In this document: one piece after another, positions 1-64,000 of the stretch
Position numbering within the stretch: the first letter of the stretch is position 1
How the letters are laid out: each line of letters begins with the position of its first letter
Source of the DNA: Porticoccaceae bacterium
GTDB lineage: Bacteria > Pseudomonadota > Gammaproteobacteria > Pseudomonadales > Porticoccaceae
Assembly (NCBI GenBank): GCA_029250825.1
Contig: JAQXEN010000061.1
Coordinates: 1-64,000, forward strand
Length of the DNA: 64,000 nucleotides
Direction: 5' to 3'
Translations under genes and position numbers: made by a program
Notes under the pieces: model-generated
What the model was told of the DNA's origin: nothing
Seen by the model: only the letters and a program-made list of their open reading frames with translations
Databases searched by the model: none

Positions 1-518
1 TCAGCTACCCTGCCCTGCAAGCCTAGCTCATCGATTTTCATGCAACTCCAGTCGTAATCCTGGCGATCACAGATAACAAATTTCACTTCGTCATGGGGCA
101 AAAGATATTCGATATTGCTGTAGAGATTTTTCGATACCTCGCCCGAACCCGGGGTTTTTAGATCGACAATTTTAAAGACTCTGGGATCTACATCTTCTAC
201 TGGCATAGCGCCGCTGGTTTCTAGAGATACACGGTAACCCAGATCGCAGAGTTGCTTCAGTAGTTCTATGCACTGGGGCTGCGCTAGAGGCTCGCCACCG
301 GTGACGGTGACGTATTTGGCGCCGTAGTCGGCTACTGTGCTTAGAATGTCACTGAGAGTCCATTTGCTGCCGCCTTCGAAGGCATAGGCGGTGTCGCAGT
401 AGCCACAGCGCAGTGGGCAGCCGGTGAGGCGCACAAATACGGTTGGCAGGCCTACGGTGCTTGTTTCACCCTGCAGGGAGTGGAATATCTCGGTGATACG
501 AAGTTCGGTTTCGGGCAT
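1..518 (-). CDS. queE: 7-carboxy-7-deazaguanine synthase QueE, 3' end cut by window edge
   Basis: Radical SAM enzyme that converts 6-carboxytetrahydropterin to 7-carboxy-7-deazaguanine in the preQ0/queuosine pathway. The visible 172 residues start MPETELRITEIFHSLQGE and carry the CxxxCxxC cluster motif as CPLRCGYC near residue 34, then VTGGEPL. Family members are about 210-220 residues, so roughly 40 C-terminal residues lie left of position 1; the TGA-like triplet at 1-3 is out of frame. It is the last gene of the tol-pal cluster on this strand, as in Pseudomonas. Identity is confident. Confidence 0.93.
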   Translation of the reverse strand, partial: MPETELRITEIFHSLQGETSTVGLPTVFVRLTGCPLRCGYCDTAYAFEGGSKWTLSDILSTVADYGAKYVTVTGGEPLAQPQCIELLKQLCDLGYRVSLETSGAMPVEDVDPRVFKIVDLKTPGSGEVSKNLYSNIEYLLPHDEVKFVICDRQDYDWSCMKIDELGLQGRVA

Positions 519-577
519 TTGATTATTGTCTGGTTGGCTGGGACTGAAGGTAAAAACTACCTGTTAAAAGCTCAGGA

Positions 578-1423
578 CTAAAAATTGGTCTTTAAGTAGC
601 TCTGAGCTTTGTTGGCAGCACCACCGGTGCCTCTCGAGGCTTTCTCGAGTAGCTCGCGAGCGCGATCTATCTCGCCCAATTGATGGTATATCTTGCCAAG
701 TTTAAAGGTCGCGTCCATCGCCTTACCATGTTTTGGGTGTTGCTCAACGACTAGGGTGAAGGCCTGGCGGGCCATTTCATCCTGTCCTTGCAGCAGATAG
801 ATTTCACCGAGCCAGTAGTGGGCATTGGCGGTATAGGGGCTAGCTGGGTAGTCGATAACATGCTGTTTAAAAGCCAAGGCTGCAGCATTGATATCGCGCT
901 CTTTGAGCAGAAGATTTGAGGCCTGAGCATAATTTTGCGCGATCTCTTCAGTATTGATAGCGAGTACAGCCGCTCCGCCACTGGACAGAGAATCCCGAGA
1001 CCGTCCATCTCGGGACTGATCATCTCCGATTATTGCTCCGTTAACTGCAGCCATTGGCTGTCCGTCTTCACCCAACTGCAAATCACTGTCTGCGTTGGCA
1101 GCAAAGTCATCCGGGGTAGCGCCGGAGAGCACAGCACTGAGTCGCCGATCCAAATCCAGATAGTCATCCATCTGCCGCTGCTTAACGCGCTGTAACTCAT
1201 AGCTGAGCTGCTCAACCAAACCACGCAGTTCACGCACTTCATTCTGCAGCATCTGTGACTGGTTATAACTGTCATTCATCGCCACCGCAGGCTGAACTGC
1301 TACACTCGAGGTGCTAGAACTCAGATCAACTACGGGTGCGGCCTGAGCCGCTACATTGCTGGCAAGAGCCGGCAACAGCAGAGAGGAGGCTATAATTACG
1401 GCGAGTGCAAGAGGTGATTTCAT
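578..1423 (-). CDS. cpoB: Tol-Pal system coordinator CpoB (YbgF), periplasmic TPR protein
   Basis: 281 residues. An N-terminal signal peptide (Ala/Leu-rich, ending near residue 27) is followed by a short coiled coil with LQNEVRELRGLVEQL, the YbgF trimerisation region. A Ser/Gly/Asp-rich linker then leads to a C-terminal TPR domain from about residue 160 (ALAFKQHVIDYPASPY, ANAHYWLGEIYLLQG, ATFKLGKIYHQLGE). CpoB links outer-membrane constriction by Tol-Pal to PBP1B activity at the septum. It lies just downstream of pal, the conserved position. Confidence 0.93.
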   Translation of the reverse strand: MKSPLALAVIIASSLLLPALASNVAAQAAPVVDLSSSTSSVAVQPAVAMNDSYNQSQMLQNEVRELRGLVEQLSYELQRVKQRQMDDYLDLDRRLSAVLSGATPDDFAANADSDLQLGEDGQPMAAVNGAIIGDDQSRDGRSRDSLSSGGAAVLAINTEEIAQNYAQASNLLLKERDINAAALAFKQHVIDYPASPYTANAHYWLGEIYLLQGQDEMARQAFTLVVEQHPKHGKAMDATFKLGKIYHQLGEIDRARELLEKASRGTGGAANKAQSYLKTNF

Positions 1424-1535
1424 AGCGGTTAGAGGATAATCCTGTTTATGGCAAATAGAGAAACGGCCAGAGCATTCTACAACCCCGGCCGCACACTTTA
1501 TACCCTTGGCTCAATTAAGCAGCCAAAACGATTTT

Positions 1536-2036
1536 TTACTTCAGTTCAACCCGACGGTTAAGACCCCAAGCATCGTCGTTGCTGCCGTAGGCTGCCGCGC
1601 GTTCTTCGCCGTAGCTGATTACTTCTATCAAACCGGGAGAAACACCCTGCAGAACGAGGAATTCTTTCACCGCATTGGCGCGTCGCTCGCCCAGTGCCAT
1701 GTTGTACTCTCGAGTGCCGCGCTCATCGGCGTGACCTTCAAGGCGCACATTGCGCGGGCTGTTCTGCAGTGATGCAGAGTGCTCGAGCAGCGCAGCGCGC
1801 GACTCAGGCTTGAGCAATGCTTTGTCAAAATCAAAATAGAATACAGTGTCCGCGGTCATGACTTCGACTGCAGCGTCGTCAATTGCCGAGGTATCAACCT
1901 GACCCGTCTGCACAGATGTATCTTCAATATCAGTTGAAGTCTGCTGCTCTTCTACTGCTGGATTACTGCTACAACCGGTCAACAGTGCCGCTAGAAGCAG
2001 CGCACTAAGTCCAGGTTTGATAAATGATGTGTTCAT
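1536..2036 (-). CDS. pal: Peptidoglycan-associated lipoprotein Pal
   Basis: 166 residues from the ATG at 2036, preceded by AGGAG at a 6-base spacing; an in-frame start 21 bases upstream lacks this site. The lipoprotein signal peptide ends in lipobox LLTGC, followed by an acidic linker. An OmpA-type peptidoglycan-binding domain fills the C-terminal two-thirds (VFYFDFDKALLKPES, EGHADERGTREYN, LGERRANAV). Pal anchors the outer membrane to peptidoglycan and binds TolB. It follows tolB after about 140 bases that contain no gene. Confidence 0.96.
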   Translation of the reverse strand: MNTSFIKPGLSALLLAALLTGCSSNPAVEEQQTSTDIEDTSVQTGQVDTSAIDDAAVEVMTADTVFYFDFDKALLKPESRAALLEHSASLQNSPRNVRLEGHADERGTREYNMALGERRANAVKEFLVLQGVSPGLIEVISYGEERAAAYGSNDDAWGLNRRVELK

Positions 2037-2175
2037 TTGAAACTCCTGTTTTGGCAAAGATATTCGTAATTGTAGGGTGGTAATCTTTTTATCGCTATAA
2101 GTCTTTTGACTATGTGACCGATTAACTACGCAGCTGTCTTGATTAACTCTGTAACTCTCCCGTTACTCAAAAAGC

Positions 2176-3495
2176 TTAACGCAAAAATGGCGACCATGCA
2201 GGCTCTCTTACATCACCACTGCTAGACGGCAGAACATAACGAACTCCTGCGTCCAATGATACAGCAGCTAGAACCCCGCGGTCACCCTGTTTAGTCGCAT
2301 ACATTAGCATAGCCCCATTGGGCGCAACCGTTGGAGATTCGTCCAGTCGGGTTTGCGTCAGTTCAATCATGCGGCCGGTCTTTAAATCAAACGAGGCGAT
2401 ATGAAAAGTGTCACTCTGACGATGCACCATCGCCAGTGTGCGGCCGTCTGGCGCCAGACTCGGGCGAGCGTTGTAATTGCCGCTGAATGTTAGGCGCTCA
2501 GTGGCCTTGGTCGCAACATTTAATTTGTATATTTGGGGGGTTCCGCCACGATCCGAGGTGAACAATAGATGCTTGCCATCGGGCATCCAGGTCGGTTCGG
2601 TGTCGATAGCAAAATGCCTTGTTAGGCGAGAGAATTTCTTGCTAAGCAAGTCCAGCAGATATAGCTCAGGATTGCCGTCTTTCGACAGCACTAACGCCAT
2701 CTGCCGGCCATCTGGCGACCAGGCCGGCGCGCCATTTAGACCGGTAAAGTTAGTTAACTGCTCACGCTGAGCACTAACCAGATTCTGACGGAATATCGCT
2801 GGGCGACCGGTTTCAAAAGACACATAGGCAAGCTCTTTGCCATTGGCAGACCAGGCTGGGGACATGATCGGTTCGCTGGATTCCAGCACCAGCTTCTCCC
2901 GGGCACCGTCGGCGTCGGCAACATTCAGTCTATAGGTGTAAATATCATTCTTTCGAGTCGCGGTAACATAGGCCAGTCGAGTGGAAAAAGCACCGCGAAT
3001 ACCGGTGATCTCTTCATAGACCTTATCGCTGATCAAATGTGCAAGATCACGCATCTGATTAATAGTGCCACTGACTTTGTGTGTTAATACGGTTTTTTGA
3101 CCGCTGACGTTGAGCAGGCTAAATTCTATTTGATAGCGCCCCTGTCCAATGCCGCGCATATTGCCCGCCACCAGATATTCCGCACCTAAGAGACGCCAGT
3201 CACGGTAATAGACCTCCTCAGCTGAACTCGGAAAAGCCAACATATCTCGACGTTCCATGGGATCAAACAGGCCGCTGCGGGCCAGATCCGCTTCAACAAT
3301 CGCGCTGATATCCTCGGCCACCTGCACACCGCCCATAGCAATCGGAGCAATAGCAATTTTAGTCGGCTGATCATTACCTTTGGTCACGCGGATAACTAGC
3401 TCGCTGTAACTTGGCGATGCCAGTGCTGCCAGCAGCACTAGGAATAGCGAGCGGACTATTTTTGGAGTTAGGAGCTTTTGGATTCTAACTGTCAT
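2176..3495 (-). CDS. tolB: Tol-Pal translocation protein TolB
   Basis: 439 residues, the normal length. A cleavable signal peptide ends near SPSYSE, followed by an alpha/beta N-terminal domain ([19 protein letters not shown]) and a six-bladed beta-propeller visible as WD40-like repeats: [49 protein letters not shown]. This periplasmic protein shuttles between Pal and the TolA/inner-membrane complex. It lies 12 bases downstream of tolA, so it is probably co-transcribed with it. Confidence 0.96.
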
Positions 3496-3507
3496 TGCAT
3501 TACTACC

Positions 3508-4263
3508 TTATAATCTGAGATCTTCGGGACTAAATGCGACATCGACCTGACGGAATTTGCGTTCAAACAAGTCTGGCTCCATGCCCTGCAATTCAATAAA
3601 TTGTTCTACTTTTAGTGCTGCCTGTTCCACCGAGCGATCAAAAGCGGTGTCGCCACTGGAGGTCAGCACAGTCACACCCACTATGCGCCCGGTGGGCACC
3701 AGCCGGATGCGGATCAAAGTTTCCATACCCAGTCGTGCGCTGGGGGGACGGCTCCAATTCTCCGACAGTCGCTGCTGGATAAGCTGGCGATAACTGTTGG
3801 CGACGCGCTCATCTTCCTGAGCATTGATCTCAGCCTGCTCTGCTGCGACTGCTTCGGCAAACTCAGTCTCTATACGTTTGCGCTCCGCCTCCTGTTGATC
3901 CCGCAGCCGCTGTTCTTCAGCTAAGCGCAGAGCCTCTAGGCGTTGCGCTTCACTGAGTTCTTTTGCACGCTTTTTATCCCGAGCTTTTTTCTCTGCGGCG
4001 AGCTTTTTCTGGCGCTGCTGATCTTTGAGTTTTTTTGCCTCGCGCTTCTGCTTGGCTATATCAACCTTGGGCTTTTTCGGCTTAGCTTTTGGCTGCACGG
4101 TCTTTTTTGGAGCCAACTCCACTAGCGTAGCCTTAATATACTGGGGCTGGATCATTACCCTCGCAGTTTCCGGCTCCCATCCAATAAAGAGTACTGCAAG
4201 CAGGCCCAGATGCAGTGCGAGACTGACCAGAACAGCAACTGAATAACTGAGAAAGCTCCCCAT
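3508..4263 (-). CDS. tolA: TolA, inner-membrane-anchored energy-transducing protein
   Basis: 251 residues. One N-terminal membrane helix (about residues 7-28, VAVLVSLALHLGLLAVLFIG) carries the conserved SxxxH-like face used by TolQR. A long Lys/Glu/Ala/Arg/Gln helical stalk covers about residues 55-160. The compact C-terminal domain, with RLGMETLIRIRLVPTGRI and FDRSVEQAA, is TonB-like and binds TolB/Pal. The domain is shorter than E. coli TolA (421 residues), mainly in the stalk, as in Pseudomonas-type proteins. It starts 1 base after the tolR stop. Confidence 0.94.
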   Translation of the reverse strand: MGSFLSYSVAVLVSLALHLGLLAVLFIGWEPETARVMIQPQYIKATLVELAPKKTVQPKAKPKKPKVDIAKQKREAKKLKDQQRQKKLAAEKKARDKKRAKELSEAQRLEALRLAEEQRLRDQQEAERKRIETEFAEAVAAEQAEINAQEDERVANSYRQLIQQRLSENWSRPPSARLGMETLIRIRLVPTGRIVGVTVLTSSGDTAFDRSVEQAALKVEQFIELQGMEPDLFERKFRQVDVAFSPEDLRL

Positions 4264-4264
4264 A

Positions 4265-4687
4265 CTAATTTTGTGGTGGCTCCGTGACCAAACCTACGGA
4301 TGGCGCGCCGGCAGCCTGAAGCTCGCTCATCAAGTTGACCACCACGCCGTAATCAACCTGACTATCACCCCATACCAATACTGGGGTCTTGGGTGTCTGA
4401 CGAAGTATCTTGCCAACGCGATCTTTGATCACATCGAGGCTCTGAATCTGATTTTCACCCTTTACATCGATCCAATAACTACCATCGGCTTTAATCGAGA
4501 CAATAAACGGCTCTTGATCTTTGGCATCCATCGGCGCTGAATTGGCCTCTGGCAGATCCACTTTGACGCCCTGCATCAGCAGTGGCGCGGTAATCATAAA
4601 GACCACCAGCAGTACCAGAGTGACATCGATATAGGGCACCACATTAATCTCGGCAACCAGTTTTCGTTTTGTTCGTTTTGTCTTCAC
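4265..4687 (-). CDS. tolR: TolR, ExbD-family stator protein
   Basis: 140 residues, starting at GTG (4687) with GAGG eight bases upstream. A basic N-terminus (MKTKRTKRK) precedes the conserved VVPYIDVTLVLLVVF membrane helix, whose Asp couples proton flow to TolA. The rest is a periplasmic ExbD/TolR domain (VDLPEANSAPMD, VWGDSQVDYG). It works with TolQ as the proton-driven motor. No in-frame ATG lies upstream before a stop, so the GTG start is well supported. Confidence 0.95.
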   Translation of the reverse strand: MKTKRTKRKLVAEINVVPYIDVTLVLLVVFMITAPLLMQGVKVDLPEANSAPMDAKDQEPFIVSIKADGSYWIDVKGENQIQSLDVIKDRVGKILRQTPKTPVLVWGDSQVDYGVVVNLMSELQAAGAPSVGLVTEPPQN

Positions 4688-4746
4688 TTTTCGAGCCTCA
4701 AAAGCTGATCCAGTGGCTGTTTGCCATGCATTTTCCTAAGGGCGCT

Positions 4747-5436
4747 TTAGTGGGCGCGGGTCTGGCGATGCAAAATACTCGAAAACTCCTCGGCGAAGGT
4801 TTCATAACTACTGTTCATGGTCTCCACGATCGCTGCATAGCGATTATAGGCAATCAGCGCAGGAATAGCGGCAAACAGGCCCATCGCCGTAGCGATCAGT
4901 GCCTCGGAAATGCCTGGGGCTACTGTTGCTAGGGTTGCCTGCTGCACCATGGCGAGGCCGCGGAAGGAGTTCATAATTCCCCAAACAGTGCCAAAAAGGC
5001 CGATATAAGGGCTTACTGAGGCGACACTGGCAAGAAATGGCAGGCTGATATTGAGCTTTTCATCTTCCCTAGACAGCGCCACACGCATAGCCCGATCAGT
5101 GCCTTCCATAATCGCTTCTGGATCCACTTTGCCGGCTTGGGCAAGACGATTAAATTCACGAAAACCCGCACGAAAGACATTTTCTACTCCGTCCCGGCCG
5201 CCGTTCTCTTTAGCTTCTTGAGTGAGCTCGCCGTAGAGTTTATTGAGATCAATTCCGGACCAGAAAGCATCTTCAAACTGACGGAAACCACGCTGGGCGG
5301 CGCTGAGAAAAATACCCCGCTGGACAATCATCATCCAAGACATAATTGAGGCGACAAATAAAATCCCCATCACGATTTGCACCAGCACACTGGCGTTGGC
5401 GATTAGATGCCAGATGGATAAATTTTCTTCTATCAA
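4747..5436 (-). CDS. tolQ: TolQ, MotA/TolQ/ExbB proton channel subunit
   Basis: 229 residues. The start is TTG at 5436 (MIEENLSIWHLIANASVLVQ), with GGGAG about nine bases upstream; the next Met lies inside the first membrane helix, so the TTG is the reasonable start. Three membrane segments are visible, with the conserved FLASVASVSPYIGLFGTVWG and APGISEALIATAMGLFAAIP helices. It forms the pentameric channel around TolR. It is preceded by ybgC and followed by tolR after a 59-base gap. Confidence 0.95.
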   Translation of the reverse strand: MIEENLSIWHLIANASVLVQIVMGILFVASIMSWMMIVQRGIFLSAAQRGFRQFEDAFWSGIDLNKLYGELTQEAKENGGRDGVENVFRAGFREFNRLAQAGKVDPEAIMEGTDRAMRVALSREDEKLNISLPFLASVASVSPYIGLFGTVWGIMNSFRGLAMVQQATLATVAPGISEALIATAMGLFAAIPALIAYNRYAAIVETMNSSYETFAEEFSSILHRQTRAH

Positions 5437-5457
5437 CGGTATAAACTCCCTGTTTAG

Positions 5458-5880
5458 CTAAATTGAGTTTTTAAAGTGCTCGGTTAAAGCATTGAACATA
5501 TTTTTTGGCATACCCTGGGGTCGCTTGGTAGCAGAATTAACGCAAGCCACTTTGACCCAACCTTCCACCAACAGTTCATCGCCACGATAAACTTGCTGAG
5601 CCATCTCAAAGCTCACCCGACTGGCTTTACTGAGCACTGCGGTGACCCATATCTGGTCATCGAGCATTGCCGGACTGCGATATTTCAAGGACACATCGGT
5701 AACCACAAATTGCATATCATCAAAGAGCGCTGGCTTATCAAAGCCGAGACTGCGCATCAGCTCGGTGCGCGCCCGCTCCATAAATTTGAGGTAGTTGGCG
5801 TAGAAGACAATGCCTCCCGCATCGGTATCTTCAACATAAACGCGAATTGGCAGACGAAACTCTGCTAGGGAATTAGTCAT
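5458..5880 (-). CDS. ybgC: Acyl-CoA thioesterase YbgC, hotdog fold
   Basis: 140 residues from the ATG at 5880; it overlaps the ruvB stop by 8 bases (ATGACTAA), which points to translational coupling. A longer in-frame start at 5991 would lie deep in ruvB and is rejected. The 4HBT signature is clear: [20 protein letters not shown] with the catalytic Asp, then [14 protein letters not shown]. YbgC hydrolyses short-chain or malonyl-type acyl-CoA esters and is the conserved first gene of tol-pal operons; its link to Tol function is not firmly established. Confidence 0.93.
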
Positions 5881-6937
5881 TACCGGAGTCCAAATAATGC
5901 TCTTGGCTTTCAACCGGCTGAAGGCTCTCCATCTTCTGCGGTGTCTGCAAACCAAAATACTCATAGGCCATGCGTGTAGCCATGCGACCACGAGAGGTGC
6001 GCATCAGATAGCCCTGCTGAATCAGATAGGGTTCCAAGACATCTTCAATGGTGCCCCGCTCTTCGCTCATCGCCGCTGCAAGACTGTCGACTCCCACTGG
6101 GCCACCCTCAAATTTTTCCATCAAGGTGAGCAACAAACGGCGATCCTGATGATCGAAGCCGCGCTGATCCACTGCCAACATATTGAGCGCAGCGTCAGCA
6201 ATTTCTGCGGTTATCGAACCATCGCCTTTGACTTCGGCATAGTCACGCACACGGCGCAATAGGCGATTGGCGATACGCGGTGTGCCGCGAGAACGCCGAG
6301 CGATCTCACCGGCGCCCCTGGCATCGATAGAGACATTTAAGATGGCCCCAGCACGGACAACAATGCTAGTCAGATCGGCTTCGGAGTAAAATTCCAAGCG
6401 CTGCACAATTCCAAAGCGGTCTCGCAGCGGAGCGGTGAGCAAGCCTGCTCTGGTGGTGGCACCCACCAGCGTAAATGGCGGGAGATCGAGTTTAATCGAG
6501 CGCGCGGCCGGGCCTTCACCAATAACAATATCCAGCTGGTAGTCTTCCATCGCCGGATAGAGGATCTCTTCAACCACCGGGCTAAGGCGATGAATCTCAT
6601 CGATAAATAAGACGTCACCTGGTTCTAGGTTTGTTAACAGTGCGGCAAGATCACCGGCTTTTTCAAGAACCGGCCCAGAGGTGGTTTTAAGTGCCACCTG
6701 CATCTCATTGGCAACAATGTGTGCAAGGGTGGTTTTACCCAATCCGGGAGGACCAAAGACAAGGGTGTGATCTAGGGGTTCGCTGCGCCTGCGCGCGGCT
6801 TCGATAAAGATGCCTAGCTGTTCAACCACAACTGGCTGACCGACATAGTCCTCAAGGCTTTCCGGACGCAGCGCGCGATCAAAACGCTCTTCGGCAACAG
6901 ACATCTCGGGGGATATTATGCGGTCGGGCTCTATCAT
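5873..6937 (-). CDS. ruvB: Holliday junction branch-migration ATPase RuvB
   Basis: 354 residues. Shows the RuvB N-terminal LEDYVGQ, Walker [10 protein letters not shown], Walker B LFIDEIHR, sensor 1 (GATTRAG), arginine finger region APLRDRFG and a winged-helix C-terminus ([23 protein letters not shown]). The hexameric motor drives branch migration with RuvA. ruvC, ruvA and ruvB are consecutive on this strand, with a 91-base gap between ruvA and ruvB. Confidence 0.97.
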
Positions 6938-7028
6938 CTGACACCATAGTGGTTTTGCCCCGTAGCATACATTGATGGTTCGAGATTTTCACTAGCCGGC
7001 CTGAGGTTTATTGTGAATAAGGCCGCAG

Positions 7029-7628
7029 CTAGGAGCCCATACTTTTCAGCGCCAAACGAATTAACTCACCGGCATCGCTGACCGATTCAGTGGCCACACG
7101 GCTGATAATTTTCGCGGCATCTGTGGGCTTATAACCCAAGGCTATCAATGCACTCTCGGCTTCTTGAGAAATATCCGGCTTGGCCTCCTGAACACCCGCG
7201 GCAGAACCTCCAGCAGTAGAGTCCAGATCACCGATCTTGTCACGCATTTCAATCAGTAACCGCTCAGCGGTCTTTTTGCCCACACCGGGCAACTTCACCA
7301 ATGTGGCTATATCGTTATTGTGAACACAGATAGCAAAGTCATTGGCTGACATGCCGGACAGAATAGCCAGAGCCATTTTCGGCCCCACGCCATTGACCTT
7401 GATAAGATGGCGAAATAACTGGCGCTCAGACTGAGTACTAAAACCATAGAGCTGCTGTATATCCTCGCGCACAACAAAGTGCGTGTGCAGAGTCACCGAT
7501 TCACCGGTAGCGGGAACACCAAAGAAAGTATTCAGTGATACCAGTACCTCATAGCCCACACCCTGTACATCAATCAACAGATCCGGTGCCTGCTTTTCGA
7601 TTACCTTACCCTGAAGTCGTCCAATCAT
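7029..7628 (-). CDS. ruvA: Holliday junction DNA helicase subunit RuvA
   Basis: 199 residues, usual size (about 200). N-terminal OB fold ([20 protein letters not shown]), tandem helix-hairpin-helix motifs ([13 protein letters not shown] and [13 protein letters not shown]) and a C-terminal RuvB-contacting domain joined by a Gly/Ala linker ([15 protein letters not shown]). It clamps the four-way junction and loads RuvB. It starts 24 bases after the ruvC stop. Confidence 0.97.
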
Positions 7629-7652
7629 TGTCGTTATTGATCCTAAGTTAAT

Positions 7653-8171
7653 TTATTTAAGTCGCCCACGGGCGTAGCCTGTAGCACTCTCAATAGCAGC
7701 CAAAGCCCGGGAGGATTGAGCGTGGCAGAGTGCCACCGCCAGCGCATCAGCTGCATCCTCCGCCGGCGCGCTAGAAAGCTTTAGCAACTGCACAATCATC
7801 ATCTGTACCTGAGATTTATCCGCCGCACCGGTTCCTACTACAGCCAGCTTAATACTCCGAGCGGAGTACTCGCCCACTGACAGGCCGGCATTGACCCCCG
7901 CCACTATAGCGGCACCTCGAGCCTGACCCAACTTTAGCGCAGAACTGGCATTGTGGGATAAAAACACCTCTTCAATGCCCATTTCCGCTGGAGCATACTG
8001 CTCGATCAACTGACTGACACCGTTGAAGATGATCTTTAAGCGCTCTGGAAGTGAGCCTTCAGGTAGCCGAATAATACCACTGGTGACATAGGTCACCTTG
8101 CCTGCCACAGAATCGACAATACCGTAGCCGGTGCGCCGGGATCCTGGATCTATGCCAATTATTCGTGTCAT
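7653..8171 (-). CDS. ruvC: Crossover junction endodeoxyribonuclease RuvC
   Basis: 172 residues from ATG 8171 ([15 protein letters not shown]), matching the family length of about 173. A 22-residue upstream extension is possible in frame but absent from homologues I know. All four catalytic acids are visible: Asp in GIDPGS, Glu in GIEEVFL, and two Asp in the [14 protein letters not shown] segment. Resolves Holliday junctions. The ribosome-binding site is weak. In Pseudomonas-type genomes yebC lies between aspS and ruvC; here it does not. Confidence 0.95.
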
Positions 8172-8350
8172 TTGCGCTGGGTAGTCTTTTAAAAGTTTGT
8201 GGTAGTGGGCGTTTCGTTTATTCGCAGAGTGTTGCAATCCAGCGCTTGGGAGTCAACTACTATATAGACGGCAGCATCATAGACAGCGGCATCGACTATT
8301 ATCAGAAGCTTTAATAGCAGTCTACAGCTAGCAGTTCAAAACCATAAGCC

Positions 8351-8383
8351 AAAAAAAAGCCCTCTGGCGTAACACCAGAGGGC
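8351..8383 (-). terminator. Rho-independent terminator of the charged repeat protein gene
   Basis: On the minus strand a GCCCTCTGG / CCAGAGGGC stem (8359-8367 with 8375-8383) and 7-base loop is followed by eight T residues (A-run at 8351-8358). It lies 19 bases beyond the stop at 8402. It separates that gene from ruvC. Confidence 0.92.
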
Positions 8384-8401
8384 CTGATTTTTGCCGACAA
8401 T

Positions 8402-8878
8402 TTACTCGTCAGTTTTTGCTTTTTTCGGCGCCGCTTTAGCTTTTGGAGCAGCCTTAGCTTTTGGAGTAGCTTTGGCCTTAGGAGCAGCTTTGGCTTTAGG
8501 TTTCGCCTTAGCTTTGGGCGCTGCTTTTTTCGCCGCAGGTTCTTCGGCTGCTGGTTCTTCTACCGCAGGTTCTTCGGCTGCTGGTTCTTCTACCGCAGGT
8601 TCTTCTACCGCAGGTTCTTCTACCGCAGGTTCTTCTGCCGCAGGCTCTTCTACTACTGGCTCTACAACGACCTCAGCAGCAACTTCTACAGCTTCTTCAA
8701 CTTCTACAGCCTCTTCAACCACTGGAGCTGGGGCAGCGGTTTTAACCAAACCCTGAGCCTGTAAAATAGCAATTTTGTCTTCGCCGTTAACCCAGTTATG
8801 CTCGCTATTTTTAACGGCAAAACGACCGGAACCCTTTTGATAAACCGTGTATTCTTTTGTTTTTTTAATAACTTTCAT
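8402..8878 (-). CDS. Small charged protein: conserved N-terminal domain, Glu-Pro-Ala repeats, Lys-Ala-Pro tail
   Basis: 158 residues, function unknown. Residues 1-45 (MKVIKKTKEYTVYQKGSGRF, NWVNGEDKIAILQAQGLV) look like a small beta domain; similar short proteins, from memory, occur in marine Gammaproteobacteria. Residues 50-76 are Val/Glu-rich, 77-116 are eight EEPA(V/A) pentapeptides, and 117-158 are a strongly basic (A)PKAK tail like histone-H1 or AlgP tails. Acidic and basic halves of one chain could pair intramolecularly or bind nucleic acid; that is inference. It has its own terminator and sits where yebC is expected between aspS and ruvC. Confidence 0.8.
   Translation of the reverse strand: MKVIKKTKEYTVYQKGSGRFAVKNSEHNWVNGEDKIAILQAQGLVKTAAPAPVVEEAVEVEEAVEVAAEVVVEPVVEEPAAEEPAVEEPAVEEPAVEEPAAEEPAVEEPAAEEPAAKKAAPKAKAKPKAKAAPKAKATPKAKAAPKAKAAPKKAKTDE
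8405..8650 (-). repeat. In-frame tandem repeats encoding EEPAV and PKAKA blocks
   Basis: Positions 8531-8650 hold eight 15-bp units (core ACCGCAGGTTCTTCT on the plus strand) encoding EEPA(V/A). Positions 8405-8530 hold variable Lys/Ala/Pro units (GGAGCAGCTTTGGC-like). Units differ at few positions, so copy number is likely to vary between strains by slippage without a frame shift. Confidence 0.85.
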
Positions 8879-9177
8879 CGATGCTTCCTCTTCTGATTAC
8901 TCGCTTGAGTTTATAGTATTTATCAATCCTACTACTTCTTTAAACCCCACCGACGCGCCGGACCAACTGATCCGGCACAGCCTTGGGAATCTCTGCGATA
9001 GTGCAAAGCAAGCACGCTTAGCGGCTCTGCACCCTCTAAATCTTCCAAGCACTCTGTTACAAGCTTATTATGTAGCGGCACCTATCTACAAGCCACTCGG
9101 GTTACAAGCTATCAATCCAAGTCAACAACGTTTCATCATGTTCCTTAAAATGAGACTCTGTACAAGCCTCACTCATC
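8879..9177. other. Intergenic region between aspS and the charged repeat protein gene
   Basis: 299 bases after the aspS stop. A GCCGGA/TCCGGC hairpin (8957-8962 with 8971-8976) lacks a T-run, so it is not a convincing terminator. The promoter of the downstream gene must lie here. I see no RNA gene or protein; the plus-strand reading frame here has no supporting features. Confidence 0.5.
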
Positions 9178-10953
9178 TTACGCGGTTGGCTCTTTAGTAC
9201 GCAGTCTAATACTCAGATCACGCAACTGGCTGTTCTCAACGACTCCCGGCGCATCAGTCAGCAGACAGGCAGCGGACTGGGTTTTCGGGAAGGCGATAAC
9301 ATCGCGAATCGAATCGGCGCCAACCATCAACATAATCAGGCGATCGAGACCAAAAGCCAAACCGCCGTGCGGTGGCGCACCGTGCTTGAGGGCATCGAGC
9401 AGGAAGCCAAACTTTTCACGCTGCTCTTCGTGATCAATACCGAGCACCTCAAAAACCGTCTGCTGCATCTTCTGATCGTGGATACGAATCGAACCGCCAC
9501 CCAACTCACAGCCGTTGAGAACCATATCATAGGCTCGAGACAAAGCTTCAGCCGGGTTGGCTTTAAGCTCTTCTTCAGTGCATGAAGGAGCGGTAAAGGG
9601 GTGGTGCAATGGCGTCAGTGCGCCGGAATCAGTGGTCTCAAACATCGGGAAATCAATGACCCACATTGGTGCCCAGGCACAGGTATAGAGATCCAGATCA
9701 ACACCCACTTTACAGCGCAGCGCACCCAGCGCCTCAGACACAACCGAGGATTTATCGGCGCCAAAGAAGACAATGTCGCCGTTCTTAGCACCCAGCCGCT
9801 GCATGATGTTCATGGTGACTTCATCACCGAGGAATTTAATAATCGGTGACTGCAGCCCCTCTATACCAGTCTCGATAGCATTGACCTTTATCCAAGCCAA
9901 ACCCTTGGCACCATAGATGCTGACAAACTTGGTGTACTCATCGATCTTCTTGCGAGAAATACTCGCGCCGCCCGGCACTTTAAGAGCGGCAACCCGACAG
10001 GCTGGATCATTGGCGGGCCCCGCAAAGACTTTAAAATCAATATCCGTAAGCAGATCTTTGATCTCAACTAGCTCCAAGGGAATACGCAGGTCGGGCTTAT
10101 CGGAACCGTATTTATGCATGGCATCGGCATAGGTCATACGCGGGAAGCTTTCGAAATCAACCCCCATATGCTCAGAGAAAATACCGCGAATCATGGTCTC
10201 AGTGGTGGACATAATGTCCTCTTCATCAATAAAAGAGGCCTCAATATCGATCTGAGTAAATTCTGGCTGACGGTCGGCACGCAGATCTTCATCGCGAAAA
10301 CACTTGGCAATCTGGTAGTAGCGATCAAATCCAGCAACCATTAGCAGCTGCTTAAACAACTGTGGTGATTGTGGCATGGCGAAAAACTGGCCGGGATGAG
10401 TTCGCGAGGGGATCAAATAATCTCGGGCACCCTCTGGGGTGGCGCGAGTCATAATCGGTGTCTCGATATCTAAAAAGCCATCATCCACTAGATAGTTGCG
10501 GATCGATGAACTTATCTTAGAACGGAAGCGCAGGCTGTTCTGCATCTCTTTGCGACGCAGATCCATATAGCGATACTTGAGTCGCACGTCTTCACCCACA
10601 GTAACGTGGTCATCCAACTGGAATGGCGGTGTCTCGGCGCTATTGAGAATTTCCATTGCGGTGCCATAGACTTCGATCTCACCGGTGGCCATATTGGGAT
10701 TAACCGTTGCTTCACTGCGAGCGCGGACTTTACCTGTGACCTTGAGAACATATTCGGAGCGAACGCTATCAGCCTGTTCAAAGAACTCGCCGGCATCGGG
10801 ATCGAATACTACCTGCACTATGCCTTCGCGATCCCGCAGATCGACAAAGATAACTCCACCGTGATCACGGCGACGATCTACCCAGCCACAAAGCGTCACT
10901 TCTTGATCAATATGCTCACTGGTGAATAATCCACAATAGTTAGATCGATACAT
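9178..10953 (-). CDS. aspS: Aspartate--tRNA ligase
   Basis: 591 residues, the bacterial-type class II enzyme. N-terminal OB anticodon-binding domain ([20 protein letters not shown]), motif 2 region ([19 protein letters not shown]), the bacterial GAD insertion in the middle, and motif 3 [14 protein letters not shown] near the C-terminus. Attaches Asp to tRNA-Asp; whether it also charges tRNA-Asn cannot be told by eye. The FmdB zinc-ribbon gene lies 70 bases upstream on the same strand. Confidence 0.97.
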
Positions 10954-11023
10954 CTGTTGTCTTTCCCTACTTTAGTTTAATTGGGTTATATTTCTGATTC
11001 TAAGTGCTTATCGGGGCTCGTAT

Positions 11024-11281
11024 TCAAGAGCCGCCGGCATCGGTGGTAGCTGCCGACTTAGATGGGGAAGCGCCACCATCGCTAAGATTCTTTTTACTGC
11101 CAGTCTTAAAGTCAGTCTCATACCAGCCGCTGCCACTGAGCCGAAACCCCGCTGCAGAAAGTTGTTTTTTAAGCTCAGGCTTTTCACATGCTGGGCAATC
11201 CACCAGTTTGTCGTCACTGAGCTTTTGTATCGCTTCGAGTTCATGATCACAGACCGCGCAGCGATAATCATAAATGGGCAT
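11024..11281 (-). CDS. FmdB-family zinc-ribbon regulatory protein
   Basis: 85 residues. MPIYDYRCAVCDHELEAIQK is the diagnostic start of the FmdB/CxxC_CxxC_SSSS family, with CAVC and CPAC forming one zinc site. It continues with FRLSGSGWYETDFK and a Ser/Gly/Ala-rich disordered tail. The family is often found immediately upstream of aspS in Gammaproteobacteria. Named after a putative formamidase regulator, its role is not established. Confidence 0.88.
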   Translation of the reverse strand: MPIYDYRCAVCDHELEAIQKLSDDKLVDCPACEKPELKKQLSAAGFRLSGSGWYETDFKTGSKKNLSDGGASPSKSAATTDAGGS

Positions 11282-11596
11282 AGATGTGTTTCCTCACATT
11301 CTAAGAAAGTCAAAATACGCTTATTTAACGGCGTATCCAGCCACCGCATAGGCTCCTAATCATCCTAGCTGGCCACTGCCGCGAGCAAAAAAGCGCCGCA
11401 TTATACCCCAGCACTGGCGCTTGTAGAATGCCCTCGCATCCACTGATTCCACTGGAGATTAAATAAATCGCGAAAAACCTTGCCATTTTTGGCATATCAG
11501 GAAAACAGCGGCTATAAATGATTGCGAGGCCCTGTTGGCCGCTGATCGCAATACAGCAGGGATGAAATATGACTTACATTTATAAAGGAAAATGTG
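11282..11596. promoter_or_regulatory. Divergent intergenic region with hairpins upstream of the HU-like gene
   Basis: 315 bases between divergent fmdB-aspS and the HU-like gene. Two inverted repeats stand out: TGCCA-TTTT-TGGCA at about 11481-11494, and a larger structure with outer arms ATTGCGA (11521-11527) and TCGCAAT (11546-11552) around an inner GGCC-CTGTT-GGCC (11528-11540). The second would sit in the HU-like mRNA leader and may affect its translation or stability. AAGGAA at 11585-11590 is the ribosome-binding site. No gene is visible. Confidence 0.5.
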
Positions 11597-12157
11597 ATGG
11601 CTGTTAAGAAAGGATCTGCGAAAGCAACCTCAACTGCGAAAAAGCTCAAAAAGCCCGCCAAGCAAAATACTCTATCCGCCGCTAAACGGAGCTCCAGTGT
11701 TAAAAAATCAACGGTAACAAAAGCGCCTAAAAAAGCTGTTAAAAAAGTCGCCGCGAAAAAAGCCGTAGCCAAAAAAGCTGTCGTTAAGAAGACTCCAGCT
11801 AAAAAAGCTCCAGCCGCCAAAGTAGCAACGGCCAAAAAAACCACTGCTGTTCGCGAGCGCTACAGTAAAACTCAAATTATCAGTGAACTGGCTGCCAATT
11901 CAAACCTAACCCGCAAACAGGTAAGCACACTGCTCGGCGAACTGGCCAGTCTAGTTGAACGTCATGTGAAGAAACGTTCCGTGGGCGAATTTGTGCTGGC
12001 TGGCTTAATGAAAATTCACACAGTTAAGCGACCCGCCAAGAAAGCCCATAAAGGTATCAATCCCTTTACCGGCAAAGAGACGACTTTCAAGGCACGACCT
12101 GCATCAGTCGCAGTAAAGGTGCATGCCTTAAAAGGCTTGAAAGATATGGCCCAGTAG
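11597..12157 (+). CDS. HU-family DNA-binding protein with N-terminal histone-H1-like tail
   Basis: 186 residues from ATG 11597 (AAGGAA six bases upstream; a GTG directly before it is in frame but unnecessary). Residues 1-85 are Lys/Ala-rich with AAKKAVAKKAVVKK-type repeats, as in histone H1 or AlgP tails. Residues 89-186 form an HU/IHF fold: YSKTQIISELAANSNLTRKQ, then the arm GINPFTGKETTFKARPA in place of the usual GRNP-TG. It is probably an abundant nucleoid protein. It is transcribed away from aspS and converges with the HIT gene. The domain call is confident, the role is inferred. Confidence 0.88.
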   Translation: MAVKKGSAKATSTAKKLKKPAKQNTLSAAKRSSSVKKSTVTKAPKKAVKKVAAKKAVAKKAVVKKTPAKKAPAAKVATAKKTTAVRERYSKTQIISELAANSNLTRKQVSTLLGELASLVERHVKKRSVGEFVLAGLMKIHTVKRPAKKAHKGINPFTGKETTFKARPASVAVKVHALKGLKDMAQ

Positions 12158-12180
12158 CCGCCATACCTATATCTGATTAA

Positions 12181-12200
12181 GCCTGCTTAAGTTTGCAGGC
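12181..12200. other. Hairpin between convergent HU-like and HIT genes
   Basis: GCCTGC (12181-12186) pairs with GCAGGC (12195-12200) around an 8-base loop; the second arm lies in the last codons of the HIT gene. No T-run follows in either direction, so termination activity is uncertain. Confidence 0.35.
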
Positions 12201-12648
12201 CCATTGGTTCAAGCGCAGTGACAATACGCGCAGCTGTTTCCGTTAACAGCTGCTGCGGATAGGTCGCTGCAGCCACCGCCCCCCAGACAGGTCCGGGCCA
12301 GGCCGCATCGTTTTCAAATCGTGCCACATGGTGCATGTGCAACTGCGGAACCATATTGCCTATAGTCGCCACATTGATTTTGTCTGCAGCAAACAGTTTT
12401 GATAATGTCTCAGAGACCAGACAGGACTCCTGCAGCAGCTGTTGCCGATCCGCCTCATTGAGCTGGTATATTTCTCTGAGACCACTCTTAACAGCACCAT
12501 TAACGCCATCATCGCTTGCCGGCCCCTCGCGCTGAGGCACCAAAATACACCAGGGGTAATTGGCATCTTTACTGAGCAGTAATAGACTCAGTGGAAAGGC
12601 TCCCAGCAACAGGGTATCTGCCTCTAATCGGCGATCTAATTGAAACAT
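12187..12648 (-). CDS. HIT-domain protein (nucleotide hydrolase/transferase superfamily)
   Basis: 153 residues from ATG 12648, with GAGGA five bases upstream. FQLDRRLEADTLLLG, PWCILVPQRE and the histidine triad-like motif QLHMHHVARFENDAAWPGPV place it in the small proteobacterial HIT family. The third His of HxHxH is displaced (LHMHHVAR), which is typical of this subgroup. It probably hydrolyses a nucleoside phosphate conjugate, with unknown substrate. Convergent with the HU-like gene and divergent from proS. Confidence 0.83.
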   Translation of the reverse strand: MFQLDRRLEADTLLLGAFPLSLLLLSKDANYPWCILVPQREGPASDDGVNGAVKSGLREIYQLNEADRQQLLQESCLVSETLSKLFAADKINVATIGNMVPQLHMHHVARFENDAAWPGPVWGAVAAATYPQQLLTETAARIVTALEPMGLQT

Positions 12649-12751
12649 TTTGTCCTCTTCTATGCTTATCTCTACTTACTCTCTGTACGGCGACAGCTCA
12701 GGGCCGTAAAATGGCCGCCTAATCCAACCCACTAGCAGTGTAAGAGAAACC

Positions 12752-14476
12752 ATGCGCGCCAGCCAATACCTGATTTCAACAAAAAAAGAATCCCCAGCCG
12801 ATGCCGAAGTCATCAGCCACCAACTAATGCTCCGTGCCGGCATGATCCGCAAAGTTGCCTCTGGACTCTACTCCTGGTTGCCACTGGGTCTGCGCGTATT
12901 TCGCAAAGTTGAAGCCATTGTCCGTCAAGAGATGGATCGATCAGGTGCTCTGGAAATAATGATGCCAGTGGTGCAGCCAGCGGATCTCTGGGAAGAGTCT
13001 GGACGCTGGGGCCAGTTCGGCCCTGAATTACTGCGTATTAATGATCGTCATGGTCGCGAATTCTGCCTCGGCCCGACCCATGAAGAAGTGGTCACCGACA
13101 TTGTTCGCAATGAAATTCGCAGCTACAAACAGCTGCCCGCTAACTTCTACCAAATCCAAACTAAATTCCGCGATGAGCGCCGTCCACGCTTTGGGGTAAT
13201 GCGCACTCGAGAGTTCTGCATGAAGGATGCCTATTCTTTCCATATCGATAGCGACTCTCTGCAGCAGACCTACGATCTGATGTACCAGACTTATTCGACA
13301 ATTTTCGATCGTACGGGCCTGGTTTATCGCGCAGTACTGGCCGACACTGGAAGCATCGGCGGCAGTGTTTCACACGAATTTCATGTACTAGCGGATTCCG
13401 GAGAAGATGCCATTGTCTTTTCCAGCGAGAGTGATTACGCCGCCAATATTGAAAAAGCCGATGCCCTGGCACCCAGCGAACCCACCGCCCCTGCCATCGA
13501 GGAAATGGCCGAACTGGCCACCCCCGGCGTTCACACAATTAATCAGCTCTGCGACTTTATCGATACCAGCGCCGACAAAACCCTCAAGGCACTGATTGTC
13601 AGCGCCGAAGACGAAGAAGGTAAAACTCAGCTCTATGGCCTAATGATTCGGGGTGATCATGAACTCAATGAAGTTAAAGCCCAGCGCGCCCTCGGCCTTG
13701 AAACAGAAGTGACCTTTGCCACTGAAGAACAAATTAAAAGCACATTAAACTGCTCACCGGGATCCATTGGCCCGGTAAACCTGAATCTGCCCATCGTTGT
13801 GGATAACTGGGCCGCTCAGCTCAGTGACTTTGTCTGTGGCGCCAATCGCGACGGCTATCATCTAACCGGTGTTAACTGGCAGCGGGACTGTGGGGAATTC
13901 ACCGTGGCCGATATTCGCAATATTGTCGCCGGTGATCCAAGCCCAGATGGCAAAGGCGTTCTGGAAATCAAGCGCGGCATTGAAGTCGGGCATATCTTCC
14001 AGCTCGGCACCAAATACAGCGAGGCCATGAAAGCTAATGTGCTCGATGAAAACGGTAAAGACCGTGCCATGTCTATGGGCTGCTATGGTATAGGTGTGAG
14101 TCGTATTGTTGCCGCAGCGATCGAACAGAACCACGATGACAATGGCATTATCTGGCCAGAGTCTATCGCACCGTTCCAAGTTGCCATTGTGCCAATCAAT
14201 ATGCACAAGTCTGAGCTGGTTGCCGAAACCTGTTTAACACTCTATAACAAGTTGGTAAGCGCCGGTTATGAAGTGCTGTTTATGGATGAACCCAAAGCGC
14301 GCCTCGGTGGCATGTTGGCAGATATCGAATTGATCGGTGTTCCTCACCGCATTGTTATTGGTGAGCGTGGCTTAGGTGAGGGCAATGTGGAATACCGCAA
14401 CCGCCGCGAGCCGGAAAATCAACATATAGCTATGGATAAGCTGGATGATTTTATTGCCGAGAATATTATTAACTAA
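12752..14476 (+). CDS. proS: Proline--tRNA ligase, bacterial type with editing domain
   Basis: 574 residues, matching E. coli ProS (572). Class II catalytic motifs are visible ([40 protein letters not shown]). The INS editing domain follows between about residues 225 and 400 ([16 protein letters not shown]). C-terminal anticodon-binding domain is [12 protein letters not shown] onwards. It charges tRNA-Pro and deacylates Ala-tRNA-Pro. Its last 32 bases overlap the transglycosylase gene. Confidence 0.97.
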
Positions 14477-15050
14477 TTATTGTCTGTGGCCACGGTGGAT
14501 TGCTGTGGTCCTGCTCCTGCTGTCTATGTCGGGGGCTGCAGCCGCCCTCGACAAGCCTCCAGTCGACCCGGCACTATTATCCCTGCTTAAACAGGCTGCC
14601 GCCGAAGCCGATAGTTTTGACAACCAATATGATGCCGAAGTTTGGTTGGTGGAAAAAGAGCAGGCACTGGCCCGATTGGTCAAAGACTCCGCCCAGCGGA
14701 TCGCCCTGTTAAAGTTAGTTCACAGTGAAGCCTCTCGGGCCGGGCTCTCTCTGGAAATCGTCCTCGCACTTATTGAAGTGGAAAGTCACTTTGACCCCTA
14801 TGCGGTCTCCTCAGCGGGTGCTCAGGGCATGATGCAAATAATGCCCTTTTGGAAACATGAGATCGGACGTCCAGAAGACAACCTGATCAATATACAAACC
14901 AATTTGCGCTACGGCTGCACCATCCTTAAATACTATCTCCAGCGGGAAAAGGGCCGGCTGGCGGATGCTCTGGCCCACTACAATGGAAGCTATGGTCAGT
15001 ACTGGTACTCAGAGCGCGTCCTCGATAGCTGGGCGAAACACTGGCGTTAG
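14445..15050 (+). CDS. Small soluble lytic transglycosylase (SLT family)
   Basis: 201 residues. The ATG at 14445 lies inside proS and gives a hydrophobic signal sequence ([16 protein letters not shown], about residues 19-34). No ATG start lies between the proS stop and that sequence. The SLT domain has catalytic Glu (about residue 113) in [15 protein letters not shown], then [19 protein letters not shown] and [12 protein letters not shown]. It cleaves peptidoglycan with 1,6-anhydro-MurNAc formation in the periplasm. The overlap suggests coupling to proS. Start choice is moderately certain. Confidence 0.87.
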
Positions 15051-15157
15051 TTTATGCTTCTCTTGCGACTACCACCTCTGGGTTACTGTTAATGAGATCA
15101 TTTAGCAGCTTTGCTAGACTCATTGTTCATTCTCGAATGACTTAATCGAAACTGCTT

Positions 15158-15970
15158 ATGAAACAACCAAGCGTCAGTACCGATCAGACTATTTCGCCAC
15201 AACAACTGCGCCGAAAAATCCGCAGCGGCGAACACAGCGGCAACACCTCTGGGTTTTGCAATGGCTATGTGCAGTGTAATTTAGTGATTTTGCCTAGAGA
15301 TTCGGCAGCTGATTTTTTGCAGTTCTGTCACAGCAACCCCAAACCCTGCCCACTGATCGCCACATCAGAACCCGGCGTCTTTAGTCTGCCGACACTGGGT
15401 CGGGATATTGATATCCGCACTGATATACCAAGCTATAAAGTCTTCGAACACGGCCAAGTGGTGAGCGAAGTCAATGATATATCGGCACTCTGGCGGGATG
15501 ATCTAGTGGTATTTTTGCTCGGCTGCTCCTTCTCCTTTGAAGAGGCACTGATTGCCGATGGCCTCGAAGTGCGCAATATCAGCGAAGCGGTGAACGTCCC
15601 CATGTACAAAACCAATATAGACTGCACCCCCGCCGGCCCCTTTGCCGGTGAAATGGTTGTTAGCATGCGCCCCTTTGTACCAGAGGACGCACTGCGCGCC
15701 GCGGAAATTTGCAAGCGCTTCCCCTCGGTTCATGGGGAGCCAATACATTATGCCAATCCAAAGCATATCGGGATTGATGATATTAGCCGCCCAGATTTTG
15801 GCGAAGCGGTGACCATTAAAGAAGCTGAACTGCCGCTGTTTTGGGCCTGTGGTGTGACACCGCAGGTCGCTCTGGAAGCGGCGAAGCTGCCTTTTTGTAT
15901 AACCCATAGTCCCGGCTGTATGCTGGTGACTGATTTGAAGAATAGTGACCTTGCGGTGGCGATTGATTAA
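15158..15970 (+). CDS. D-glutamate cyclase-family protein, YcsI/DUF1445 half
   Basis: 270 residues, family-typical. Shows the signature FLLGCSFSFEEALI, VSMRPFVPEDALRA and ITHSPGCMLVTDL. In B. subtilis ycsI lies with ycsF and kipI/kipA (now pxpABC). In vertebrate D-glutamate cyclase (DGLUCY) this domain is fused to a DUF4392 domain; here that second domain is encoded separately at 19028 beyond pxpABC. A role in D-glutamate to 5-oxo-D-proline conversion is inferred from that fusion. No strong ribosome-binding site precedes the ATG. A 664-base repeat region separates it from pxpA. Confidence 0.85.
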   Translation: MKQPSVSTDQTISPQQLRRKIRSGEHSGNTSGFCNGYVQCNLVILPRDSAADFLQFCHSNPKPCPLIATSEPGVFSLPTLGRDIDIRTDIPSYKVFEHGQVVSEVNDISALWRDDLVVFLLGCSFSFEEALIADGLEVRNISEAVNVPMYKTNIDCTPAGPFAGEMVVSMRPFVPEDALRAAEICKRFPSVHGEPIHYANPKHIGIDDISRPDFGEAVTIKEAELPLFWACGVTPQVALEAAKLPFCITHSPGCMLVTDLKNSDLAVAID

Positions 15971-15989
15971 GTTGGTGAATTGGAGGGAG

Positions 15990-16060
15990 AGTTAGAAAGG
16001 AGCTAGAGAGGAGCTAGAGAGGGGCTAGAGAGGGGCTAGAGAGGGGCTATAGAGGGGCTA
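15990..16060. repeat. 11-bp tandem array (AGCTAGAGAGG)
   Basis: About six copies of an 11-bp unit, AGCTAGAGAGG drifting to GGCTAGAGAGG, start 20 bases after the ycsI-like stop. One degenerate copy lies at each end. It is non-coding and one of four arrays in this gap. Confidence 0.9.
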
Positions 16061-16083
16061 GCGGTGAGAGCCTTGAGAGTGTT

Positions 16084-16297
16084 GAGATCTCTCACATATG
16101 TTCGAGATGACAGAGTTTTGTGTGATGACATAGCTTTGTGTGATGACAGAGCTTTGTGTGATAACAGAGTTTTGTATCATGCTGATGCTATGCTCTTGCC
16201 ATGCCAGCGCTAACTTTTCGGTCATCCCGGCGCTACCTTTTTGTCATCCTACCGCTACCTTCCTGTCATCCCGACAGAGCGCAGCGACGAGGGATCT
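16084..16297. repeat. Composite element A: inverted GAGATC elements enclosing 18-bp and 22-bp tandem arrays
   Basis: Left element 16084-16112 runs from GAGATCTCTC to ATGACA. Four exact-period 18-bp units (ATGACAGAGTTTTGTGTG, 16107-16178) follow, then about 27 bases, then three roughly 22-bp units ending GTCATCCC (16206-16272). The right element is 16265-16297 (GTCATCCCGACAG to GAGGGATCT). The first 33 bases of the element at 31283 are identical to this right element. Array units share the ATGACA/GTCAT end of the element beside them. Confidence 0.85.
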
Positions 16298-16519
16298 ACT
16301 TGCAGGTTCACACCATTATCTCGAAAGAAGTATTGAATTGCCTTCAGCATCAATTAGGCTGCGCTTATAATTTGGTTTATTAGCGTAAAGCGTGAGGACC
16401 TGTTTGAGCGATAGCGAGTTCCCCAGCGTTGGTAATAAAGTGAATTATGCAGCCGATGCTGAGGGCAATTTAATACTTTAGCGCACGGAACTGTCAGCCA
16501 AGGAGCGGTATATGCAAGG
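16298..16519. other. Intergenic stretch between composite element A and the 15-bp array
   Basis: 222 bases without a recognisable gene, hairpin terminator or element. The promoter for pxpABC may lie here. Confidence 0.4.
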
Positions 16520-16609
16520 AGCTATCTAGCACAGAGCTGCCCAATACAAAGCTATCCAATACAAAGCTACCCAACAAAGAGCTATCTAACAAAGAGCTAT
16601 CCAACAACA
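16520..16609. repeat. 15-bp tandem array (AGCTATCCAACAAAG) in the pxpA leader
   Basis: Six 15-bp units without indels, each beginning AGCT(A/G)(T/C)C; the array stops 25 bases before the pxpA ATG and abuts its ribosome-binding site. Copy-number change would alter the leader length. Confidence 0.9.
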
Positions 16610-16634
16610 AACCAGCAGTATTTAGGAAACCAAC

Positions 16635-17369
16635 ATGGCACTACTACTAAATTGCGATCTCGGGGAAAGCTACGGCGCTTGGACCATGGGCCTAGATGAC
16701 CAAGTTATGCCTCATATAGATCAAGCCAATATCGCCTGTGGCTTCCACGCCGGCGATCCCGTGGTAATGAAAAAAACCCTGCTCTCCGCTAAACGTAACA
16801 ATGTCATCATTGGCGCCCATCCTAGCTACCCAGACCTTGCTGGGTTTGGCCGCCGCTCAATGAAGCTACCCGCCGTCGAAATCATTGCCATAGTGCAATA
16901 CCAAATCGCCGCCCTCGCAGGCATGGCACAAAACCTCGACGTCCCCGTAAGCTACGTTAAGCCCCATGGCGCTCTCTACAACGATATGATGATCAACGGC
17001 CATATCCGCAGCGCCATTATGGAAGCCATTGCCGAGTCCCCGCTATCCCTTGCCTTTATGCTGCAGGCCACACCGGAGGCCGAAACTCACCGAGAAGAAG
17101 CCAAAATGTTTGGCATTGAGCTGATCTTTGAAGCCTTTGCCGATCGCTGCTATGACGACAACGGCGCCCTGCTCTCCCGGGCCAAAGAAGGCGCAGTACA
17201 CAGCCGTGAAAAAATGCTCACACAGGTCCAGCAACTAAAAACCGAAGGTTGCGTAACCACCATTAGCGGCCACCGCCTGGAGCTACAGGCCGACTCCCTC
17301 TGTGTCCATGGCGACAACCCGGAAGGGGTCAAAGCCATCAAAGAAATTCGTCAGTTAATTAATTCATAA
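16635..17369 (+). CDS. pxpA: 5-oxoprolinase subunit PxpA (LamB/YcsF family)
   Basis: 244 residues. LNCDLGESYGAW, ANIACGFHAGDP and SYVKPHGALYND are diagnostic. With PxpB and PxpC it hydrolyses 5-oxoproline (pyroglutamate) to glutamate at the cost of ATP. AGGAA lies upstream of the ATG. The stop overlaps the pxpB start by one base (TAATG), showing tight coupling. Stereochemistry of the substrate for this family outside L-5-oxoproline is not established. Confidence 0.96.
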   Translation: MALLLNCDLGESYGAWTMGLDDQVMPHIDQANIACGFHAGDPVVMKKTLLSAKRNNVIIGAHPSYPDLAGFGRRSMKLPAVEIIAIVQYQIAALAGMAQNLDVPVSYVKPHGALYNDMMINGHIRSAIMEAIAESPLSLAFMLQATPEAETHREEAKMFGIELIFEAFADRCYDDNGALLSRAKEGAVHSREKMLTQVQQLKTEGCVTTISGHRLELQADSLCVHGDNPEGVKAIKEIRQLINS

Positions 17370-18061
17370 TGCAGCCACTAAAGACCATCTCCATCGCCGG
17401 AGAGAACTCTCTGATCGTCTACTTTGGCGATACGCCCAGCGATACCATTGCTTCAGAAGTCGCGGCTACCGCAGCGCAGCTGCGTGCCAACCTCGGCGAC
17501 CGGCTCATAGATCTGGTGCCCTCCTACGCATCCCTGCTAGTGATTTACGACCCCTTTAAGACCGACCACCATGCCATGCGCAGCGCCATTCGACAGGCAC
17601 TAGCGAACCCCACAGGCACAGACAACAGTCAGCCAAGCTCCCTGGTAACACTGCCGGTTTATTACAGCACCGAGTCCGGCCCCGACCTGCAGTCACTGGC
17701 CGACAATGCGAGCCTCTCGATTGAAGAAGTAATGGCAATCCATCAGCAGACGGAATACCGAGTCTATGCCATAGGCTTTGCTCCCGGCTTTGCCTATCTT
17801 GGCGAACTGGACCCACGGATCGCCGCACCGCGACTCGCCACTCCGCGACAAAAAGTCCCTCGAGGTGCAGTTGCTATTGCCGACCGCCAGACTGCCGTTT
17901 ATCCAGCACAGTCTCCTGGAGGCTGGAACCTGATAGGCCTATGTCCAGAGCGTATGTTCGACCCCAGTGTTGAACCAAGCATGCAGGTTCAGGTAGGCGA
18001 TCGAGTCAGATTTAAGGCTATCGACAGGCAGACCTTTTTGGATATGGGTGGCCTGTTATGA
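17369..18061 (+). CDS. pxpB: 5-oxoprolinase subunit PxpB (KipI family)
   Basis: 230 residues. Contains the carboxyltransferase CT_C_D domain hallmarks YAIGFAPGFAYLGELD, TPRQKVPRGAVAIAD and QSPGGWNLIG. Partner of PxpC in ATP-dependent 5-oxoproline opening; the B. subtilis orthologue KipI was first described as a kinase inhibitor. It overlaps pxpA by 1 base and pxpC by 4 (ATGA). Confidence 0.96.
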   Translation: MQPLKTISIAGENSLIVYFGDTPSDTIASEVAATAAQLRANLGDRLIDLVPSYASLLVIYDPFKTDHHAMRSAIRQALANPTGTDNSQPSSLVTLPVYYSTESGPDLQSLADNASLSIEEVMAIHQQTEYRVYAIGFAPGFAYLGELDPRIAAPRLATPRQKVPRGAVAIADRQTAVYPAQSPGGWNLIGLCPERMFDPSVEPSMQVQVGDRVRFKAIDRQTFLDMGGLL

Positions 18062-19035
18062 CGATAAATAGCGGCTTTAAAGTGATTAAACCAGGCATTT
18101 TTAGTTTAATTGAAGACGCCGGACGCTTTGGTCAACATGGTATCGGCCTAACCACGGGGGGCCCACTGGACAGCAATGCCTTTCGCTGGGCCAATCGTCT
18201 CTGTGGCGACCAACAGCGCGCCGCAGCTATCGAAGTCACCGTCGGCGGCTTGGTTTTAGAGTCCCAAGTCAATACAACTATCGCCGTCACTGGCGCCACT
18301 CTCCCTCTGAGTATCAATAGCCAACCCCGAGAACTGTGGCAGAGCCACCCAGTAAAAATAGGTGATCGCATCGAATTGGGATTTGCCTCATCGGGCAGTC
18401 GCGGCTATTTGGCTGTGGCGGGAGGCTTTCATATCGCGCCAATTTTTAATAGCGTTGCCACTGTGCCTCGAGAGGCACTGGGTGGAGTGCACCGGGATGG
18501 CACAGCACTGCAGACTGGAGATCTTTTACCCTGTTCAGAAAGCTCTACACAAAACCAAGCCGCGGCACAGCTCCGCGTACCCGCAGATCAACGCCCGGAC
18601 TACAGCACTAATAGCGCTCTACTGCGAGTAATACTGGGTTATCAGCAGCAGGCCTTTAGTGCGTTACATAAACAGCTATTTTTCAGCTCAGAATACGCTG
18701 TCACCAAGAGCAGCGATCGCATGGGTTTTCGCCTTAAAGGTGCGCCCATCAAGCCATCCTTAGACGGTATTCTCTCCGAGGGTATCTGTCTCGGCGCGAT
18801 TCAGGTACCAGCAGATGGTCAACCCATAGTGCTGCTCAATGATCGCCAGACCATCGGCGGGTACCCCAAGCTCGGGTCTGTGCTCACTCTGGATATGGGC
18901 AAGCTGGCCCAGCTATTGCCCGGGGGAACTCTGCGCTTTGAAGCGATCAGCATAGAGCAGGCCCACAACCTATTACTGCTGGATCAGCAGCGCTTTGCCA
19001 ATACGGTCTTAGAGGTGATTGAGCTCGATGAATAA
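18058..19035 (+). CDS. pxpC: 5-oxoprolinase subunit PxpC (KipA, biotin-dependent carboxyltransferase-like)
   Basis: 325 residues. The CT_A_B domain is shown by SLIEDAGRFGQHGIGLT, GGPLDSNAFRWANRL and the C-terminal LNDRQTIGGYPKLGSV. Forms the PxpBC carboxyltransferase-like pair. The last codons overlap the DUF4392 gene by 8 bases (ATGAATAA), so all four genes appear to be translated as one unit. Confidence 0.95.
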   Translation: MTINSGFKVIKPGIFSLIEDAGRFGQHGIGLTTGGPLDSNAFRWANRLCGDQQRAAAIEVTVGGLVLESQVNTTIAVTGATLPLSINSQPRELWQSHPVKIGDRIELGFASSGSRGYLAVAGGFHIAPIFNSVATVPREALGGVHRDGTALQTGDLLPCSESSTQNQAAAQLRVPADQRPDYSTNSALLRVILGYQQQAFSALHKQLFFSSEYAVTKSSDRMGFRLKGAPIKPSLDGILSEGICLGAIQVPADGQPIVLLNDRQTIGGYPKLGSVLTLDMGKLAQLLPGGTLRFEAISIEQAHNLLLLDQQRFANTVLEVIELDE

Positions 19036-19876
19036 CCTTGTCATCAGCACCACAATCGAAGACCTTTTGGTGGCACGCAATCCCCGGGGTATGCAGGCAC
19101 TTCAGAAGGCTCTGGTGCCCGGTTATTATTTGCGCGGCGCCCAGATGCTGCAAAGTGCCATTGGCAAAGTATTAATTGGCACCGGCTTCCCGGTAGCCGG
19201 CACCTACGAGACCGATGGTCCGGTTGGCGCCATTGCCCTCTACCAAGCATTAGAAACTCTCGGCGCAAAACCGATACTGGTCTGTGGTGCTCCACTGGCC
19301 GATGCCATCGCCGCGGATTACCGAGTACACAAAATAAGCGTGGGCAAGCCCGCAGTGAGCAAAGTTGAGGCACAAAAAGCCCTGCAGCAATATAAGCCAT
19401 CACTGGTGATATCCATTGAACGACCGGGCATGGCCGCAGATGGCAACTATTACAATATGCGTGGCGAAGATATCAGTCTCGCCTGCGCCAGCTTTGATTA
19501 TTTTTTAAGTTTGGCCGACTGCCCAACCATTGCCATTGGCGATGGCGGCAATGAAATTGGTATGGGCAATGTCGCCAGCGCAGTTGAGCAGCTATCCATC
19601 TCCCCCTCCATCATTCCGTCCGCCATCTGCTGCGATGAACTGCTGATCGCCGATGTATCCAACTGGGCTGCCCACGGGCTGATCGCCATGCTGTCAGTTT
19701 TAAGGGGCCAAGATATGCTTGTGGACTGGGATAATTTCGCCATATTGCAATACCTCTCCGACCGCGGCAGTGTCGATGGTGTGACCCGAGAAAATCAGCT
19801 AACAGAAGATGGTTTGAGCGCAGATATTAGTGAAGAATTAATTCAAAACCTGAGAACATTAGGTGGATTTTATTAA
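19028..19876 (+). CDS. D-glutamate cyclase-like protein, DUF4392 (GLUCM C-terminal) half
   Basis: 282 residues from ATG 19028; an in-frame TTG at 19019 is less likely because AGAGG would be only three bases away. Motifs resemble the C-terminal domain of vertebrate D-glutamate cyclase: GTGFPVAGTYETDGPVGA, SIERPGMAADGNYYNMRG, IAIGDGGNEIGMGNV. The enzyme interconverts D-glutamate and 5-oxo-D-proline. Its overlap with pxpC and the ycsI-type gene upstream of pxpA support a joint pathway. Catalytic residues cannot be assigned by eye. Confidence 0.85.
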   Translation: MNNLVISTTIEDLLVARNPRGMQALQKALVPGYYLRGAQMLQSAIGKVLIGTGFPVAGTYETDGPVGAIALYQALETLGAKPILVCGAPLADAIAADYRVHKISVGKPAVSKVEAQKALQQYKPSLVISIERPGMAADGNYYNMRGEDISLACASFDYFLSLADCPTIAIGDGGNEIGMGNVASAVEQLSISPSIIPSAICCDELLIADVSNWAAHGLIAMLSVLRGQDMLVDWDNFAILQYLSDRGSVDGVTRENQLTEDGLSADISEELIQNLRTLGGFY

Positions 19877-19984
19877 TAGCAGTATATTTTCTGGTTATAA
19901 GCCTGATCAGCCTTAAAAACCACCAAATAAGCCACAAATAAAATCTCTATACCAATGAATTTACTTTGCGCACACTGCGCCTCG

Positions 19985-20095
19985 CTGATACCATTTTTTG
20001 CATATTAACGGCCCAGTAAAATTTACGCTTAATCAACCCAGTGCTGCGTTTATACTGGGTAGCTTAAGCTGGGTGGCCCAGTTCATTAAGCGCTA
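19985..20095. promoter_or_regulatory. Cluster of CCCAGT/ACTGGG half-sites upstream of dat
   Basis: Five CCCAGT-like or inverse motifs occur within about 85 bases (near 20012, 20037, 20055, 20070 and 20077). One perfect pair, ACCCAGT (20036-20042) and ACTGGGT (20054-20060), could be a hairpin or an operator. The 271-base gap between the DUF4392 gene and dat must contain any dat promoter. No T-run follows, so a terminator is unlikely. Confidence 0.4.
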
Positions 20096-20147
20096 ATAAG
20101 AGCCATCCAAAGCTAACAATAGACAACCAGATCCAAAAGGTACCAAT

Positions 20148-21005
20148 ATGAGCATCGCGTTTCTAGATGGCAACTACATGCCCATCGAGCAGGCCAAAAT
20201 ATCCCCTCTGGATCGGGGGTTTTTATTCGGCGACGGCATCTATGAAGTCGTGCCCTCCTTCGCCGGAAAAATGGTTGGCTTTGCACCCCATATCGCGCGC
20301 ATGAAAAGTGGCCTCGAAGCCATCGGCATCCAGCTGAAGTGGTCCACAGATGACTGGGCAGAGCTGTGCAATCGCTTGATCAGCGAAAACAATGCCGGCA
20401 ATCTGGGCATCTACCTACACGTCAGTCGCGGCACCGACAACAAACGCTTCCATGCCTTCCCAGAAAATATTGCACCCACAGTTTTCGCCTATACCTTTGA
20501 GATCCCTCCGGCACCCATAGCGGACAAGAGCAGTGTCAAAGCCAGAAAGGCCTCCACGACCCGCGATCTGCGCTGGGAACGCTGCCAGATTAAATCCACT
20601 GCACTGCTCGGCAATGTTCTGCACTTTCAACAGGGCTACGAACAAGGCAGCGATGAAACCCTGTTATTTAACGCCGAAAATCAGCTCACCGAAGCCAGTG
20701 CCTGCAATGTCTTTATTGTTAAGGACGGCACCGTGATAACGCCATTACTGGATCATCAAAAACTGCCGGGCATCACCCGCCAGATCGTTATCGATGTGTT
20801 GCGTAAAGACGGCAAGATTGCCGTGCAAGAGCGCATTGTCACGATGGAAGAAGTGGCCGGCGCCGATGAAGTGTGGATTACCAGCTCCTCGAAGGAAATA
20901 GCACCGATCACAGAGATCGATGGTAAACCGGTTGGCGATGGCAGCATTGGGGATATCTGGCTAGCTGCTCAGACTCTCTATTCCGCATCGAAATTTGATT
21001 ACTAG
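20148..21005 (+). CDS. dat: D-amino-acid transaminase (fold-type IV PLP)
   Basis: 285 residues. The PLP lysine is in CQIKSTALLGNVLHFQ; SPLDRGFLFGDGIYEVVP is the N-terminal signature of the class IV aminotransferases and LTEASACNVFIVKDG the PLP phosphate region. The closest class is D-alanine:2-oxoglutarate transaminase rather than branched-chain IlvE, judged by length and RDLRWERC. Interconverts D-Ala and D-Glu. It is followed after 8 bases by alanine racemase, which strengthens the D-amino-acid assignment. Confidence 0.88.
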   Translation: MSIAFLDGNYMPIEQAKISPLDRGFLFGDGIYEVVPSFAGKMVGFAPHIARMKSGLEAIGIQLKWSTDDWAELCNRLISENNAGNLGIYLHVSRGTDNKRFHAFPENIAPTVFAYTFEIPPAPIADKSSVKARKASTTRDLRWERCQIKSTALLGNVLHFQQGYEQGSDETLLFNAENQLTEASACNVFIVKDGTVITPLLDHQKLPGITRQIVIDVLRKDGKIAVQERIVTMEEVAGADEVWITSSSKEIAPITEIDGKPVGDGSIGDIWLAAQTLYSASKFDY

Positions 21006-21013
21006 GTAGTTTC

Positions 21014-22090
21014 ATGTCCAGACCCACAAGAGCGGTTATCGATCTTCAAGCATTGCGCCACAACTACCAGTTGGCGCAATCTTTGGCACCGAAATCAAAG
21101 ACCGTTCCGATGGTCAAGGCCAATGCCTATGGTCATGGTGCGGCCCGGGTCGCTGAAGCGCTCAGTGATCTGGCACCCGCCTTTGGTGTCGCCTGTATAG
21201 AAGAAGCACTGGAACTACGGGATGCAGGCATCAAACAGCCAATATTGCTCCTCGAAGGTGGCTTTGACGCCGCCGAACTGCAATTAGCAGCCACCAAAGG
21301 GTTCTGGGTGATGGTTGAAAACCATCGACAAAAAGACGCAGTTATCAATGCCGATCTGGCTCTGCCACTCACTGTCTGGCTCGGAGTCGACACCGGTATG
21401 CATCGCCTCGGGTTCCAGCCAGACGAAATTGCCGAGGTCTATAAAACGCTCAATAGCAGTCGCAATATTAGCCAGCCTATCGTTTTCACCTCGCACTTTG
21501 CCTGTGCCGATGATTTGAACAGCGATGCCACAACCAAGCAGATCGATAGCTTTAAAGCCTGTGCACCGGTCACCGCACTCCAAAGTCTAGCTAACTCAGC
21601 TGCAATTTTGGCCTGGCCCAAAGCTCAACGTGAATGGCAACGACCCGGCTATATGCTCTATGGCAACTCGCCATTTTCAGTGCCCCAAGAAAATGCCGAT
21701 CAACTCAAGCCGGTGATGTCGTTTGAATCCGCGGTGATTTCTCTGCGCAATATCAGTGCCGGTGAATCAGTGGGTTACACCGCCAATTGGACTGCCCAGG
21801 GAGACTCCACCATAGCCACCATTACCGTTGGTTACGGCGATGGTTATCCCCGCCATGCGCCGAATGGTACGCCAGTGCTAATTAATGGTCAGCGCTGCCC
21901 GCTAGTGGGTCGTGTCTCTATGGATATGATTACCGTTGATGTAACGGCGCTCAGTCAGGTTGCGATTGGTGATAAAGCAGTGCTCTGGGGGCCTGAGCTA
22001 GCGGTGAATGAAGTCGCGGAGCACTGTGGCACCATAGGCTATGAACTGCTCACCCGAATGCCGGCACGCGTGCCCCGAGTTTATAGCTAA
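21014..22090 (+). CDS. alr: Alanine racemase
   Basis: 358 residues. PLP lysine in VPMVKANAYGHGAARV, catalytic Tyr region VGYGDGYPRHAP, and GRVSMDMITVDVT, all family hallmarks; fold-type III barrel plus C-terminal beta domain. Makes D-Ala for peptidoglycan or, run backward, feeds D-Ala into L-Ala. AGGTAG precedes the ATG. It probably forms an operon with dat. Confidence 0.96.
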   Translation: MSRPTRAVIDLQALRHNYQLAQSLAPKSKTVPMVKANAYGHGAARVAEALSDLAPAFGVACIEEALELRDAGIKQPILLLEGGFDAAELQLAATKGFWVMVENHRQKDAVINADLALPLTVWLGVDTGMHRLGFQPDEIAEVYKTLNSSRNISQPIVFTSHFACADDLNSDATTKQIDSFKACAPVTALQSLANSAAILAWPKAQREWQRPGYMLYGNSPFSVPQENADQLKPVMSFESAVISLRNISAGESVGYTANWTAQGDSTIATITVGYGDGYPRHAPNGTPVLINGQRCPLVGRVSMDMITVDVTALSQVAIGDKAVLWGPELAVNEVAEHCGTIGYELLTRMPARVPRVYS

Positions 22091-22199
22091 ACGCCGCATT
22101 CGAGTATTAACGCCCAATCGCCGTTTTCTACTTCGCATACTCACGAGCTAGAGGGATTATGGGGATAGGGCTTTGAGAAATAGGCTGGGATAGAGCTGC

Positions 22200-22691
22200 T
22201 TAGAAACGCCATTCATTGCGCGATGAAAAACCATCGGCATTATTAATAAAGCGCAAAAAGGTCGGCGTTACCCGATAGAAATGGCTCTTACCAAAGGCTG
22301 CACCAATACGTTTTTCCTGTTCATTGGCCGGGTTGTCAATCAGGGCCTTTACTTCAGGAAAACGCTTAAAATACCGAGCCGCTGCAGCGGCTCTACCAGA
22401 GTCGCTCACCTGACTGATATCAGCCTCAATTTGCACGCCGCAGATCTCTAACCAATTGCCACTGTAGTCAGTGTAAATCGATGCCGCAATAACGCCATCT
22501 TCGGGAAGGCTGGCGATATGTCGGGTCGAAGCAGAGGAGAGAAAATAGAGATTGAGATCGTTGTCAGCCACATAGAGCACCGGTGCAGTCCAGGGTCCTT
22601 TGTCATCATTAACCGATAGAGTCAGCACGCTTTCAGACTGCAAAAAAGCCTTTAATGGACCTGTATCCTCTGGGGATTTATCAGCCGTCAT
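22200..22691 (-). CDS. PPOX-class (pyridoxamine-phosphate-oxidase-like) flavin-binding protein
   Basis: 163 residues. Split-barrel FMN fold suggested by LKAFLQSESVLTLSVNDDKG, WTAPVLYVADNDLNLYFLS and RHIASLPEDGVIAASI, ending SSRNEWRF. Resembles YhbP/HugZ-like proteins with unknown substrate. The ATG overlaps the ubiX stop by one base (TAATG), so it is translationally coupled to a flavin prenyltransferase. Whether it uses FMN or prenyl-FMN is not known. Confidence 0.78.
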   Translation of the reverse strand: MTADKSPEDTGPLKAFLQSESVLTLSVNDDKGPWTAPVLYVADNDLNLYFLSSASTRHIASLPEDGVIAASIYTDYSGNWLEICGVQIEADISQVSDSGRAAAAARYFKRFPEVKALIDNPANEQEKRIGAAFGKSHFYRVTPTFLRFINNADGFSSRNEWRF

Positions 22692-23257
22692 TAACTGCCC
22701 TGCCCCTGCCAGCGTTTGAGACTGGCGGTCTCAATATCAAATAGATCCAACACCCGGGCCACAGAGTGATTGATAATATCGTCGACACTTTGGGGATTGG
22801 TATAGAACGCCGGAGAGGGTGGGCAAATAATCGCACCGTATTGGCTGGCCTTAAACATCAGCTCGCAATGGCCGGTGTGCAGGGGCGACTCACGGGGCAC
22901 AATCACCAATCTGCGGCGCTCTTTAAGGATCACATCCGCAGCGCGAATCAGCAGATTATCGGCATAGGAATTAACGATTCCCGAGAGAGTTTTCATAGAA
23001 CAGGGAACCACAATCATGCCGGCGGTTTTAAATGATCCGCTGGCAATGGTGGCGCCGATATTCTTGTTGTTATGCACTTCATCGGCCAGGGCCTCAACAT
23101 CTTCCGCAGCCCAGTCAGTTTCTATACCAATATTCATGCGCGCCGCTTGACTCATCACCAGATGAGTTTCAATTTCGGGTTTGTCGGCGAGCATCTGTAA
23201 CATGCGAATGCCGTAAATAACACCGCTAGAGCCTGACATACCAATAATGAGTCGCAT
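22691..23257 (-). CDS. ubiX: Flavin prenyltransferase UbiX
   Basis: 188 residues. MRLIIGMSGSSGVIYGIRML, VPCSMKTLSGIVNSYADNL and RRLVIVPRESPLHTGHCELM are diagnostic. Transfers dimethylallyl from DMAP to FMN to form prenyl-FMN for UbiD decarboxylases in ubiquinone synthesis. No ubiD is in this window. GGAAC precedes the ATG. Confidence 0.95.
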   Translation of the reverse strand: MRLIIGMSGSSGVIYGIRMLQMLADKPEIETHLVMSQAARMNIGIETDWAAEDVEALADEVHNNKNIGATIASGSFKTAGMIVVPCSMKTLSGIVNSYADNLLIRAADVILKERRRLVIVPRESPLHTGHCELMFKASQYGAIICPPSPAFYTNPQSVDDIINHSVARVLDLFDIETASLKRWQGQGS

Positions 23258-23335
23258 AGAAGTTCCTTTCTAGTTTGGCAGGTATTTTGCCCTGTTTGGC
23301 AGGGTCTGGAAAGTGGTACGTTCAGTGACAAGTTT
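23258..23335. other. ubiX upstream region
   Basis: Short stretch holding the ubiX ribosome-binding site and presumably its promoter; it contains TTTGGCAGG-type short repeats (near 23272 and 23295). Repeat element B begins immediately to the right. Confidence 0.4.
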
Positions 23336-23667
23336 GAGATCCTTCGACTGTGCTCAGGATGACAGAGTCCGAGGTGTGACTCTGAATTGTAAACCTGTCA
23401 CTCCAAACGCCCAACCTGTCACTGCAAACCCCGAACTCGTTACTGCAAACCGCGAGTCTGTCATCTCGAACCCCCAGCCTGTCACATCGAAACCCAAGCC
23501 TGTCACATCGAAACACAAGCCTGTCGTCTCAAACCCCCAGTCTGTTATCTTGAACGCCTAGCCTGTCATCTTGAACGCCTAGTCTGTCATCTTGAGCTGC
23601 CAGTCTGTCATCTCGAACGCATGTGAGAGATCTCAATATCTCTCATCACTGCGTTCTGTCGGGATAA
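23336..23667. repeat. Composite element B: 21-bp tandem array (11 copies) between GAGATC elements
   Basis: Left element 23336-23365 (GAGATCCTTCGACTG to GATGACAG). Then, after about 26 bases, eleven consecutive 21-bp units at 23392-23622 with no indel, consensus AGCCTGTCATCTCGAAC plus CCCC. The last unit is itself the start of a right element, 23605-23634 (CTGTCATCTCGAAC to GAGATCTC). A decayed third element follows at 23636-23667 (ATATCTCTCATCACTGCG to GGGATAAT). The unit sequence equals the GTCATCTCGAAC end of that right element. Confidence 0.9.
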
Positions 23668-23839
23668 TAGGCTATTGGTTAACGCTGGACTCCAACCGAA
23701 GGCTGACTTAAAGAGCAGCAATCACTCTCATCGCACTACCTGCCCCGATGAACGCTTTAGCTTTGTACTGCCTGACCTCTTGGCGCATTCTGCGCGTATC
23801 AGTTCAGGATCTAGAAAAATAAAAACCAGAGAAGAATTT

Positions 23840-25702
23840 ATGCTATCCAACTCACAGCTATTGTCCTTAATTGGCATACTCCGCAATGCCAGAAAGTTCG
23901 GCCTGATTGTCCTATGCAGTGCCTTGATGGCCTGTGGTGGTGGCGGTTCATCTACAAGCCCAGATCCGCTTACTGAAGAGCCCGTAGCCGACGAATCTGT
24001 GGTTGAAGAGCCTGTAAGTGAAGAGCCTGTAAGTGAAGAGCCCGTAAATGAAGAGCCCGTAAATGAAGAGCCCGTAATTGAACAACCAGCAGTTGAAGAG
24101 CCCGTAATTGAACAACCAGCAGTTGAAGAGCCCGTAATTGAACAACCAGCAGTTGAAGAGCCTGAAGAGGAACCAGTAACAGAGCAGCCTGATCCCCTAT
24201 CAGCCCAATCTGATTCAGCTCGCGCAGGCAAGATACCTGGCGTCAATATTTGGCAGCTGCCCAACTCCCCAGACGGTGACCGTCCTGATCAATGCTGGCT
24301 AGCGGTGGGCTCTGATGACAGCGGTGAGATCTATATCTCCGGCCATGACCATCAGACCAATTCCATGCTCTACCGTATGTATCAATCCGATAATACCCTT
24401 CGCTGGATTGGCGATGCGCGCACCGCATCCGAAGCGGCCGACAATTGGGAAAATGGCGAAACCGCAGAGAAGTTTCATACCCGCCCGATTTATCACCAAG
24501 GCCAAGTCTATGTGGCCACGCTGGACAAGTCCGGAATGGACAATGGTTTCCGCAGCACCAGAGGCTTTCACTGGTACAGCTATAAAATCAGCCAAAATAG
24601 ATTCTATGATTTGAGCGCCTCAGAGCCCAATGGTGTCGGTGCAGAGACACTGCAGTTAGCCACTATTCAAATAGATCCGCTGAACAACCTGCTCTATGGC
24701 ATGTCGATTCCAGAAAACAAACTGGTGCGTTATGACATTGCCACAGGCACCACAACGGTACTTGGCAATCCGCCCCAGTGGACCGGCTATTTCTATACTA
24801 ACCGTTTTATGTGGGTGGACTCACGGGGCCGGGTCTATATCACCGGCGGATCGTCGAGAGGTCAGTGGAACAAAGGAGAGTCTTCCGCAGTTTTTGATCA
24901 TGTCTGGTATTACGACCCAGCCACAGGCTTTGGAGAGCTGCCGGAGTTTGAGCTTCAGGGCCCCAACTCAATGGAAGTTGGTCAGTGGGATCGCGAACAC
25001 AAAAATCTCTATACCAGCGATGATCAGGGCAATATTTATCGTTTTAACGATGCCGCTGCGAGCTGGACATTTCTCGGCCGGCCGAATTTTTCCAGCTCAT
25101 TAAAGACCTGGATTTTCCAGCTCTCTGCCGATGAGGAAAAAATTTATATTGGCCTCAGTGATGGTCCACAGCCTAACGCGATCTATGAATACGATATAGC
25201 CACCGGCAGTTCCTTTGAATTGCTTAAAATAAACGATCTCGACGATGCCGCGGCAGCCGAAGCCTTTATAACCGGTTATGACTCCTGGGACAGCAAAGGC
25301 AATTTTTATATCGCCAGCTTTAGCATGTATGACAACGACAATGTCTATATGCTCGGTATTAATCCAGTGGAAATTAAGCTGCAGAAAGGTCTGATTACTA
25401 ATCGTATGCAAGTGTCAGCAGTACAGGAGAATGATGGCAATATCCGTGTTTCACGGAGCGGTTCAAACGCTGCCCCTCTCGATGTTTTATTTGAAGTTCG
25501 AGGCTCTGATAGTGAAGGGAATTGGGTAACTACAGGGTATGGAGAACTGACTATTGCTGCACAGCAGAGCGATTTCAATATTGATCCTTTAAGCCTAAGC
25601 TTGCCAGCTGGAGACTCTGCAATTAGCTTTGAGTTTGTGGTTGTGGCGGACGGTAATGATTATCTGATCAGTGATGACACTACGGTGGCGTTTCTTCAGT
25701 AG
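23840..25702 (+). CDS. Secreted lipoprotein with Glu/Pro repeat stalk and beta-propeller-like domain
   Basis: 620 residues from ATG 23840 (AGAGAAG upstream); a longer frame from a TTG at 23675 would run through repeat B and is rejected. The signal peptide ends in lipobox LMACG. Residues about 52-115 are an acidic stalk of EEPV(S/N) and EEPVIEQPAV repeats. The bulk (about 130-540) has repeated SDDSGEIYISG, DSRGRVYITGG, DDQGNIYRF and WDSKGNFYIASF strands as in a propeller. The C-terminal region (LDVLFEVRGSDSEG, DDTTVAFLQ) resembles a Calx-beta-like sandwich. Substrate unknown; probably surface-exposed. It is bracketed by repeat arrays on both sides. Confidence 0.78.
   Translation: MLSNSQLLSLIGILRNARKFGLIVLCSALMACGGGGSSTSPDPLTEEPVADESVVEEPVSEEPVSEEPVNEEPVNEEPVIEQPAVEEPVIEQPAVEEPVIEQPAVEEPEEEPVTEQPDPLSAQSDSARAGKIPGVNIWQLPNSPDGDRPDQCWLAVGSDDSGEIYISGHDHQTNSMLYRMYQSDNTLRWIGDARTASEAADNWENGETAEKFHTRPIYHQGQVYVATLDKSGMDNGFRSTRGFHWYSYKISQNRFYDLSASEPNGVGAETLQLATIQIDPLNNLLYGMSIPENKLVRYDIATGTTTVLGNPPQWTGYFYTNRFMWVDSRGRVYITGGSSRGQWNKGESSAVFDHVWYYDPATGFGELPEFELQGPNSMEVGQWDREHKNLYTSDDQGNIYRFNDAAASWTFLGRPNFSSSLKTWIFQLSADEEKIYIGLSDGPQPNAIYEYDIATGSSFELLKINDLDDAAAAEAFITGYDSWDSKGNFYIASFSMYDNDNVYMLGINPVEIKLQKGLITNRMQVSAVQENDGNIRVSRSGSNAAPLDVLFEVRGSDSEGNWVTTGYGELTIAAQQSDFNIDPLSLSLPAGDSAISFEFVVVADGNDYLISDDTTVAFLQ
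24003..24165 (+). repeat. In-frame repeats of the lipoprotein stalk
   Basis: Units of about 15 bp (GAAGAGCCCGTAAAT-like) pass into three 30-bp units encoding EEPVIEQPAV. Neighbouring copies are nearly identical at the DNA level, so length variation between strains is likely. Confidence 0.85.
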
Positions 25703-25716
25703 TTTGGGGAATTGTT

Positions 25717-25915
25717 GAGATCCCTCGTCGCTACGCTCAGTCGGGATGACATAAAAAGCGCTCGGCCAGAATGACATGAAAAGCGCTCGGCCGGGATGAC
25801 ATGAAAAGCGCTCGGCCGGGGTGACATAAAAAGTGCTCTGCCGGGATGACGTAAAAGCACCCTGTCAGGATGACAATAAACGACCCTGTCATCCTGAGCC
25901 CAGCCCAAGGATCTC
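25717..25915. repeat. Composite element C: 25-bp tandem array between inverted GAGATC elements
   Basis: Left element 25717-25751 (GAGATCCCTCGTCGCTACG to GATGACA). Six units with period 25, 25, 25, 25, 24 and 23 lie at 25734-25880, consensus CGCTCGGCCGGGATGACAT plus GAAAAG. The right element in opposite orientation is 25886-25915 (CTGTCATCCTGAG to GGATCTC). Units repeat the GGGATGACA end of the left element. Starts 14 bases after the lipoprotein stop. Confidence 0.9.
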
Positions 25916-25966
25916 ATGCCAGCAGGCTAAAAGCCCAAAAGCAAAAAACTACGCTCGATCAAAAAT

Positions 25967-26614
25967 CTAATCCTTATCAAACATCTTTGCGATAGCAATT
26001 TTACGCTGATCATCAACCAACTTGATCATTGGCCGCTCGGACATCATCTGCATCCACTCGCCCAGGCCATCCACCTCAGACAGCATGTTCCAGCCCCAAA
26101 CTTTCTTGGCAATAATTCGCGCATTCATAAAAATGTAATAGGCATAAATATCCACCATGGTGATCTGATTACCCATCATATAAGGTGAAAAACTGGCGAG
26201 ACGATCAAGCGCCGCCAAACCCTTTACCATCAAGGGTTTAATCTGATCCGCAACCGCCTGATTCAGCTCAGCACCAAAAAACACATAGCCCACAAGCCGA
26301 GCAGATTCATTGCCCACATAGAGTTCAACAACCTTGAGCAGCTCAGACATCTTGGCGCTGGTAAAGGGATCGGCCGGAGTCATTGGCTGATCCGGAACAC
26401 AGTTCTCGAGAAAACCTAAGATCGCAGTAGTCTCGCTAAGATAACCCTCATCCACTTCAATAAAGGGCATTTTGCCCATTGGGCTGAGCTCAATATAGGG
26501 CTCGCTATAAGACGGGGCTATTTCCACCTCCTCAAACTGAAAACCCTTTTCCAACATAAAGGCTTTGACCGCAGCCTGATAATTGCTGATTTCGAGACCG
26601 TAAAGTTTGATCAT
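25967..26614 (-). CDS. Glutathione S-transferase family protein
   Basis: 215 residues. Thioredoxin-fold N-terminus (MIKLYGLEISNYQAAVKAFM, LSPMGKMPFIEVDEGYLSET: the cis-Pro and the Glu-Thr/Ser glutathione contact), then an all-helical C-terminal domain (QITMVDIYAYYIFM with the conserved Asp). Substrate unknown. AGGAAC precedes the ATG. It is the first gene after repeat element C and is transcribed toward it. Confidence 0.88.
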   Translation of the reverse strand: MIKLYGLEISNYQAAVKAFMLEKGFQFEEVEIAPSYSEPYIELSPMGKMPFIEVDEGYLSETTAILGFLENCVPDQPMTPADPFTSAKMSELLKVVELYVGNESARLVGYVFFGAELNQAVADQIKPLMVKGLAALDRLASFSPYMMGNQITMVDIYAYYIFMNARIIAKKVWGWNMLSEVDGLGEWMQMMSERPMIKLVDDQRKIAIAKMFDKD

Positions 26615-26674
26615 TTCTAGAGTTCCTTTTCAGTTGAAAAATTTATCGACTCGCCGAGAGTCCTCGTTAAACAA

Positions 26675-27352
26675 TTAGCCTGTAATCAAAAGCGCTTCAT
26701 AGTCGGCAACAATCGCCTCAAACGCTTTCGGGTCTGCCGCGGCCTTTTTCCGGTAGTGAGCCAATGTCTTTTGCCAATACCTGTGATGATCTGGATTTAC
26801 CCGATCCCACATAGTAAGGCCAGTGGCAATAATCGGTTGAGTGGAATTTTGCGACACATAAATGGCCTCATAGAAACGATTATTCTCGAGAACAATCTGC
26901 TCCCTTTTTAAACCAAATCCGTGTTCGGCCAGGGCTTTGCGCACTGCATAATTACCGTGAACAGAGCAGATCAGTAGATCAAAAGGCAAGTTCGGCAAAG
27001 CCGCACACAAACTCTCAATGAACTGGATAGTCTTATTGCCGCCCACACCAGCGATAACAAATAGCTGAGGTGCAACCTGAGGCACTTGAAGGTCTTTTAC
27101 ATCCTGACAGATAACCTGCCAGTTAAACTTATCGCGGGGAAAACGCCCCTGTAAATCTTGCTCCAACAAGGCCATTTGTGGGCTTAAAATATCCACAAAA
27201 ACCACCTTCTCGGCGAGCTTGCGCTCAAGTAACGACATACCCAGCAAACCATGATCGCAGCAGCAGTCCCAAATAATCGAATAGTGCTGCTCAAGCATAG
27301 TATCTAACCGCCGGAGACGGCGGCCGAGTTTCACTGCTGTTTGATTATTCAT
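26675..27352 (-). CDS. TrmK-family tRNA (adenine-22-N1) methyltransferase-like protein
   Basis: 225 residues from ATG 27352; a TTG at 27424 adds 24 residues but has AGGA too close. VKLGRRLRRLDTML, the SAM-binding motif IIWDCCCDHGLLGMSL, VDILSPQMALLEQDL and VIAGVGGNKTIQFIE match the COG2384/TrmK family, where a Gly-rich GxGG loop precedes catalysis. In Gram-positives it makes m1A22 in tRNA; the target in Gammaproteobacteria is less certain. Divergent from acnB. Confidence 0.75.
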   Translation of the reverse strand: MNNQTAVKLGRRLRRLDTMLEQHYSIIWDCCCDHGLLGMSLLERKLAEKVVFVDILSPQMALLEQDLQGRFPRDKFNWQVICQDVKDLQVPQVAPQLFVIAGVGGNKTIQFIESLCAALPNLPFDLLICSVHGNYAVRKALAEHGFGLKREQIVLENNRFYEAIYVSQNSTQPIIATGLTMWDRVNPDHHRYWQKTLAHYRKKAAADPKAFEAIVADYEALLITG

Positions 27353-27466
27353 GGAGACTGCCAAGGTAAATTTTTCAGAAGAGTACCGGATAAATAGCCC
27401 ATAAAAAACGTTTTTAAACGACAATCCTCATAACAATCTAGAGAATAGTGGTTATAAGCCGTATAT

Positions 27467-27483
27467 CTGTAACTAAACTACAG
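27467..27483. promoter_or_regulatory. Inverted repeat upstream of acnB
   Basis: CTGTA-ACTAAAC-TACAG, a 17-base perfect dyad with a 7-base centre, sits 79 bases before the acnB start in the divergent trmK-acnB region. A dimeric repressor or activator site is possible; no known consensus is recognised. Confidence 0.35.
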
Positions 27484-27561
27484 AATAACGTACAATTGCG
27501 CGCTTAAATCAGGACCCTCCACAGTCCTAAAAATCATCCCAGATCAAAGGAGAAGCACCCC

Positions 27562-30183
27562 GTGCTAGAAGCCTATCGCGCCCATGTCGCAGAACGAGCA
27601 TTAGAAAACATTCCCGCCAAACCACTGGATCCAGAATGGACTGCAGGGTTAGTAGAGTTATTGAAGAACCCACCAGCCGGCGAAGAAGCATTTCTACTCG
27701 ATCTGATTGCCAACCGCGTACCTCCCGGCGTTGATGAAGCCGCCTATGTTAAGGCGAGCTTTTTAACCGCGCTGGTGAATGGCGAAGCTTCCTCACCGAT
27801 TATTGATCGCAGCGCTGCGGTCACCCTGCTGGGCAATATGCACGGCGGGTATAACGTAGCCACACTGGTCGCACTGCTTGATGATGCTGAGCTGGCCAGC
27901 CAAGCTGCTGAAGAATTGAAAAGCACATTGCTCGTATTTGATGCCTTCCATGATGTGGCGGAAAAAGCCGATGGTGGCAACGCCAATGCCAAAGCGGTAA
28001 TGCAATCATGGGCCAATGCGGAATGGTTTACCGCCAATGACGCAGTGCCCGAGAGCATCAAAGTAGCCGTATTTAAAGCTACTGGTGAAATCAATACCGA
28101 TGACCTCAGCCCGGCACAGGATGCCTGGTCGCGTCCCGATATTCCGTTGCACGCCCGCGCCATGTTTAAAATGACTCGCGATGGTATGCACCCAGAAGAG
28201 CATGGTGTTGTTGGCCCCATGACCCAGATCGAAGAGTTAAAAGCCCGCGGCCTGCCAGTTGCCTTTATCGGCGATGTGGTTGGAACCGGCTCCTCTCGTA
28301 AGTCAGCTACAAACTCCGTCCTCTGGTTCTTCGGTGAAGATATGCCCGGCGTACCCAACAAGCGCTCTGGCGGTATCTGCTTCGGTAGCAAAGTCGCCCC
28401 GATCTTCTTCAATACAATGGAAGATGCTGGCGCCCTGGTTTTTGAAGCCCCAGTGGACAATATTGCCAATGGCGACGTGATCACAATCTATCCTTACGAG
28501 GGCAAGATTCTCAACGAAGCTGGTGATGTGGTTTCCGAGTTTGAACACAAATCAGAGGTTATCCTCGATGAAGTTCAAGCCGATGGCCGTATCAACCTGA
28601 TTATTGGTCGCGGTCTCACTCAGCGTGCTCGCGAGCACATGGGTCTGCCACCTTCAGACGTATTCCGTCACCCAACAGCACCGATTCAATCTGATGCGGG
28701 CTACACACTGGCACAGAAAATGGTCGGTAAAGCCTGTGGCACCGACGGCATTCGCCCCGGCACCTACTGCGAGCCAAAGATGACTACTGTGGGCTCACAG
28801 GACACCACTGGTCCAATGACCCGAGACGAACTGAAAGATCTAGCTTGCCTCGGCTTCTCAACTGATCTGGTAATGCAGTCTTTCTGTCACACAGCGGCCT
28901 ACCCTAAGCCTGTTGATATCTCTACCCAGCACAGCCTGCCTGACTTTATTATGAACCGTGGCGGTGTTTCTCTGCGTCCTGGTGATGGCATTATTCACAG
29001 CTGGCTGAACCGTATGTTGCTGCCAGATACTGTGGGTACTGGCGGTGATTCACACACAAGATTCCCTATGGGTATTTCATTCCCCGGCGGTTCTGGTCTG
29101 GTTGCCTTTGCCGCAGCGACCGGCGTTATGCCATTGGATATGCCTGAGTCTGTACTAGTGCGCTTTAAAGGCAAAATGCAGCCCGGTATTACACTGCGGG
29201 ATCTGGTGCATGCGATCCCTTACTACGGCATCAAAGAAGGTTTGCTGACTGTAGAGAAGAAAGGCAAAAAGAACTTCTTCAGTGGCCGCATTCTGGAAAT
29301 TGAAGGCGAAGGAATTGAAGGCCTTACCGTGGAGCAGGCATTTGAATTATCTGACGCCTCTGCCGAACGTTCAGCTGCTGGCTGTACCATTAAACTGGGT
29401 GAAGACTCAGTGGCCGAGTACCTGCGTTCCAATGCCACACTACTGCGTTGGATGATTGCCGAAGGCTATGGCGATGTGCGCACACTAGAGAGACGCGTTC
29501 GCAAAATGGAAGAGTGGTTGGCAGAACCCACTTTGATGTCAGCGGATGCCGATGCTGAATATGCCGCTGTGATTGAAATTGATCTGGCCGATATTAAAGA
29601 ACCCATCGTTTGCTGCCCCAACGATCCTGATGACGCCAAACTGTTATCAGACGTTGCTGGCGACAAGGTAGACGAAATCTTTATCGGTTCCTGCATGACC
29701 AACATCGGTCACTTCCGCGCTGCGGGTAAGCTTCTAGACGAAGCCGGTTCAGTAGATTCCAGATTCTGGATCTGCCCTCCGACACGTATGGATGCGCACA
29801 CTCTCATGGAAGAAGGCTACTACAATATCTACGGTAAAGTCGGTGCTCGCACAGAGATGCCAGGCTGTTCACTGTGCATGGGTAACCAGGCACGAGTGCT
29901 TGCCGGTGCGACCGTACTCTCCACTTCGACTCGCAACTTCCCCAACCGTCTGGGGGATGGCGCCAATGTTTATCTCACCTCAGCCGAGCTTGCATCGGTC
30001 GGTGGTATTTTAGGTCGACTGCCAACAGTCGCCGAGTATATGGAATACGCCAGCAAGATTGATTCAATGTCTGCAGAGGTTTATAGCTACATGAACTTCG
30101 ATCAGATCGAGTCGTTTCAGAAGTCCGCTGAGGAAGGCAAGTTGATTGCTGCGCAGCAGATTGTTGAGGTGACAACTCAGTAG
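27562..30183 (+). CDS. acnB: Aconitate hydratase B (bifunctional with 2-methylisocitrate dehydratase)
   Basis: 873 residues, close to E. coli AcnB (865). Starts at GTG 27562, with AAAGGAG eight or nine bases upstream. AcnB domain order is visible: HEAT-like N-terminal domain, the swivel domain (GDVVGTGSSRKSATNS), then the catalytic domains with cluster ligands in GSCMTNIGHF and GCSLCMGNQ. Converts citrate to isocitrate in the TCA cycle. Followed by a terminator at 30241. Confidence 0.97.
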   Translation: MLEAYRAHVAERALENIPAKPLDPEWTAGLVELLKNPPAGEEAFLLDLIANRVPPGVDEAAYVKASFLTALVNGEASSPIIDRSAAVTLLGNMHGGYNVATLVALLDDAELASQAAEELKSTLLVFDAFHDVAEKADGGNANAKAVMQSWANAEWFTANDAVPESIKVAVFKATGEINTDDLSPAQDAWSRPDIPLHARAMFKMTRDGMHPEEHGVVGPMTQIEELKARGLPVAFIGDVVGTGSSRKSATNSVLWFFGEDMPGVPNKRSGGICFGSKVAPIFFNTMEDAGALVFEAPVDNIANGDVITIYPYEGKILNEAGDVVSEFEHKSEVILDEVQADGRINLIIGRGLTQRAREHMGLPPSDVFRHPTAPIQSDAGYTLAQKMVGKACGTDGIRPGTYCEPKMTTVGSQDTTGPMTRDELKDLACLGFSTDLVMQSFCHTAAYPKPVDISTQHSLPDFIMNRGGVSLRPGDGIIHSWLNRMLLPDTVGTGGDSHTRFPMGISFPGGSGLVAFAAATGVMPLDMPESVLVRFKGKMQPGITLRDLVHAIPYYGIKEGLLTVEKKGKKNFFSGRILEIEGEGIEGLTVEQAFELSDASAERSAAGCTIKLGEDSVAEYLRSNATLLRWMIAEGYGDVRTLERRVRKMEEWLAEPTLMSADADAEYAAVIEIDLADIKEPIVCCPNDPDDAKLLSDVAGDKVDEIFIGSCMTNIGHFRAAGKLLDEAGSVDSRFWICPPTRMDAHTLMEEGYYNIYGKVGARTEMPGCSLCMGNQARVLAGATVLSTSTRNFPNRLGDGANVYLTSAELASVGGILGRLPTVAEYMEYASKIDSMSAEVYSYMNFDQIESFQKSAEEGKLIAAQQIVEVTTQ

Positions 30184-30185
30184 AG

Positions 30186-30215
30186 TTGTCATTCTGATAG
30201 AAGTCGAAGGATCTC
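30186..30215. repeat. Single dispersed element F (TTGTCATTCTGA to GGATCTC)
   Basis: One half-element in the GTCAT to GATCTC orientation directly after the acnB stop, before its terminator. Same family as elements A-E and G, type with TCGAAGGATCTC. Confidence 0.8.
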
Positions 30216-30240
30216 CATCAGGTGCTTAGCGTAAGAAATA

Positions 30241-30270
30241 AAAAACCCCGCTTCTGCGGGGTTTTTTATT
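30241..30270 (+). terminator. Rho-independent terminator of acnB
   Basis: CCCCGC (30246-30251) and GCGGGG (30256-30261) around a TTCT loop, with A5 before and T6 after. The A/T flanks make it usable in both directions. Confidence 0.95.
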
Positions 30271-30356
30271 TCACATGTTTTTTAGGCCCTCACTGTACTT
30301 TAGACAATTCATAATCTAGGGTTATAAAATTCGCATTATCGTCTCAAGGGTCATGG

Positions 30357-31223
30357 ATGATTCTACAAAAGATAAGCAACAAATTAAAACGAGTAACCGC
30401 CTCTAACTACTTTTGGCCTATCTATTGCGCTATTCTTATCACTCTCTTTTGGGCTGCATGGGCCCCCGGGTTGTGGTCTTTGTTTTCATCTCCCGGCCAA
30501 ATTGGTGATTCATACGGCGGATTTACAGCACTGGTTACTGGATTATCACTCGTAGGCATAGCCCTGAACCTTTACTATCAGAGAAAAGATACAGACACAC
30601 AGGTAAAAATGTTAAGTCAACAGCTTAGCGAGGCTAAAGAATCAAAAGATGCCTTAGCTCATCAAGTCATTGAGACCGAACGACTATCGAAAATCACTGC
30701 ACTTCACTCCAAGTTAACGTTTTTTTCACAGCCCAGTATCGCAGGTTCAAGCTTAATACAAAATTCAATTAGCGTTGAAATGTATGAGCATGACGTAGGA
30801 ACTGAAGTTAAAAGGCTTATCTCTGCAATTGATCAACTGACTGGGTACAGAGGTAAACGCATCGTGAATATAAATATGGGGCAATATGATGTATGCAGAG
30901 TATGGTGCACGGATATACCCTATCCCAAAATTAAAATCACACCTCTAGATATAACTAACCACCAGGTATCAATCAGAGTCGAGTTTCCGCCAGGCTACCA
31001 GTATGAACTTTTACGTGTCAATGAAATTCACCCGGGTGAACTGTTTAGCCATGGGCCAGACCAGAGTAAGAACAAAATAGGTGAAAGCCTCACCTTAACC
31101 GGGGAAGATCAGCTTCATTTTAACCTCTCCATGGATTGGGGCCTTTTACCTCACAGTAAAAACTATGACATAACCTTTCGCAGTGCGCCGCACATTAATT
31201 CATCATGCATAGTTGATCAATGA
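30357..31223 (+). CDS. Membrane protein resembling putative phage abortive-infection (AbiC-like) proteins
   Basis: 288 residues; AAGGG lies about eight bases before the ATG. Two N-terminal membrane helices (about 19-41 and 53-73) flank a loop with GQIGDSYGGFTALVTGLSLV. That is close to the (G)TFGDxFGAxxALFSGLAF motif I know from putative AbiC proteins (putAbiC, PF16872). A coiled coil follows (about 76-110, MLSQQLSEAKESKDALAHQ). The C-terminal half (about 180-288) is beta-rich and unrecognised. Base use is visibly more AT-rich than acnB and recQ on either side. It stands alone between two dispersed elements. Defence function is inference. Confidence 0.55.
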   Translation: MILQKISNKLKRVTASNYFWPIYCAILITLFWAAWAPGLWSLFSSPGQIGDSYGGFTALVTGLSLVGIALNLYYQRKDTDTQVKMLSQQLSEAKESKDALAHQVIETERLSKITALHSKLTFFSQPSIAGSSLIQNSISVEMYEHDVGTEVKRLISAIDQLTGYRGKRIVNINMGQYDVCRVWCTDIPYPKIKITPLDITNHQVSIRVEFPPGYQYELLRVNEIHPGELFSHGPDQSKNKIGESLTLTGEDQLHFNLSMDWGLLPHSKNYDITFRSAPHINSSCIVDQ

Positions 31224-31282
31224 TGGTCCAACATAGGACTCAATCGGAGGCAAGTGGTTAAAGTGACGGTGTATAAAAAACC

Positions 31283-31316
31283 GTCATCCCGACAGAGCGC
31301 AGCGACGAGGGATCTC
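31283..31316. repeat. Single dispersed element G (GTCATCCCGACAG to GAGGGATCTC)
   Basis: Its first 33 bases are identical to the right element of composite A at 16265-16297. It lies between the AbiC-like gene and recQ, which converge here. Confidence 0.9.
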
Positions 31317-31326
31317 AAAAGCCAAT

Positions 31327-33165
31327 CTACCGCGCCTTCGCATAACGGCAAATTATCTCAATAAAATCCGCGCCATACTTTTCCAACTTGCTGTCGCCCA
31401 CCCCAGTTAAGGTCAATAACTCCGACCCAGACATGGGCATCACATCCAACATCTCTTTCAGTGTGGCGTCATGAAAAATCACATAGGGCGGCACATTATG
31501 CTCTTCGGCGAGATACTTGCGACACTCCCGCAACTCATCCCATAACTCTTGATCTTCCGGCACAATCTGCACTTTGCCCGCCGACTTCTTACCACCACCT
31601 TTGCCGCCTTTCAAAGATGGCGCCTTCACTTCCTCTTTGCGTAGATGCAGCTCTTGCTCGCCCTTCAATACGGGTCTACAGAGATCAGTTAGCTGCAGTG
31701 CACTATAACCCTCTAGATCCACCCGCAAAAAACCACGCACCACCAACTGACGAATCACCGAGCGCCACTGAGCTTCATGGGTATCTCTGCCAATACCAAA
31801 GGTACTGAGCTGCTGATGGCCATGCTGCAGCACCTTTTCATTTTCTTTGCCCTGCAACACATCCATCACATGCACCAGACCAAAACGCTGCCCGGTGCGA
31901 TAGACGCAGGACAACACCTTCTGTGCAGCTTCCGTAGCATCCCAAGTCTCTGGGGGCAGCTGACAGTTATCGCAGTTGCCACATTGATTGGGGGCCTCAT
32001 CGGCAAAGTAACTCAATAACACTTTGCGGCGACAGCTGGTGACTTCACAGAGACCCAACATGGCATCGAGCTTATGGCGCTCGGCGCGTTTAAATTGCTC
32101 GGAGCCATCGGAACCCTGGGCCATCTGTTGCAGGCGCACAACATCTTGCAGACCATAGACCATCCAGGCATCCGCAGACTGGCCATCGCGCCCTGCTCGA
32201 CCGGTTTCCTGATAATAGGCTTCAATGCTCTTAGGGAGATCCAGATGGGCCACAAAGCGCACATCCGGCTTGTCGATACCCATACCAAAGGCAATGGTGG
32301 CGACAATAATCACTCCATCTTCCCTCAGAAATCGATTCTGATGAGTCTGTCTTAGCTGAGCGGGCAGTCCGGCATGATAAGGCAAGGCCTTGTAGCCCTG
32401 TTGGCTCAGCCACTCGGCGGTATCTTCAACTTTTTTCCTGGACAGACAATAGACAATGCCGGCCTCGGTTTTGCGCTGCTGTAAAAATGCCAACAGCTGC
32501 TTTTTAGGAGTGGTTTTATTGGCGATTGCATACCGTATATTAGGGCGATCAAAGCCGCTCACATAGGACTTGGCATCCCCCAGAGAGAGTCGCTCAATAA
32601 TCTCATTGCGCGTGCGAATATCCGCGGTGGCAGTGAGCGCGATACGGGGTATCGCCGAGAAACGCTCGGCAAGTAGGCTTAGGGACAGATAGTCAGATCG
32701 AAAATCATGGCCCCACTGGGAGACACAGTGGGCCTCATCAATGGCAAACAGAGCTAATCTGCAGCGCCCCAACATATCTAGCACATAGGGCTGAATCAAT
32801 CTCTCAGGTGCGATGTAGAGCAGATCCAATTGTCCTGCCATTAGCTGCTGTTCTATCTCATTTTGCTCACTGTGGGACAGACTGGAATTTAAGAATGCCG
32901 CTTTAACCCCAAGCTGCTGCATAGCACCCACCTGATCTTGCATCAGAGCAATTAGGGGCGAAATAATAATACCCACGCCATCTCTCAGTAGAGAGGGAAT
33001 CTGATAACAGAGGGACTTGCCGCCGCCGGTGGGCATTAAAACTAGGGCATTATTACCTTCAGCCACATGCTCGATAATATCCGCCTGATGGCCACGAAAG
33101 CTGTCATAACCATATAGGCTGTTTAAGATCTTGAGTGCTTTTTCGGTCATGTTGCTCTTAGTCAT
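31327..33165 (-). CDS. recQ: ATP-dependent DNA helicase RecQ
   Basis: 612 residues, normal length. Walker [20 protein letters not shown] box [17 protein letters not shown], motif VI region [11 protein letters not shown], the RQC zinc site ([17 protein letters not shown]) and a C-terminal HRDC domain ([19 protein letters not shown]). Unwinds duplex 3'-5' in RecF-pathway repair. An alternative ATG five codons downstream exists. Confidence 0.97.
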
Positions 33166-33493
33166 TTATGTGAAAGCGAAGGATGACCACAGCCGCCACT
33201 TGGCCACCGCAGAACCGGCACGATTGTATAGGGCCAGGCACAATGTGGCCAACCATTACCATCCACTGTGGTGAACAATCGACAAAAATTACCTAGAAAA
33301 AACAGCTAACAAAAACCGTCTGCCATTGGCACCTATTCTGCAATCCCCAGCGGTCATAAAAAAACCAGCCCGCCACAGTCGAGGGTTTGCTTTTGCGCCC
33401 TCCACTGGTTATCGTCAATCAATAAAAACAAGATTTATTTAATTTCAAATCAAAGCTTAAAAATAACCATAAATAACAATAAGCGAACCTACC
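33166..33493. other. Divergent intergenic region recQ / adh
   Basis: 328 bases with no gene. The right part (33420-33490) is very AT-rich (AAATTTCAAATCAAAGC, AATAACCATAAATAAC) and probably holds the adh promoter; no clear Shine-Dalgarno precedes the adh ATG. No dispersed element or terminator is seen. Confidence 0.5.
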
Positions 33494-34513
33494 ATGAGTA
33501 CTGCAAAATCGATTAATGCCTACGCTATTTTGGAGCCAGGCGGACAGTTTGAACCCCATACTTATAGCGTTGAAGACCTCAAGAATAATGAAGTTGAGAT
33601 GGACGTTCTTCACTCTGGTATCTGCCACAGCGATTTAAGTATGGTAGATAACGAATGGGGGCTGACAAAATATCCTCTGGTCGCAGGCCACGAAATTATC
33701 GGCAAAATTACGGCTAAGGGTGCCGATGTATACGGCCTAGAGCCGGGCACAGTTGTGGGTCTCGGCTGGCATAGCGGCTACTGCGGTCACTGTCATCCCT
33801 GTAAAACTGGGGATCAAAATCTCTGCCCTAGCGCTGTGCGCACCATTATTGGACACAATGGCGGTTTCGCCGACAAGGTGCGAGCTCAGGCATCCAGTGT
33901 TGTGGTGATTCCCGAAGGCATGGATCCTGTCTCCGCTGGCCCGCTTCTCTGTGCCGGTATCACCGTGTTTAACCCCATTGTTCAGTTTGGTATCAAGTCC
34001 ACTGACAAGGTTGCGGTGATTGGTATTGGTGGCCTTGGTCATCTGGCCCTGCAGTTTTTAAATGCCTGGGGCTGTGAGGTAACCGCCTTTACCTCTAGCG
34101 ATTCTAAGCAGCAGGAGGCGCTGGATTTGGGTGCTCACAAGACTTTAAATTCACGTGACCCTGGGGCAATTAAAAACGCCGCCAGTTCCTTCGATTTTAT
34201 TATCTCTACGGTCAACGTTAAGTTGGAGTGGAATCTTTATCTTAATGCCCTGAAACCCAAGGGTCGGTTGCACTTTGTTGGCGCCATCACGGCCCCTCTG
34301 GATATCAGTATGTTTCCGCTGATGCTCGGTCAGCGCGAGGTGTCAGGCTCCCCAGTGGGCAGTCCTGCGACTATAGAAACCATGTTAGATTTTGCCAATT
34401 TGCACAATATTAAACCGCAGATTGAGCGTTTCCCCATGACCGAGATTAATAAGGCATTTGCCCATTTAAAGACCGGCGATGCGCGCTATCGAATTGTGCT
34501 GTCGAACGATTGA
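33494..34513 (+). CDS. Zinc-dependent NAD(P)-alcohol dehydrogenase (YahK/cinnamyl-alcohol type)
   Basis: 339 residues. Catalytic zinc site: HSGICHSDLSM and VAGHEIIG; structural zinc cysteines in YCGHCHPCKTGDQNLC; Rossmann motif AVIGIGGLGHLALQF. Length and lack of insertions match the broad-specificity aldehyde reductases of the YahK group. Probably reduces aldehydes with NADPH; substrate unknown. A terminator at 34564 follows. Confidence 0.9.
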   Translation: MSTAKSINAYAILEPGGQFEPHTYSVEDLKNNEVEMDVLHSGICHSDLSMVDNEWGLTKYPLVAGHEIIGKITAKGADVYGLEPGTVVGLGWHSGYCGHCHPCKTGDQNLCPSAVRTIIGHNGGFADKVRAQASSVVVIPEGMDPVSAGPLLCAGITVFNPIVQFGIKSTDKVAVIGIGGLGHLALQFLNAWGCEVTAFTSSDSKQQEALDLGAHKTLNSRDPGAIKNAASSFDFIISTVNVKLEWNLYLNALKPKGRLHFVGAITAPLDISMFPLMLGQREVSGSPVGSPATIETMLDFANLHNIKPQIERFPMTEINKAFAHLKTGDARYRIVLSND

Positions 34514-34563
34514 TCCTCGCTGGCGTAAAGACTAAATAATCACAAAGAGTCCAAGTGACAAAT

Positions 34564-34594
34564 AAAAAAGGGTCTGCAACTGCAGACCCTTTTT
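34564..34594. terminator. Bidirectional Rho-independent terminator between adh and the quinone-reductase gene
   Basis: GGGTCTGC (34570-34577) and GCAGACCC (34582-34589) around an AACT loop, with A6 on the left and T5 on the right. It serves convergent genes ending at 34513 (plus) and 34619 (minus). Confidence 0.95.
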
Positions 34595-34618
34595 GTGTGA
34601 CCCTGTATCAGCAGGCTG

Positions 34619-35596
34619 TTAGGCCATAGACAGAATAACCTTACCCTTGGCGCGGCGCTCTGAAATAGAGGCAAAGGCATCTTTATAATCAGCCAGTGGA
34701 TAGACCTCTGTGACCAGTGGTGAAAACTGGCCGCCATCGATCATGGCAATCAACTCATCAAAGTTATTACGTGACTCCAATGGGAATCTCGCGGCCCAAG
34801 CACCCCAGAAAACGCCGACTAAGGAAGCACCCTTTAACAAACAAAGATTAAGCGGGATCTTAGGAATCGGGCCAGAGGCAAAGCCAATCACCAAGAAACG
34901 GCCATCCCAGGCAATCGCTCTAAAGGCTTGCTCCGAAAAGTCACCGCCGACGGGATCATAGATAACATCTGCACCCTTGCCACCGGTGAGCTCTTTGACT
35001 TTATCTTTAAGGTTTTCAGTACTGTAGTTAATACGCAAATCAGCACCCGCTTCACAGGCAAAATCCAACTTTTCTTCGGTGCTGGCTGCCGCGATAACCG
35101 TCGCACCCATAGCCTTAGCGATTTGGATAGTGGCAATACCGACGCCGCCAGCTGCACCCAATACCAGCAGTGTTTCGCCGGGCTGTATTTTAGCCTGCTG
35201 CTTTAAGGCGTAATAAGAAGTGCCGTAAGTAATCGCAAAACCGGCAGCCTGTTCAAAAGACATGGTCTCGCCCATGGCAAAAGCGCCGTGCTCAGAACCC
35301 ACACATTGCTCGGCAAAACCACCGATCTGAACGGTAGAAACCACTTTGTCGCCAACTTTGCGGCTGGTTACGCCCTCGCCTACAGCAGTGACAATACCCG
35401 CTACTTCACCACCGGGAACAAAGGGTAGCTCCGGTTTAAATTGATACTTGCCCTGAACCGTTAAGACATCGGGAAAGTTAACGCCAGCAGCTTTGATATC
35501 AACCAGAATCTCGCCTTTACCTGGGGTGGGTACCGGGCGCTCTTCAAGTGCCAAATTTTCAGTTGGCCCGAACTCGTTACAGACTAATGCTTTCAT
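34619..35596 (-). CDS. NADPH:quinone oxidoreductase-family (MDR) protein
   Basis: 325 residues, zinc-free medium-chain reductase. MKALVCNEFGPTENLALEER, AAGVNFPDVLTVQGKYQ, PGGEVAGIVTAVGEGV and the NADPH-binding VLGAAGGVGIATIQIAKAMG are typical of QOR/acryloyl-CoA-reductase-like enzymes. It is the last gene of the acyl-CoA dehydrogenase cluster on this strand, 24 bases after the SDR gene, suggesting an enoyl-CoA or quinone substrate from fatty-acid breakdown. Confidence 0.88.
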   Translation of the reverse strand: MKALVCNEFGPTENLALEERPVPTPGKGEILVDIKAAGVNFPDVLTVQGKYQFKPELPFVPGGEVAGIVTAVGEGVTSRKVGDKVVSTVQIGGFAEQCVGSEHGAFAMGETMSFEQAAGFAITYGTSYYALKQQAKIQPGETLLVLGAAGGVGIATIQIAKAMGATVIAAASTEEKLDFACEAGADLRINYSTENLKDKVKELTGGKGADVIYDPVGGDFSEQAFRAIAWDGRFLVIGFASGPIPKIPLNLCLLKGASLVGVFWGAWAARFPLESRNNFDELIAMIDGGQFSPLVTEVYPLADYKDAFASISERRAKGKVILSMA

Positions 35597-35620
35597 AATA
35601 TTGCCCTGCTTAATTTATTA

Positions 35621-36535
35621 TTATTTTTCAGCCAAGTAATCGACGGCTTTTGCAATAAACTTATTGGTCTGCTGGAAACCGCCTACTAGAACCTGCTGAC
35701 CATCAGCGTTGTCGATAGCTTCGATTTGCGCACGGACATTCTCTGGTGTTTGCAGTTCTGGCGGCAGATAAATACCCTGGGTCTCATAGATCTGCGTGCG
35801 AGCATAACCACCCGCACCGGCACATAAAATCGAGCGATTGGGTGAATCTGCATCGCAGAGAGTCAACAGACCAGCGGTCACCGACTCTACAGTCATAAGC
35901 TCAGAATGCTCTTCCGTGATCAATCCCTCAAGCATGCGAGTACCGGCAGTAGGAGACAGGCAATTGACCTTCACATTGTACTTATCACCCTCTATACAGA
36001 GAGTATTCATCAAACCCACCACGGCCATTTTTGCAGCGCCATAGTTTGCCTGACCGAAGTTGCCGTACATGCCGCTAGAGGATGTGGTCATCACAATACG
36101 ACCGTAACCCTGCTCGCGCATCAGTGCCCAAACCGCTTTTGAACAGTTGGCTGAGCCCATCAGGTGAACATCCACAACCAGCTGGAAATCATCCATGCCC
36201 ATTTTGACAAAGCTCTTGTCCCGCAGGATGCCGGCGTTGTTGACCAGGATATCGACCCGGCCCCACTTCGCCACAGCCTGAGCAACCATGGCTTCAACTT
36301 CATCCATTTTTGCCACATTGGCACCGTTGGCAATCGCTTCGCCGCCGGCGGCTTCAATCATGGCAACGGTTTCCAGTGCCGCAGCACTGGATACGCCATC
36401 ACCGTTCACTGATCCACCAAGATCATTCACCACTACCTTGGCACCACGTGCAGCCAGTGCCAATGCATGGGAGCGGCCTAAACCATTGCCTGAACCTGTA
36501 ACTATGGCAACCTGATCGTCATATCTTATCGTCAT
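35621..36535 (-). CDS. Short-chain dehydrogenase, (3R)-hydroxyacyl-CoA dehydrogenase (MFE-2) type
   Basis: 304 residues. NAD site VTGSGNGLGRSHALALA, the long NDLGGSVNGDG loop characteristic of peroxisomal multifunctional enzyme 2 dehydrogenase domains, NNAG, Ser in TTSSSGMYGNFGQ and catalytic YGAAK. Probably oxidises (3R)-hydroxyacyl-CoA. It lies between the ACAD11-like gene (9-base gap) and the quinone-reductase-like gene in one operon. Confidence 0.88.
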   Translation of the reverse strand: MTIRYDDQVAIVTGSGNGLGRSHALALAARGAKVVVNDLGGSVNGDGVSSAAALETVAMIEAAGGEAIANGANVAKMDEVEAMVAQAVAKWGRVDILVNNAGILRDKSFVKMGMDDFQLVVDVHLMGSANCSKAVWALMREQGYGRIVMTTSSSGMYGNFGQANYGAAKMAVVGLMNTLCIEGDKYNVKVNCLSPTAGTRMLEGLITEEHSELMTVESVTAGLLTLCDADSPNRSILCAGAGGYARTQIYETQGIYLPPELQTPENVRAQIEAIDNADGQQVLVGGFQQTNKFIAKAVDYLAEK

Positions 36536-36544
36536 GCTATTTCC

Positions 36545-37759
36545 TTACATATACTGTTTGATTTCGCGGCGGCCAATTACCATACGGTGTACTGCATCTG
36601 GGCCATCGGCAAAGCGCAGTGTGCGCTGTCCGCCATACCAGATCGCCAGTGGCGTATCCTGAGAGAGACCCAATCCACCGTGCATCTGCATGGCTTCATC
36701 AAGAATTTTTAGCGCCATATTGGGTGCCGCTACCTTAATCATCGAGATAAACGGCTGTGCCGCATCGGTGCCAACATTGTCCATCAGCCATGCAGCCTTG
36801 AGACACAACAGTCGAGTCATCTCAATATCGATGCGCGCCTGAGCAATAATATCCACATTGCCTCCTAACTTGGCCAGCGGACGACCGAAGGCTTCTCGCT
36901 CTAACGAACGCTCAACCATCAATTTAAGCGCCGCTTCAGCCATACCAATGGAACGCATGCAGTGGTGAATACGACCGGGCCCTAAACGTCCCTGAGCCAC
37001 TTCAAAACCACGGCCTTCGCCGAGAATCATGTTTTCTTTAGGTACCCGCACATCAGTAAAGCGCATATGCATATGGCCGTGAGGTGCATCATCGATATTG
37101 AAGATTTGCATCGGGCGCAGATTCTTTACACCTGGGGTATCAAAGGGCACCAACACTTGGGAGTGACGTGAATGGCGCGGCGCGTCAGGGTTGGTGTTAA
37201 CCATAACGATCATAATCTTACAGCGCGGATCACCGGCACCGGAGATCCAAATTTTCTCGCCGTTAAGCACCCATTCATCGCCATCGGCAACACAGCTCAT
37301 GGCAATATTGGTGGCATCAGATGAGGCCACATGCGGCTCAGTCATGGCATAGGCAGAGCGAATTTCGCCAGCCAACAGCGGCTTTAACCAGGTCTCTTTT
37401 TGTTCTTCATTGCAATAACGGGCCAGCACTTCCATATTGCCGGTATCCGGTGCAGCGCAGTTAAACACCTCAGGTGCTAGGTGCGAACGACCGGTTTGCT
37501 CTGCAATATAAGCGTATTCAACAGTGTTTAGACCATGACCACCCTCGAAGTGAGTGAGGAAGAAATTCCACAAATTCTTGGCTTTGGCTTTTGTCTTTAA
37601 ACTCTCGAGAATTTCAGTCTGGCGCTCGGTGTAAGCCCAGCGGTCACCTTTCTCCACTTCGGCGTGGTATTCCTGCTCTAAGGGCAAAATCTCTATATCA
37701 ATAAACTGAGTAACTTCTTCCAAAATTGGCTTGAGCTTTTCACTAATACCTAAATCCAT
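36545..37759 (-). CDS. Acyl-CoA dehydrogenase, ACAD10/11-like
   Basis: 404 residues. SAYAMTEPHVASSDATNIAM, VLNGEKIWISGAGDPRCKI, RIHHCMRSIGMAE, EAMQMHGGLGLSQDTPLA and RFADGPDAVHRMVIGRREI match ACAD11-type enzymes, with Asp at the usual catalytic position of ADGPD as in that subfamily. Oxidises acyl-CoA at C2-C3 using FAD. Third of three acyl-CoA dehydrogenases in the cluster, after a 119-base gap that may hold its own promoter. Confidence 0.9.
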   Translation of the reverse strand: MDLGISEKLKPILEEVTQFIDIEILPLEQEYHAEVEKGDRWAYTERQTEILESLKTKAKAKNLWNFFLTHFEGGHGLNTVEYAYIAEQTGRSHLAPEVFNCAAPDTGNMEVLARYCNEEQKETWLKPLLAGEIRSAYAMTEPHVASSDATNIAMSCVADGDEWVLNGEKIWISGAGDPRCKIMIVMVNTNPDAPRHSRHSQVLVPFDTPGVKNLRPMQIFNIDDAPHGHMHMRFTDVRVPKENMILGEGRGFEVAQGRLGPGRIHHCMRSIGMAEAALKLMVERSLEREAFGRPLAKLGGNVDIIAQARIDIEMTRLLCLKAAWLMDNVGTDAAQPFISMIKVAAPNMALKILDEAMQMHGGLGLSQDTPLAIWYGGQRTLRFADGPDAVHRMVIGRREIKQYM

Positions 37760-37878
37760 TGTCTTTATCCTTATTCTGATTTTTTTGTGTTTTTTATTTT
37801 TTAAACATTCTAATACAGCCAGAACGTAAAACGGGGCATCATTACCGATAACCCCCGAATAGTTGTTATTTGCTTAAC

Positions 37879-39018
37879 TTAGTAACCGCCCAACAGTGCA
37901 AAGCGATCAGTGTGATAGCTATTGTCACCAAACATCATCTGCGCTGGTCGCGCACGCTTTATAAAGAAGCCAATCTCATATTCATCGGTCATGCCAATAC
38001 CCCCATGCATCTGAATCGCTTCATTAGTCGACAACTCAGTCACCTGGCAAAGTTTAGCCTTGGCCACACTGGCTAACACCGGCGCCATCGCATCGCCATC
38101 ATCCATTGCCTGCAGGGCTTTTAAAACCACTGACTTACACAGCTCCACCTGACTCCACCAATCCGCGGTGCGATGCTGCAGTGACTGGAATGAACCAATC
38201 AACACACCAAACTGCTTGCGCTCTTTAAGATATTGCAGGGTGCGATCGAAGCTTTCCTGACAAATACCTAACATCTCAGCCGCCAGATACACATTGCCGG
38301 CATCCAGTGTTCCAGAGAGTGCTTTAAAGCCCTCACCCTCGGCCCCCAGGAGTGCAGCCTCAGTCACTTCAACATTGGTGAAACTGATATTGGCATAGTT
38401 GCGCGTGTCGGTCATTGTGGTGCGTTCAACCGCTATACCAGGAGCGCTGCGATCTACAACAAAGAGGCTTATGCCGTTAGTATCCCCAGCTTCACCGCCA
38501 GTGCGAGCCGCAACAATCAGTTTGTCAGCAGTGCTGCCATCGGCCACAAAACGCTTGCCGCCACTGAGAACATAGCCGCCATTTTGCTTAACCGCAGTCA
38601 TGCTAATCTGTGCTGGGGCATGGTGAATTTTTTCATCAACCGCCAGTGCTGTGGTGATTTCACCCGCGGCAATAGCGCCGAGCAATTCGGCTTTCTGAGC
38701 TTCGCTGCCAGCTAGGTTAATTGCCGTTACCCCGAGCACTGCCGTGGCAAACAGCGGCGATGCAGTAAGCGTGCGTCCGCTCTGCTCAACAATCTGCCCC
38801 ATTCCCACATTGCCAAAGTCCAAACCACCATAGGCTTCGGGGATCAAGATTGCCGCCCAACCCATATTCACCATCTGAGCCCAGAGCTTATCTCCATATC
38901 CCGTTTCGCTGCCGGCATCACGCTGCTTGCGCAGTTCATCTACTGGAGCAAATTCAGCGAGGAAACCCTGCGCTGATTCTTTGAGCATCTGCTGCTCTTC
39001 GTTTAATACTAATGCCAT
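37879..39018 (-). CDS. Acyl-CoA dehydrogenase-family protein, apparently lacking the catalytic glutamate
   Basis: 379 residues. N-terminal ALVLNEEQQMLKESAQGFL, middle VLSGGKRFVADGSTADKLIV, helix IQMHGGIGMTDEYEIGFF. The C-terminal segment MMFGDNSYHTDRFALLGGY lacks the EG(T/S) motif that carries the base in active enzymes. Paired subunits of this kind form heterotetramers in actinobacterial steroid degradation. It follows the larger ACAD gene by 57 bases, so a heteromer with that protein is inferred. Confidence 0.85.
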   Translation of the reverse strand: MALVLNEEQQMLKESAQGFLAEFAPVDELRKQRDAGSETGYGDKLWAQMVNMGWAAILIPEAYGGLDFGNVGMGQIVEQSGRTLTASPLFATAVLGVTAINLAGSEAQKAELLGAIAAGEITTALAVDEKIHHAPAQISMTAVKQNGGYVLSGGKRFVADGSTADKLIVAARTGGEAGDTNGISLFVVDRSAPGIAVERTTMTDTRNYANISFTNVEVTEAALLGAEGEGFKALSGTLDAGNVYLAAEMLGICQESFDRTLQYLKERKQFGVLIGSFQSLQHRTADWWSQVELCKSVVLKALQAMDDGDAMAPVLASVAKAKLCQVTELSTNEAIQMHGGIGMTDEYEIGFFIKRARPAQMMFGDNSYHTDRFALLGGY

Positions 39019-39075
39019 GATTCTGTACCTTAAAATTCTGTTAGTCTCTTAAAAAAAGAGTGCTCTCAAAGCCTA

Positions 39076-40251
39076 TTAGCCAAGACCGAGGATGTTTTTA
39101 GCGATCACGTTGAGCTGGACCTCAGAGGTTCCCCCTTCGATTGAGTTGCCCTTAGTGCGCAACCAAGTGCGCGGCAACCAGCCACCATTTGCAGCTTCGC
39201 CATCCCAGACCATGCCATCGCTGCCATTGATCTTGAGCAGTGTTTCAAAACGACGTTTGTTGAGTTCAGTCCCGTAGTACTTGAGCATGGCAGAGGTAGC
39301 ACCGACACCCTGACCGGATTTAACTTCGTCAGTTACACGCTCTGCAGTAAGACCAAAACAGACGGCGTCAATTTCCCAGGTTGCCACTTCAGCACGCAGC
39401 ATTGGGTTGTTCATGCGGCCCTGTTCCAGACCCATCACCTGACTGGCATGCTGGCTGAGGCTTTCACCGCCAACAACCGCTGCACCCATACCACCGATCA
39501 TTTCACGCTCGTGGGTGAGCAGATATTTGGCAATGGTCCAGCCGTGATTGACTTCACCTACTACCTGATCTTTTTCCACCCGAACATCATCGAGGAAGGT
39601 TTCACAGAACGGTGAGCTACCTGAAATAAGCTTGATTGGTTTTGGCGTTACACCAGGTGTTTCCATATCGAAGAGTACCAGACTGATCCCCATTTGCTTC
39701 TTGGCTTCAGTGTCGGTGCGCAGCAAGCAGAACATCCAGTCGGCTTTGTCACCGTAGGAAGTCCAGACTTTTTGGCCGTTGGCGATAAAGTGATCGCCCC
39801 TATCTTCACCCTTGGACTGCAGACCCGCTAGATCCGATCCAGCACCGGGTTCAGAATAACCCTGACACCAGCGAATCTCGCCACGCACAATCGGCGGCAG
39901 ATGCTGCTGCTTGAGCGCCTCAGAGCCAAATTTAAGCAGTGCGGGACCAATCATCCAGATACCGAAACTATCCAGTGGCGAGCGAGCATTAATGGCTGCC
40001 AACTCTTCTTTCAGTATCTTGTGCTGTCCTTTATCCAAGCCGCCACCACCATATTCGGTGGGCCAATCTGGGGCAGTCCAGCCTTTGGCTGCCATACGTT
40101 CCATCCACAACTTCTGATCTTCACTGGCAAAGGTAAAGTTTCGACCACCCCAACATGAATCATCGCCATCGGTTGGTAGGCGCATTGACGCGGGGCAATT
40201 CTGCTCGAGCCAGTCCCGGGTTTCTTGCCTGAAGGCTTGTAAATTACTCAC
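39076..40251 (-). CDS. Acyl-CoA dehydrogenase, catalytic-type partner
   Basis: 391 residues. Starts at GTG 40251 because AGGAG lies six bases upstream, giving MSNLQAFRQETRDWLEQNCP; a frame opening 21 bases earlier would place that site inside the gene. Motifs: RWCQGYSEPGAGSDLAGLQ, FIANGQKVWTSYGDKADWM, VRVEKDQVVGEVNHGW. The C-terminus has NSIEGGTSEVQLNVIAKNIL with the catalytic Glu. First gene of the minus-strand operon; divergent from the MDR gene at 40521. Confidence 0.9.
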   Translation of the reverse strand: MSNLQAFRQETRDWLEQNCPASMRLPTDGDDSCWGGRNFTFASEDQKLWMERMAAKGWTAPDWPTEYGGGGLDKGQHKILKEELAAINARSPLDSFGIWMIGPALLKFGSEALKQQHLPPIVRGEIRWCQGYSEPGAGSDLAGLQSKGEDRGDHFIANGQKVWTSYGDKADWMFCLLRTDTEAKKQMGISLVLFDMETPGVTPKPIKLISGSSPFCETFLDDVRVEKDQVVGEVNHGWTIAKYLLTHEREMIGGMGAAVVGGESLSQHASQVMGLEQGRMNNPMLRAEVATWEIDAVCFGLTAERVTDEVKSGQGVGATSAMLKYYGTELNKRRFETLLKINGSDGMVWDGEAANGGWLPRTWLRTKGNSIEGGTSEVQLNVIAKNILGLG

Positions 40252-40331
40252 ATTAGTCTCCTGCTGTATCACAGAGTTAGAAAGGGTTTAGAGGGAACCG
40301 CTACACTAGCAATCCTGACGTATTTTTATGA

Positions 40332-40363
40332 AATTGAACTTACAGTATGTTATTGTAACTTTC
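40332..40363. promoter_or_regulatory. Imperfect palindrome between divergent acyl-CoA dehydrogenase and MDR genes
   Basis: TTACA (40340-40344) and TGTAA (40354-40358) with a 9-base centre; flanks extend the symmetry as AA-TTACA-TA. The size fits a TetR or FadR-like operator. The central AGTATGTTATT (40344-40354) recurs in reverse complement at 45823-45833 upstream of the double TetR gene. Confidence 0.45.
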
Positions 40364-40520
40364 AAGTATTGTTAGCTAATTGCCTGTATTTTTAGTCCCG
40401 CTGGTCGTTATTTGAGCTAGCAATCAAGCGCCTCAGCAACCATTATGTTGTCCGCTTAAAAAGCACAACAATAAGCCACCCGAAGCGCAAGTGGCACCGC
40501 CAAATTATCAGGGGAAATTC

Positions 40521-41558
40521 ATGAGTCAAGACAACAACAGCCAAGTCAATAACAGCATAGTGCTAGCCAGCCGCCCAACAGGACAGCCGACAGCAGAAAA
40601 TTTCCGAATGGAGACCAGCTCTGTAGCACCAATCACTGAAGGCCAGATACTGATTAAGACCCTCTATCTATCCCTCGACCCCTATATGCGCGGCCGCATG
40701 AGTGCAGCAAAATCCTATGCGGATCCCGTAGCCATAGGTGAAGTTATGACCGCTGAAACGGCCGGCGTTGTGGTGGAGTCAAAGTCGGCGCTCTATGCCG
40801 TCGGCGATCATGTCTGCTCTCGCTCGGGCTGGCAGGAATATTTTGTCAGCGACGAAAAAGATCCCATGACCTACAAGGTGGATGCCTCCAAAGTACCACT
40901 CTCAACCTATTTGGGTGTATGTGGAATGCCCGGTCGAACCGCCTACTTTGGCCTCAAAACTGAAGCCAAGCCCCAGGCCGGTGAGACGTTGGTGGTGTCT
41001 GCTGCCTCAGGTGCTGTGGGTTCCGTGGTTGGTCAGATCGGCAAAAAGTTAGGCCTCCATGTGGTCGGTGTAGCCGGTGGCCCCGATAAATGTGCCTATG
41101 TAAAAGATGAGCTGGGTTTTGATCAAGTGGTAGACTATAAAGCCGGCAACTTGGATGCAGATCTAGCCGCCGCCTGTCCCAACGGTATAGATATCTATTT
41201 TGAATCCGTAGGAGGCGCCTTGACCGAAGCCGTAGCCAAGCAGTTAAATCCCGGTGCGCGAGTGCCTATCTGCGGCTATATCTCCAACTATAATTCCACC
41301 GACATCAGTAAAGAGCGCACGCCATTTCATATTTTCGGTGAACTGGAAACACCTCCGACGCATAAATTCTTCTTGGTTTTTGATTATGTCGATGATTATG
41401 CCGCGGCAAACCATGCACTGACTGACTGGGTTGCCAGTGGTGAACTAAAGTATCAAGAGACCCTGGTTGAGGGCCTCGAAAAGGCACCGGAGTATTTCTC
41501 CTGGCTGTTTAGCGGTAAAAACTTCGGCAAGTTAGTGGTAAAAATTGCCGATCAATAA
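40521..41558 (+). CDS. NADP-dependent MDR oxidoreductase (CurA / leukotriene B4 dehydrogenase family)
   Basis: 345 residues from ATG 40521, with AGGGG at 40510-40514 upstream; the frame opens 30 bases earlier without such a site. LSLDPYMRGRMS, YLGVCGMPGRTAYFGL, VSAASGAVGSVVGQIGKKLG and GYISNYN are hallmark motifs of the prostaglandin/curcumin reductase group. Reduces the double bond of enals or enones with NADPH. tesB follows 39 bases downstream on the same strand. Confidence 0.92.
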   Translation: MSQDNNSQVNNSIVLASRPTGQPTAENFRMETSSVAPITEGQILIKTLYLSLDPYMRGRMSAAKSYADPVAIGEVMTAETAGVVVESKSALYAVGDHVCSRSGWQEYFVSDEKDPMTYKVDASKVPLSTYLGVCGMPGRTAYFGLKTEAKPQAGETLVVSAASGAVGSVVGQIGKKLGLHVVGVAGGPDKCAYVKDELGFDQVVDYKAGNLDADLAAACPNGIDIYFESVGGALTEAVAKQLNPGARVPICGYISNYNSTDISKERTPFHIFGELETPPTHKFFLVFDYVDDYAAANHALTDWVASGELKYQETLVEGLEKAPEYFSWLFSGKNFGKLVVKIADQ

Positions 41559-41597
41559 AGCCTACTATTTATCTTAATTTAAAGGAATAAACACTGC

Positions 41598-42479
41598 ATG
41601 AGCGAAGCACTGCAACAACTACTGGATATTCTCGAGCTGGAAAAAATTGACGAGACCATATATCGAGGTGTGACACCGGAAACTACCAATAAGCGAGTGT
41701 TTGGTGGCCAGGTCTTCGCTCAGGCTATGCGTGCCGCTCAGGACACAGTGCCCGAGGATCGCATGGTGCATTCACAACATGGCTATTTTTTGCGTCCCGG
41801 CGACCCCAATGTGCCGATTCTCTATCAAGTGGATGGGATTCGCGACGGCGGTTCTTTTACCACTCGCCGAGTGGTCGCCTCTCAGCGTGGCAAGGCGATT
41901 TTTAGCACCGAACTGTCATTTCAGGTAGTTGAGTCCGGTCTCTCTCACCAGTCGGATATGCCCGACTGCGTCGGACCTGAGGGTCTCGAAGATGACAATA
42001 TTCGCTGGGCCAAATTAAGGGAGGCCTTGGCTGACAAAGCAAAAACCGGTGCCATAGCCCATCGACCGGCACTGCGCCCAATTGAAATGCGCACCGTGAA
42101 TCCAGTGGATCTTGCCAATCCCACCGCGCATCCTGCAGAACAATTTGTCTGGGTTAAGGCGGCGGGATCATTGCCAGAGACAGCTCAGAATCCCGGACTC
42201 CAGCGGGCTATTTTGGCCTATGCCTCAGACTTCAGTTTAATGGGCACTTCACTGTTACCCCACGCCATTAACTTTATGAACAGCAAGCTACAGGCGGCCT
42301 CACTGGACCATTGCATTTGGTTTCATGATGAGTTTAACGTTGATGAGTGGATGCTCTACTGTATGGACAGTCCCCGCAGCAGTCATAGCCGCGGACTGAG
42401 CCGCGGTTCGTTTTACTCCAGAGATGGACGGCTGGTTGCCAGTACTATTCAAGAGGGCTTGATCCGTTTGCGCCACTGA
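41598..42479 (+). CDS. tesB: Acyl-CoA thioesterase II (TesB)
   Basis: 293 residues, double hotdog. NKRVFGGQVFAQAMRAAQ, HSQHGYFLRPGDPNVPILY, FTTRRVVASQRGKAIF and the C-terminal LDHCIWFHDEFNVDEWMLY with SRGLSRGSFYSRDGRLVAS are diagnostic. Hydrolyses medium and long acyl-CoA to free acid. Convergent with the small thioesterase gene, 8 bases apart. Confidence 0.95.
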   Translation: MSEALQQLLDILELEKIDETIYRGVTPETTNKRVFGGQVFAQAMRAAQDTVPEDRMVHSQHGYFLRPGDPNVPILYQVDGIRDGGSFTTRRVVASQRGKAIFSTELSFQVVESGLSHQSDMPDCVGPEGLEDDNIRWAKLREALADKAKTGAIAHRPALRPIEMRTVNPVDLANPTAHPAEQFVWVKAAGSLPETAQNPGLQRAILAYASDFSLMGTSLLPHAINFMNSKLQAASLDHCIWFHDEFNVDEWMLYCMDSPRSSHSRGLSRGSFYSRDGRLVASTIQEGLIRLRH

Positions 42480-42487
42480 CAGCTGTT

Positions 42488-42922
42488 TTAGGAGACTGTA
42501 ACTTTCTCCAGAGCAGACCGAATTTGAGCCGGAATCGCCACTGACTTATCGGTGGCGCGATTAACAAAGACATGGGTAAAGGTGCCGACTGCAGAAGCCG
42601 TTTCAGCGCCCTGCTTAAATATCGCAATACCGTATTCAACAGAGCTATTACCCAGCTTATTGACCCGCAAGCCGGCATCGATTTTATCCGGATAGGCGAT
42701 CGGCGATTTGTACTGACAGTTGGAGGCCACCACAAAACCAATTATCTCGGCGCTGTGAATATCCAAGCCGCCCACTTCGATTAAAAACTTATTCGCCACG
42801 GAATCAAAGTAACTGTAATAGACCACATTGTTTACATGGCCATAGATATCATTATCCATCCAGCGGGTGGTGATATCGGCAAAGTAGGGGTAACTGGTGC
42901 GTTGGTCGCTATTATCGCTCAT
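42488..42922 (-). CDS. 4HBT-family acyl-CoA thioesterase
   Basis: 144 residues from ATG 42922; a GTG directly upstream is also in frame. TRWMDNDIYGHVNNVVYYSY carries the hotdog catalytic Asp, and AIFKQGAETASAVGTFTHVF completes the fold. Substrate unknown. It starts 3 bases after the iron-ADH stop, so the two are one transcription unit. Confidence 0.87.
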   Translation of the reverse strand: MSDNSDQRTSYPYFADITTRWMDNDIYGHVNNVVYYSYFDSVANKFLIEVGGLDIHSAEIIGFVVASNCQYKSPIAYPDKIDAGLRVNKLGNSSVEYGIAIFKQGAETASAVGTFTHVFVNRATDKSVAIPAQIRSALEKVTVS

Positions 42923-42925
42923 CAC

Positions 42926-44083
42926 TTAAAACGCCTGTTGGTAGATCGAAAGCGCATCATCAAGACTCAGCTCTCGTGGGTTATTGATTAACAGCCGCTG
43001 CTGCAACATCGCCTCTTGCGCTAGCTTGGGCAGATCCGATTGATCAATATTCATCTGACTTAAGCGAGTCTGCAAACCTAAATCTGCGGCCAAGTCTAAA
43101 AAGTGCTGTGCCAGCAAATCACTGACTTCGAGGGGATCACTGGGCAAGCCTCTGCCGGGCAAAATAATCGGCGCCAACTCGGCATAGAGCTCAGAGGCCG
43201 CCACTGCATTAAAGCGCAGCACATGGGGAAGCACCAGTGAGTTACTCAAGCCGTGGGGAATATGGTAATTGCCCCCCAGTGGATAGGCTAAGGCATGCAC
43301 CGCAGCTACCGGGGCATTGGCAAAAGCCTGACCCGCGAGCATGGCACCCAACAGCATGGCGCTCCGGGCTTCAAGGTTGCCGCCCTGCTTCACTGCGGTG
43401 GAAATATTGCCCGCCATCAAGCGCAGGGCTTCCCGGGCCAACATATCCGACAGAGGATTTTTTAAACGCACACTGGTGTAGGCCTCGATAGCATGCACCA
43501 TGGCGTCAATGCCGGTGGCTGCTGTGACGGCTGGAGGTAAGCCTAGAGTCAGTGTGGCATCGAGAATGATTTTGTCCGCCAGAAGAGTGCGACTGACAAC
43601 CCCAGCTTTGGTGGTTTCACCGGTGGTGATAATCGACACCATAGTGGCCTCTGAGCCAGTGCCGGCTGTGGTTGGAACCTGAATCAATGGCAGCCGCCCG
43701 CCGCTGATTTGATCGACACCATAAATATCCGCCAACTGCTGCTCACCTTTAATCAGCACTGCCAGCAGTTTGGCCACGTCCATAGAACTGCCGCCACCAA
43801 AACCGATAACGCCATCACAGCCAAAGCTCTGAGCCGATGCCACCGCATCCATAACGACCGACTCTGGGGGATCAGCGATAACATCGGAATAGATACTGAA
43901 CTCAATATTATTGGCTTTAAGATTGGCAACTGCCGCATCCAGAAGACCGAATTTGATAATGCCAGGATCGGTGACGACTAGGGCGCGCTCAATGCCCATA
44001 GCCATGGCGATATCGCCAAGTTGGCTGGAGGTGTCGGGGCCAACAAGGGCATCGGACACTGCGCTATGGAGGAAATTATTCAT
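42926..44083 (-). CDS. Iron-containing (type III) alcohol dehydrogenase
   Basis: 385 residues. NAD loop GVIGFGGGSSMDVAKL, VPTTAGTGSEATM, and metal-ligand region ATGIDAMVHAIEAY, APVAAVHALAYPLGGNYHIPHG with the expected Asp and His residues. Oxidises an alcohol or reduces an aldehyde; short-chain and hydroxyacid substrates are both known in the family. The upstream region carries three AAGTGCT repeats and element D. Confidence 0.92.
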   Translation of the reverse strand: MNNFLHSAVSDALVGPDTSSQLGDIAMAMGIERALVVTDPGIIKFGLLDAAVANLKANNIEFSIYSDVIADPPESVVMDAVASAQSFGCDGVIGFGGGSSMDVAKLLAVLIKGEQQLADIYGVDQISGGRLPLIQVPTTAGTGSEATMVSIITTGETTKAGVVSRTLLADKIILDATLTLGLPPAVTAATGIDAMVHAIEAYTSVRLKNPLSDMLAREALRLMAGNISTAVKQGGNLEARSAMLLGAMLAGQAFANAPVAAVHALAYPLGGNYHIPHGLSNSLVLPHVLRFNAVAASELYAELAPIILPGRGLPSDPLEVSDLLAQHFLDLAADLGLQTRLSQMNIDQSDLPKLAQEAMLQQRLLINNPRELSLDDALSIYQQAF

Positions 44084-44198
44084 AATATTGTTGCCGTTTT
44101 TATTGTTGTTTTATTTTGCTTTGGCAGGGAGTTGCTCTGCTATTTCAAAGTATGATTTGTTGTCATTTTCACTGGGTAGAGCATGGAGCTCTGTAAAA

Positions 44199-44229
44199 AG
44201 TGCTTTAAAAAGTGCTCTAACAAGTGCTG
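44199..44229. repeat. Three AGTGCT repeats at 12-bp spacing upstream of the iron-ADH gene
   Basis: AGTGCT begins at 44199, 44211 and 44223 within AAAAGTGCTTTA-like units. They lie about 115-145 bases before the iron-ADH ATG and may be an operator array or another small satellite. Confidence 0.5.
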
Positions 44230-44245
44230 TGCTCAGTGGTGTACT

Positions 44246-44345
44246 GAGATCTCTCACATTCGTTCGAGATGACAGGCTGTGTTTGTTATTCCGACATAGC
44301 CCTCTCTAACTTGTCATCCCGACTGAGCGAAGCGACGAGGGATCT
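44246..44345. repeat. Composite element D: inverted pair of dispersed elements
   Basis: Left element 44246-44275 (GAGATCTCTCACATTCG to GATGACAG), 37 bases including one spare TTATTCCGACATAG-like unit, then right element 44313-44345 (GTCATCCCGACTGAGCG to GAGGGATCT). This is the shortest form of the composites, with practically no array. It sits between the iron-ADH promoter side and the 3' end of the TetR gene. Confidence 0.9.
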
Positions 44346-44362
44346 TCTACTCTCTGCTCAGC

Positions 44363-45643
44363 TCAACCCACCCCATCCCGCAACAGTCCGTTAACAAACA
44401 AATGAAAATAAGCCGCCGACAGCGCTTTGCTGTCCATATCAGTCACCCTATTAACCAGATCCGGACTCGCTTCCACTGCACCCGAGAGAATATATTGGGC
44501 AACACTGGAGTCGGTATCCCGCAGGGTCTTATCTTCAAGACCCTGACGAATATAGGCTCCCAATTGCTCACTGTTGGCGCTGGTAGCTTTTAGAATTTGC
44601 TTGCGGTGCACTTGGTCGAGAGAAGGCAGCGCCCGATAACGAATCAAGGGCCCATCTTCAGAAAACTGCACATTAAATAAATAGCGCAGCGCCAGCTCAA
44701 GCTTTTTTAAACCACTGCCCTGAGCACTGTCAGCCTCGGCCAATAACAGGCGCTCAACATCTAGGGTGCGGTTAAAACACTGATAGAGCAGCTCTTCTTT
44801 GTTTTTAATATGGTAGTAAAAGGCACCTTTGGTCACTTCCAGAGAGTTTGCTATCTCATCTAGAGATGTCCCTTTATACCCCTTCTGATTAAAGAAGATT
44901 GAACCCACTCGATAAAACGCCTCGCGCTTCATGCGGTTCTGCACATCGCGATCAAAGCTGTCCAAATCCAGATGACTTAATTCGGGAAAATCAATCTCAG
45001 TAAACTGATGGCGTTCGGCAGCCAAACCATGGAGCAACACATCCAATACCGCATCAATCACTGGCTGCGGATTGGCTGCATGGGTGCGGTTTAGCCACAC
45101 GGGGAACCATTGAATAATCGAAAAAATTGCCGAACTAACAATAGCTGAATCCTGTTTTTCAATTAGGCCCTCAGTCATACCCTGATCGACCATATCGCAA
45201 CAGAGCTGAAAAATTTCATCCCAGCGCTGAATGATATCCTCGGCGTGATCTGCATCCAGAGAGGTGACCTCGGCAAGCATGGCAAAGTGCGGTGCCTTGC
45301 CATTAATAGTCTCTATATATTGATTGAAGTGGCCGCGGACCATTTCAACAATTTTTTCCACACCACTGCCATCCATACTGTTAGCTTGACGGGCCTTTTC
45401 CAGCCACATATCGCAGCTCGAGACATAGCATTGATAGACCAGGTCTTCTTTGGTTTTTACATAGTAATAGACGCAGGTTTTGGTCAGTTTGAGGCTACCG
45501 GCAATATCCACCAGAGTCGTTGCACGGGAACCCTGCCAGTTAAATAGCTGTGCCGCTTCAGACAGAATCGACTGAAATTTAAGCTGGTGCTGGCGACCTT
45601 TGGAAAAAGGCGAGGCTATTTTTTTGTCCACAAGTGAATTCAT
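44363..45643 (-). CDS. Tandem TetR-family transcriptional regulator (two complete TetR units)
   Basis: 426 residues, twice the usual size. First unit: HTH about 42-64 (TTLVDIAGSLKLTKTCVYYY) with ligand domain to about 215. Second unit: HTH about 259-282 (TSLDEIANSLEVTKGAFYYH) and its own C-terminal domain to the end. Both recognition helices keep the TetR TK-x-(C/A)-(V/F)-YYY/H pattern but differ in sequence. The frame is continuous with no internal start evident. It probably controls the neighbouring fatty-acid or alcohol genes; ligand unknown. Confidence 0.9.
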   Translation of the reverse strand: MNSLVDKKIASPFSKGRQHQLKFQSILSEAAQLFNWQGSRATTLVDIAGSLKLTKTCVYYYVKTKEDLVYQCYVSSCDMWLEKARQANSMDGSGVEKIVEMVRGHFNQYIETINGKAPHFAMLAEVTSLDADHAEDIIQRWDEIFQLCCDMVDQGMTEGLIEKQDSAIVSSAIFSIIQWFPVWLNRTHAANPQPVIDAVLDVLLHGLAAERHQFTEIDFPELSHLDLDSFDRDVQNRMKREAFYRVGSIFFNQKGYKGTSLDEIANSLEVTKGAFYYHIKNKEELLYQCFNRTLDVERLLLAEADSAQGSGLKKLELALRYLFNVQFSEDGPLIRYRALPSLDQVHRKQILKATSANSEQLGAYIRQGLEDKTLRDTDSSVAQYILSGAVEASPDLVNRVTDMDSKALSAAYFHLFVNGLLRDGVG

Positions 45644-45710
45644 CAGATTCCAAGTAATCTTTCTTCTGCGCTATCAATAAAGTCAGTTCTTTTATTAAAA
45701 CCAGTGCAAA

Positions 45711-45785
45711 GAGATCTCTTATATTGGGTCGAGGCAACAGGGTCTTTTTATATTATCCACAGCGACCAGTGCGACAGAGGATCTC
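45711..45785. repeat. Decayed composite element E
   Basis: Left part 45711-45740 (GAGATCTCTTATATTGGG to CAACAG) matches element D at most positions. The right part, about 45751-45785, keeps ATCC, GCGAC and AGGATCTC only. Located in the promoter region of the TetR gene. Confidence 0.6.
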
Positions 45786-45928
45786 ACTCCAAGCTATGGT
45801 TAATAATTATACTTTATAGGAAAATAACATACTCGACTACTAGTTCCGTATGAATTGAGAGCCACTTGAGAACAGAATAAGAGTCAAATGAGAGCCAAAT
45901 GAGAATCTAGGGATGCTTACAGGAAAGC
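45786..45928. promoter_or_regulatory. Region between the TauE gene end and element E
   Basis: Holds AATAACATACT (45823-45833), shared with the palindrome at 40340, inside a CATAC-N15-GTATG dyad (45828-45852). Short AAATGAGAGCC-like repeats lie at about 45855-45905. It lies upstream of the TetR gene on the minus strand, so autoregulation is plausible. Confidence 0.35.
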
Positions 45929-46687
45929 TTAAAAGGCGCTGAAGATCATTTTAGCTGCGGCAATAATCAGCACCCCTGCAAGGAGCTTGCGCAGCACGGT
46001 GGAACTGGCGCGATGAGATGCCAGCTCTGCCCCAAGCAGGCAGCCGGCAAAGGCTGCGAGCATTAACCAACCGCTACCCAAGGGCCAGGGCTGTGCGCTG
46101 ACAACATAGCCAGCTAGCCCAGCAATAGAGTTAAGCAAAATAAAACCAGCGGCAACCGCTGTGCTTTGACGCACCGTGCACCAGCCAAAAATCAGTATCA
46201 GTGGGCTTAAAAAAACTCCGCCACCGATCCCGGTCAAACCTGCAGAGAAACCCAACAACAGACCCACGGCTATTATAAGCCACAGTGCCGGCAACCGAAT
46301 TTGCTGGCTAGCTTTATTGGTCACCAGCATACGCACTGCCGCCAAGCCCAGCAACAGACCCACCAATAGACGATAACTGAGAACATCCACAACCCACAGT
46401 CCGCCGACAAAAGCCGCCGGTGTGGAGGCCATCACCAGTGGCCAGAACAGCCTATGGGGCATTAGTTTGTAGGGTTGAAAGCGGTATAGCAGCCAGCAGG
46501 TAACCACTATATTCATGACCAGCGCCGCGGGTCGCATCTCCTGCGGTGCCAGCCCCCACAGGGCCATAGCCGCCAGATAGCCAGAGGCACCACCGTGGCC
46601 TACAGATGAGTAGAGCACAGCCATTAAGGCTATGGTAGCAAGTAACCAGTAGGAGTATTCAAAGACAAAGAGTGACTCTAACAGCAT
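45929..46687 (-). CDS. TauE/SafE-family anion exporter
   Basis: 252 residues, about eight membrane helices. Two halves with the family repeats SVGHGGASGYLAAMALWG and GFSAGLTGIGGGVFLSPLIL. Candidate substrates are sulfite, sulfonates or other organic anions. It follows moaA by 5 bases and is therefore the last gene of the Mo-cofactor operon; a link to molybdenum or sulfur metabolism is suggested by position only. Confidence 0.88.
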   Translation of the reverse strand: MLLESLFVFEYSYWLLATIALMAVLYSSVGHGGASGYLAAMALWGLAPQEMRPAALVMNIVVTCWLLYRFQPYKLMPHRLFWPLVMASTPAAFVGGLWVVDVLSYRLLVGLLLGLAAVRMLVTNKASQQIRLPALWLIIAVGLLLGFSAGLTGIGGGVFLSPLILIFGWCTVRQSTAVAAGFILLNSIAGLAGYVVSAQPWPLGSGWLMLAAFAGCLLGAELASHRASSTVLRKLLAGVLIIAAAKMIFSAF

Positions 46688-46692
46688 TGACC

Positions 46693-47703
46693 TCAGCCGC
46701 CGGTCATATTCATAAAGCGCACTATATCCACCTGCTCCGGATCAAAGTGATGACGCTCCGGCTTATTGCCAATGGCTTCGACGATTTTGCTTTTTAGCAG
46801 CTCCCCATCGCCGGGATGACTGCGTAAAATTTCCCGCAAATCAAGGCTATCTTGATTGCCGAGACAGAGCAACAGACGCCCTTCCGCGGTCATGCGCACA
46901 CGGTTGCAGGATTCGCAGAAATTATTCGACATGGGTGAGATAAAGCCGATTTTACTGTCGCTGTTGGCCACCTGCATATAGCGGGACGGGCCGCCGGTGC
47001 TCTCGGCACTGTCGATCATGCTGAACTCTGCGGCTAACTGCTCGCGAATCTGGGCGCTGGTAATCTGGGTGTTGACTCGCTTATGAGAGGATATTTCCCC
47101 CAGCGGCATCTCCTCGATAAAGGAAATATCCATGGCGTTATCCACCGCAAAGCGCGCGAGATCCAACACTTCATCATCATTGAATCCGGCCAGAATTACG
47201 GCATTAAGTTTAATCTTCTGAAAACCAACGGCACCAGCAGCATGAATGCCTTGAAGTACCTGGCTGAGATCACCCACCCGGGTAAGCTGCTTAAAACGCT
47301 CGGATTTTAGGCTGTCGACACTGATATTTAATCTTGAGATGCCCGCATCTTTTAATGGCTGAGCCATAGTCGGCAACAGCAGTCCATTGGTCGTCATGGT
47401 CAGTTCGTCGAGGCCGGGCAAAGCGGAGAGGGAACTCACTAATTTAATAATATCCCGGCGAATCAGCGGCTCGCCGCCGGTAAGGCGAATCTTGCGAATA
47501 CCCAGCTCGACAAAAGCCGTTGCTGCATCGCGCAGTTCTTCGAGAGAGAGAATCTGCTGTTTCGGCAGAAAGGTCATCTCCTCGGCCATGCAGTAAGTGC
47601 AGCGCAGATTACAGCGATCAGTCACCGATAGGCGCAGGTAATTTACCGAGCGACCGAAAGGATCAATAAGTGACTTGGGCTGAGTCAAGGCGATGACGTC
47701 CAT
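46693..47703 (-). CDS. moaA: GTP 3',8-cyclase MoaA
   Basis: 336 residues. Radical SAM cluster CNLRCTYCM, IRKIRLTGGEPLIRRDI, and second cluster region NFCESCNRVRMTAEG; ends in the conserved Gly-Gly (MNMTGG) needed for activity. First committed step of molybdopterin synthesis from GTP. Nine bases after moeA. Confidence 0.97.
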   Translation of the reverse strand: MDVIALTQPKSLIDPFGRSVNYLRLSVTDRCNLRCTYCMAEEMTFLPKQQILSLEELRDAATAFVELGIRKIRLTGGEPLIRRDIIKLVSSLSALPGLDELTMTTNGLLLPTMAQPLKDAGISRLNISVDSLKSERFKQLTRVGDLSQVLQGIHAAGAVGFQKIKLNAVILAGFNDDEVLDLARFAVDNAMDISFIEEMPLGEISSHKRVNTQITSAQIREQLAAEFSMIDSAESTGGPSRYMQVANSDSKIGFISPMSNNFCESCNRVRMTAEGRLLLCLGNQDSLDLREILRSHPGDGELLKSKIVEAIGNKPERHHFDPEQVDIVRFMNMTGG

Positions 47704-47712
47704 ATGATTGAT

Positions 47713-48894
47713 TTAGCTGGCGTAGGGTAGCACATCCACCAGATCTCCAACTACGATAGTCTGGCCGCTGAGTTGCCTAACAAAGACATCACCCCAGCTG
47801 GCCGAGGCCAGTACACCGCTGCTTTGATTGGGGTAAATCGCGACACCACCGTCTTCCAATCGCGCCCGCAGATAGACCTCGCGACCCTCCCCGCTCTTGG
47901 CAAACTGCGCCTGAGCCTTTAAAAATTTCGGCGCTGTCTCAGCCAAGCCCTGACGGGCGAGCAGAAATGGCCGCGCCAGAATCATAAAGGTGACAAATAC
48001 CGATGCCGGATTGCCAGGTAGTCCAATAAAGGGTTTATTGGCCACATGACCAAAGGCCAAAGGCTTGCCCGGCTTGATTGCCACTTTCCAAAAGTTAAGC
48101 TCACCGGCTTTGGCCACGGCATCTTTGACATAGTCTTCGTCGCCAACAGAGACGCCCCCAGCACTAAGGATAATATCCCCCAGTTCAGCGGCTCGAACGA
48201 GCACCGCATCAGTGGCTTCGGCGCTATCCGCCACGGTGCCTAAATCTACCGCAATCATGCCCAGAGACTGAATTAAGCCAATTAGAGTGGCGCGGTTGGA
48301 GTTATAGATCTGTCCAGCCTGGAGGTCAGTGCCCGGCTCCACCAGCTCATCACCGGTTGAGAAAATTGCCACTCGCAGCGGCTTAAACAGCTCGACAGTT
48401 TTGATACCAAAGGAGGATAACAAGCCCATTTCCTGAGCCCGCACTCGGGTGCCTGCGGTCAAAATAATCTGGCCGGCCCGAATATCCTGCCCTTGGGATC
48501 TGACATTGGCACTGACTTTTACCGCGCTATCCAGACTAACTATTTGGTTTTGTTCGCTGCAGTTTTCCTGCATGGCAACGGTATCGGCACCCGGGGGAAT
48601 TTCTGCCCCGGTAAAAATTCGCGCCACACTATTGGGCACCAGTGGCTGTGGTGCGGTACCAGCGGCAATACGCTGACTGAGGGGCAATTGAAATTGATTA
48701 GCGCTGGCCTCGGCATAACAGAAGGCATAGCCATCCATTGCACTGTTGTCGGCGGGAGGCACATCAATTGAGGCGCAAATATCCTCCGCCAAAATACGGC
48801 CAAGGCTATCGACTACAGATAGCTGCTCGGTTGCCGGCGTCACCTTAGAACCACTGGCGACAAGCTGATTAATAGCCTCCGAGACACTGAGCAT
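47713..48894 (-). CDS. moeA: Molybdopterin molybdenumtransferase MoeA
   Basis: 393 residues. PPADNSAMDGYAF, VKVSANVRSQGQDIRAG, FSTGDELVEPG, SAGGVSVGDEDYVKDA and GLPGNPASVFVTF. Inserts molybdate into adenylylated molybdopterin. Its start overlaps the moaB stop by one base (TAATG). Confidence 0.96.
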   Translation of the reverse strand: MLSVSEAINQLVASGSKVTPATEQLSVVDSLGRILAEDICASIDVPPADNSAMDGYAFCYAEASANQFQLPLSQRIAAGTAPQPLVPNSVARIFTGAEIPPGADTVAMQENCSEQNQIVSLDSAVKVSANVRSQGQDIRAGQIILTAGTRVRAQEMGLLSSFGIKTVELFKPLRVAIFSTGDELVEPGTDLQAGQIYNSNRATLIGLIQSLGMIAVDLGTVADSAEATDAVLVRAAELGDIILSAGGVSVGDEDYVKDAVAKAGELNFWKVAIKPGKPLAFGHVANKPFIGLPGNPASVFVTFMILARPFLLARQGLAETAPKFLKAQAQFAKSGEGREVYLRARLEDGGVAIYPNQSSGVLASASWGDVFVRQLSGQTIVVGDLVDVLPYAS

Positions 48895-49418
48895 TATTGT
48901 GACTTCTTGCGGACATGCTGAACAAAGTTGCAGGGTTGGAAGGTACTATCTAGCTGCTGTTTGATAATGCCATTCCAGCCGGTTTTACAGGCACCGGTGG
49001 ACCCCGGCACGCAGAAAATGGCGGTATTGTTAGACAGCCCGGCGAGACAGCGAGACTGCACAGTGGAGGTGCCAATTTCTTCGTAGGAGAGCTGACGAAA
49101 GAGTTCACCAAAGCCTTCAATATGCTTGTCAAACAGCGGCGACAGAGCTTCAGGAGTGCTGTCACGGCCGGTAAAGCCAGTACCACCGGTGGTGATAATC
49201 ACCTCCACTTGGGGATCGGCAATCCAGTTGGAGACCGCTGCGCGCATTTGGTAGATATCATCGATAACCAGTTTGCGATCCGCGAGGTGGTGCCCCTCCT
49301 CCTCCAGCGCTTGCTGCAGAAATGAACCACTGGTGTCAGTTTCCAGACTGCGGGTGTCTGATACCGTGAGTATGGCGATTTTTACAAAACGTCTGGGGGC
49401 TGATACATCGTGAGCCAC
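48894..49418 (-). CDS. moaB: Molybdopterin adenylyltransferase-family protein MoaB
   Basis: 174 residues from a GTG start (49418) with AGGAG upstream. [36 protein letters not shown] and [14 protein letters not shown] define the MogA/MoaB group; length and tail favour MoaB. Activates molybdopterin by adenylylation before MoeA. There is a 69-base gap after moeB. Confidence 0.93.
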
Positions 49419-49487
49419 GTCTACTACTCCTATTGTTGATATTTAATTCGTTAGTCTCTCAGTCAAGGCCTCAGCCAAGTCTGGAGT

Positions 49488-50237
49488 TTATCCAGCCTCG
49501 CCACAAACCAAGCAATCACTCTTTGCCTTGGCCGCCAGAGCCAACCAGCGCCCGGCCTTGCCGTCATAGCGTTGCATTTCACCATGCTGTTGAAAATAGC
49601 CCAGCAGCATTCTGATCACTGTGGTCGCCTGCAAGCTACCCATAGCACCTAGCACTGGACCCACCACGCCAGAGTTAGAGCAATTCTGCATGGGCTCTGG
49701 GGAGTTCTTATCAATAATACAATTAAGGCACAGGGTTGAATGGGCGGGAAAATCAAAGGCCATTAATTGCCCCTCCCAGCCCAGTGCCGAGGCACTGACA
49801 AAGCCAATCTTGTTGTTATGACAGCGGCTATTGATCAACTGCCGAGCGGCTAGATTGTCTGTGCAATCCACAACAATATCCTGATTGTCGATCAATTCTT
49901 CACTTATCTCACTGCTGTAACTACTGATGCTGATATGGGGATTTAATGCACTCAGTTCACGCTCAGCGCATTTGACCTTGTGCTCGCCACAGTCCGTGTC
50001 GGTATAGAGAATCTGACGCTGAAGATTACTCAGCTCCACATGATCTGGATCGCAGAGCGATAATTGACCCACTCCCGCAGCGGCCAAATACAGGGCGACC
50101 GGACAGCCGAGACCGCCGAGACCGACAATTAATACCCGTGCCTGTGAGAGTTTCTGTTGCCCTGCCTCGCCAATATCATCCATTAACAGATGACGGCTGT
50201 AGCGCATAAATTGATCGTGGCTGAGTTCCGTACTCAC
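49488..50237 (-). CDS. moeB: Molybdopterin-synthase adenylyltransferase MoeB
   Basis: 249 residues, same length as E. coli MoeB. GTG start (50237) overlaps the mobA stop (GTGA). ATP site VLIVGLGGLGCPVALYLAA, VDCTDNLAAR, and zinc pairs in TLCLNCI and DCLVCGEAG. Adenylates the MoaD C-terminus. A ThiF role cannot be excluded by sequence alone, but the operon settles it. Confidence 0.94.
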   Translation of the reverse strand: MSTELSHDQFMRYSRHLLMDDIGEAGQQKLSQARVLIVGLGGLGCPVALYLAAAGVGQLSLCDPDHVELSNLQRQILYTDTDCGEHKVKCAERELSALNPHISISSYSSEISEELIDNQDIVVDCTDNLAARQLINSRCHNNKIGFVSASALGWEGQLMAFDFPAHSTLCLNCIIDKNSPEPMQNCSNSGVVGPVLGAMGSLQATTVIRMLLGYFQQHGEMQRYDGKAGRWLALAAKAKSDCLVCGEAG

Positions 50238-50827
50238 AGTAACAGCCCCTCCGCCTCGGCCAAATCGTCCAGGGTATTGATATTAAAAAACGGATTGATA
50301 GGCTGCTCTGGCCAGTCGAGATAGACGGTTTTGAGTTCAGCTAAGAGTGACTTAAACCCCCCCTGATTTTGCCTCAACAGCGACTCTTCAACAGCGGGCA
50401 AAATACGCTTATTCCAAAGGGAAAAGGTCGGTTGAGCAAATCCCTGATAGCGGATACAGGCGATGTCTGCATCATTAACAACCATCGACTGATATAACTC
50501 GGAGACCAAATTGTCAGGGATAAATGGCCCATCACAGGGCGCGATCATCAGGTAGTCAGCATCGCTTAGCTGATCACTTTTTAAAGCACTCCAGAGGCCC
50601 GTAAGGGGTCCCTTATAACCCTCGACTCGATCGGCAATTACCGGCAGCGACTGCGCGCCGCAGAGTGCTGGGTCAGCGTTGATAAACAGCGCTGTCACCT
50701 GAGATTCGAGACGCGTAACAACATGTTCGAGGAGCGTCTTATTACCTAGAATTGACATTAACTTATCCCCGCAAGCCATTCTGCTAGAACGTCCTGCAGC
50801 CAAAATAAGCCCATCAATATTATTCAT
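50234..50827 (-). CDS. mobA: Molybdenum cofactor guanylyltransferase MobA
   Basis: 197 residues from ATG 50827, which overlaps the moaE end by 8 bases; a frame extending to 50899 lies inside moaE. Nucleotidyltransferase motif LILAAGRSSRMACGDKLMS, then PVIADRVEGYKGPLTGLWSAL and MIAPCDGPFIPDNLV. Converts Mo-molybdopterin to the guanine dinucleotide cofactor used by DMSO-reductase-family enzymes such as the formate dehydrogenase in this window. Confidence 0.92.
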   Translation of the reverse strand: MNNIDGLILAAGRSSRMACGDKLMSILGNKTLLEHVVTRLESQVTALFINADPALCGAQSLPVIADRVEGYKGPLTGLWSALKSDQLSDADYLMIAPCDGPFIPDNLVSELYQSMVVNDADIACIRYQGFAQPTFSLWNKRILPAVEESLLRQNQGGFKSLLAELKTVYLDWPEQPINPFFNINTLDDLAEAEGLLL

Positions 50828-51302
50828 CGGCGACACCATCCCAGCGTGCTGCGGCCTGCTGATCTGAGGCTTTACTCTCGATCCACTGGTGCTTGCCATT
50901 GCCCTTTACCGACTTCCAAAAGGTCGCTTGGGTCTTGAGATAGTCCATCAAAAACTGTGCCGCTTCAAAGGCATCGGCACGGTGCTCGCTGGCCACCCCA
51001 ACCAAGACAATTTGCTCCATCGGCAGCAATTCCCCGACTCGGTGGATGACGGTTGTGGCGATTAGATCCCAGCGCGAGTTGGCCTGTTCAACGATGTTTT
51101 TCAGCAGACTTTCGGTCATGCCCGGATAGTGCTGTAGGTTTAAAGAGTCGATCCTTTCCGACCCTTCAGGGCTGAGCTCAAAATCACGTACTAGACCCGA
51201 AAAGGTCACCACCGCGCCCACAGTAGAATGACCCTGGCGAAGCAGTTGATACTCCTCGGCCAAGTCAAAATCCTGCTGCTGAATACGGATGCGAGTGGTC
51301 AT
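50820..51302 (-). CDS. moaE: Molybdopterin synthase catalytic subunit MoaE
   Basis: 160 residues. GAVVTFSGLVRD, LNLQHYPGMTESLL, TVIHRVGELLPMEQIVLVGV, HRADAFEAAQFLMDYLKT and FWKSV with the active-site Lys. Joins with MoaD to convert cyclic pyranopterin to molybdopterin. Two bases after moaD. Confidence 0.96.
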   Translation of the reverse strand: MTTRIRIQQQDFDLAEEYQLLRQGHSTVGAVVTFSGLVRDFELSPEGSERIDSLNLQHYPGMTESLLKNIVEQANSRWDLIATTVIHRVGELLPMEQIVLVGVASEHRADAFEAAQFLMDYLKTQATFWKSVKGNGKHQWIESKASDQQAAARWDGVADE

Positions 51303-51304
51303 AA

Positions 51305-51544
51305 CTAACCGCCGGTTACTGGTGGCAAAAATGCCACTTCGCTGCCATCAAATAGAGGCTGATCCCAACCGACAATCATCTTGTTAACCGATACCAAGAC
51401 CTGTGGCTGTTGTAACTCTCGAGCCAGATCGGGAAAATCTGCCGTCAATAACTGACGAATCTCAGCCGGAGTTGAGGCCTCTATGGTCGGTGGCACCTGC
51501 GTGGCAAAGTCACCCAGGCGACCAAAAAATAATAGATTAATCAT
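51305..51544 (-). CDS. moaD: Molybdopterin synthase sulfur carrier MoaD
   Basis: 79 residues, ubiquitin-like fold, ending in the required Gly-Gly (LPPVTGG). [16 protein letters not shown] starts 8 bases inside moaC. Thiocarboxylated at its C-terminus after MoeB adenylation. Confidence 0.95.
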
Positions 51545-52010
51545 TTGTCGACCAGTCTCCGGATTTGCCGCCGGTCTTTTCCAGCAGCTTGGTTTCGCGA
51601 ATTACCATGCCCTTATCCAGACCTTTGCACATATCGTAAACCGTCAGTGCGGCAACCGAGGCGGCGGTGAGAGCTTCCATTTCAACTCCAGTCTTGCCGG
51701 TGGTCTTGCACAGGGCGCTAATTACTAGGCTATTGCCCTGCAGTTCGATATCCACAGTGATTTTGGACAGGGGCAATGGATGGCACAGGGGAATCAGGTC
51801 GCTACATTTTTTTGCCCCCTGAATAGCGGCAATTCTTACCGTGGCAAATAGATCCCCTTTCGGCAGGCTGTTATCAGTGATCGCCTCCACAATAGCTGGA
51901 GTCAGCTCAACCTGTGATTGCGCTATAGCGGTGCGCAGGGTGTCCGACTTGGCAGACACATCGACCATATGGGCTTCGCCATTGGCGTTTAGGTGGGTCA
52001 GGCTCGACAT
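51537..52010 (-). CDS. moaC: Cyclic pyranopterin monophosphate synthase MoaC
   Basis: 157 residues starting [20 protein letters not shown] at 52010, aligning with the E. coli start; a Met five codons earlier is possible. [18 protein letters not shown] and [21 protein letters not shown] contain the active-site residues. First gene of the eight-gene Moco operon. No molybdenum-cofactor riboswitch is evident in the 83-base upstream gap. Confidence 0.96.
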
Positions 52011-52093
52011 AGGACTTACAACCATTAATACACTGAATAGCTGTTCATTATGTCAAAGTCTGACAGGCATAGACACGCTTTAAGCCTGTCTAA

Positions 52094-52765
52094 TCACTTT
52101 AAAAAGGTGGCTGTATCACTTAGGGGTAAGCGCTGGATATTTGGTACTAGAGCGCCCTCTGCAGGATAACCCACCACTAACAGCAGGAATGGTCGTTCAT
52201 GACTCGGGCGCTGGAGAATTTCCGTGAGAAATTTCATTGGACTCGGGGTGTGAGTCAAGGTTGCCAGCCCCGCCTTGTGCAGGGCGGTAATCAGCATGCC
52301 AGTAGCAATACCAACGGACTCAGGGGTGTAATAATTTTTGTGTTTGGTGCCATCGGCATCAATGGTGACCTTTTTCAGAAAGATCGCAATCAGTGCCGGG
52401 GCGGTTTCGAGAAAAGGTTTGCTGGCATCAGTGCCCAGGGGAGCCAGAGCATCGAGCCATTCGTCCGAGGCGCGGTGTCTATAGAGTTCCCGCTCCTCTT
52501 TTTCAGCAGCCTGACGAATCTGTGTTTTTAGCTCTGGATTCTGCACTACAACAAAGTGCCAAGGCTGCATATTGGCGCCACTGGGGGCGGTGCCTGCGGC
52601 CAAGATAGCACTCTCAAGCACGGAGTCGGGAATTGGCTGAGGGGAGAAATCCCGCACTGAGCGGCGCGTGGCCATCTGCTGATAAAACGCCTGAGCTGCC
52701 CGCTCCATATGCTCGGGCTCTTGAACGGCAAAATTAAGCGGGATAAAACCTTTGGATTCAGCCAT
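52094..52765 (-). CDS. Nitroreductase-family flavoprotein, iodotyrosine-deiodinase (IYD)-like
   Basis: 223 residues. FMN-binding MATRRSVRDFSPQPIP and GTAPSGANMQPWHFVVVQ. Then EEERELYRHRASDEWLDAL and KPFLETAPALIAIFLK hold Glu, Tyr and Lys at positions equivalent to the IYD substrate lid. The end VGYPAEGALVPNIQR also matches IYD. Bacterial homologues dehalogenate halotyrosines reductively; the true substrate here is unknown. Same strand as the moa operon, 83 bases upstream of moaC. Confidence 0.82.
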   Translation of the reverse strand: MAESKGFIPLNFAVQEPEHMERAAQAFYQQMATRRSVRDFSPQPIPDSVLESAILAAGTAPSGANMQPWHFVVVQNPELKTQIRQAAEKEERELYRHRASDEWLDALAPLGTDASKPFLETAPALIAIFLKKVTIDADGTKHKNYYTPESVGIATGMLITALHKAGLATLTHTPSPMKFLTEILQRPSHERPFLLLVVGYPAEGALVPNIQRLPLSDTATFLK

Positions 52766-52881
52766 CGAAATTCTCTTGACGAGGTTAGCGTGCTTTTAAG
52801 CTAGCACTTGAACCGGCATTTAAATCGGCATCTAAGCCGAGAACTCAGTCTAAGAGATTTTCTCGATGGGCGTTAACTCTT

Positions 52882-53832
52882 TCATTGTTTGCATTGATAC
52901 ATCAGCGCATCACCCTCTGCCAGCAGCGCGCCAACATCACCGTGAATCTGAGGGTCAAAGTCGACAATGCCAAAGGAAAAGTCGATTCTGTAGTCGTGGC
53001 TGGCTTTCCGATTGTACTCATCCACCGTCCCCTGCAGTCTAGCAATTACATCTACCGCCGACGCTTTTGGCGTATCCAGCAGCAGTGCAGCAAACTCATC
53101 GCCACCAATGCGTGCCACCAGATCGGATTCGCGCAAAGTTTTATGCAAGATGCTGGCAAAGGTCACCAGTGCTCGATCGCCTTCTACGTGGCCATAGCTG
53201 TCATTGATCAACTTAAATTTATCCAAATCAAAAAACACCAGAGAGGCAGACATCTTTTGCCGTACGCACATGCTGATCGCGTGGCCAACCAGAGTCATAA
53301 AACCCCGGCGATTAGAGATCTCTGTCAGCTCATCCAATACCGCCAACTGCAACGCCGCCAACTCCTGTTCAGCCATTGCCGCAAGGTCTTTAAGCGCACG
53401 TAGATCTTGGTCGCTAAAATCCCGCGGTTTGTCATCAATAATGCATAGCGTACCCATTTGACTGCCATTTAATGCGCGCAGAGGGCAGCCTGCATAGAAA
53501 CGAATATTGGGATCATCAAGCACCAGAGGATTATCATGAAACCGCTCATCCGCTGAGGCGTCGGGGATAATAAAGGCGTTATCACCGAGAATGGCATGGC
53601 CGCAAAAGGAGATATCTCGCGGGGTTTCGGACACCGGCAGGCCAACGTACGACTTAAACCACTGACGGTTTTCATCAACCAGACTTACCAGGGCGATGGG
53701 CACATTAAAAAGCCGCCTGGCCATGCGGGTCAGACGGTCGAAGCGCTCTTCTTGGGGGGTTTCTAATATATCTAATGATCTGAGGGTCTCAAGCCGTGTT
53801 GCCTCGTTCTGAGGAAATTCTGGCATTTTCAT
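52882..53832 (-). CDS. GAF-GGDEF diguanylate cyclase
   Basis: 316 residues. An N-terminal GAF domain (about 25-160; NVPIALVSLVDENRQWFKSY, FCGHAILGDNAFIIPDA, YAGCPLRALNGSQMGTLCII) is joined by a helix to a C-terminal GGDEF domain. The active site is intact (ARIGGDEFAALLL) with an RESD inhibitory I-site five residues before it. Makes cyclic di-GMP in the cytosol; no membrane segment. Single gene, 117 bases from the nitroreductase gene. Confidence 0.93.
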   Translation of the reverse strand: MKMPEFPQNEATRLETLRSLDILETPQEERFDRLTRMARRLFNVPIALVSLVDENRQWFKSYVGLPVSETPRDISFCGHAILGDNAFIIPDASADERFHDNPLVLDDPNIRFYAGCPLRALNGSQMGTLCIIDDKPRDFSDQDLRALKDLAAMAEQELAALQLAVLDELTEISNRRGFMTLVGHAISMCVRQKMSASLVFFDLDKFKLINDSYGHVEGDRALVTFASILHKTLRESDLVARIGGDEFAALLLDTPKASAVDVIARLQGTVDEYNRKASHDYRIDFSFGIVDFDPQIHGDVGALLAEGDALMYQCKQ

Positions 53833-54028
53833 AAAGAGTCTCCGCTCTCAACTGCGTTGTCCTGTTTCTCTAAATAGGTACCTAGTCTTCCCTCGAGGGG
53901 TAGAGACCTTTATGCACACAATCTTATCTAAGCTTAGGCCAAAATATGAATAGAGGAGCTGTCTTTACTGGCGTGAGTCAGCAGTGACGTTTTTAGAATG
54001 GAATATAGTGTGATGAAACCCAGGCGAC

Positions 54029-54577
54029 TTATCTTTGGGCGAACAGATCAGAGGTGATATTTCTAGGGTCAGCACCCTGCTCTAAGTGCAGCAGGCGTTT
54101 CTTAAGTGGCAGCCCGCCACCATAGCCGACCAAGGCTCCATTGGAACCAATGATACGGTGGCAGGGAATTATCAGAGATATTGCATTGGCGCCGTTAGCG
54201 GCAGCCACAGCGCGGACCGCCTTAGCATTACCGATGCGCTTAGATAGCTGAAGATAACTACTGGTTTCACCATAGGGAATCTCCAACAAAGCCTGCCAAA
54301 CGGTTTTTTGGAAGTCACTGCCTACCATCAGCAGAGGAATATCAAACAGTTTACGAGTACCGCAAAAGTAGTCCTCTATTTGGACTCTAGCTGCCTGAAG
54401 AGTCGCATCATCCTGTTCAACAAATTCGGCCTCCAGACCCTTCTTGAGACGCTGGTCAACAGCAGCTCGCATTTTGCGGTAGTGAAAATCTAATAGGCAG
54501 AGCTTCTTGTCGAAGGATCCCAGGATAAATTCAGTCTGTTGGGTTTTATAGAACTGGATATTGATGTGATTGGTCAC
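54029..54577 (-). CDS. ogt: Methylated-DNA--protein-cysteine methyltransferase
   Basis: 182 residues, GTG start at 54577. The active-site Cys is in SLIIPCHRIIGSNGALVGYG, preceded by FQKTVWQALLEIPYGETSSY and RAVAAANGANA. Removes O6-alkylguanine by suicide transfer. The N-terminal domain resembles Ogt rather than Ada, since no Ada zinc or AraC domains are present. Confidence 0.95.
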   Translation of the reverse strand: MTNHINIQFYKTQQTEFILGSFDKKLCLLDFHYRKMRAAVDQRLKKGLEAEFVEQDDATLQAARVQIEDYFCGTRKLFDIPLLMVGSDFQKTVWQALLEIPYGETSSYLQLSKRIGNAKAVRAVAAANGANAISLIIPCHRIIGSNGALVGYGGGLPLKKRLLHLEQGADPRNITSDLFAQR

Positions 54578-54771
54578 AACTCATCTCAATAGAAGTGGTG
54601 AAATTGAACCTAAAGATAGCCGCGCGCACAGGTCTCTGCCAGAAAAACTAACCTACCGTTGCGATAAAAGCTTCAAAACCACCATCCCACGGAAACCTTG
54701 GCAGAACAAAGCCGCAAGGCATCTCTGCAACCTTCAGCAGCCCACTGTCATAGCCGACAGCGTAAGCCCTT

Positions 54772-56805
54772 CTAAGAAATACCCCTGTGCCTCAATAGCG
54801 CGTCATTAGATGGCTCTCGACCCCGGAACTGCACAAATAGATTCATTGCGTCATCGGAGCCACCCTGCTCAAGAATCGCCTCGCGGAATTTATCCCCGGC
54901 GGCCTGATCAAAAATGCCCTGTTCTTCAAATAGCGAGAAAGCATCCGCAGACAAGACCTCAGCCCAGAGGTAGCTGTAATAACCGGCGGCATAACCCCCG
55001 GCAAAAATATGCCCAAAACCATTTTGAAAGCGATTGTAATCTGGTGTTTTAACAACCGCGATCTGCTCACGTACTTCATTGATCAACTGCTGGGGGTTGA
55101 TTGGATTGCTGGGGTTGTATTCAAGGTGCAGGCGAAAATCAAAGGTGGCAAACTCAAGCTGACGAGCCAGCGCCATGCCTGACTGAAAGTTCTTTGCCGC
55201 CAATAATTTATCAAGCATGGCTTGGGGCAGCGCTTCGCCGCTTTCAAAATGGGCTGACATCAGCGCAATACTCTCCTCCTGCCAGCACCAGTTCTCCATA
55301 AATTGGCTCGGCAGTTCCACCGCATCCCAGGCGACACCATTGATACCCGACACATCTAAGACTTCAACTTGCGTGAGCATATGATGCAGGCCGTGGCCAA
55401 ACTCATGAAATAAGGTGGTGACTTCATTGTGGGTTAGCAGCGCCGGCTTGCCGGCCACAGGGGGGGTAAAGTTACAGGTGAGATAGGCCACGGGCAGCTG
55501 AATACCTTCGGCCAGTTTGCGCCGTGAACGGCACACATCCATCCAAGCCCCACCCTGCTTCTTCTCTCTGGCGTATAAGTCCAAATAAAAACTGGCGATG
55601 ACCTCACCATTGCGCGAGATGCGATAGAACTTGGCATCCCCGTGCCACAGAGCGACACTGCGGTCTTCTTCAATACTAATATCAAACAGTCGGCCGGCGA
55701 TACTGTAGAGGCCCTCTATCACGCTCTCAACAGGGAACCAAGGACGCAACTCTTCAACACTAATGGCATAGCGCTCAGTGCGCAGTTTCTCTGAGGCATA
55801 GGCAATGTCCCAGGCCTTGAGATCATCGAGCTGAAGTTCTTTGCGAGCGAAGCTTGATAGCTCAGTAAACTCTTTTTCCGCCTGGGGTTTTACCTGCTTA
55901 GCAAGGTCGCTCAAGAAGCTCATGACCTGACTGGTTGAGGCGGCCATCTTAGGTGCCAGAGACAGCTCCGCGGCATTACCAAGACCCAAGAGTTGCGACA
56001 GCTGGTGACGCAATTTTAATATCTCATCAATAATCGCGCTGTTATCCCACTGCCCCGCCTGCGGACCCTGATCGGACGCACGGGTAGTGAAGGCCTGATA
56101 CATCTCTTCGCGCAATCCACGACTGTCGGCGTAGGTCATAACGGCGATAAAACAGGGCTGATCTAGGCTGAGCAAATATCCGCTCTGTTGCTTTTCTTCA
56201 GCAGCCTGAGCGAACAGGGCAAGAGAGTTCTCGGGAACACCCGCTAACGCTTTGGCATCGGCTATCAACAGTGTCCAAGCCTGAGTAGCATCCATAACAT
56301 TGTCGCCGAAAGTGCTGCTAAGTTCGGCTAAACGCTGGGTTAAATCGGAAAACTGCTGCTTTTTATCTTCTGCCAGTGACACCCCTGAGAGATGAAAACC
56401 CTGCAATGCTAGTTTGATACTGTGACGCTGAGCCTGAGTTAACTGAGCAAATTCTTGACTCTCTGAGAGGGTTTTATAGGCCTGAAAGAGTGCCTTATTC
56501 TGCCCTACTTCGGTTCCCCACTGAGCCAACTTCCCGACACAGTTATTGTAGGCCTGACGCAGCGCATCAGAATTTAGCACGCTATTTAAATGGCCAACCG
56601 GTGACCAGGCTTGATTGACCATTTCATTGCGCTCATCGATTGGCTCGATTAGAGAATCCCAGCTGACCTTTCCCAGCCCCGCCAATTGCGCCGTGAGACC
56701 AGTGCGATTTTGCTCGATCAGCTGTTCAATGGCTGGCTCCACATGCTCAGCCCCAATAGCGGCAAAGGGGGGCAACTCATGGGTTTCTAAAAGTGGGTTG
56801 GTCAC
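54772..56805 (-). CDS. prlC: Oligopeptidase A (M3 metallopeptidase)
   Basis: 677 residues, GTG start with AAGGA upstream. Zinc motif TLFHEFGHGLHHML with the third ligand in the following helix (ELPSQFMENW), N-terminal HELPPFAAIGAEHVEPAIEQ and C-terminal FGHIFAGGYAAGYYSYLWAE. Cytoplasmic; degrades signal peptides and small peptides. The 194 bases to ogt hold no gene. Confidence 0.96.
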   Translation of the reverse strand: MTNPLLETHELPPFAAIGAEHVEPAIEQLIEQNRTGLTAQLAGLGKVSWDSLIEPIDERNEMVNQAWSPVGHLNSVLNSDALRQAYNNCVGKLAQWGTEVGQNKALFQAYKTLSESQEFAQLTQAQRHSIKLALQGFHLSGVSLAEDKKQQFSDLTQRLAELSSTFGDNVMDATQAWTLLIADAKALAGVPENSLALFAQAAEEKQQSGYLLSLDQPCFIAVMTYADSRGLREEMYQAFTTRASDQGPQAGQWDNSAIIDEILKLRHQLSQLLGLGNAAELSLAPKMAASTSQVMSFLSDLAKQVKPQAEKEFTELSSFARKELQLDDLKAWDIAYASEKLRTERYAISVEELRPWFPVESVIEGLYSIAGRLFDISIEEDRSVALWHGDAKFYRISRNGEVIASFYLDLYAREKKQGGAWMDVCRSRRKLAEGIQLPVAYLTCNFTPPVAGKPALLTHNEVTTLFHEFGHGLHHMLTQVEVLDVSGINGVAWDAVELPSQFMENWCWQEESIALMSAHFESGEALPQAMLDKLLAAKNFQSGMALARQLEFATFDFRLHLEYNPSNPINPQQLINEVREQIAVVKTPDYNRFQNGFGHIFAGGYAAGYYSYLWAEVLSADAFSLFEEQGIFDQAAGDKFREAILEQGGSDDAMNLFVQFRGREPSNDALLRHRGIS

Positions 56806-57018
56806 GGTGGGGGTCCTTATTGGTTGGATATGCGTTGCTAGATTATTATTTCAGGCTAAATGATTATTCATTCAATTATTGATGAAGTCTATAGAACTGT
56901 GTGCCGAGGTAAAACCCTAGCAGTGCTTAGAGATATCTCAGCGCCATTTGAGATAGCAGGGATAGGATTCTAGGGATTAGATTTGATCGATAAAAGGTGG
57001 GTCAGGTAAAAATGGCTT

Positions 57019-57261
57019 TTAGGCGCCCTTGGCTTGCTGAATTTTTACTAGGTTGTGAATGGCCATCTGAGCTGTCGCGGTCAAACCAATATCATCCCCC
57101 ACCGCCCGCTGTGTAATCAGGTCTTTCATCGGCGGCGCCCAAAATTTCTCAAGGTGCTGAGCCACCTGATCGGCAACCATTTCATCGCTGCCATTGGCAC
57201 TCATATTGAGGGCTATTTGGTTGACCTGACTGACTAGACGCTGAAGTTTTGATTCTGACAT
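57019..57261 (-). CDS. fdsD: NAD-dependent formate dehydrogenase delta subunit FdsD
   Basis: 80 residues from ATG 57261, overlapping the end of fdhD by 10 minus 1-step coupling (fdhD ends at 57272, so the gap is 10 bases). MSESKLQRLVSQVNQIALNM, VADQVAQHLEKFWAPPMK and DLITQRAVGDDIG match FdsD, a small subunit needed for the soluble enzyme complex. It is last in the fdsGBA-fdhD-fdsD order known from Cupriavidus. A frame extending to 57306 overlaps fdhD and is less likely. Confidence 0.9.
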   Translation of the reverse strand: MSESKLQRLVSQVNQIALNMSANGSDEMVADQVAQHLEKFWAPPMKDLITQRAVGDDIGLTATAQMAIHNLVKIQQAKGA

Positions 57262-57271
57262 GGGGTTTCTC

Positions 57272-58063
57272 TCAATGAATTCTTTGGCCACAGGCATAGA
57301 CCACATGACGACCGGTTCGGGTGAAGCCCACCAAGGTTAAGCCACTTGTCTCGGCCAGTTGGATGGCCAGAGATGTAGGCGCCGAGACGGCGGCTAAAAG
57401 TGGAATATTGGCGCTGGTAGTTTTTGACACCATTTCATAGCTGGCTCTGCTGGTCACTAAGACAAAGCCTGCCTCAAGTTGTGTTTTAGCCAGTGCTCCC
57501 AATAATTTATCCAGTGCATTGTGACGACCAACATCTTCACGCACTAATAATAGTTCGCCCTGCTGATTACAGTAGGCGGCGCCATGTACGGCACCAGTTT
57601 GCTGCTGCAATTTCTGTTCTGAGGCCAAGTTGCTGGCGGCTTTTTGAATGGCTTGGTGGCTTATAGATAAATCACTGGTGACCCTAACTGGCTCGGCAAT
57701 CGCCTGATCTAAAGATTCGGCACCACAGAGTCCACATCCGGTTCTGCCCACTAGATTGCGGCGCTTTTGCTTTAATTTGGCAAAGGGTTCGGCCCTAATA
57801 GTGAGGACTAGCTCTATGCCTTTGTCGGTCTCTAGCACTTCGCAGTCGAGCAGTTGTGCGGCGCTTTGCAAGATCCCTTCACTGAGGCTAAAGCCCAGAG
57901 CAAAGTCTTCCAAGTCTGCGGGTGTAGCCATCATCACCACATGGGAGATGCCGTTATAGACCAGTGCAATGGCGGTTTCAGTGGCAACCCAATCGCTGCC
58001 CTCGGCAGTTTCTCCGGCGTTCCAGACTGCACGATTAACCTTATCTGACCCGCCAGTTGCCAC
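57272..58063 (-). CDS. fdhD: Formate dehydrogenase sulfurtransferase FdhD (FdsC)
   Basis: 263 residues, GTG start. TAIALVYNGISHVVMMATP, the CxxC in RTGCGLCGAESL, REDVGRHNALDKLLGAL and VTSRASYEMVSKT are diagnostic. Transfers sulfur from IscS to the molybdenum cofactor before insertion into FdsA, in keeping with its place directly after fdsA (2-base gap). Confidence 0.95.
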   Translation of the reverse strand: MATGGSDKVNRAVWNAGETAEGSDWVATETAIALVYNGISHVVMMATPADLEDFALGFSLSEGILQSAAQLLDCEVLETDKGIELVLTIRAEPFAKLKQKRRNLVGRTGCGLCGAESLDQAIAEPVRVTSDLSISHQAIQKAASNLASEQKLQQQTGAVHGAAYCNQQGELLLVREDVGRHNALDKLLGALAKTQLEAGFVLVTSRASYEMVSKTTSANIPLLAAVSAPTSLAIQLAETSGLTLVGFTRTGRHVVYACGQRIH

Positions 58064-58065
58064 GC

Positions 58066-60912
58066 TTAATGCTGCGCTTCTTTTAATAAGCCTTGCTGCT
58101 GCTTATCAAAGGACTTCTGCCGCGCCTGCCAGCTCGATGGCGCGGTGACTTTGCTAATTTGCACCGCGGTCACTTTGTATTCGGGGCAGTTGGTAGCCCA
58201 GTCGCTGTTATCCGTGGTGATCACATTGGCACCGGAAACCGGGTGATGGAAGGTGGTGTAGACAACACCTGGCTTAACCCTGTCGGTGACACTGGCGCGC
58301 AGCACCGTGTCTCCTACGCGACTATTAATACCGACCCAGTCGTCATGGTTAATACCGCGCTCTTCGGCATCATGGGGATGGATTTCCAATAAGTCTTCAC
58401 CGTGCCATTCGCTATTGTCAGTGCGTCTGGTTTGCGCGCCAACATTGTATTGGGAGAGAATCCGACCGGTGGTGAGCAGCAGGGGAAACTTACGATTGGC
58501 GCGCTCGGTGGTCGCCACATATTCGGTCATGGCGAAGAAGCCTTTGCCGCGGACAAATTCCTCCACATGCATTATTGGCGTACCCTCTGGCGTGCTGTCA
58601 TTGCACGGCCACTGAATGCTGCCAAGCTGCTCTAAGCGGTCGTAGGAGACTCCGGTAAAGGTTGGGGTCAGTCGGGCTATCTCATCCATAATTTCTGAAG
58701 GATGGCTGTAGTCCATTTTGCAGCCGAGGGCATTTGCCAAGGCCATAGTACCCTCCCAGTCCGCTTTGCCACTGAGTGGTGGCATAACTTTGCGCACTCT
58801 TGAGATTCTGCGCTCGGCATTGGTAAAGGTGCCATCCTTCTCTAGGAATGACGCGCCGGGCAAAAAGACATGGGCAAATTTAGCCGTTTCGTTAAGAAAG
58901 ATATCCTGTACCACGAGGCATTCAATGGAGCGCAGTGCGGCTTCCACATGCTGGGTGTTGGGATCGGACTGGGCAATATCTTCCCCCTGACAGTAGAGAC
59001 CTTTAAACTCACCGTCGAGGGCTGCATCAAACATATTGGGGATACGCAGGCCCGGCTCGGAGTCCAGCGTTACGCCCCACTCCCCTTCAAATAATTGGCG
59101 AGTCGCGGTATCGGAAATATGTCGGTAGCCGGGTAGCTCATGGGGAAACGACCCCATATCGCAGGAACCCTGCACATTGTTTTGTCCACGCAGCGGGTTT
59201 ACGCCCACGCCATCGCGACCAATATTGCCGGTGAGCATGGCGAGATTGGCAATGCCCATCACCGCGGTTGAACCCTGACTATGTTCGGTGACACCTAGAC
59301 CATAGAAAATCGCGCCATTGCCACCGGTGGCATATAACCTGGCAGCAGCACGCAGATCAGCGGCGGCAACGCCGGTGATCGTTTCGGTATTTTCGGGGGC
59401 GTGACGCTCGTCGCCAATAAAGGCTCGCCACTTCTCAAACTCAGCCACATCGCAGCGCTCGTGGATATAGTCTCGGGCTTCGAGGCCCTCGTTAACCACC
59501 ACATGAGCCAGTGCATTAAGAATGGTTACATTGGTGCCCGGGCGCACCGGCAGATGATAGTCGGCGGTAATATGCGGTGAGCTGACCAGTTCAATTTTGC
59601 GCGGGTCGATAACAATTAATTTGGCACCTTCTCGCAGTCGGCGCTTTAGACGGGAACCAAATACCGGATGCGCTTCGGTTGGGTTGGCACCCATTACGAT
59701 CACCACATCGGCCTCAGCCACTGAGGCGAAAGTTTGTGTCCCCGCGGATTCACCCAAAGTGGTCTTTAAACCAAAACCGGTGGGTGAATGGCAGACTCGA
59801 GCGCAGGTGTCGACATTGTTATTGCCAAATCCAGCACGTACCATTTTTTGCACTAAATAGACTTCTTCGTTGGTACAACGGCTTGATGAAATAGCACCAA
59901 TGCTGGTGCGGCCATACTGCGCCTGAATATCCTTAAAGCGTTTGGCGGTGTAGGTCACAGCCTCATCCCAAGATACTTCGCGCCAGGGATCATCGATGCT
60001 ATCGCGGATCATGGGCAGAGTTATTCGGTCTTTGTGAGTGGCGTAACCAAAGGCAAACCGACCCTTAACACAGGCATGCCCCTCATTGGCCTTGCCGTCT
60101 TTATAGGGGGTCATGCGAACCACTTGACTGCCTTTCATCTCGGCTTTAAATGAGCAGCCGACACCGCAGTAAGCACAGGTGGTGGTCACTGAATGTTCAG
60201 GTTTACCCGCTTCAATAATACTTTTTTCGGTCAGGGTTGCGGTGGGGCAGGCATTGACGCAGGCTCCGCAGGAAACACATTCGGAATCCATAAAGTCTTC
60301 GGCTTGACTGGCACTGACCTTGGATTCAAAACCACGACCATCGATGGTCAGAGCAAAAGTACCCTGCACTTCTTCACAGGCGCGTACGCAGCGTGAGCAG
60401 ACAATGCACTTGGAGGGGTCGAAGGTAAAATAGGGGTTGGACTCGTCTTTCTCGGCAACTAAATGGTTTTCGCCTTCAAAGCCATAGCGCACGGACCGCA
60501 GACCCAGTTCACCAGCGGTATCTTGCAGTTCGCAGTCGCCATTGGTGGGACAGGTCAGGCAGTCCAGAGGGTGATCGGAGATATACAGCTCCATAACATT
60601 GCGCCGCAGCTTGCCGATTTCATCGGACTGCGTTCGCACTTCCATACCTGCTTCGACATTGGTGGTACAGGATGCGGGGAATCCCCGGCGGCCTTCAATT
60701 TCAACTAAGCAGACACGGCAGGAGCCAAAGGATTTAAGTTGATCCGTGGCGCAGAGACGGGGAATTTTGACCCCGCTCTCGGCAGCAGCACGCATCACTG
60801 AGGTGCCCTCTGGCACGGTGACATTCACGCCATCGATACTCAATGTGACCATAGCTGTACTGGCGCTTTTAGGGGTACCGTAATCTGCCTGGGGTTCGTA
60901 GAATTCCAACAT
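58066..60912 (-). CDS. fdsA: NAD-dependent formate dehydrogenase alpha subunit FdsA
   Basis: 948 residues. N-terminal [2Fe-2S] domain (FGSCRVCLVEIEGRRG), His/Cys cluster (DHPLDCLTCPTNGDC), two [4Fe-4S] motifs (CIVCSRCVRAC, CVSCGACVNACP), then the Mo-bis-MGD domain with its own cluster (TTCAYCGVGCSFK). The metal-ligand cysteine region is DTCARVCHSPTGFG, so this is a Cys, not selenocysteine, enzyme. Oxidises formate to CO2 in the cytosol, passing electrons through FdsB to NAD+. Abuts fdsB. Confidence 0.96.
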   Translation of the reverse strand: MLEFYEPQADYGTPKSASTAMVTLSIDGVNVTVPEGTSVMRAAAESGVKIPRLCATDQLKSFGSCRVCLVEIEGRRGFPASCTTNVEAGMEVRTQSDEIGKLRRNVMELYISDHPLDCLTCPTNGDCELQDTAGELGLRSVRYGFEGENHLVAEKDESNPYFTFDPSKCIVCSRCVRACEEVQGTFALTIDGRGFESKVSASQAEDFMDSECVSCGACVNACPTATLTEKSIIEAGKPEHSVTTTCAYCGVGCSFKAEMKGSQVVRMTPYKDGKANEGHACVKGRFAFGYATHKDRITLPMIRDSIDDPWREVSWDEAVTYTAKRFKDIQAQYGRTSIGAISSSRCTNEEVYLVQKMVRAGFGNNNVDTCARVCHSPTGFGLKTTLGESAGTQTFASVAEADVVIVMGANPTEAHPVFGSRLKRRLREGAKLIVIDPRKIELVSSPHITADYHLPVRPGTNVTILNALAHVVVNEGLEARDYIHERCDVAEFEKWRAFIGDERHAPENTETITGVAAADLRAAARLYATGGNGAIFYGLGVTEHSQGSTAVMGIANLAMLTGNIGRDGVGVNPLRGQNNVQGSCDMGSFPHELPGYRHISDTATRQLFEGEWGVTLDSEPGLRIPNMFDAALDGEFKGLYCQGEDIAQSDPNTQHVEAALRSIECLVVQDIFLNETAKFAHVFLPGASFLEKDGTFTNAERRISRVRKVMPPLSGKADWEGTMALANALGCKMDYSHPSEIMDEIARLTPTFTGVSYDRLEQLGSIQWPCNDSTPEGTPIMHVEEFVRGKGFFAMTEYVATTERANRKFPLLLTTGRILSQYNVGAQTRRTDNSEWHGEDLLEIHPHDAEERGINHDDWVGINSRVGDTVLRASVTDRVKPGVVYTTFHHPVSGANVITTDNSDWATNCPEYKVTAVQISKVTAPSSWQARQKSFDKQQQGLLKEAQH

Positions 60913-62547
60913 TTAGTTTTCTCCCTGAGCAGCGCCTGCGGCGTCGCCTGATAAAGAGCCTGTGACGTTTTGCGATGATGCCAACGCGGCATCTTGTCCC
61001 GCGCCGGTGGCGTCCTGGATTAAAAAATCCTCCGGAAAATGACTTAACGCACTGCGCACTGGATAGGGCGTCATGCCCCCCATGGCACAGAGTGAGCCAA
61101 ATTCCATCGTGTCGCAAAGTTCGTGCAACAGGATTAAATTATTGTCGCGGTTTTCATTAGCGACAATCCGGTCGATCACCTCAACACCCCGCACCGAACC
61201 AATTCGGCAGGGTGTGCATTTACCGCAGGATTCCACCACACAAAATTCCATGGCAAATCTAGCCTGAGCAGCCATATCAGCACCGTCGTCAAAGACCACA
61301 ATACCGCCGTGACCAATCATCGCCTTGATCGCCGCAAAGGCTTCATAGTCCATGGGAGTGTCCCACTGGGACTCGGGCAAAAAGGCCCCCAGAGGCCCAC
61401 CCACCTGAATGGCGCGAAGCGGACGACCGCTGTAGGTGCCCTGCCCATAGTCTTCGACTATTTCCCGCAGTGTCACACCGAAGGCCAGTTCAATAAGACC
61501 GCCGCGCTTGATATTTCCCGCCAGCTGAATCGCCAGAGTACCCCGAGAACGGCCCATACCAAAGTTCTGATAGGTCGCTGCGCCCTGTTCCAGAATGCTT
61601 GAAACCGCCACCAAGGTCAGCACATTATTGACCACGGTTGGCTTGCCAAACAAACCTTCGATCGCTGGCAGAGGAGGTTTGGCACGAACCATTCCACGCT
61701 TGCCCTCTAGGCTCTCAAGCAATGAGGTTTCTTCACCACAGATATAGGCACCGGCACCGAGACGCACTTCGAGATGGAACTGCTTGCCCGAATCTTGAAT
61801 ATTGTCGCCGAGAAAATTAGCCTGAGTGGCCCGCTCGATAGCGGTATTTAAAAGTCTGTGAGCGACCGGGTATTCCGAGCGCAAATAGATATACCCCTGA
61901 GTGGCACCCACCGCCAAACCGGCGATAATCATGCCTTCAATCAGTTGATAGGGATCCGCTTCCATCACCAAACGATCGGCAAAAGTCCCGGAGTCGCCCT
62001 CATCGGCATTGCACACAATATACTTCTGACAGGGTTCTTTGTCCGCTCCAGTGCTTGCACCAGCATCATGCACTGTCTGCCATTTAATGCCCGCAGGAAA
62101 TGCTGCACCCCCGCGACCTCGCAGACCCGAATCTTTAACTTCATCGACAATCTGTTGCCCTGTCATTTCCAAGGCTTTTTTAAGGCCTTGGAAACCGTTT
62201 AAAGCCTGGTAGTTCTCGAGGCAGACTGGATCACCCAAACCGGCACGGGCATAGGTCAGTCGCTGCTGAGACTTTAAATAGGGAATCTCTGCCACTGCAC
62301 CCTGATAGAGAGCATGGCTGGCGGGATCCACGTCAAGGGCTGCAATAATGCTGGGAATATCCTTTGCCGAAACCGGACCAAAAGCAATGCGACCCTGATC
62401 TGTTTCCACTTCCAATAGCGGTTCGAGCCAAAATAGTCCTCGGGAGCCATTGCGAATCGGTTCTATACCTGCGGTTTGCAGCGCGCTCGCCACAGCCTCT
62501 GAACCGAGCGCCAATGCGGTGGTGTCTTGGGGAATATAAAAGATCAT
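60913..62547 (-). CDS. fdsB: NAD-dependent formate dehydrogenase beta subunit FdsB
   Basis: 544 residues. A thioredoxin-like N-terminal domain is followed by the NuoF-like flavoprotein with the NADH/FMN loop (GLRGRGGAAFPAGIKW, CNADEGDSGTFADR, YLRSEYPVAHRLL, GAYICGEETSLL). The [4Fe-4S] ligands are SCGKCTPCRIGSV plus FGSLCAMGG. Transfers electrons to NAD+. The stop is 1 base before the fdsA start; the start overlaps fdsG by 4 bases. Confidence 0.96.
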   Translation of the reverse strand: MIFYIPQDTTALALGSEAVASALQTAGIEPIRNGSRGLFWLEPLLEVETDQGRIAFGPVSAKDIPSIIAALDVDPASHALYQGAVAEIPYLKSQQRLTYARAGLGDPVCLENYQALNGFQGLKKALEMTGQQIVDEVKDSGLRGRGGAAFPAGIKWQTVHDAGASTGADKEPCQKYIVCNADEGDSGTFADRLVMEADPYQLIEGMIIAGLAVGATQGYIYLRSEYPVAHRLLNTAIERATQANFLGDNIQDSGKQFHLEVRLGAGAYICGEETSLLESLEGKRGMVRAKPPLPAIEGLFGKPTVVNNVLTLVAVSSILEQGAATYQNFGMGRSRGTLAIQLAGNIKRGGLIELAFGVTLREIVEDYGQGTYSGRPLRAIQVGGPLGAFLPESQWDTPMDYEAFAAIKAMIGHGGIVVFDDGADMAAQARFAMEFCVVESCGKCTPCRIGSVRGVEVIDRIVANENRDNNLILLHELCDTMEFGSLCAMGGMTPYPVRSALSHFPEDFLIQDATGAGQDAALASSQNVTGSLSGDAAGAAQGEN

Positions 62548-63062
62548 TTGGCTGACCTCTCTGCGCTCGCATGCTCATTTAACAGCCCATCCATTAGATC
62601 ATCAAAGCGATCACCATTAACTCGAGCAAATATATCATTGTCAATTCGCACTGAGGGTGAGCAGGCACAGTTACCTAAGCAGTACACCGGCTCTAGGGTA
62701 ATAGCGCCATCGGCAGTGGTTTCACCGTAATCTAGGCCCAGAGTCTGCTTAGCGTGGGCTTCCAGCTCTCGGGAACCCATCGACTGACAGGCTTCAGCAC
62801 GGCAAATTTGCACGGTATGGCGGCCCACTGGGCTGGTTTTAAAATCGTGATAGAAACTGATAACGCCATGCACTTCGGCCCGCGACAAATTGAGACCTTT
62901 GGCAATAATCGGTACCGCAGCATCAGGCACATAACCCAGGTCGCCCTGAATGGCATGCAGCAGCGGTAACAAACCCCCTGACAGGGGTTTATATTGACCG
63001 ACTAAATCACTGATGGATTGCTGCTCAATCTGGCTGATACCCAACTCAATCACTCCTTTCAT
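62544..63062 (-). CDS. fdsG: NAD-dependent formate dehydrogenase gamma subunit FdsG
   Basis: 172 residues, NuoE-like. The [2Fe-2S] cysteines lie in VQICRAEACQSMG and PVYCLGNCACSPSV. N-terminal LLPLLHAIQGDLGYVPDAAV and LSRAEVHGVISFYHDF are typical of 24-kDa subunits. First gene of the operon; 148 bases separate it from fghA, where a promoter could lie. No FdsR-type regulator is in the window. Confidence 0.95.
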   Translation of the reverse strand: MKGVIELGISQIEQQSISDLVGQYKPLSGGLLPLLHAIQGDLGYVPDAAVPIIAKGLNLSRAEVHGVISFYHDFKTSPVGRHTVQICRAEACQSMGSRELEAHAKQTLGLDYGETTADGAITLEPVYCLGNCACSPSVRIDNDIFARVNGDRFDDLMDGLLNEHASAERSAK

Positions 63063-63210
63063 TATGTTTGGCTTGAGGCTCTCGAGCGCCCCGCCACGGC
63101 ACGCAGTCTAGCATTATCAACTGCCTGTTCTGGCGCACCCAAGCGACTCTTATTTACCTAATAAAGACCCTTCATAAAGGCTTTTTTAAGGCTCAGCTAA
63201 GGCCGACTTT

Positions 63211-64000
63211 TTACGCCAGAGCCCGTGCATGAAATGCGATATGTTCCGCTATAAACGTAGCAATAAAAAAGTAGCTGTGATCATAATCCGGCTGCATCCT
63301 GATTTGCATGGGGTAATCGGCCACTTGACCTGCCTTAACTAATAACTCGGTCTTGAGTTGCCCAGCTAAAAAATTGTCGGCAGCCCCCTGATCCACTAGC
63401 ACAGGTAAATGCTGTTTGGCCTCTTTAACCAGTTCAACCGTGTCGTATTGTTTCCACGAGCCCCGGTCGTCACCCAGGTAATGGCTGAGCACCTTGTCAC
63501 CCCAAGGGCAATTGAGGGGCGAACAGATAGGGGCAAAGGCCGACACGGACTTAAACCTGTAGGGATTTTTAAGGGCGATGGTTAAAGCCCCGTGACCACC
63601 CATTGAATGCCCAGAGATTGAGGCTCGCTGACTATCGATGGGCAGCTCTGCAGCAATCAGTGCCGGTAGTTCTTCCGAGACATAGCTGTACATCTGATAG
63701 TGCTCAGCCCAGGGCGCTTGAGTGGCATTGACATAAAAACCGGCACCCAGTCCCATATCGTAAGCGCCCTCGGGATCATCCACTACGCCCTCACCTCTGG
63801 GGCTGGTATCTGGGCAGACTATGGCAATGCCATATTTTGCTGCATGCTGCTGAGCGCCGGCTTTCTGAACAAAGTTCTCGTCATTGCAGGTTAAGCCTGA
63901 CAACCAATACAAAACCGGCACTGAACCATGTTGCGCCTGAGGGGGTAAATAGACGCTAAAAGTCATCTCACAGTTCAACACTGCAGACTGGTGTTTAAAG
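63211..64000 (-). CDS. fghA: S-formylglutathione hydrolase, 5' end cut by window edge
   Basis: The open frame continues past the last Met/GTG to position 64000 (FKHQSAVLNCEMTFSVYLPP), matching the family start region, so about 15-20 N-terminal residues lie outside. Esterase-fold triad: Ser in GHSMGGHGAL, Asp in VDQGAADNF, His in PDYDHSYFFIATF. Hydrolyses S-formylglutathione to formate and glutathione, the last step of GSH-dependent formaldehyde oxidation, supplying the formate dehydrogenase next to it. The GSH-dependent formaldehyde dehydrogenase would be expected just right of the window. Confidence 0.94.
   Translation of the reverse strand, partial: FKHQSAVLNCEMTFSVYLPPQAQHGSVPVLYWLSGLTCNDENFVQKAGAQQHAAKYGIAIVCPDTSPRGEGVVDDPEGAYDMGLGAGFYVNATQAPWAEHYQMYSYVSEELPALIAAELPIDSQRASISGHSMGGHGALTIALKNPYRFKSVSAFAPICSPLNCPWGDKVLSHYLGDDRGSWKQYDTVELVKEAKQHLPVLVDQGAADNFLAGQLKTELLVKAGQVADYPMQIRMQPDYDHSYFFIATFIAEHIAFHARALA

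Follow-up and report, generated by a model that had tools for sequence, protein, structure and literature searches.

Tandem arrays of locus-specific units at the tag end of a dispersed palindromic element in a marine Porticoccaceae bacterium

Across a 64,000-nt stretch of DNA from a marine Porticoccaceae bacterium (hereafter the window), and throughout its genome, short palindromic elements carry tandem arrays almost only at one of their two ends. The repeated segment lies on the side of a TGTC tag, mostly begins 7-13 bases beyond it and extends roughly as far as the hairpin apex, and has been tandemly repeated separately at each locus. Units nearest the element are the most similar to it, and both the number and the sequence of units vary between orthologous sites. 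We are inclined to attribute this pattern to recurrent local tandem duplication on the tag side of the hairpin, probably by replication slippage.

Results

The element, an imperfect palindrome, is 27 or 33 nt long; one end bears a TGTC tag and the opposite end is GATCT. Next to the tag comes a 5-bp stem showing compensatory changes, then a G.A/A.G double mismatch that hardly varies, and then a short apex. There are three types, one of 33 nt (A) and two of 27 nt (B and C). A strict pattern search (GTCAT-N-Y-N-GA-N(5-18)-R-GATCT) revealed ten intact copies in the window, all located between likely genes, and none in 100 first-order Markov (dinucleotide) simulations of the window. The source genome (2.33 Mb in 93 contigs, 91% complete) contains 85 copies, compared with a single match to the reversed pattern. 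The original prediction of a dispersed family is thus borne out, although two of the loci that it listed, 23636 and 45711, hold degenerate copies that the strict pattern does not match. Rather than the three inverted pairs first proposed, we count four intact pairs (at 16, 23, 25 and 44 kb), all facing each other with their GTCAT ends inward, plus a decayed pair at 45.7 kb; types A and B supply six of the eight elements in the intact pairs. The 33-mers at 16265 and 31283 are indeed identical, but this sequence is the family consensus, so one shared 33-mer is no proof of the recent spread that had been read from it; the same 33-mer occurs in 11 of the 85 copies of the source genome and among copies in two other species. 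Searching the window against Rfam returned no family at gathering score, and a literature search with short stretches of the element gave, among the matches listed, no title on this repeat. The features of the window are as follows (scores are array scores at the tag end).

16084..16112, minus strand: type B element (strict match 16085-16111), tag (TGTCAT) end facing right
16106..16175, minus strand: array of period 18 bp at the B element's tag end, 3.9 copies; score 21
16196..16272, plus strand: array of period 22 bp, 3.5 copies, at the tag end of an A element; score 14
16264..16298, plus strand: type A element (strict match 16265-16297), same 33-mer as at 31283
23336..23364, minus strand: type C element (strict match 23337-23363), tag end facing right, no array on its own side; score 5
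23392..23606, plus strand: array of period 21 bp running into a B element; score 18
23606..23634, plus strand: type B element (strict match 23607-23633)
23636..23669, minus strand: degenerate type A copy abutting the B element, GATCT end to GATCT end, identified by eye
25717..25751, minus strand: type A element (strict match 25718-25750), tag end facing right
25734..25880, minus strand: array of period 25 bp at the A element's tag end; score 20
25887..25915, plus strand: type C element (strict match 25888-25914), closing the inverted pair
30187..30215, plus strand: lone type C element (strict match 30188-30214), 4 bp past the aconitase B stop codon, no array; score 5
31282..31316, plus strand: lone type A element (strict match 31283-31315), no array; score 5
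44246..44274, minus strand: type B element (strict match 44247-44273), tag end facing right
44275..44312, no strand: short pair spacer with at most one decayed unit per side; scores 7 and 7, both sub-threshold
44312..44346, plus strand: type A element (strict match 44313-44345)
45711..45785, no strand: decayed inverted pair, identified by eye, outside the strict pattern

Tandem Repeats Finder confirmed the array periods of 18, 22, 21 and 25 bp. The unit of the 18-bp array (16106..16175), for example, consists of the element end and the flank AGAGYTTTGTGT. In the 21-bp array (23392..23606), distal units appear more diverged. Window intergenic arrays at 15993, 16515, 40333, 44194 and 45856 have no element end, though those at 15993 and 44194 lie within 60 bp of an element core.

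Genome-wide, the polarity of the arrays is strong. In the source genome, a direct repeat crosses the tag end of 31/83 elements (20/83 with a stricter criterion) versus the GATCT end of 0/85 (Fisher P = 1e-11). The corresponding counts in two sister genomes are 23/78 versus 0/78 in G023 (P = 4e-8; 78 of 79 places examined) and 30/75 versus 5/75 in G018 (P = 2e-6; 75 of 77). A Bacteroidales genome, picked because its loci had shown the tag-side pattern, gave 47/88 versus 3/88 (P = 2e-14; 88 of its 147 elements examined). Tag-side arrays were found at 0/23 GTAG REPs of E. coli. A contig scan across phyla yielded at least 133 matches; among the matches listed, 34 had a fully repeated flank (8/8 bases), of which three (L153) are whole-element tandems, and the 5' arm sequence is similar across many phyla. 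The recurrence of one pattern in unrelated bacteria points to a shared way in which hairpins create new repeats. Arrays as such are not always element-derived: in a 464-kb sample, 25 of the 35 intergenic arrays are more than 60 bp away from any element core. The other ten lie within 60 bp of a core, a zone that comprises 2,949 of 66,549 intergenic bases.

Each unit joins about ten flank bases to the 5' arm of the element and finishes near the hairpin apex, with a flank part of 7-13 nt in 87/117 arrays. The part taken from the element has a median length of 12 nt in 26-mers (n = 41), 11 in 27-mers (n = 44), 12 in 28-mers (n = 4), 14 in 30-mers (n = 2), 14 in 32-mers (n = 3) and 16 in 33-mers (n = 20), with single cases of 7/25, 19/31 and 13/34 nt. 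Across the 98 of 117 arrays that passed a part-length filter, element part increases with element length (slope, 0.40 +/- 0.09) and the inner end of the unit falls a median of 1.5 nt before the element midpoint. The flank parts of inner units share a mean identity of 0.86 with the element-adjacent one (190 units), versus 0.31 for unrelated arrays. Identity declines with distance from the element in 36/57 arrays, increases in 7 and stays flat in 14 (P = 9e-6). The flank beyond the outermost unit often differs, averaging only 0.53 identity to the repeated flank. Microhomology of at least 3 nt was found in three of four clean two-copy arrays, these four being the only clean ones among 13.

The flank portion of each unit is largely specific to its locus, with sharing within a genome hardly above that between genomes. 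Flanks at least 9/11 identical made up 24/8935 pairs of distant loci within a genome versus 44/18549 pairs between genomes, and no pair of either kind was identical at 11/11, which argues against arrays spreading along with the element. At the strictest threshold (at least 10/11), sharing was somewhat higher within genomes (9/8935) than between them (8/18549). Orthologous intergenes, whose comparison had been suggested with the original prediction, differ between sister genomes in unit number and unit sequence and may hold an array, a different array or no element. At the site of the 25-bp array, HTCC2207 has fewer units and another flank part, while G069, G057 and G023 have about one unit or a decayed trace. 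At 16 kb, G057 carries the element pair without the 18-bp array, and the flank repeated in that array resembles the element-adjacent flank of this orthologue. The claim that the GTCAT/ATGAC end seeds arrays of locus-varying period is therefore supported by genome-wide polarity, locus-specific flanks and differences between sister species.

Hairpin formation is suggested by covariation rather than by predicted folding: single elements fold no better than shuffled sequence under DNA parameters (z = 1.13, 0.12, 0.44 and -0.05), values that speak against a strong single-element fold. Among 27-mers, stem pairs 6, 7 and 10 are paired at frequencies of 0.98, 0.98 and 0.90, compared with shuffled maxima of 0.84, 0.85 and 0.77; the outer pairs of the 5-bp stem are fixed by the search pattern. 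Beyond the G.A/A.G mismatch, one pair is supported in 26- and 27-mers and none in 33-mers in the symmetrical register, and about a quarter of 26-mers have Watson-Crick pairs in place of the mismatch.

Discussion

How might such a hairpin generate repeats? Under slippage, duplication would occur in place during replication: the nascent strand, having copied the flank and 5' arm, would halt at the apex of the template hairpin, slip backwards over one flank-plus-arm length, pairing at a short microhomology, and recopy the segment. The first duplication could then serve as homology for later events, and the array would grow and turn over from the element outward. On this view the hairpin would give rise to arrays as by-products, possibly neutral ones, and the element would act as a minisatellite generator. 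With dnaA as a stand-in for the origin and neighbouring elements taken as independent, arrays occur at 32/70 elements with the tag strand as leading-strand template versus 21/83 with it as lagging-strand template (pooled Fisher P = 0.011). The effect is not significant per genome (P = 0.10 and 0.08), nor for array-bearing elements alone (21 versus 32; P = 0.17). Some points sit uneasily with slippage. A polymerase would be expected to halt at the foot of a hairpin, not at its apex; a simple single duplication does not predict a differing outermost flank, for which turnover is offered as an explanation; and a general mechanism should act on E. coli GTAG REPs too, yet none of the 23 carries an array.

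A possible, if improbable, alternative is a strand-nicking enzyme, perhaps an HUH-type transposase, that cuts both at the apex and close to the tag (at the preceding CT or outside it), with abortive transposition or staggered-cut fill-in adding one flank-plus-arm unit each time. Such an enzyme would fit the polarity towards one end and the similar geometry seen in genomes far apart, and its specificity would account for GTAG REPs without arrays. Among the 181 genus elements in which no array was detected, 91% have T just before the tag, a position left free by the search pattern, as do 88/88 Bacteroidales elements (CT in 76). The elements also terminate in CT, and TnpA-REP of E. coli and S. 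maltophilia is reported to cleave at the CT adjoining REPs (PMC8266576). The base after GATCT (itself fixed by the pattern) is C in 83% of the array-free genus elements, a class defined by failing the stricter array criterion and including some decayed arrays. In the same array-free class, the ten bases before the tag are poor in G (0.109 versus 0.23-0.28 further out), but the shortage is weak in the Bacteroidales genome (0.142 versus 0.18-0.19 further out, with 0.139 on the other side). A fill-in model also predicts no microhomology. The check for a RAYT gene proposed with the original prediction returned no Y1_Tnp match in the source genome (91% complete), in a search that covered this family alone among transposases; RAYT mobilization there is considered unlikely on this basis. 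Y1_Tnp is present in just two of eight high-copy genus genomes (G018 and G021, but not the source genome, G001, G023, G030, G032 or G034) and also in six low-copy or uncounted ones. CGTC REPs, moreover, are described as lacking a dedicated transposase (PMC3733652). More speculatively, one dedicated directional activity, neither RAYT nor SbcCD, may write flank-plus-arm units at the tag end of TGTC hairpins in many phyla.

Selection for functional arrays, for instance as repeated protein-binding sites or RNA motifs, appears quite unlikely. The 5' arm is similar in many phyla among the matches listed and the window elements lie between likely genes, but unit length varies, mostly from 17 to 30 in data drawn partly from the matches listed, with no common helical phase; periods this variable argue against helical phasing of the arrays. 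Orthologous intergenes with an array, another array or no element also argue against function, and divergence with distance suits decay better than maintenance. Very unlikely, too, is opening of the hairpin by an SbcCD (Mre11-Rad50) type nuclease followed by faulty repair that duplicates the end. SbcCD is reported to cleave hairpins 5' of the loop (PMC6265447), which parallels a unit end just before the midpoint, but SbcD (TIGR00619) exceeded its cut-off in 0/50 genus genomes, with no match at all in the source genome and weak matches in 18 (19.7-26.9 bits versus 77.65). A diverged SbcD could be missed, since the control gave a match in 13/14 genomes but above the cut-off in only 8. Preferential insertion of elements into or beside pre-existing arrays, which the association of elements with longer-period arrays (the ten of 35 near a core) might suggest, is highly improbable given units that contain the element's own arm, a G057 element pair without the 18-bp array, largely locus-specific flanks, strong polarity and no site with an array but without an element among orthologues of the two loci inspected.

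Compared by description rather than by family consensus, the elements are REP-like, with a close resemblance to the CGTC/TGTC-tagged REPs that Di Nocera et al. described in 2013 (PMC3733652). Both are short extragenic palindromes that bear a TGTC/CGTC tag on one side, have stems starting with AT, often form inverted heterodimers, occur in several phyla and have no dedicated transposase known. Ours are palindromes within the 20-40 bp range, high in copy number and, in the window, between genes, with one of the described tags (CGTC, TGTC or CCTC), GTC being part of the search pattern. They differ in an interrupted stem, 5 bp and then the G.A double mismatch instead of 8-9 bp with a 4-5 nt loop, and in a GATCT end, set by the search pattern, instead of an unpaired, mostly CCA tail. 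Tag-inward dimers, described there as rare in CGTC families, number four in the window.

With GTAG REPs, BIMEs and REPINs with RAYT (TnpA-REP) the elements share a tagged palindromic structure, pairing in alternating orientation and a dispersed, intergenic location, but they have a TGTC rather than a GTAG tag, no Y1_Tnp in the source genome and arrays that E. coli REPs lack. Bacterial minisatellites used for MLVA typing have units some tens of bp long, in arrays that vary between relatives. The arrays here likewise consist of tandem 10-60 bp units whose copy number varies between relatives, but begin at the end of a dispersed element, hold half of it and extend in one direction. BOX elements of Streptococcus pneumoniae have inverted ends and a variable number of internal repeats, but their inner boxB module is generally the same at every locus, whereas the unit here differs between loci and derives from the element's end. 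CRISPR arrays combine identical repeats with different spacers; within our arrays, unlike CRISPR spacers, flank parts are on average 0.86 identical to the one adjoining the element.

How minisatellites arise from unique sequence is difficult to investigate, as the ancestral state has usually been lost. The present elements allow comparison of well over 100 array births, apparently separate, each with a fixed start, a fixed direction and a known inner breakpoint, and some loci offer orthologues without the array. If a dedicated activity were responsible, each array would be an ordered record of past events at its hairpin. The origin of bacterial tandem repeats thereby becomes directly testable, and the elements offer a reason for where some variable repeats sit and a hint at what processes palindromic repeats reported without a transposase.

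Hairpin elements and their distribution

The pattern GTCAT-N-Y-N-GA-N(5-18)-R-GATCT identified ten intact elements in the window, compared with no matches in 100 Markov simulations of it. The genome of origin carries 85 elements (42 and 43 by strand), with a single match to the reversed control pattern. Three main types were distinguished:

Type A, 33 nt, GTCATCCCGACAGAGCGCAGCGACGAGGGATCT
Type B, 27 nt, GTCATCTCGAACGCATGTGAGAGATCT
Type C, 27 nt, for example GTCATCCTGAGCGAAGTCGAAGGATCT

By eye, types A and B frequently alternate in opposite orientation: either their tags face each other with a spacer in between, or their GATCT ends adjoin directly or have one AGATCT in common. Element matches numbered 37–79 in 7 of the 34 same-genus relatives searched and 0–29 in the remaining 27, while 21 genomes from other families of the order had 0–4, near the reversed control.

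Pairing was assessed by covariation among 183 distinct elements, including 62 27-mers and 39 26-mers, with pairs numbered from both ends. Pairs 6, 7 and 10 of the 27-mers were complementary at frequencies of 0.98, 0.98 and 0.90 (shuffled maxima, 0.84, 0.85 and 0.77), with no pairing support at pair 11 (0.48; mean, 0.46). The search pattern preset the 5′ side of pairs 8 and 9 to GA and left their partners free; in all but one of the 62 27-mers these partners formed G.A and A.G mismatches, while roughly one in four of the 39 26-mers had Watson–Crick pairs at these positions. The 33-mers, in the same register, showed no pairing past the mismatch. Thermodynamic folding of single elements was not better than that of shuffled sequence, and the case for a stem therefore comes from covariation. 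The closest published class is the CGTC/TGTC-tagged REPs, which likewise have the tag, a stem starting AT, heterodimers and no known transposase but differ from the element in its interrupted stem and GATCT end (PMC3733652).

Arrays at elements lie almost only at the tag end

Taking as criterion a direct repeat across the element boundary with a score of at least 12, we found such repeats at 31 of 83 tag ends but 0 of 85 GATCT ends in the genome of origin, where 35 of 2,000 random sites in the same stretches reached the criterion. Two relatives gave 23/78 versus 0/78 (G023; random, 45/2,000) and 30/75 versus 5/75 (G018; random, 110/2,000), the latter five cases seeming, by eye, to be whole-element tandems or adjoining arrays. 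A Bacteroidales genome reached through one locus (L146) showed the same polarity (47/88 versus 3/88 at the other end; 88 of 147 elements examined). GTAG REPs in 250 kb of Escherichia coli K-12 had no such repeats on either side (0/23). Species genomes scanned for a pair of GTCATYYYGA stretches ahead of RRGATCT yielded at least 118 stretches; among the matches listed, periods peaked at 21 (25/133) and all eight flank bases were repeated in 34/133, three of these being whole-element tandems. Going by record titles, these 34 come from about seven phyla. The passages on tandem repeats in PMC3733652 do not describe tag-side arrays, and no description of them turned up in searches confined to an open-licence library, mostly at the level of listings.

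Each unit joins a flank part, outside the tag, to an element part from the 5′ arm. A stricter criterion (element part ≥6, flank part ≥5) retained 117 arrays: 20/83 in the genome of origin, 11/76 in G023, 24/74 in G018 and 62/190 at scanned loci, a figure inflated because the scan itself selects for arrays. Their median period was 22. The median element part was 12 nt in 26- and 28-nt elements, 11 in 27-nt, 14 in 30- and 32-nt and 16 in 33-nt elements; single elements of 25, 31 and 34 nt gave 7, 19 and 13. Among the 98 arrays passing a length filter, the element part increased with element length (slope 0.40 ± 0.09, p = 2.5e-5). The unit's inner end lay 1.5 nt ahead of the element midpoint, near the hairpin apex. 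The flank part was 7–13 bases in 87/117 arrays. Even at genus elements free of arrays by the stricter criterion, the G fraction was 0.109 in the ten flank positions next to the tag versus 0.23–0.28 farther out; the Bacteroidales genome had a slight shortage (0.142 versus 0.18–0.19), similar on the other element side (0.139).

Arrays arise nearly independently at each locus

Flank parts at least 9/11 identical occurred in 24 of 8,935 pairs from distant loci of one genome and 44 of 18,549 pairs between genomes; at least 10/11 in nine and eight pairs, respectively; and 11/11 in none. Sharing between distant loci of one genome thus hardly exceeds sharing between genomes. Among 57 arrays carrying three or more extra units, likeness to the element dropped with distance in 36, was flat in 14 and climbed in 7 (p = 9e-6). 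The outermost flank was 0.53 identical to the repeated flank, compared with 0.86 for inner flanks and 0.31 for unrelated ones.

Orthologous sites in related species were compared for two loci. For the one at 25.7 kb, the neighbouring genes had matches in 28 relatives; 10 of these were inspected, and five of the 10 kept both neighbours. For the one at 16.1 kb, seven relatives were inspected. HTCC2207 is a marine gammaproteobacterium of the SAR92 clade.

Elements and arrays at two orthologous loci
25.7 kb, HTCC2207: same A/C pair; fewer 25-bp units, different flank sequence
25.7 kb, G057 and G023: pair as decayed copies; about one unit
25.7 kb, G069: different left element; one unit
25.7 kb, G002: tags point outward
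16.1 kb, G057: same B/A pair but no 18-bp array; A side with one decayed unit at most
16.1 kb, G069: other elements; about five 21-bp units
16.1 kb, HTCC2207: C pair; one unit
16.1 kb, G002: one element only
16.1 kb, G023: element absent
16.1 kb, G018 and G034: downstream gene alone in common; a five-fold 28-bp array there in G018

The element-adjacent flanks of G057 at 16.1 kb are similar to the flank parts of the arrays in the genome of origin.

Other repeats

The window and 400 kb from two other stretches of contig, 464 kb of the genome of origin in all, held 35 intergenic arrays. Ten of them lay no more than 60 bp from an element core, a zone of 2,949 of 66,549 intergenic bases, and eight of the 10 contained the element end. 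The other 25 were not near a core, and 18 of them had periods of 9–16 bp. Excluding the window, 4/27 arrays were element-associated, all with periods of 20–26 bp. A second intergenic class, mostly of 9–16 bp period, lacks the element end and in some cases has an AGAGCT or GCTCT core (sample loci L247–L265). These and longer direct repeats containing whole units (101, 137, 256 and about 342 bp) are located as follows:

Window 15993–16061, 16515–16607, 44194–44228 and 45856–45904: second-class arrays
C84:5–233, C7:7669–7927, C75:17391–17935 and C40:15529–16246 (contigs, genome of origin): longer direct repeats

An imperfect palindrome of ~170 bp (window 16326–16500; core TTGAGCGATAGCGAGTT; −70.9 kcal/mol with RNA parameters) is, by eye, conserved in position in G069, G057 and G023; similar palindromes occur within the 256-bp (C75) and 342-bp (C40) repeats and at C8:195.5 kb. 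Upstream of the matched gene in G034 (L224), a 19-bp array adjoins the GTCAT end of a distinct perfect hairpin, GTCATACCAGCGAAGGCTGGTATC; of 21 hairpins of this type in the loci examined, two had tag-side repeats and none had them on the opposite side. Tandem repeats of 15/30 bp (window 24002–24162) lie within reading frame 23675–25702, whose Extensin-like match is weak and below cut-off. A 426-aa reading frame on the minus strand (44363–45643) has two TetR_N and two TetR_C_24 stretches and is apparently a fused double TetR regulator.

Origin of the arrays

The arrays at elements have a characteristic position, direction and breakpoint, and their loci are nearly independent. New units probably form when the nascent strand slips or switches template at the hairpin. 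In favour of this, arrays were commoner where leading-strand synthesis uses the tag strand as template (32/70 versus 21/83 otherwise; pooled p = 0.011 over two genomes, 0.10 and 0.08 individually; origin taken from dnaA), and microhomology of at least 3 nt was present in three of four clean two-copy arrays (13 two-copy arrays overall). Against it count a stop that lies at the hairpin's apex and not at its foot, the E. coli REPs without arrays and the lesser likeness of the outermost flank (0.53 versus 0.86).

The main rival is a dedicated nicking enzyme that would generate the arrays. CT directly precedes the tag in 76/88 Bacteroidales elements, and TnpA-REP of E. coli and S. maltophilia cleaves at CT (PMC8266576); however, the genome of origin has no Y1_Tnp match, and such matches occur in 8/50 genus genomes and only 2/8 high-copy ones (G018 and G021). 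Hairpin cutting by SbcCD (PMC6265447) is disfavoured, with SbcD above cut-off in 0/50 genus genomes, although of the 13 control genomes with a match only 8 attained the same cut-off. The lack of an SbcD match above the curated cut-off in these 50 genomes might help inverted repeats to persist.
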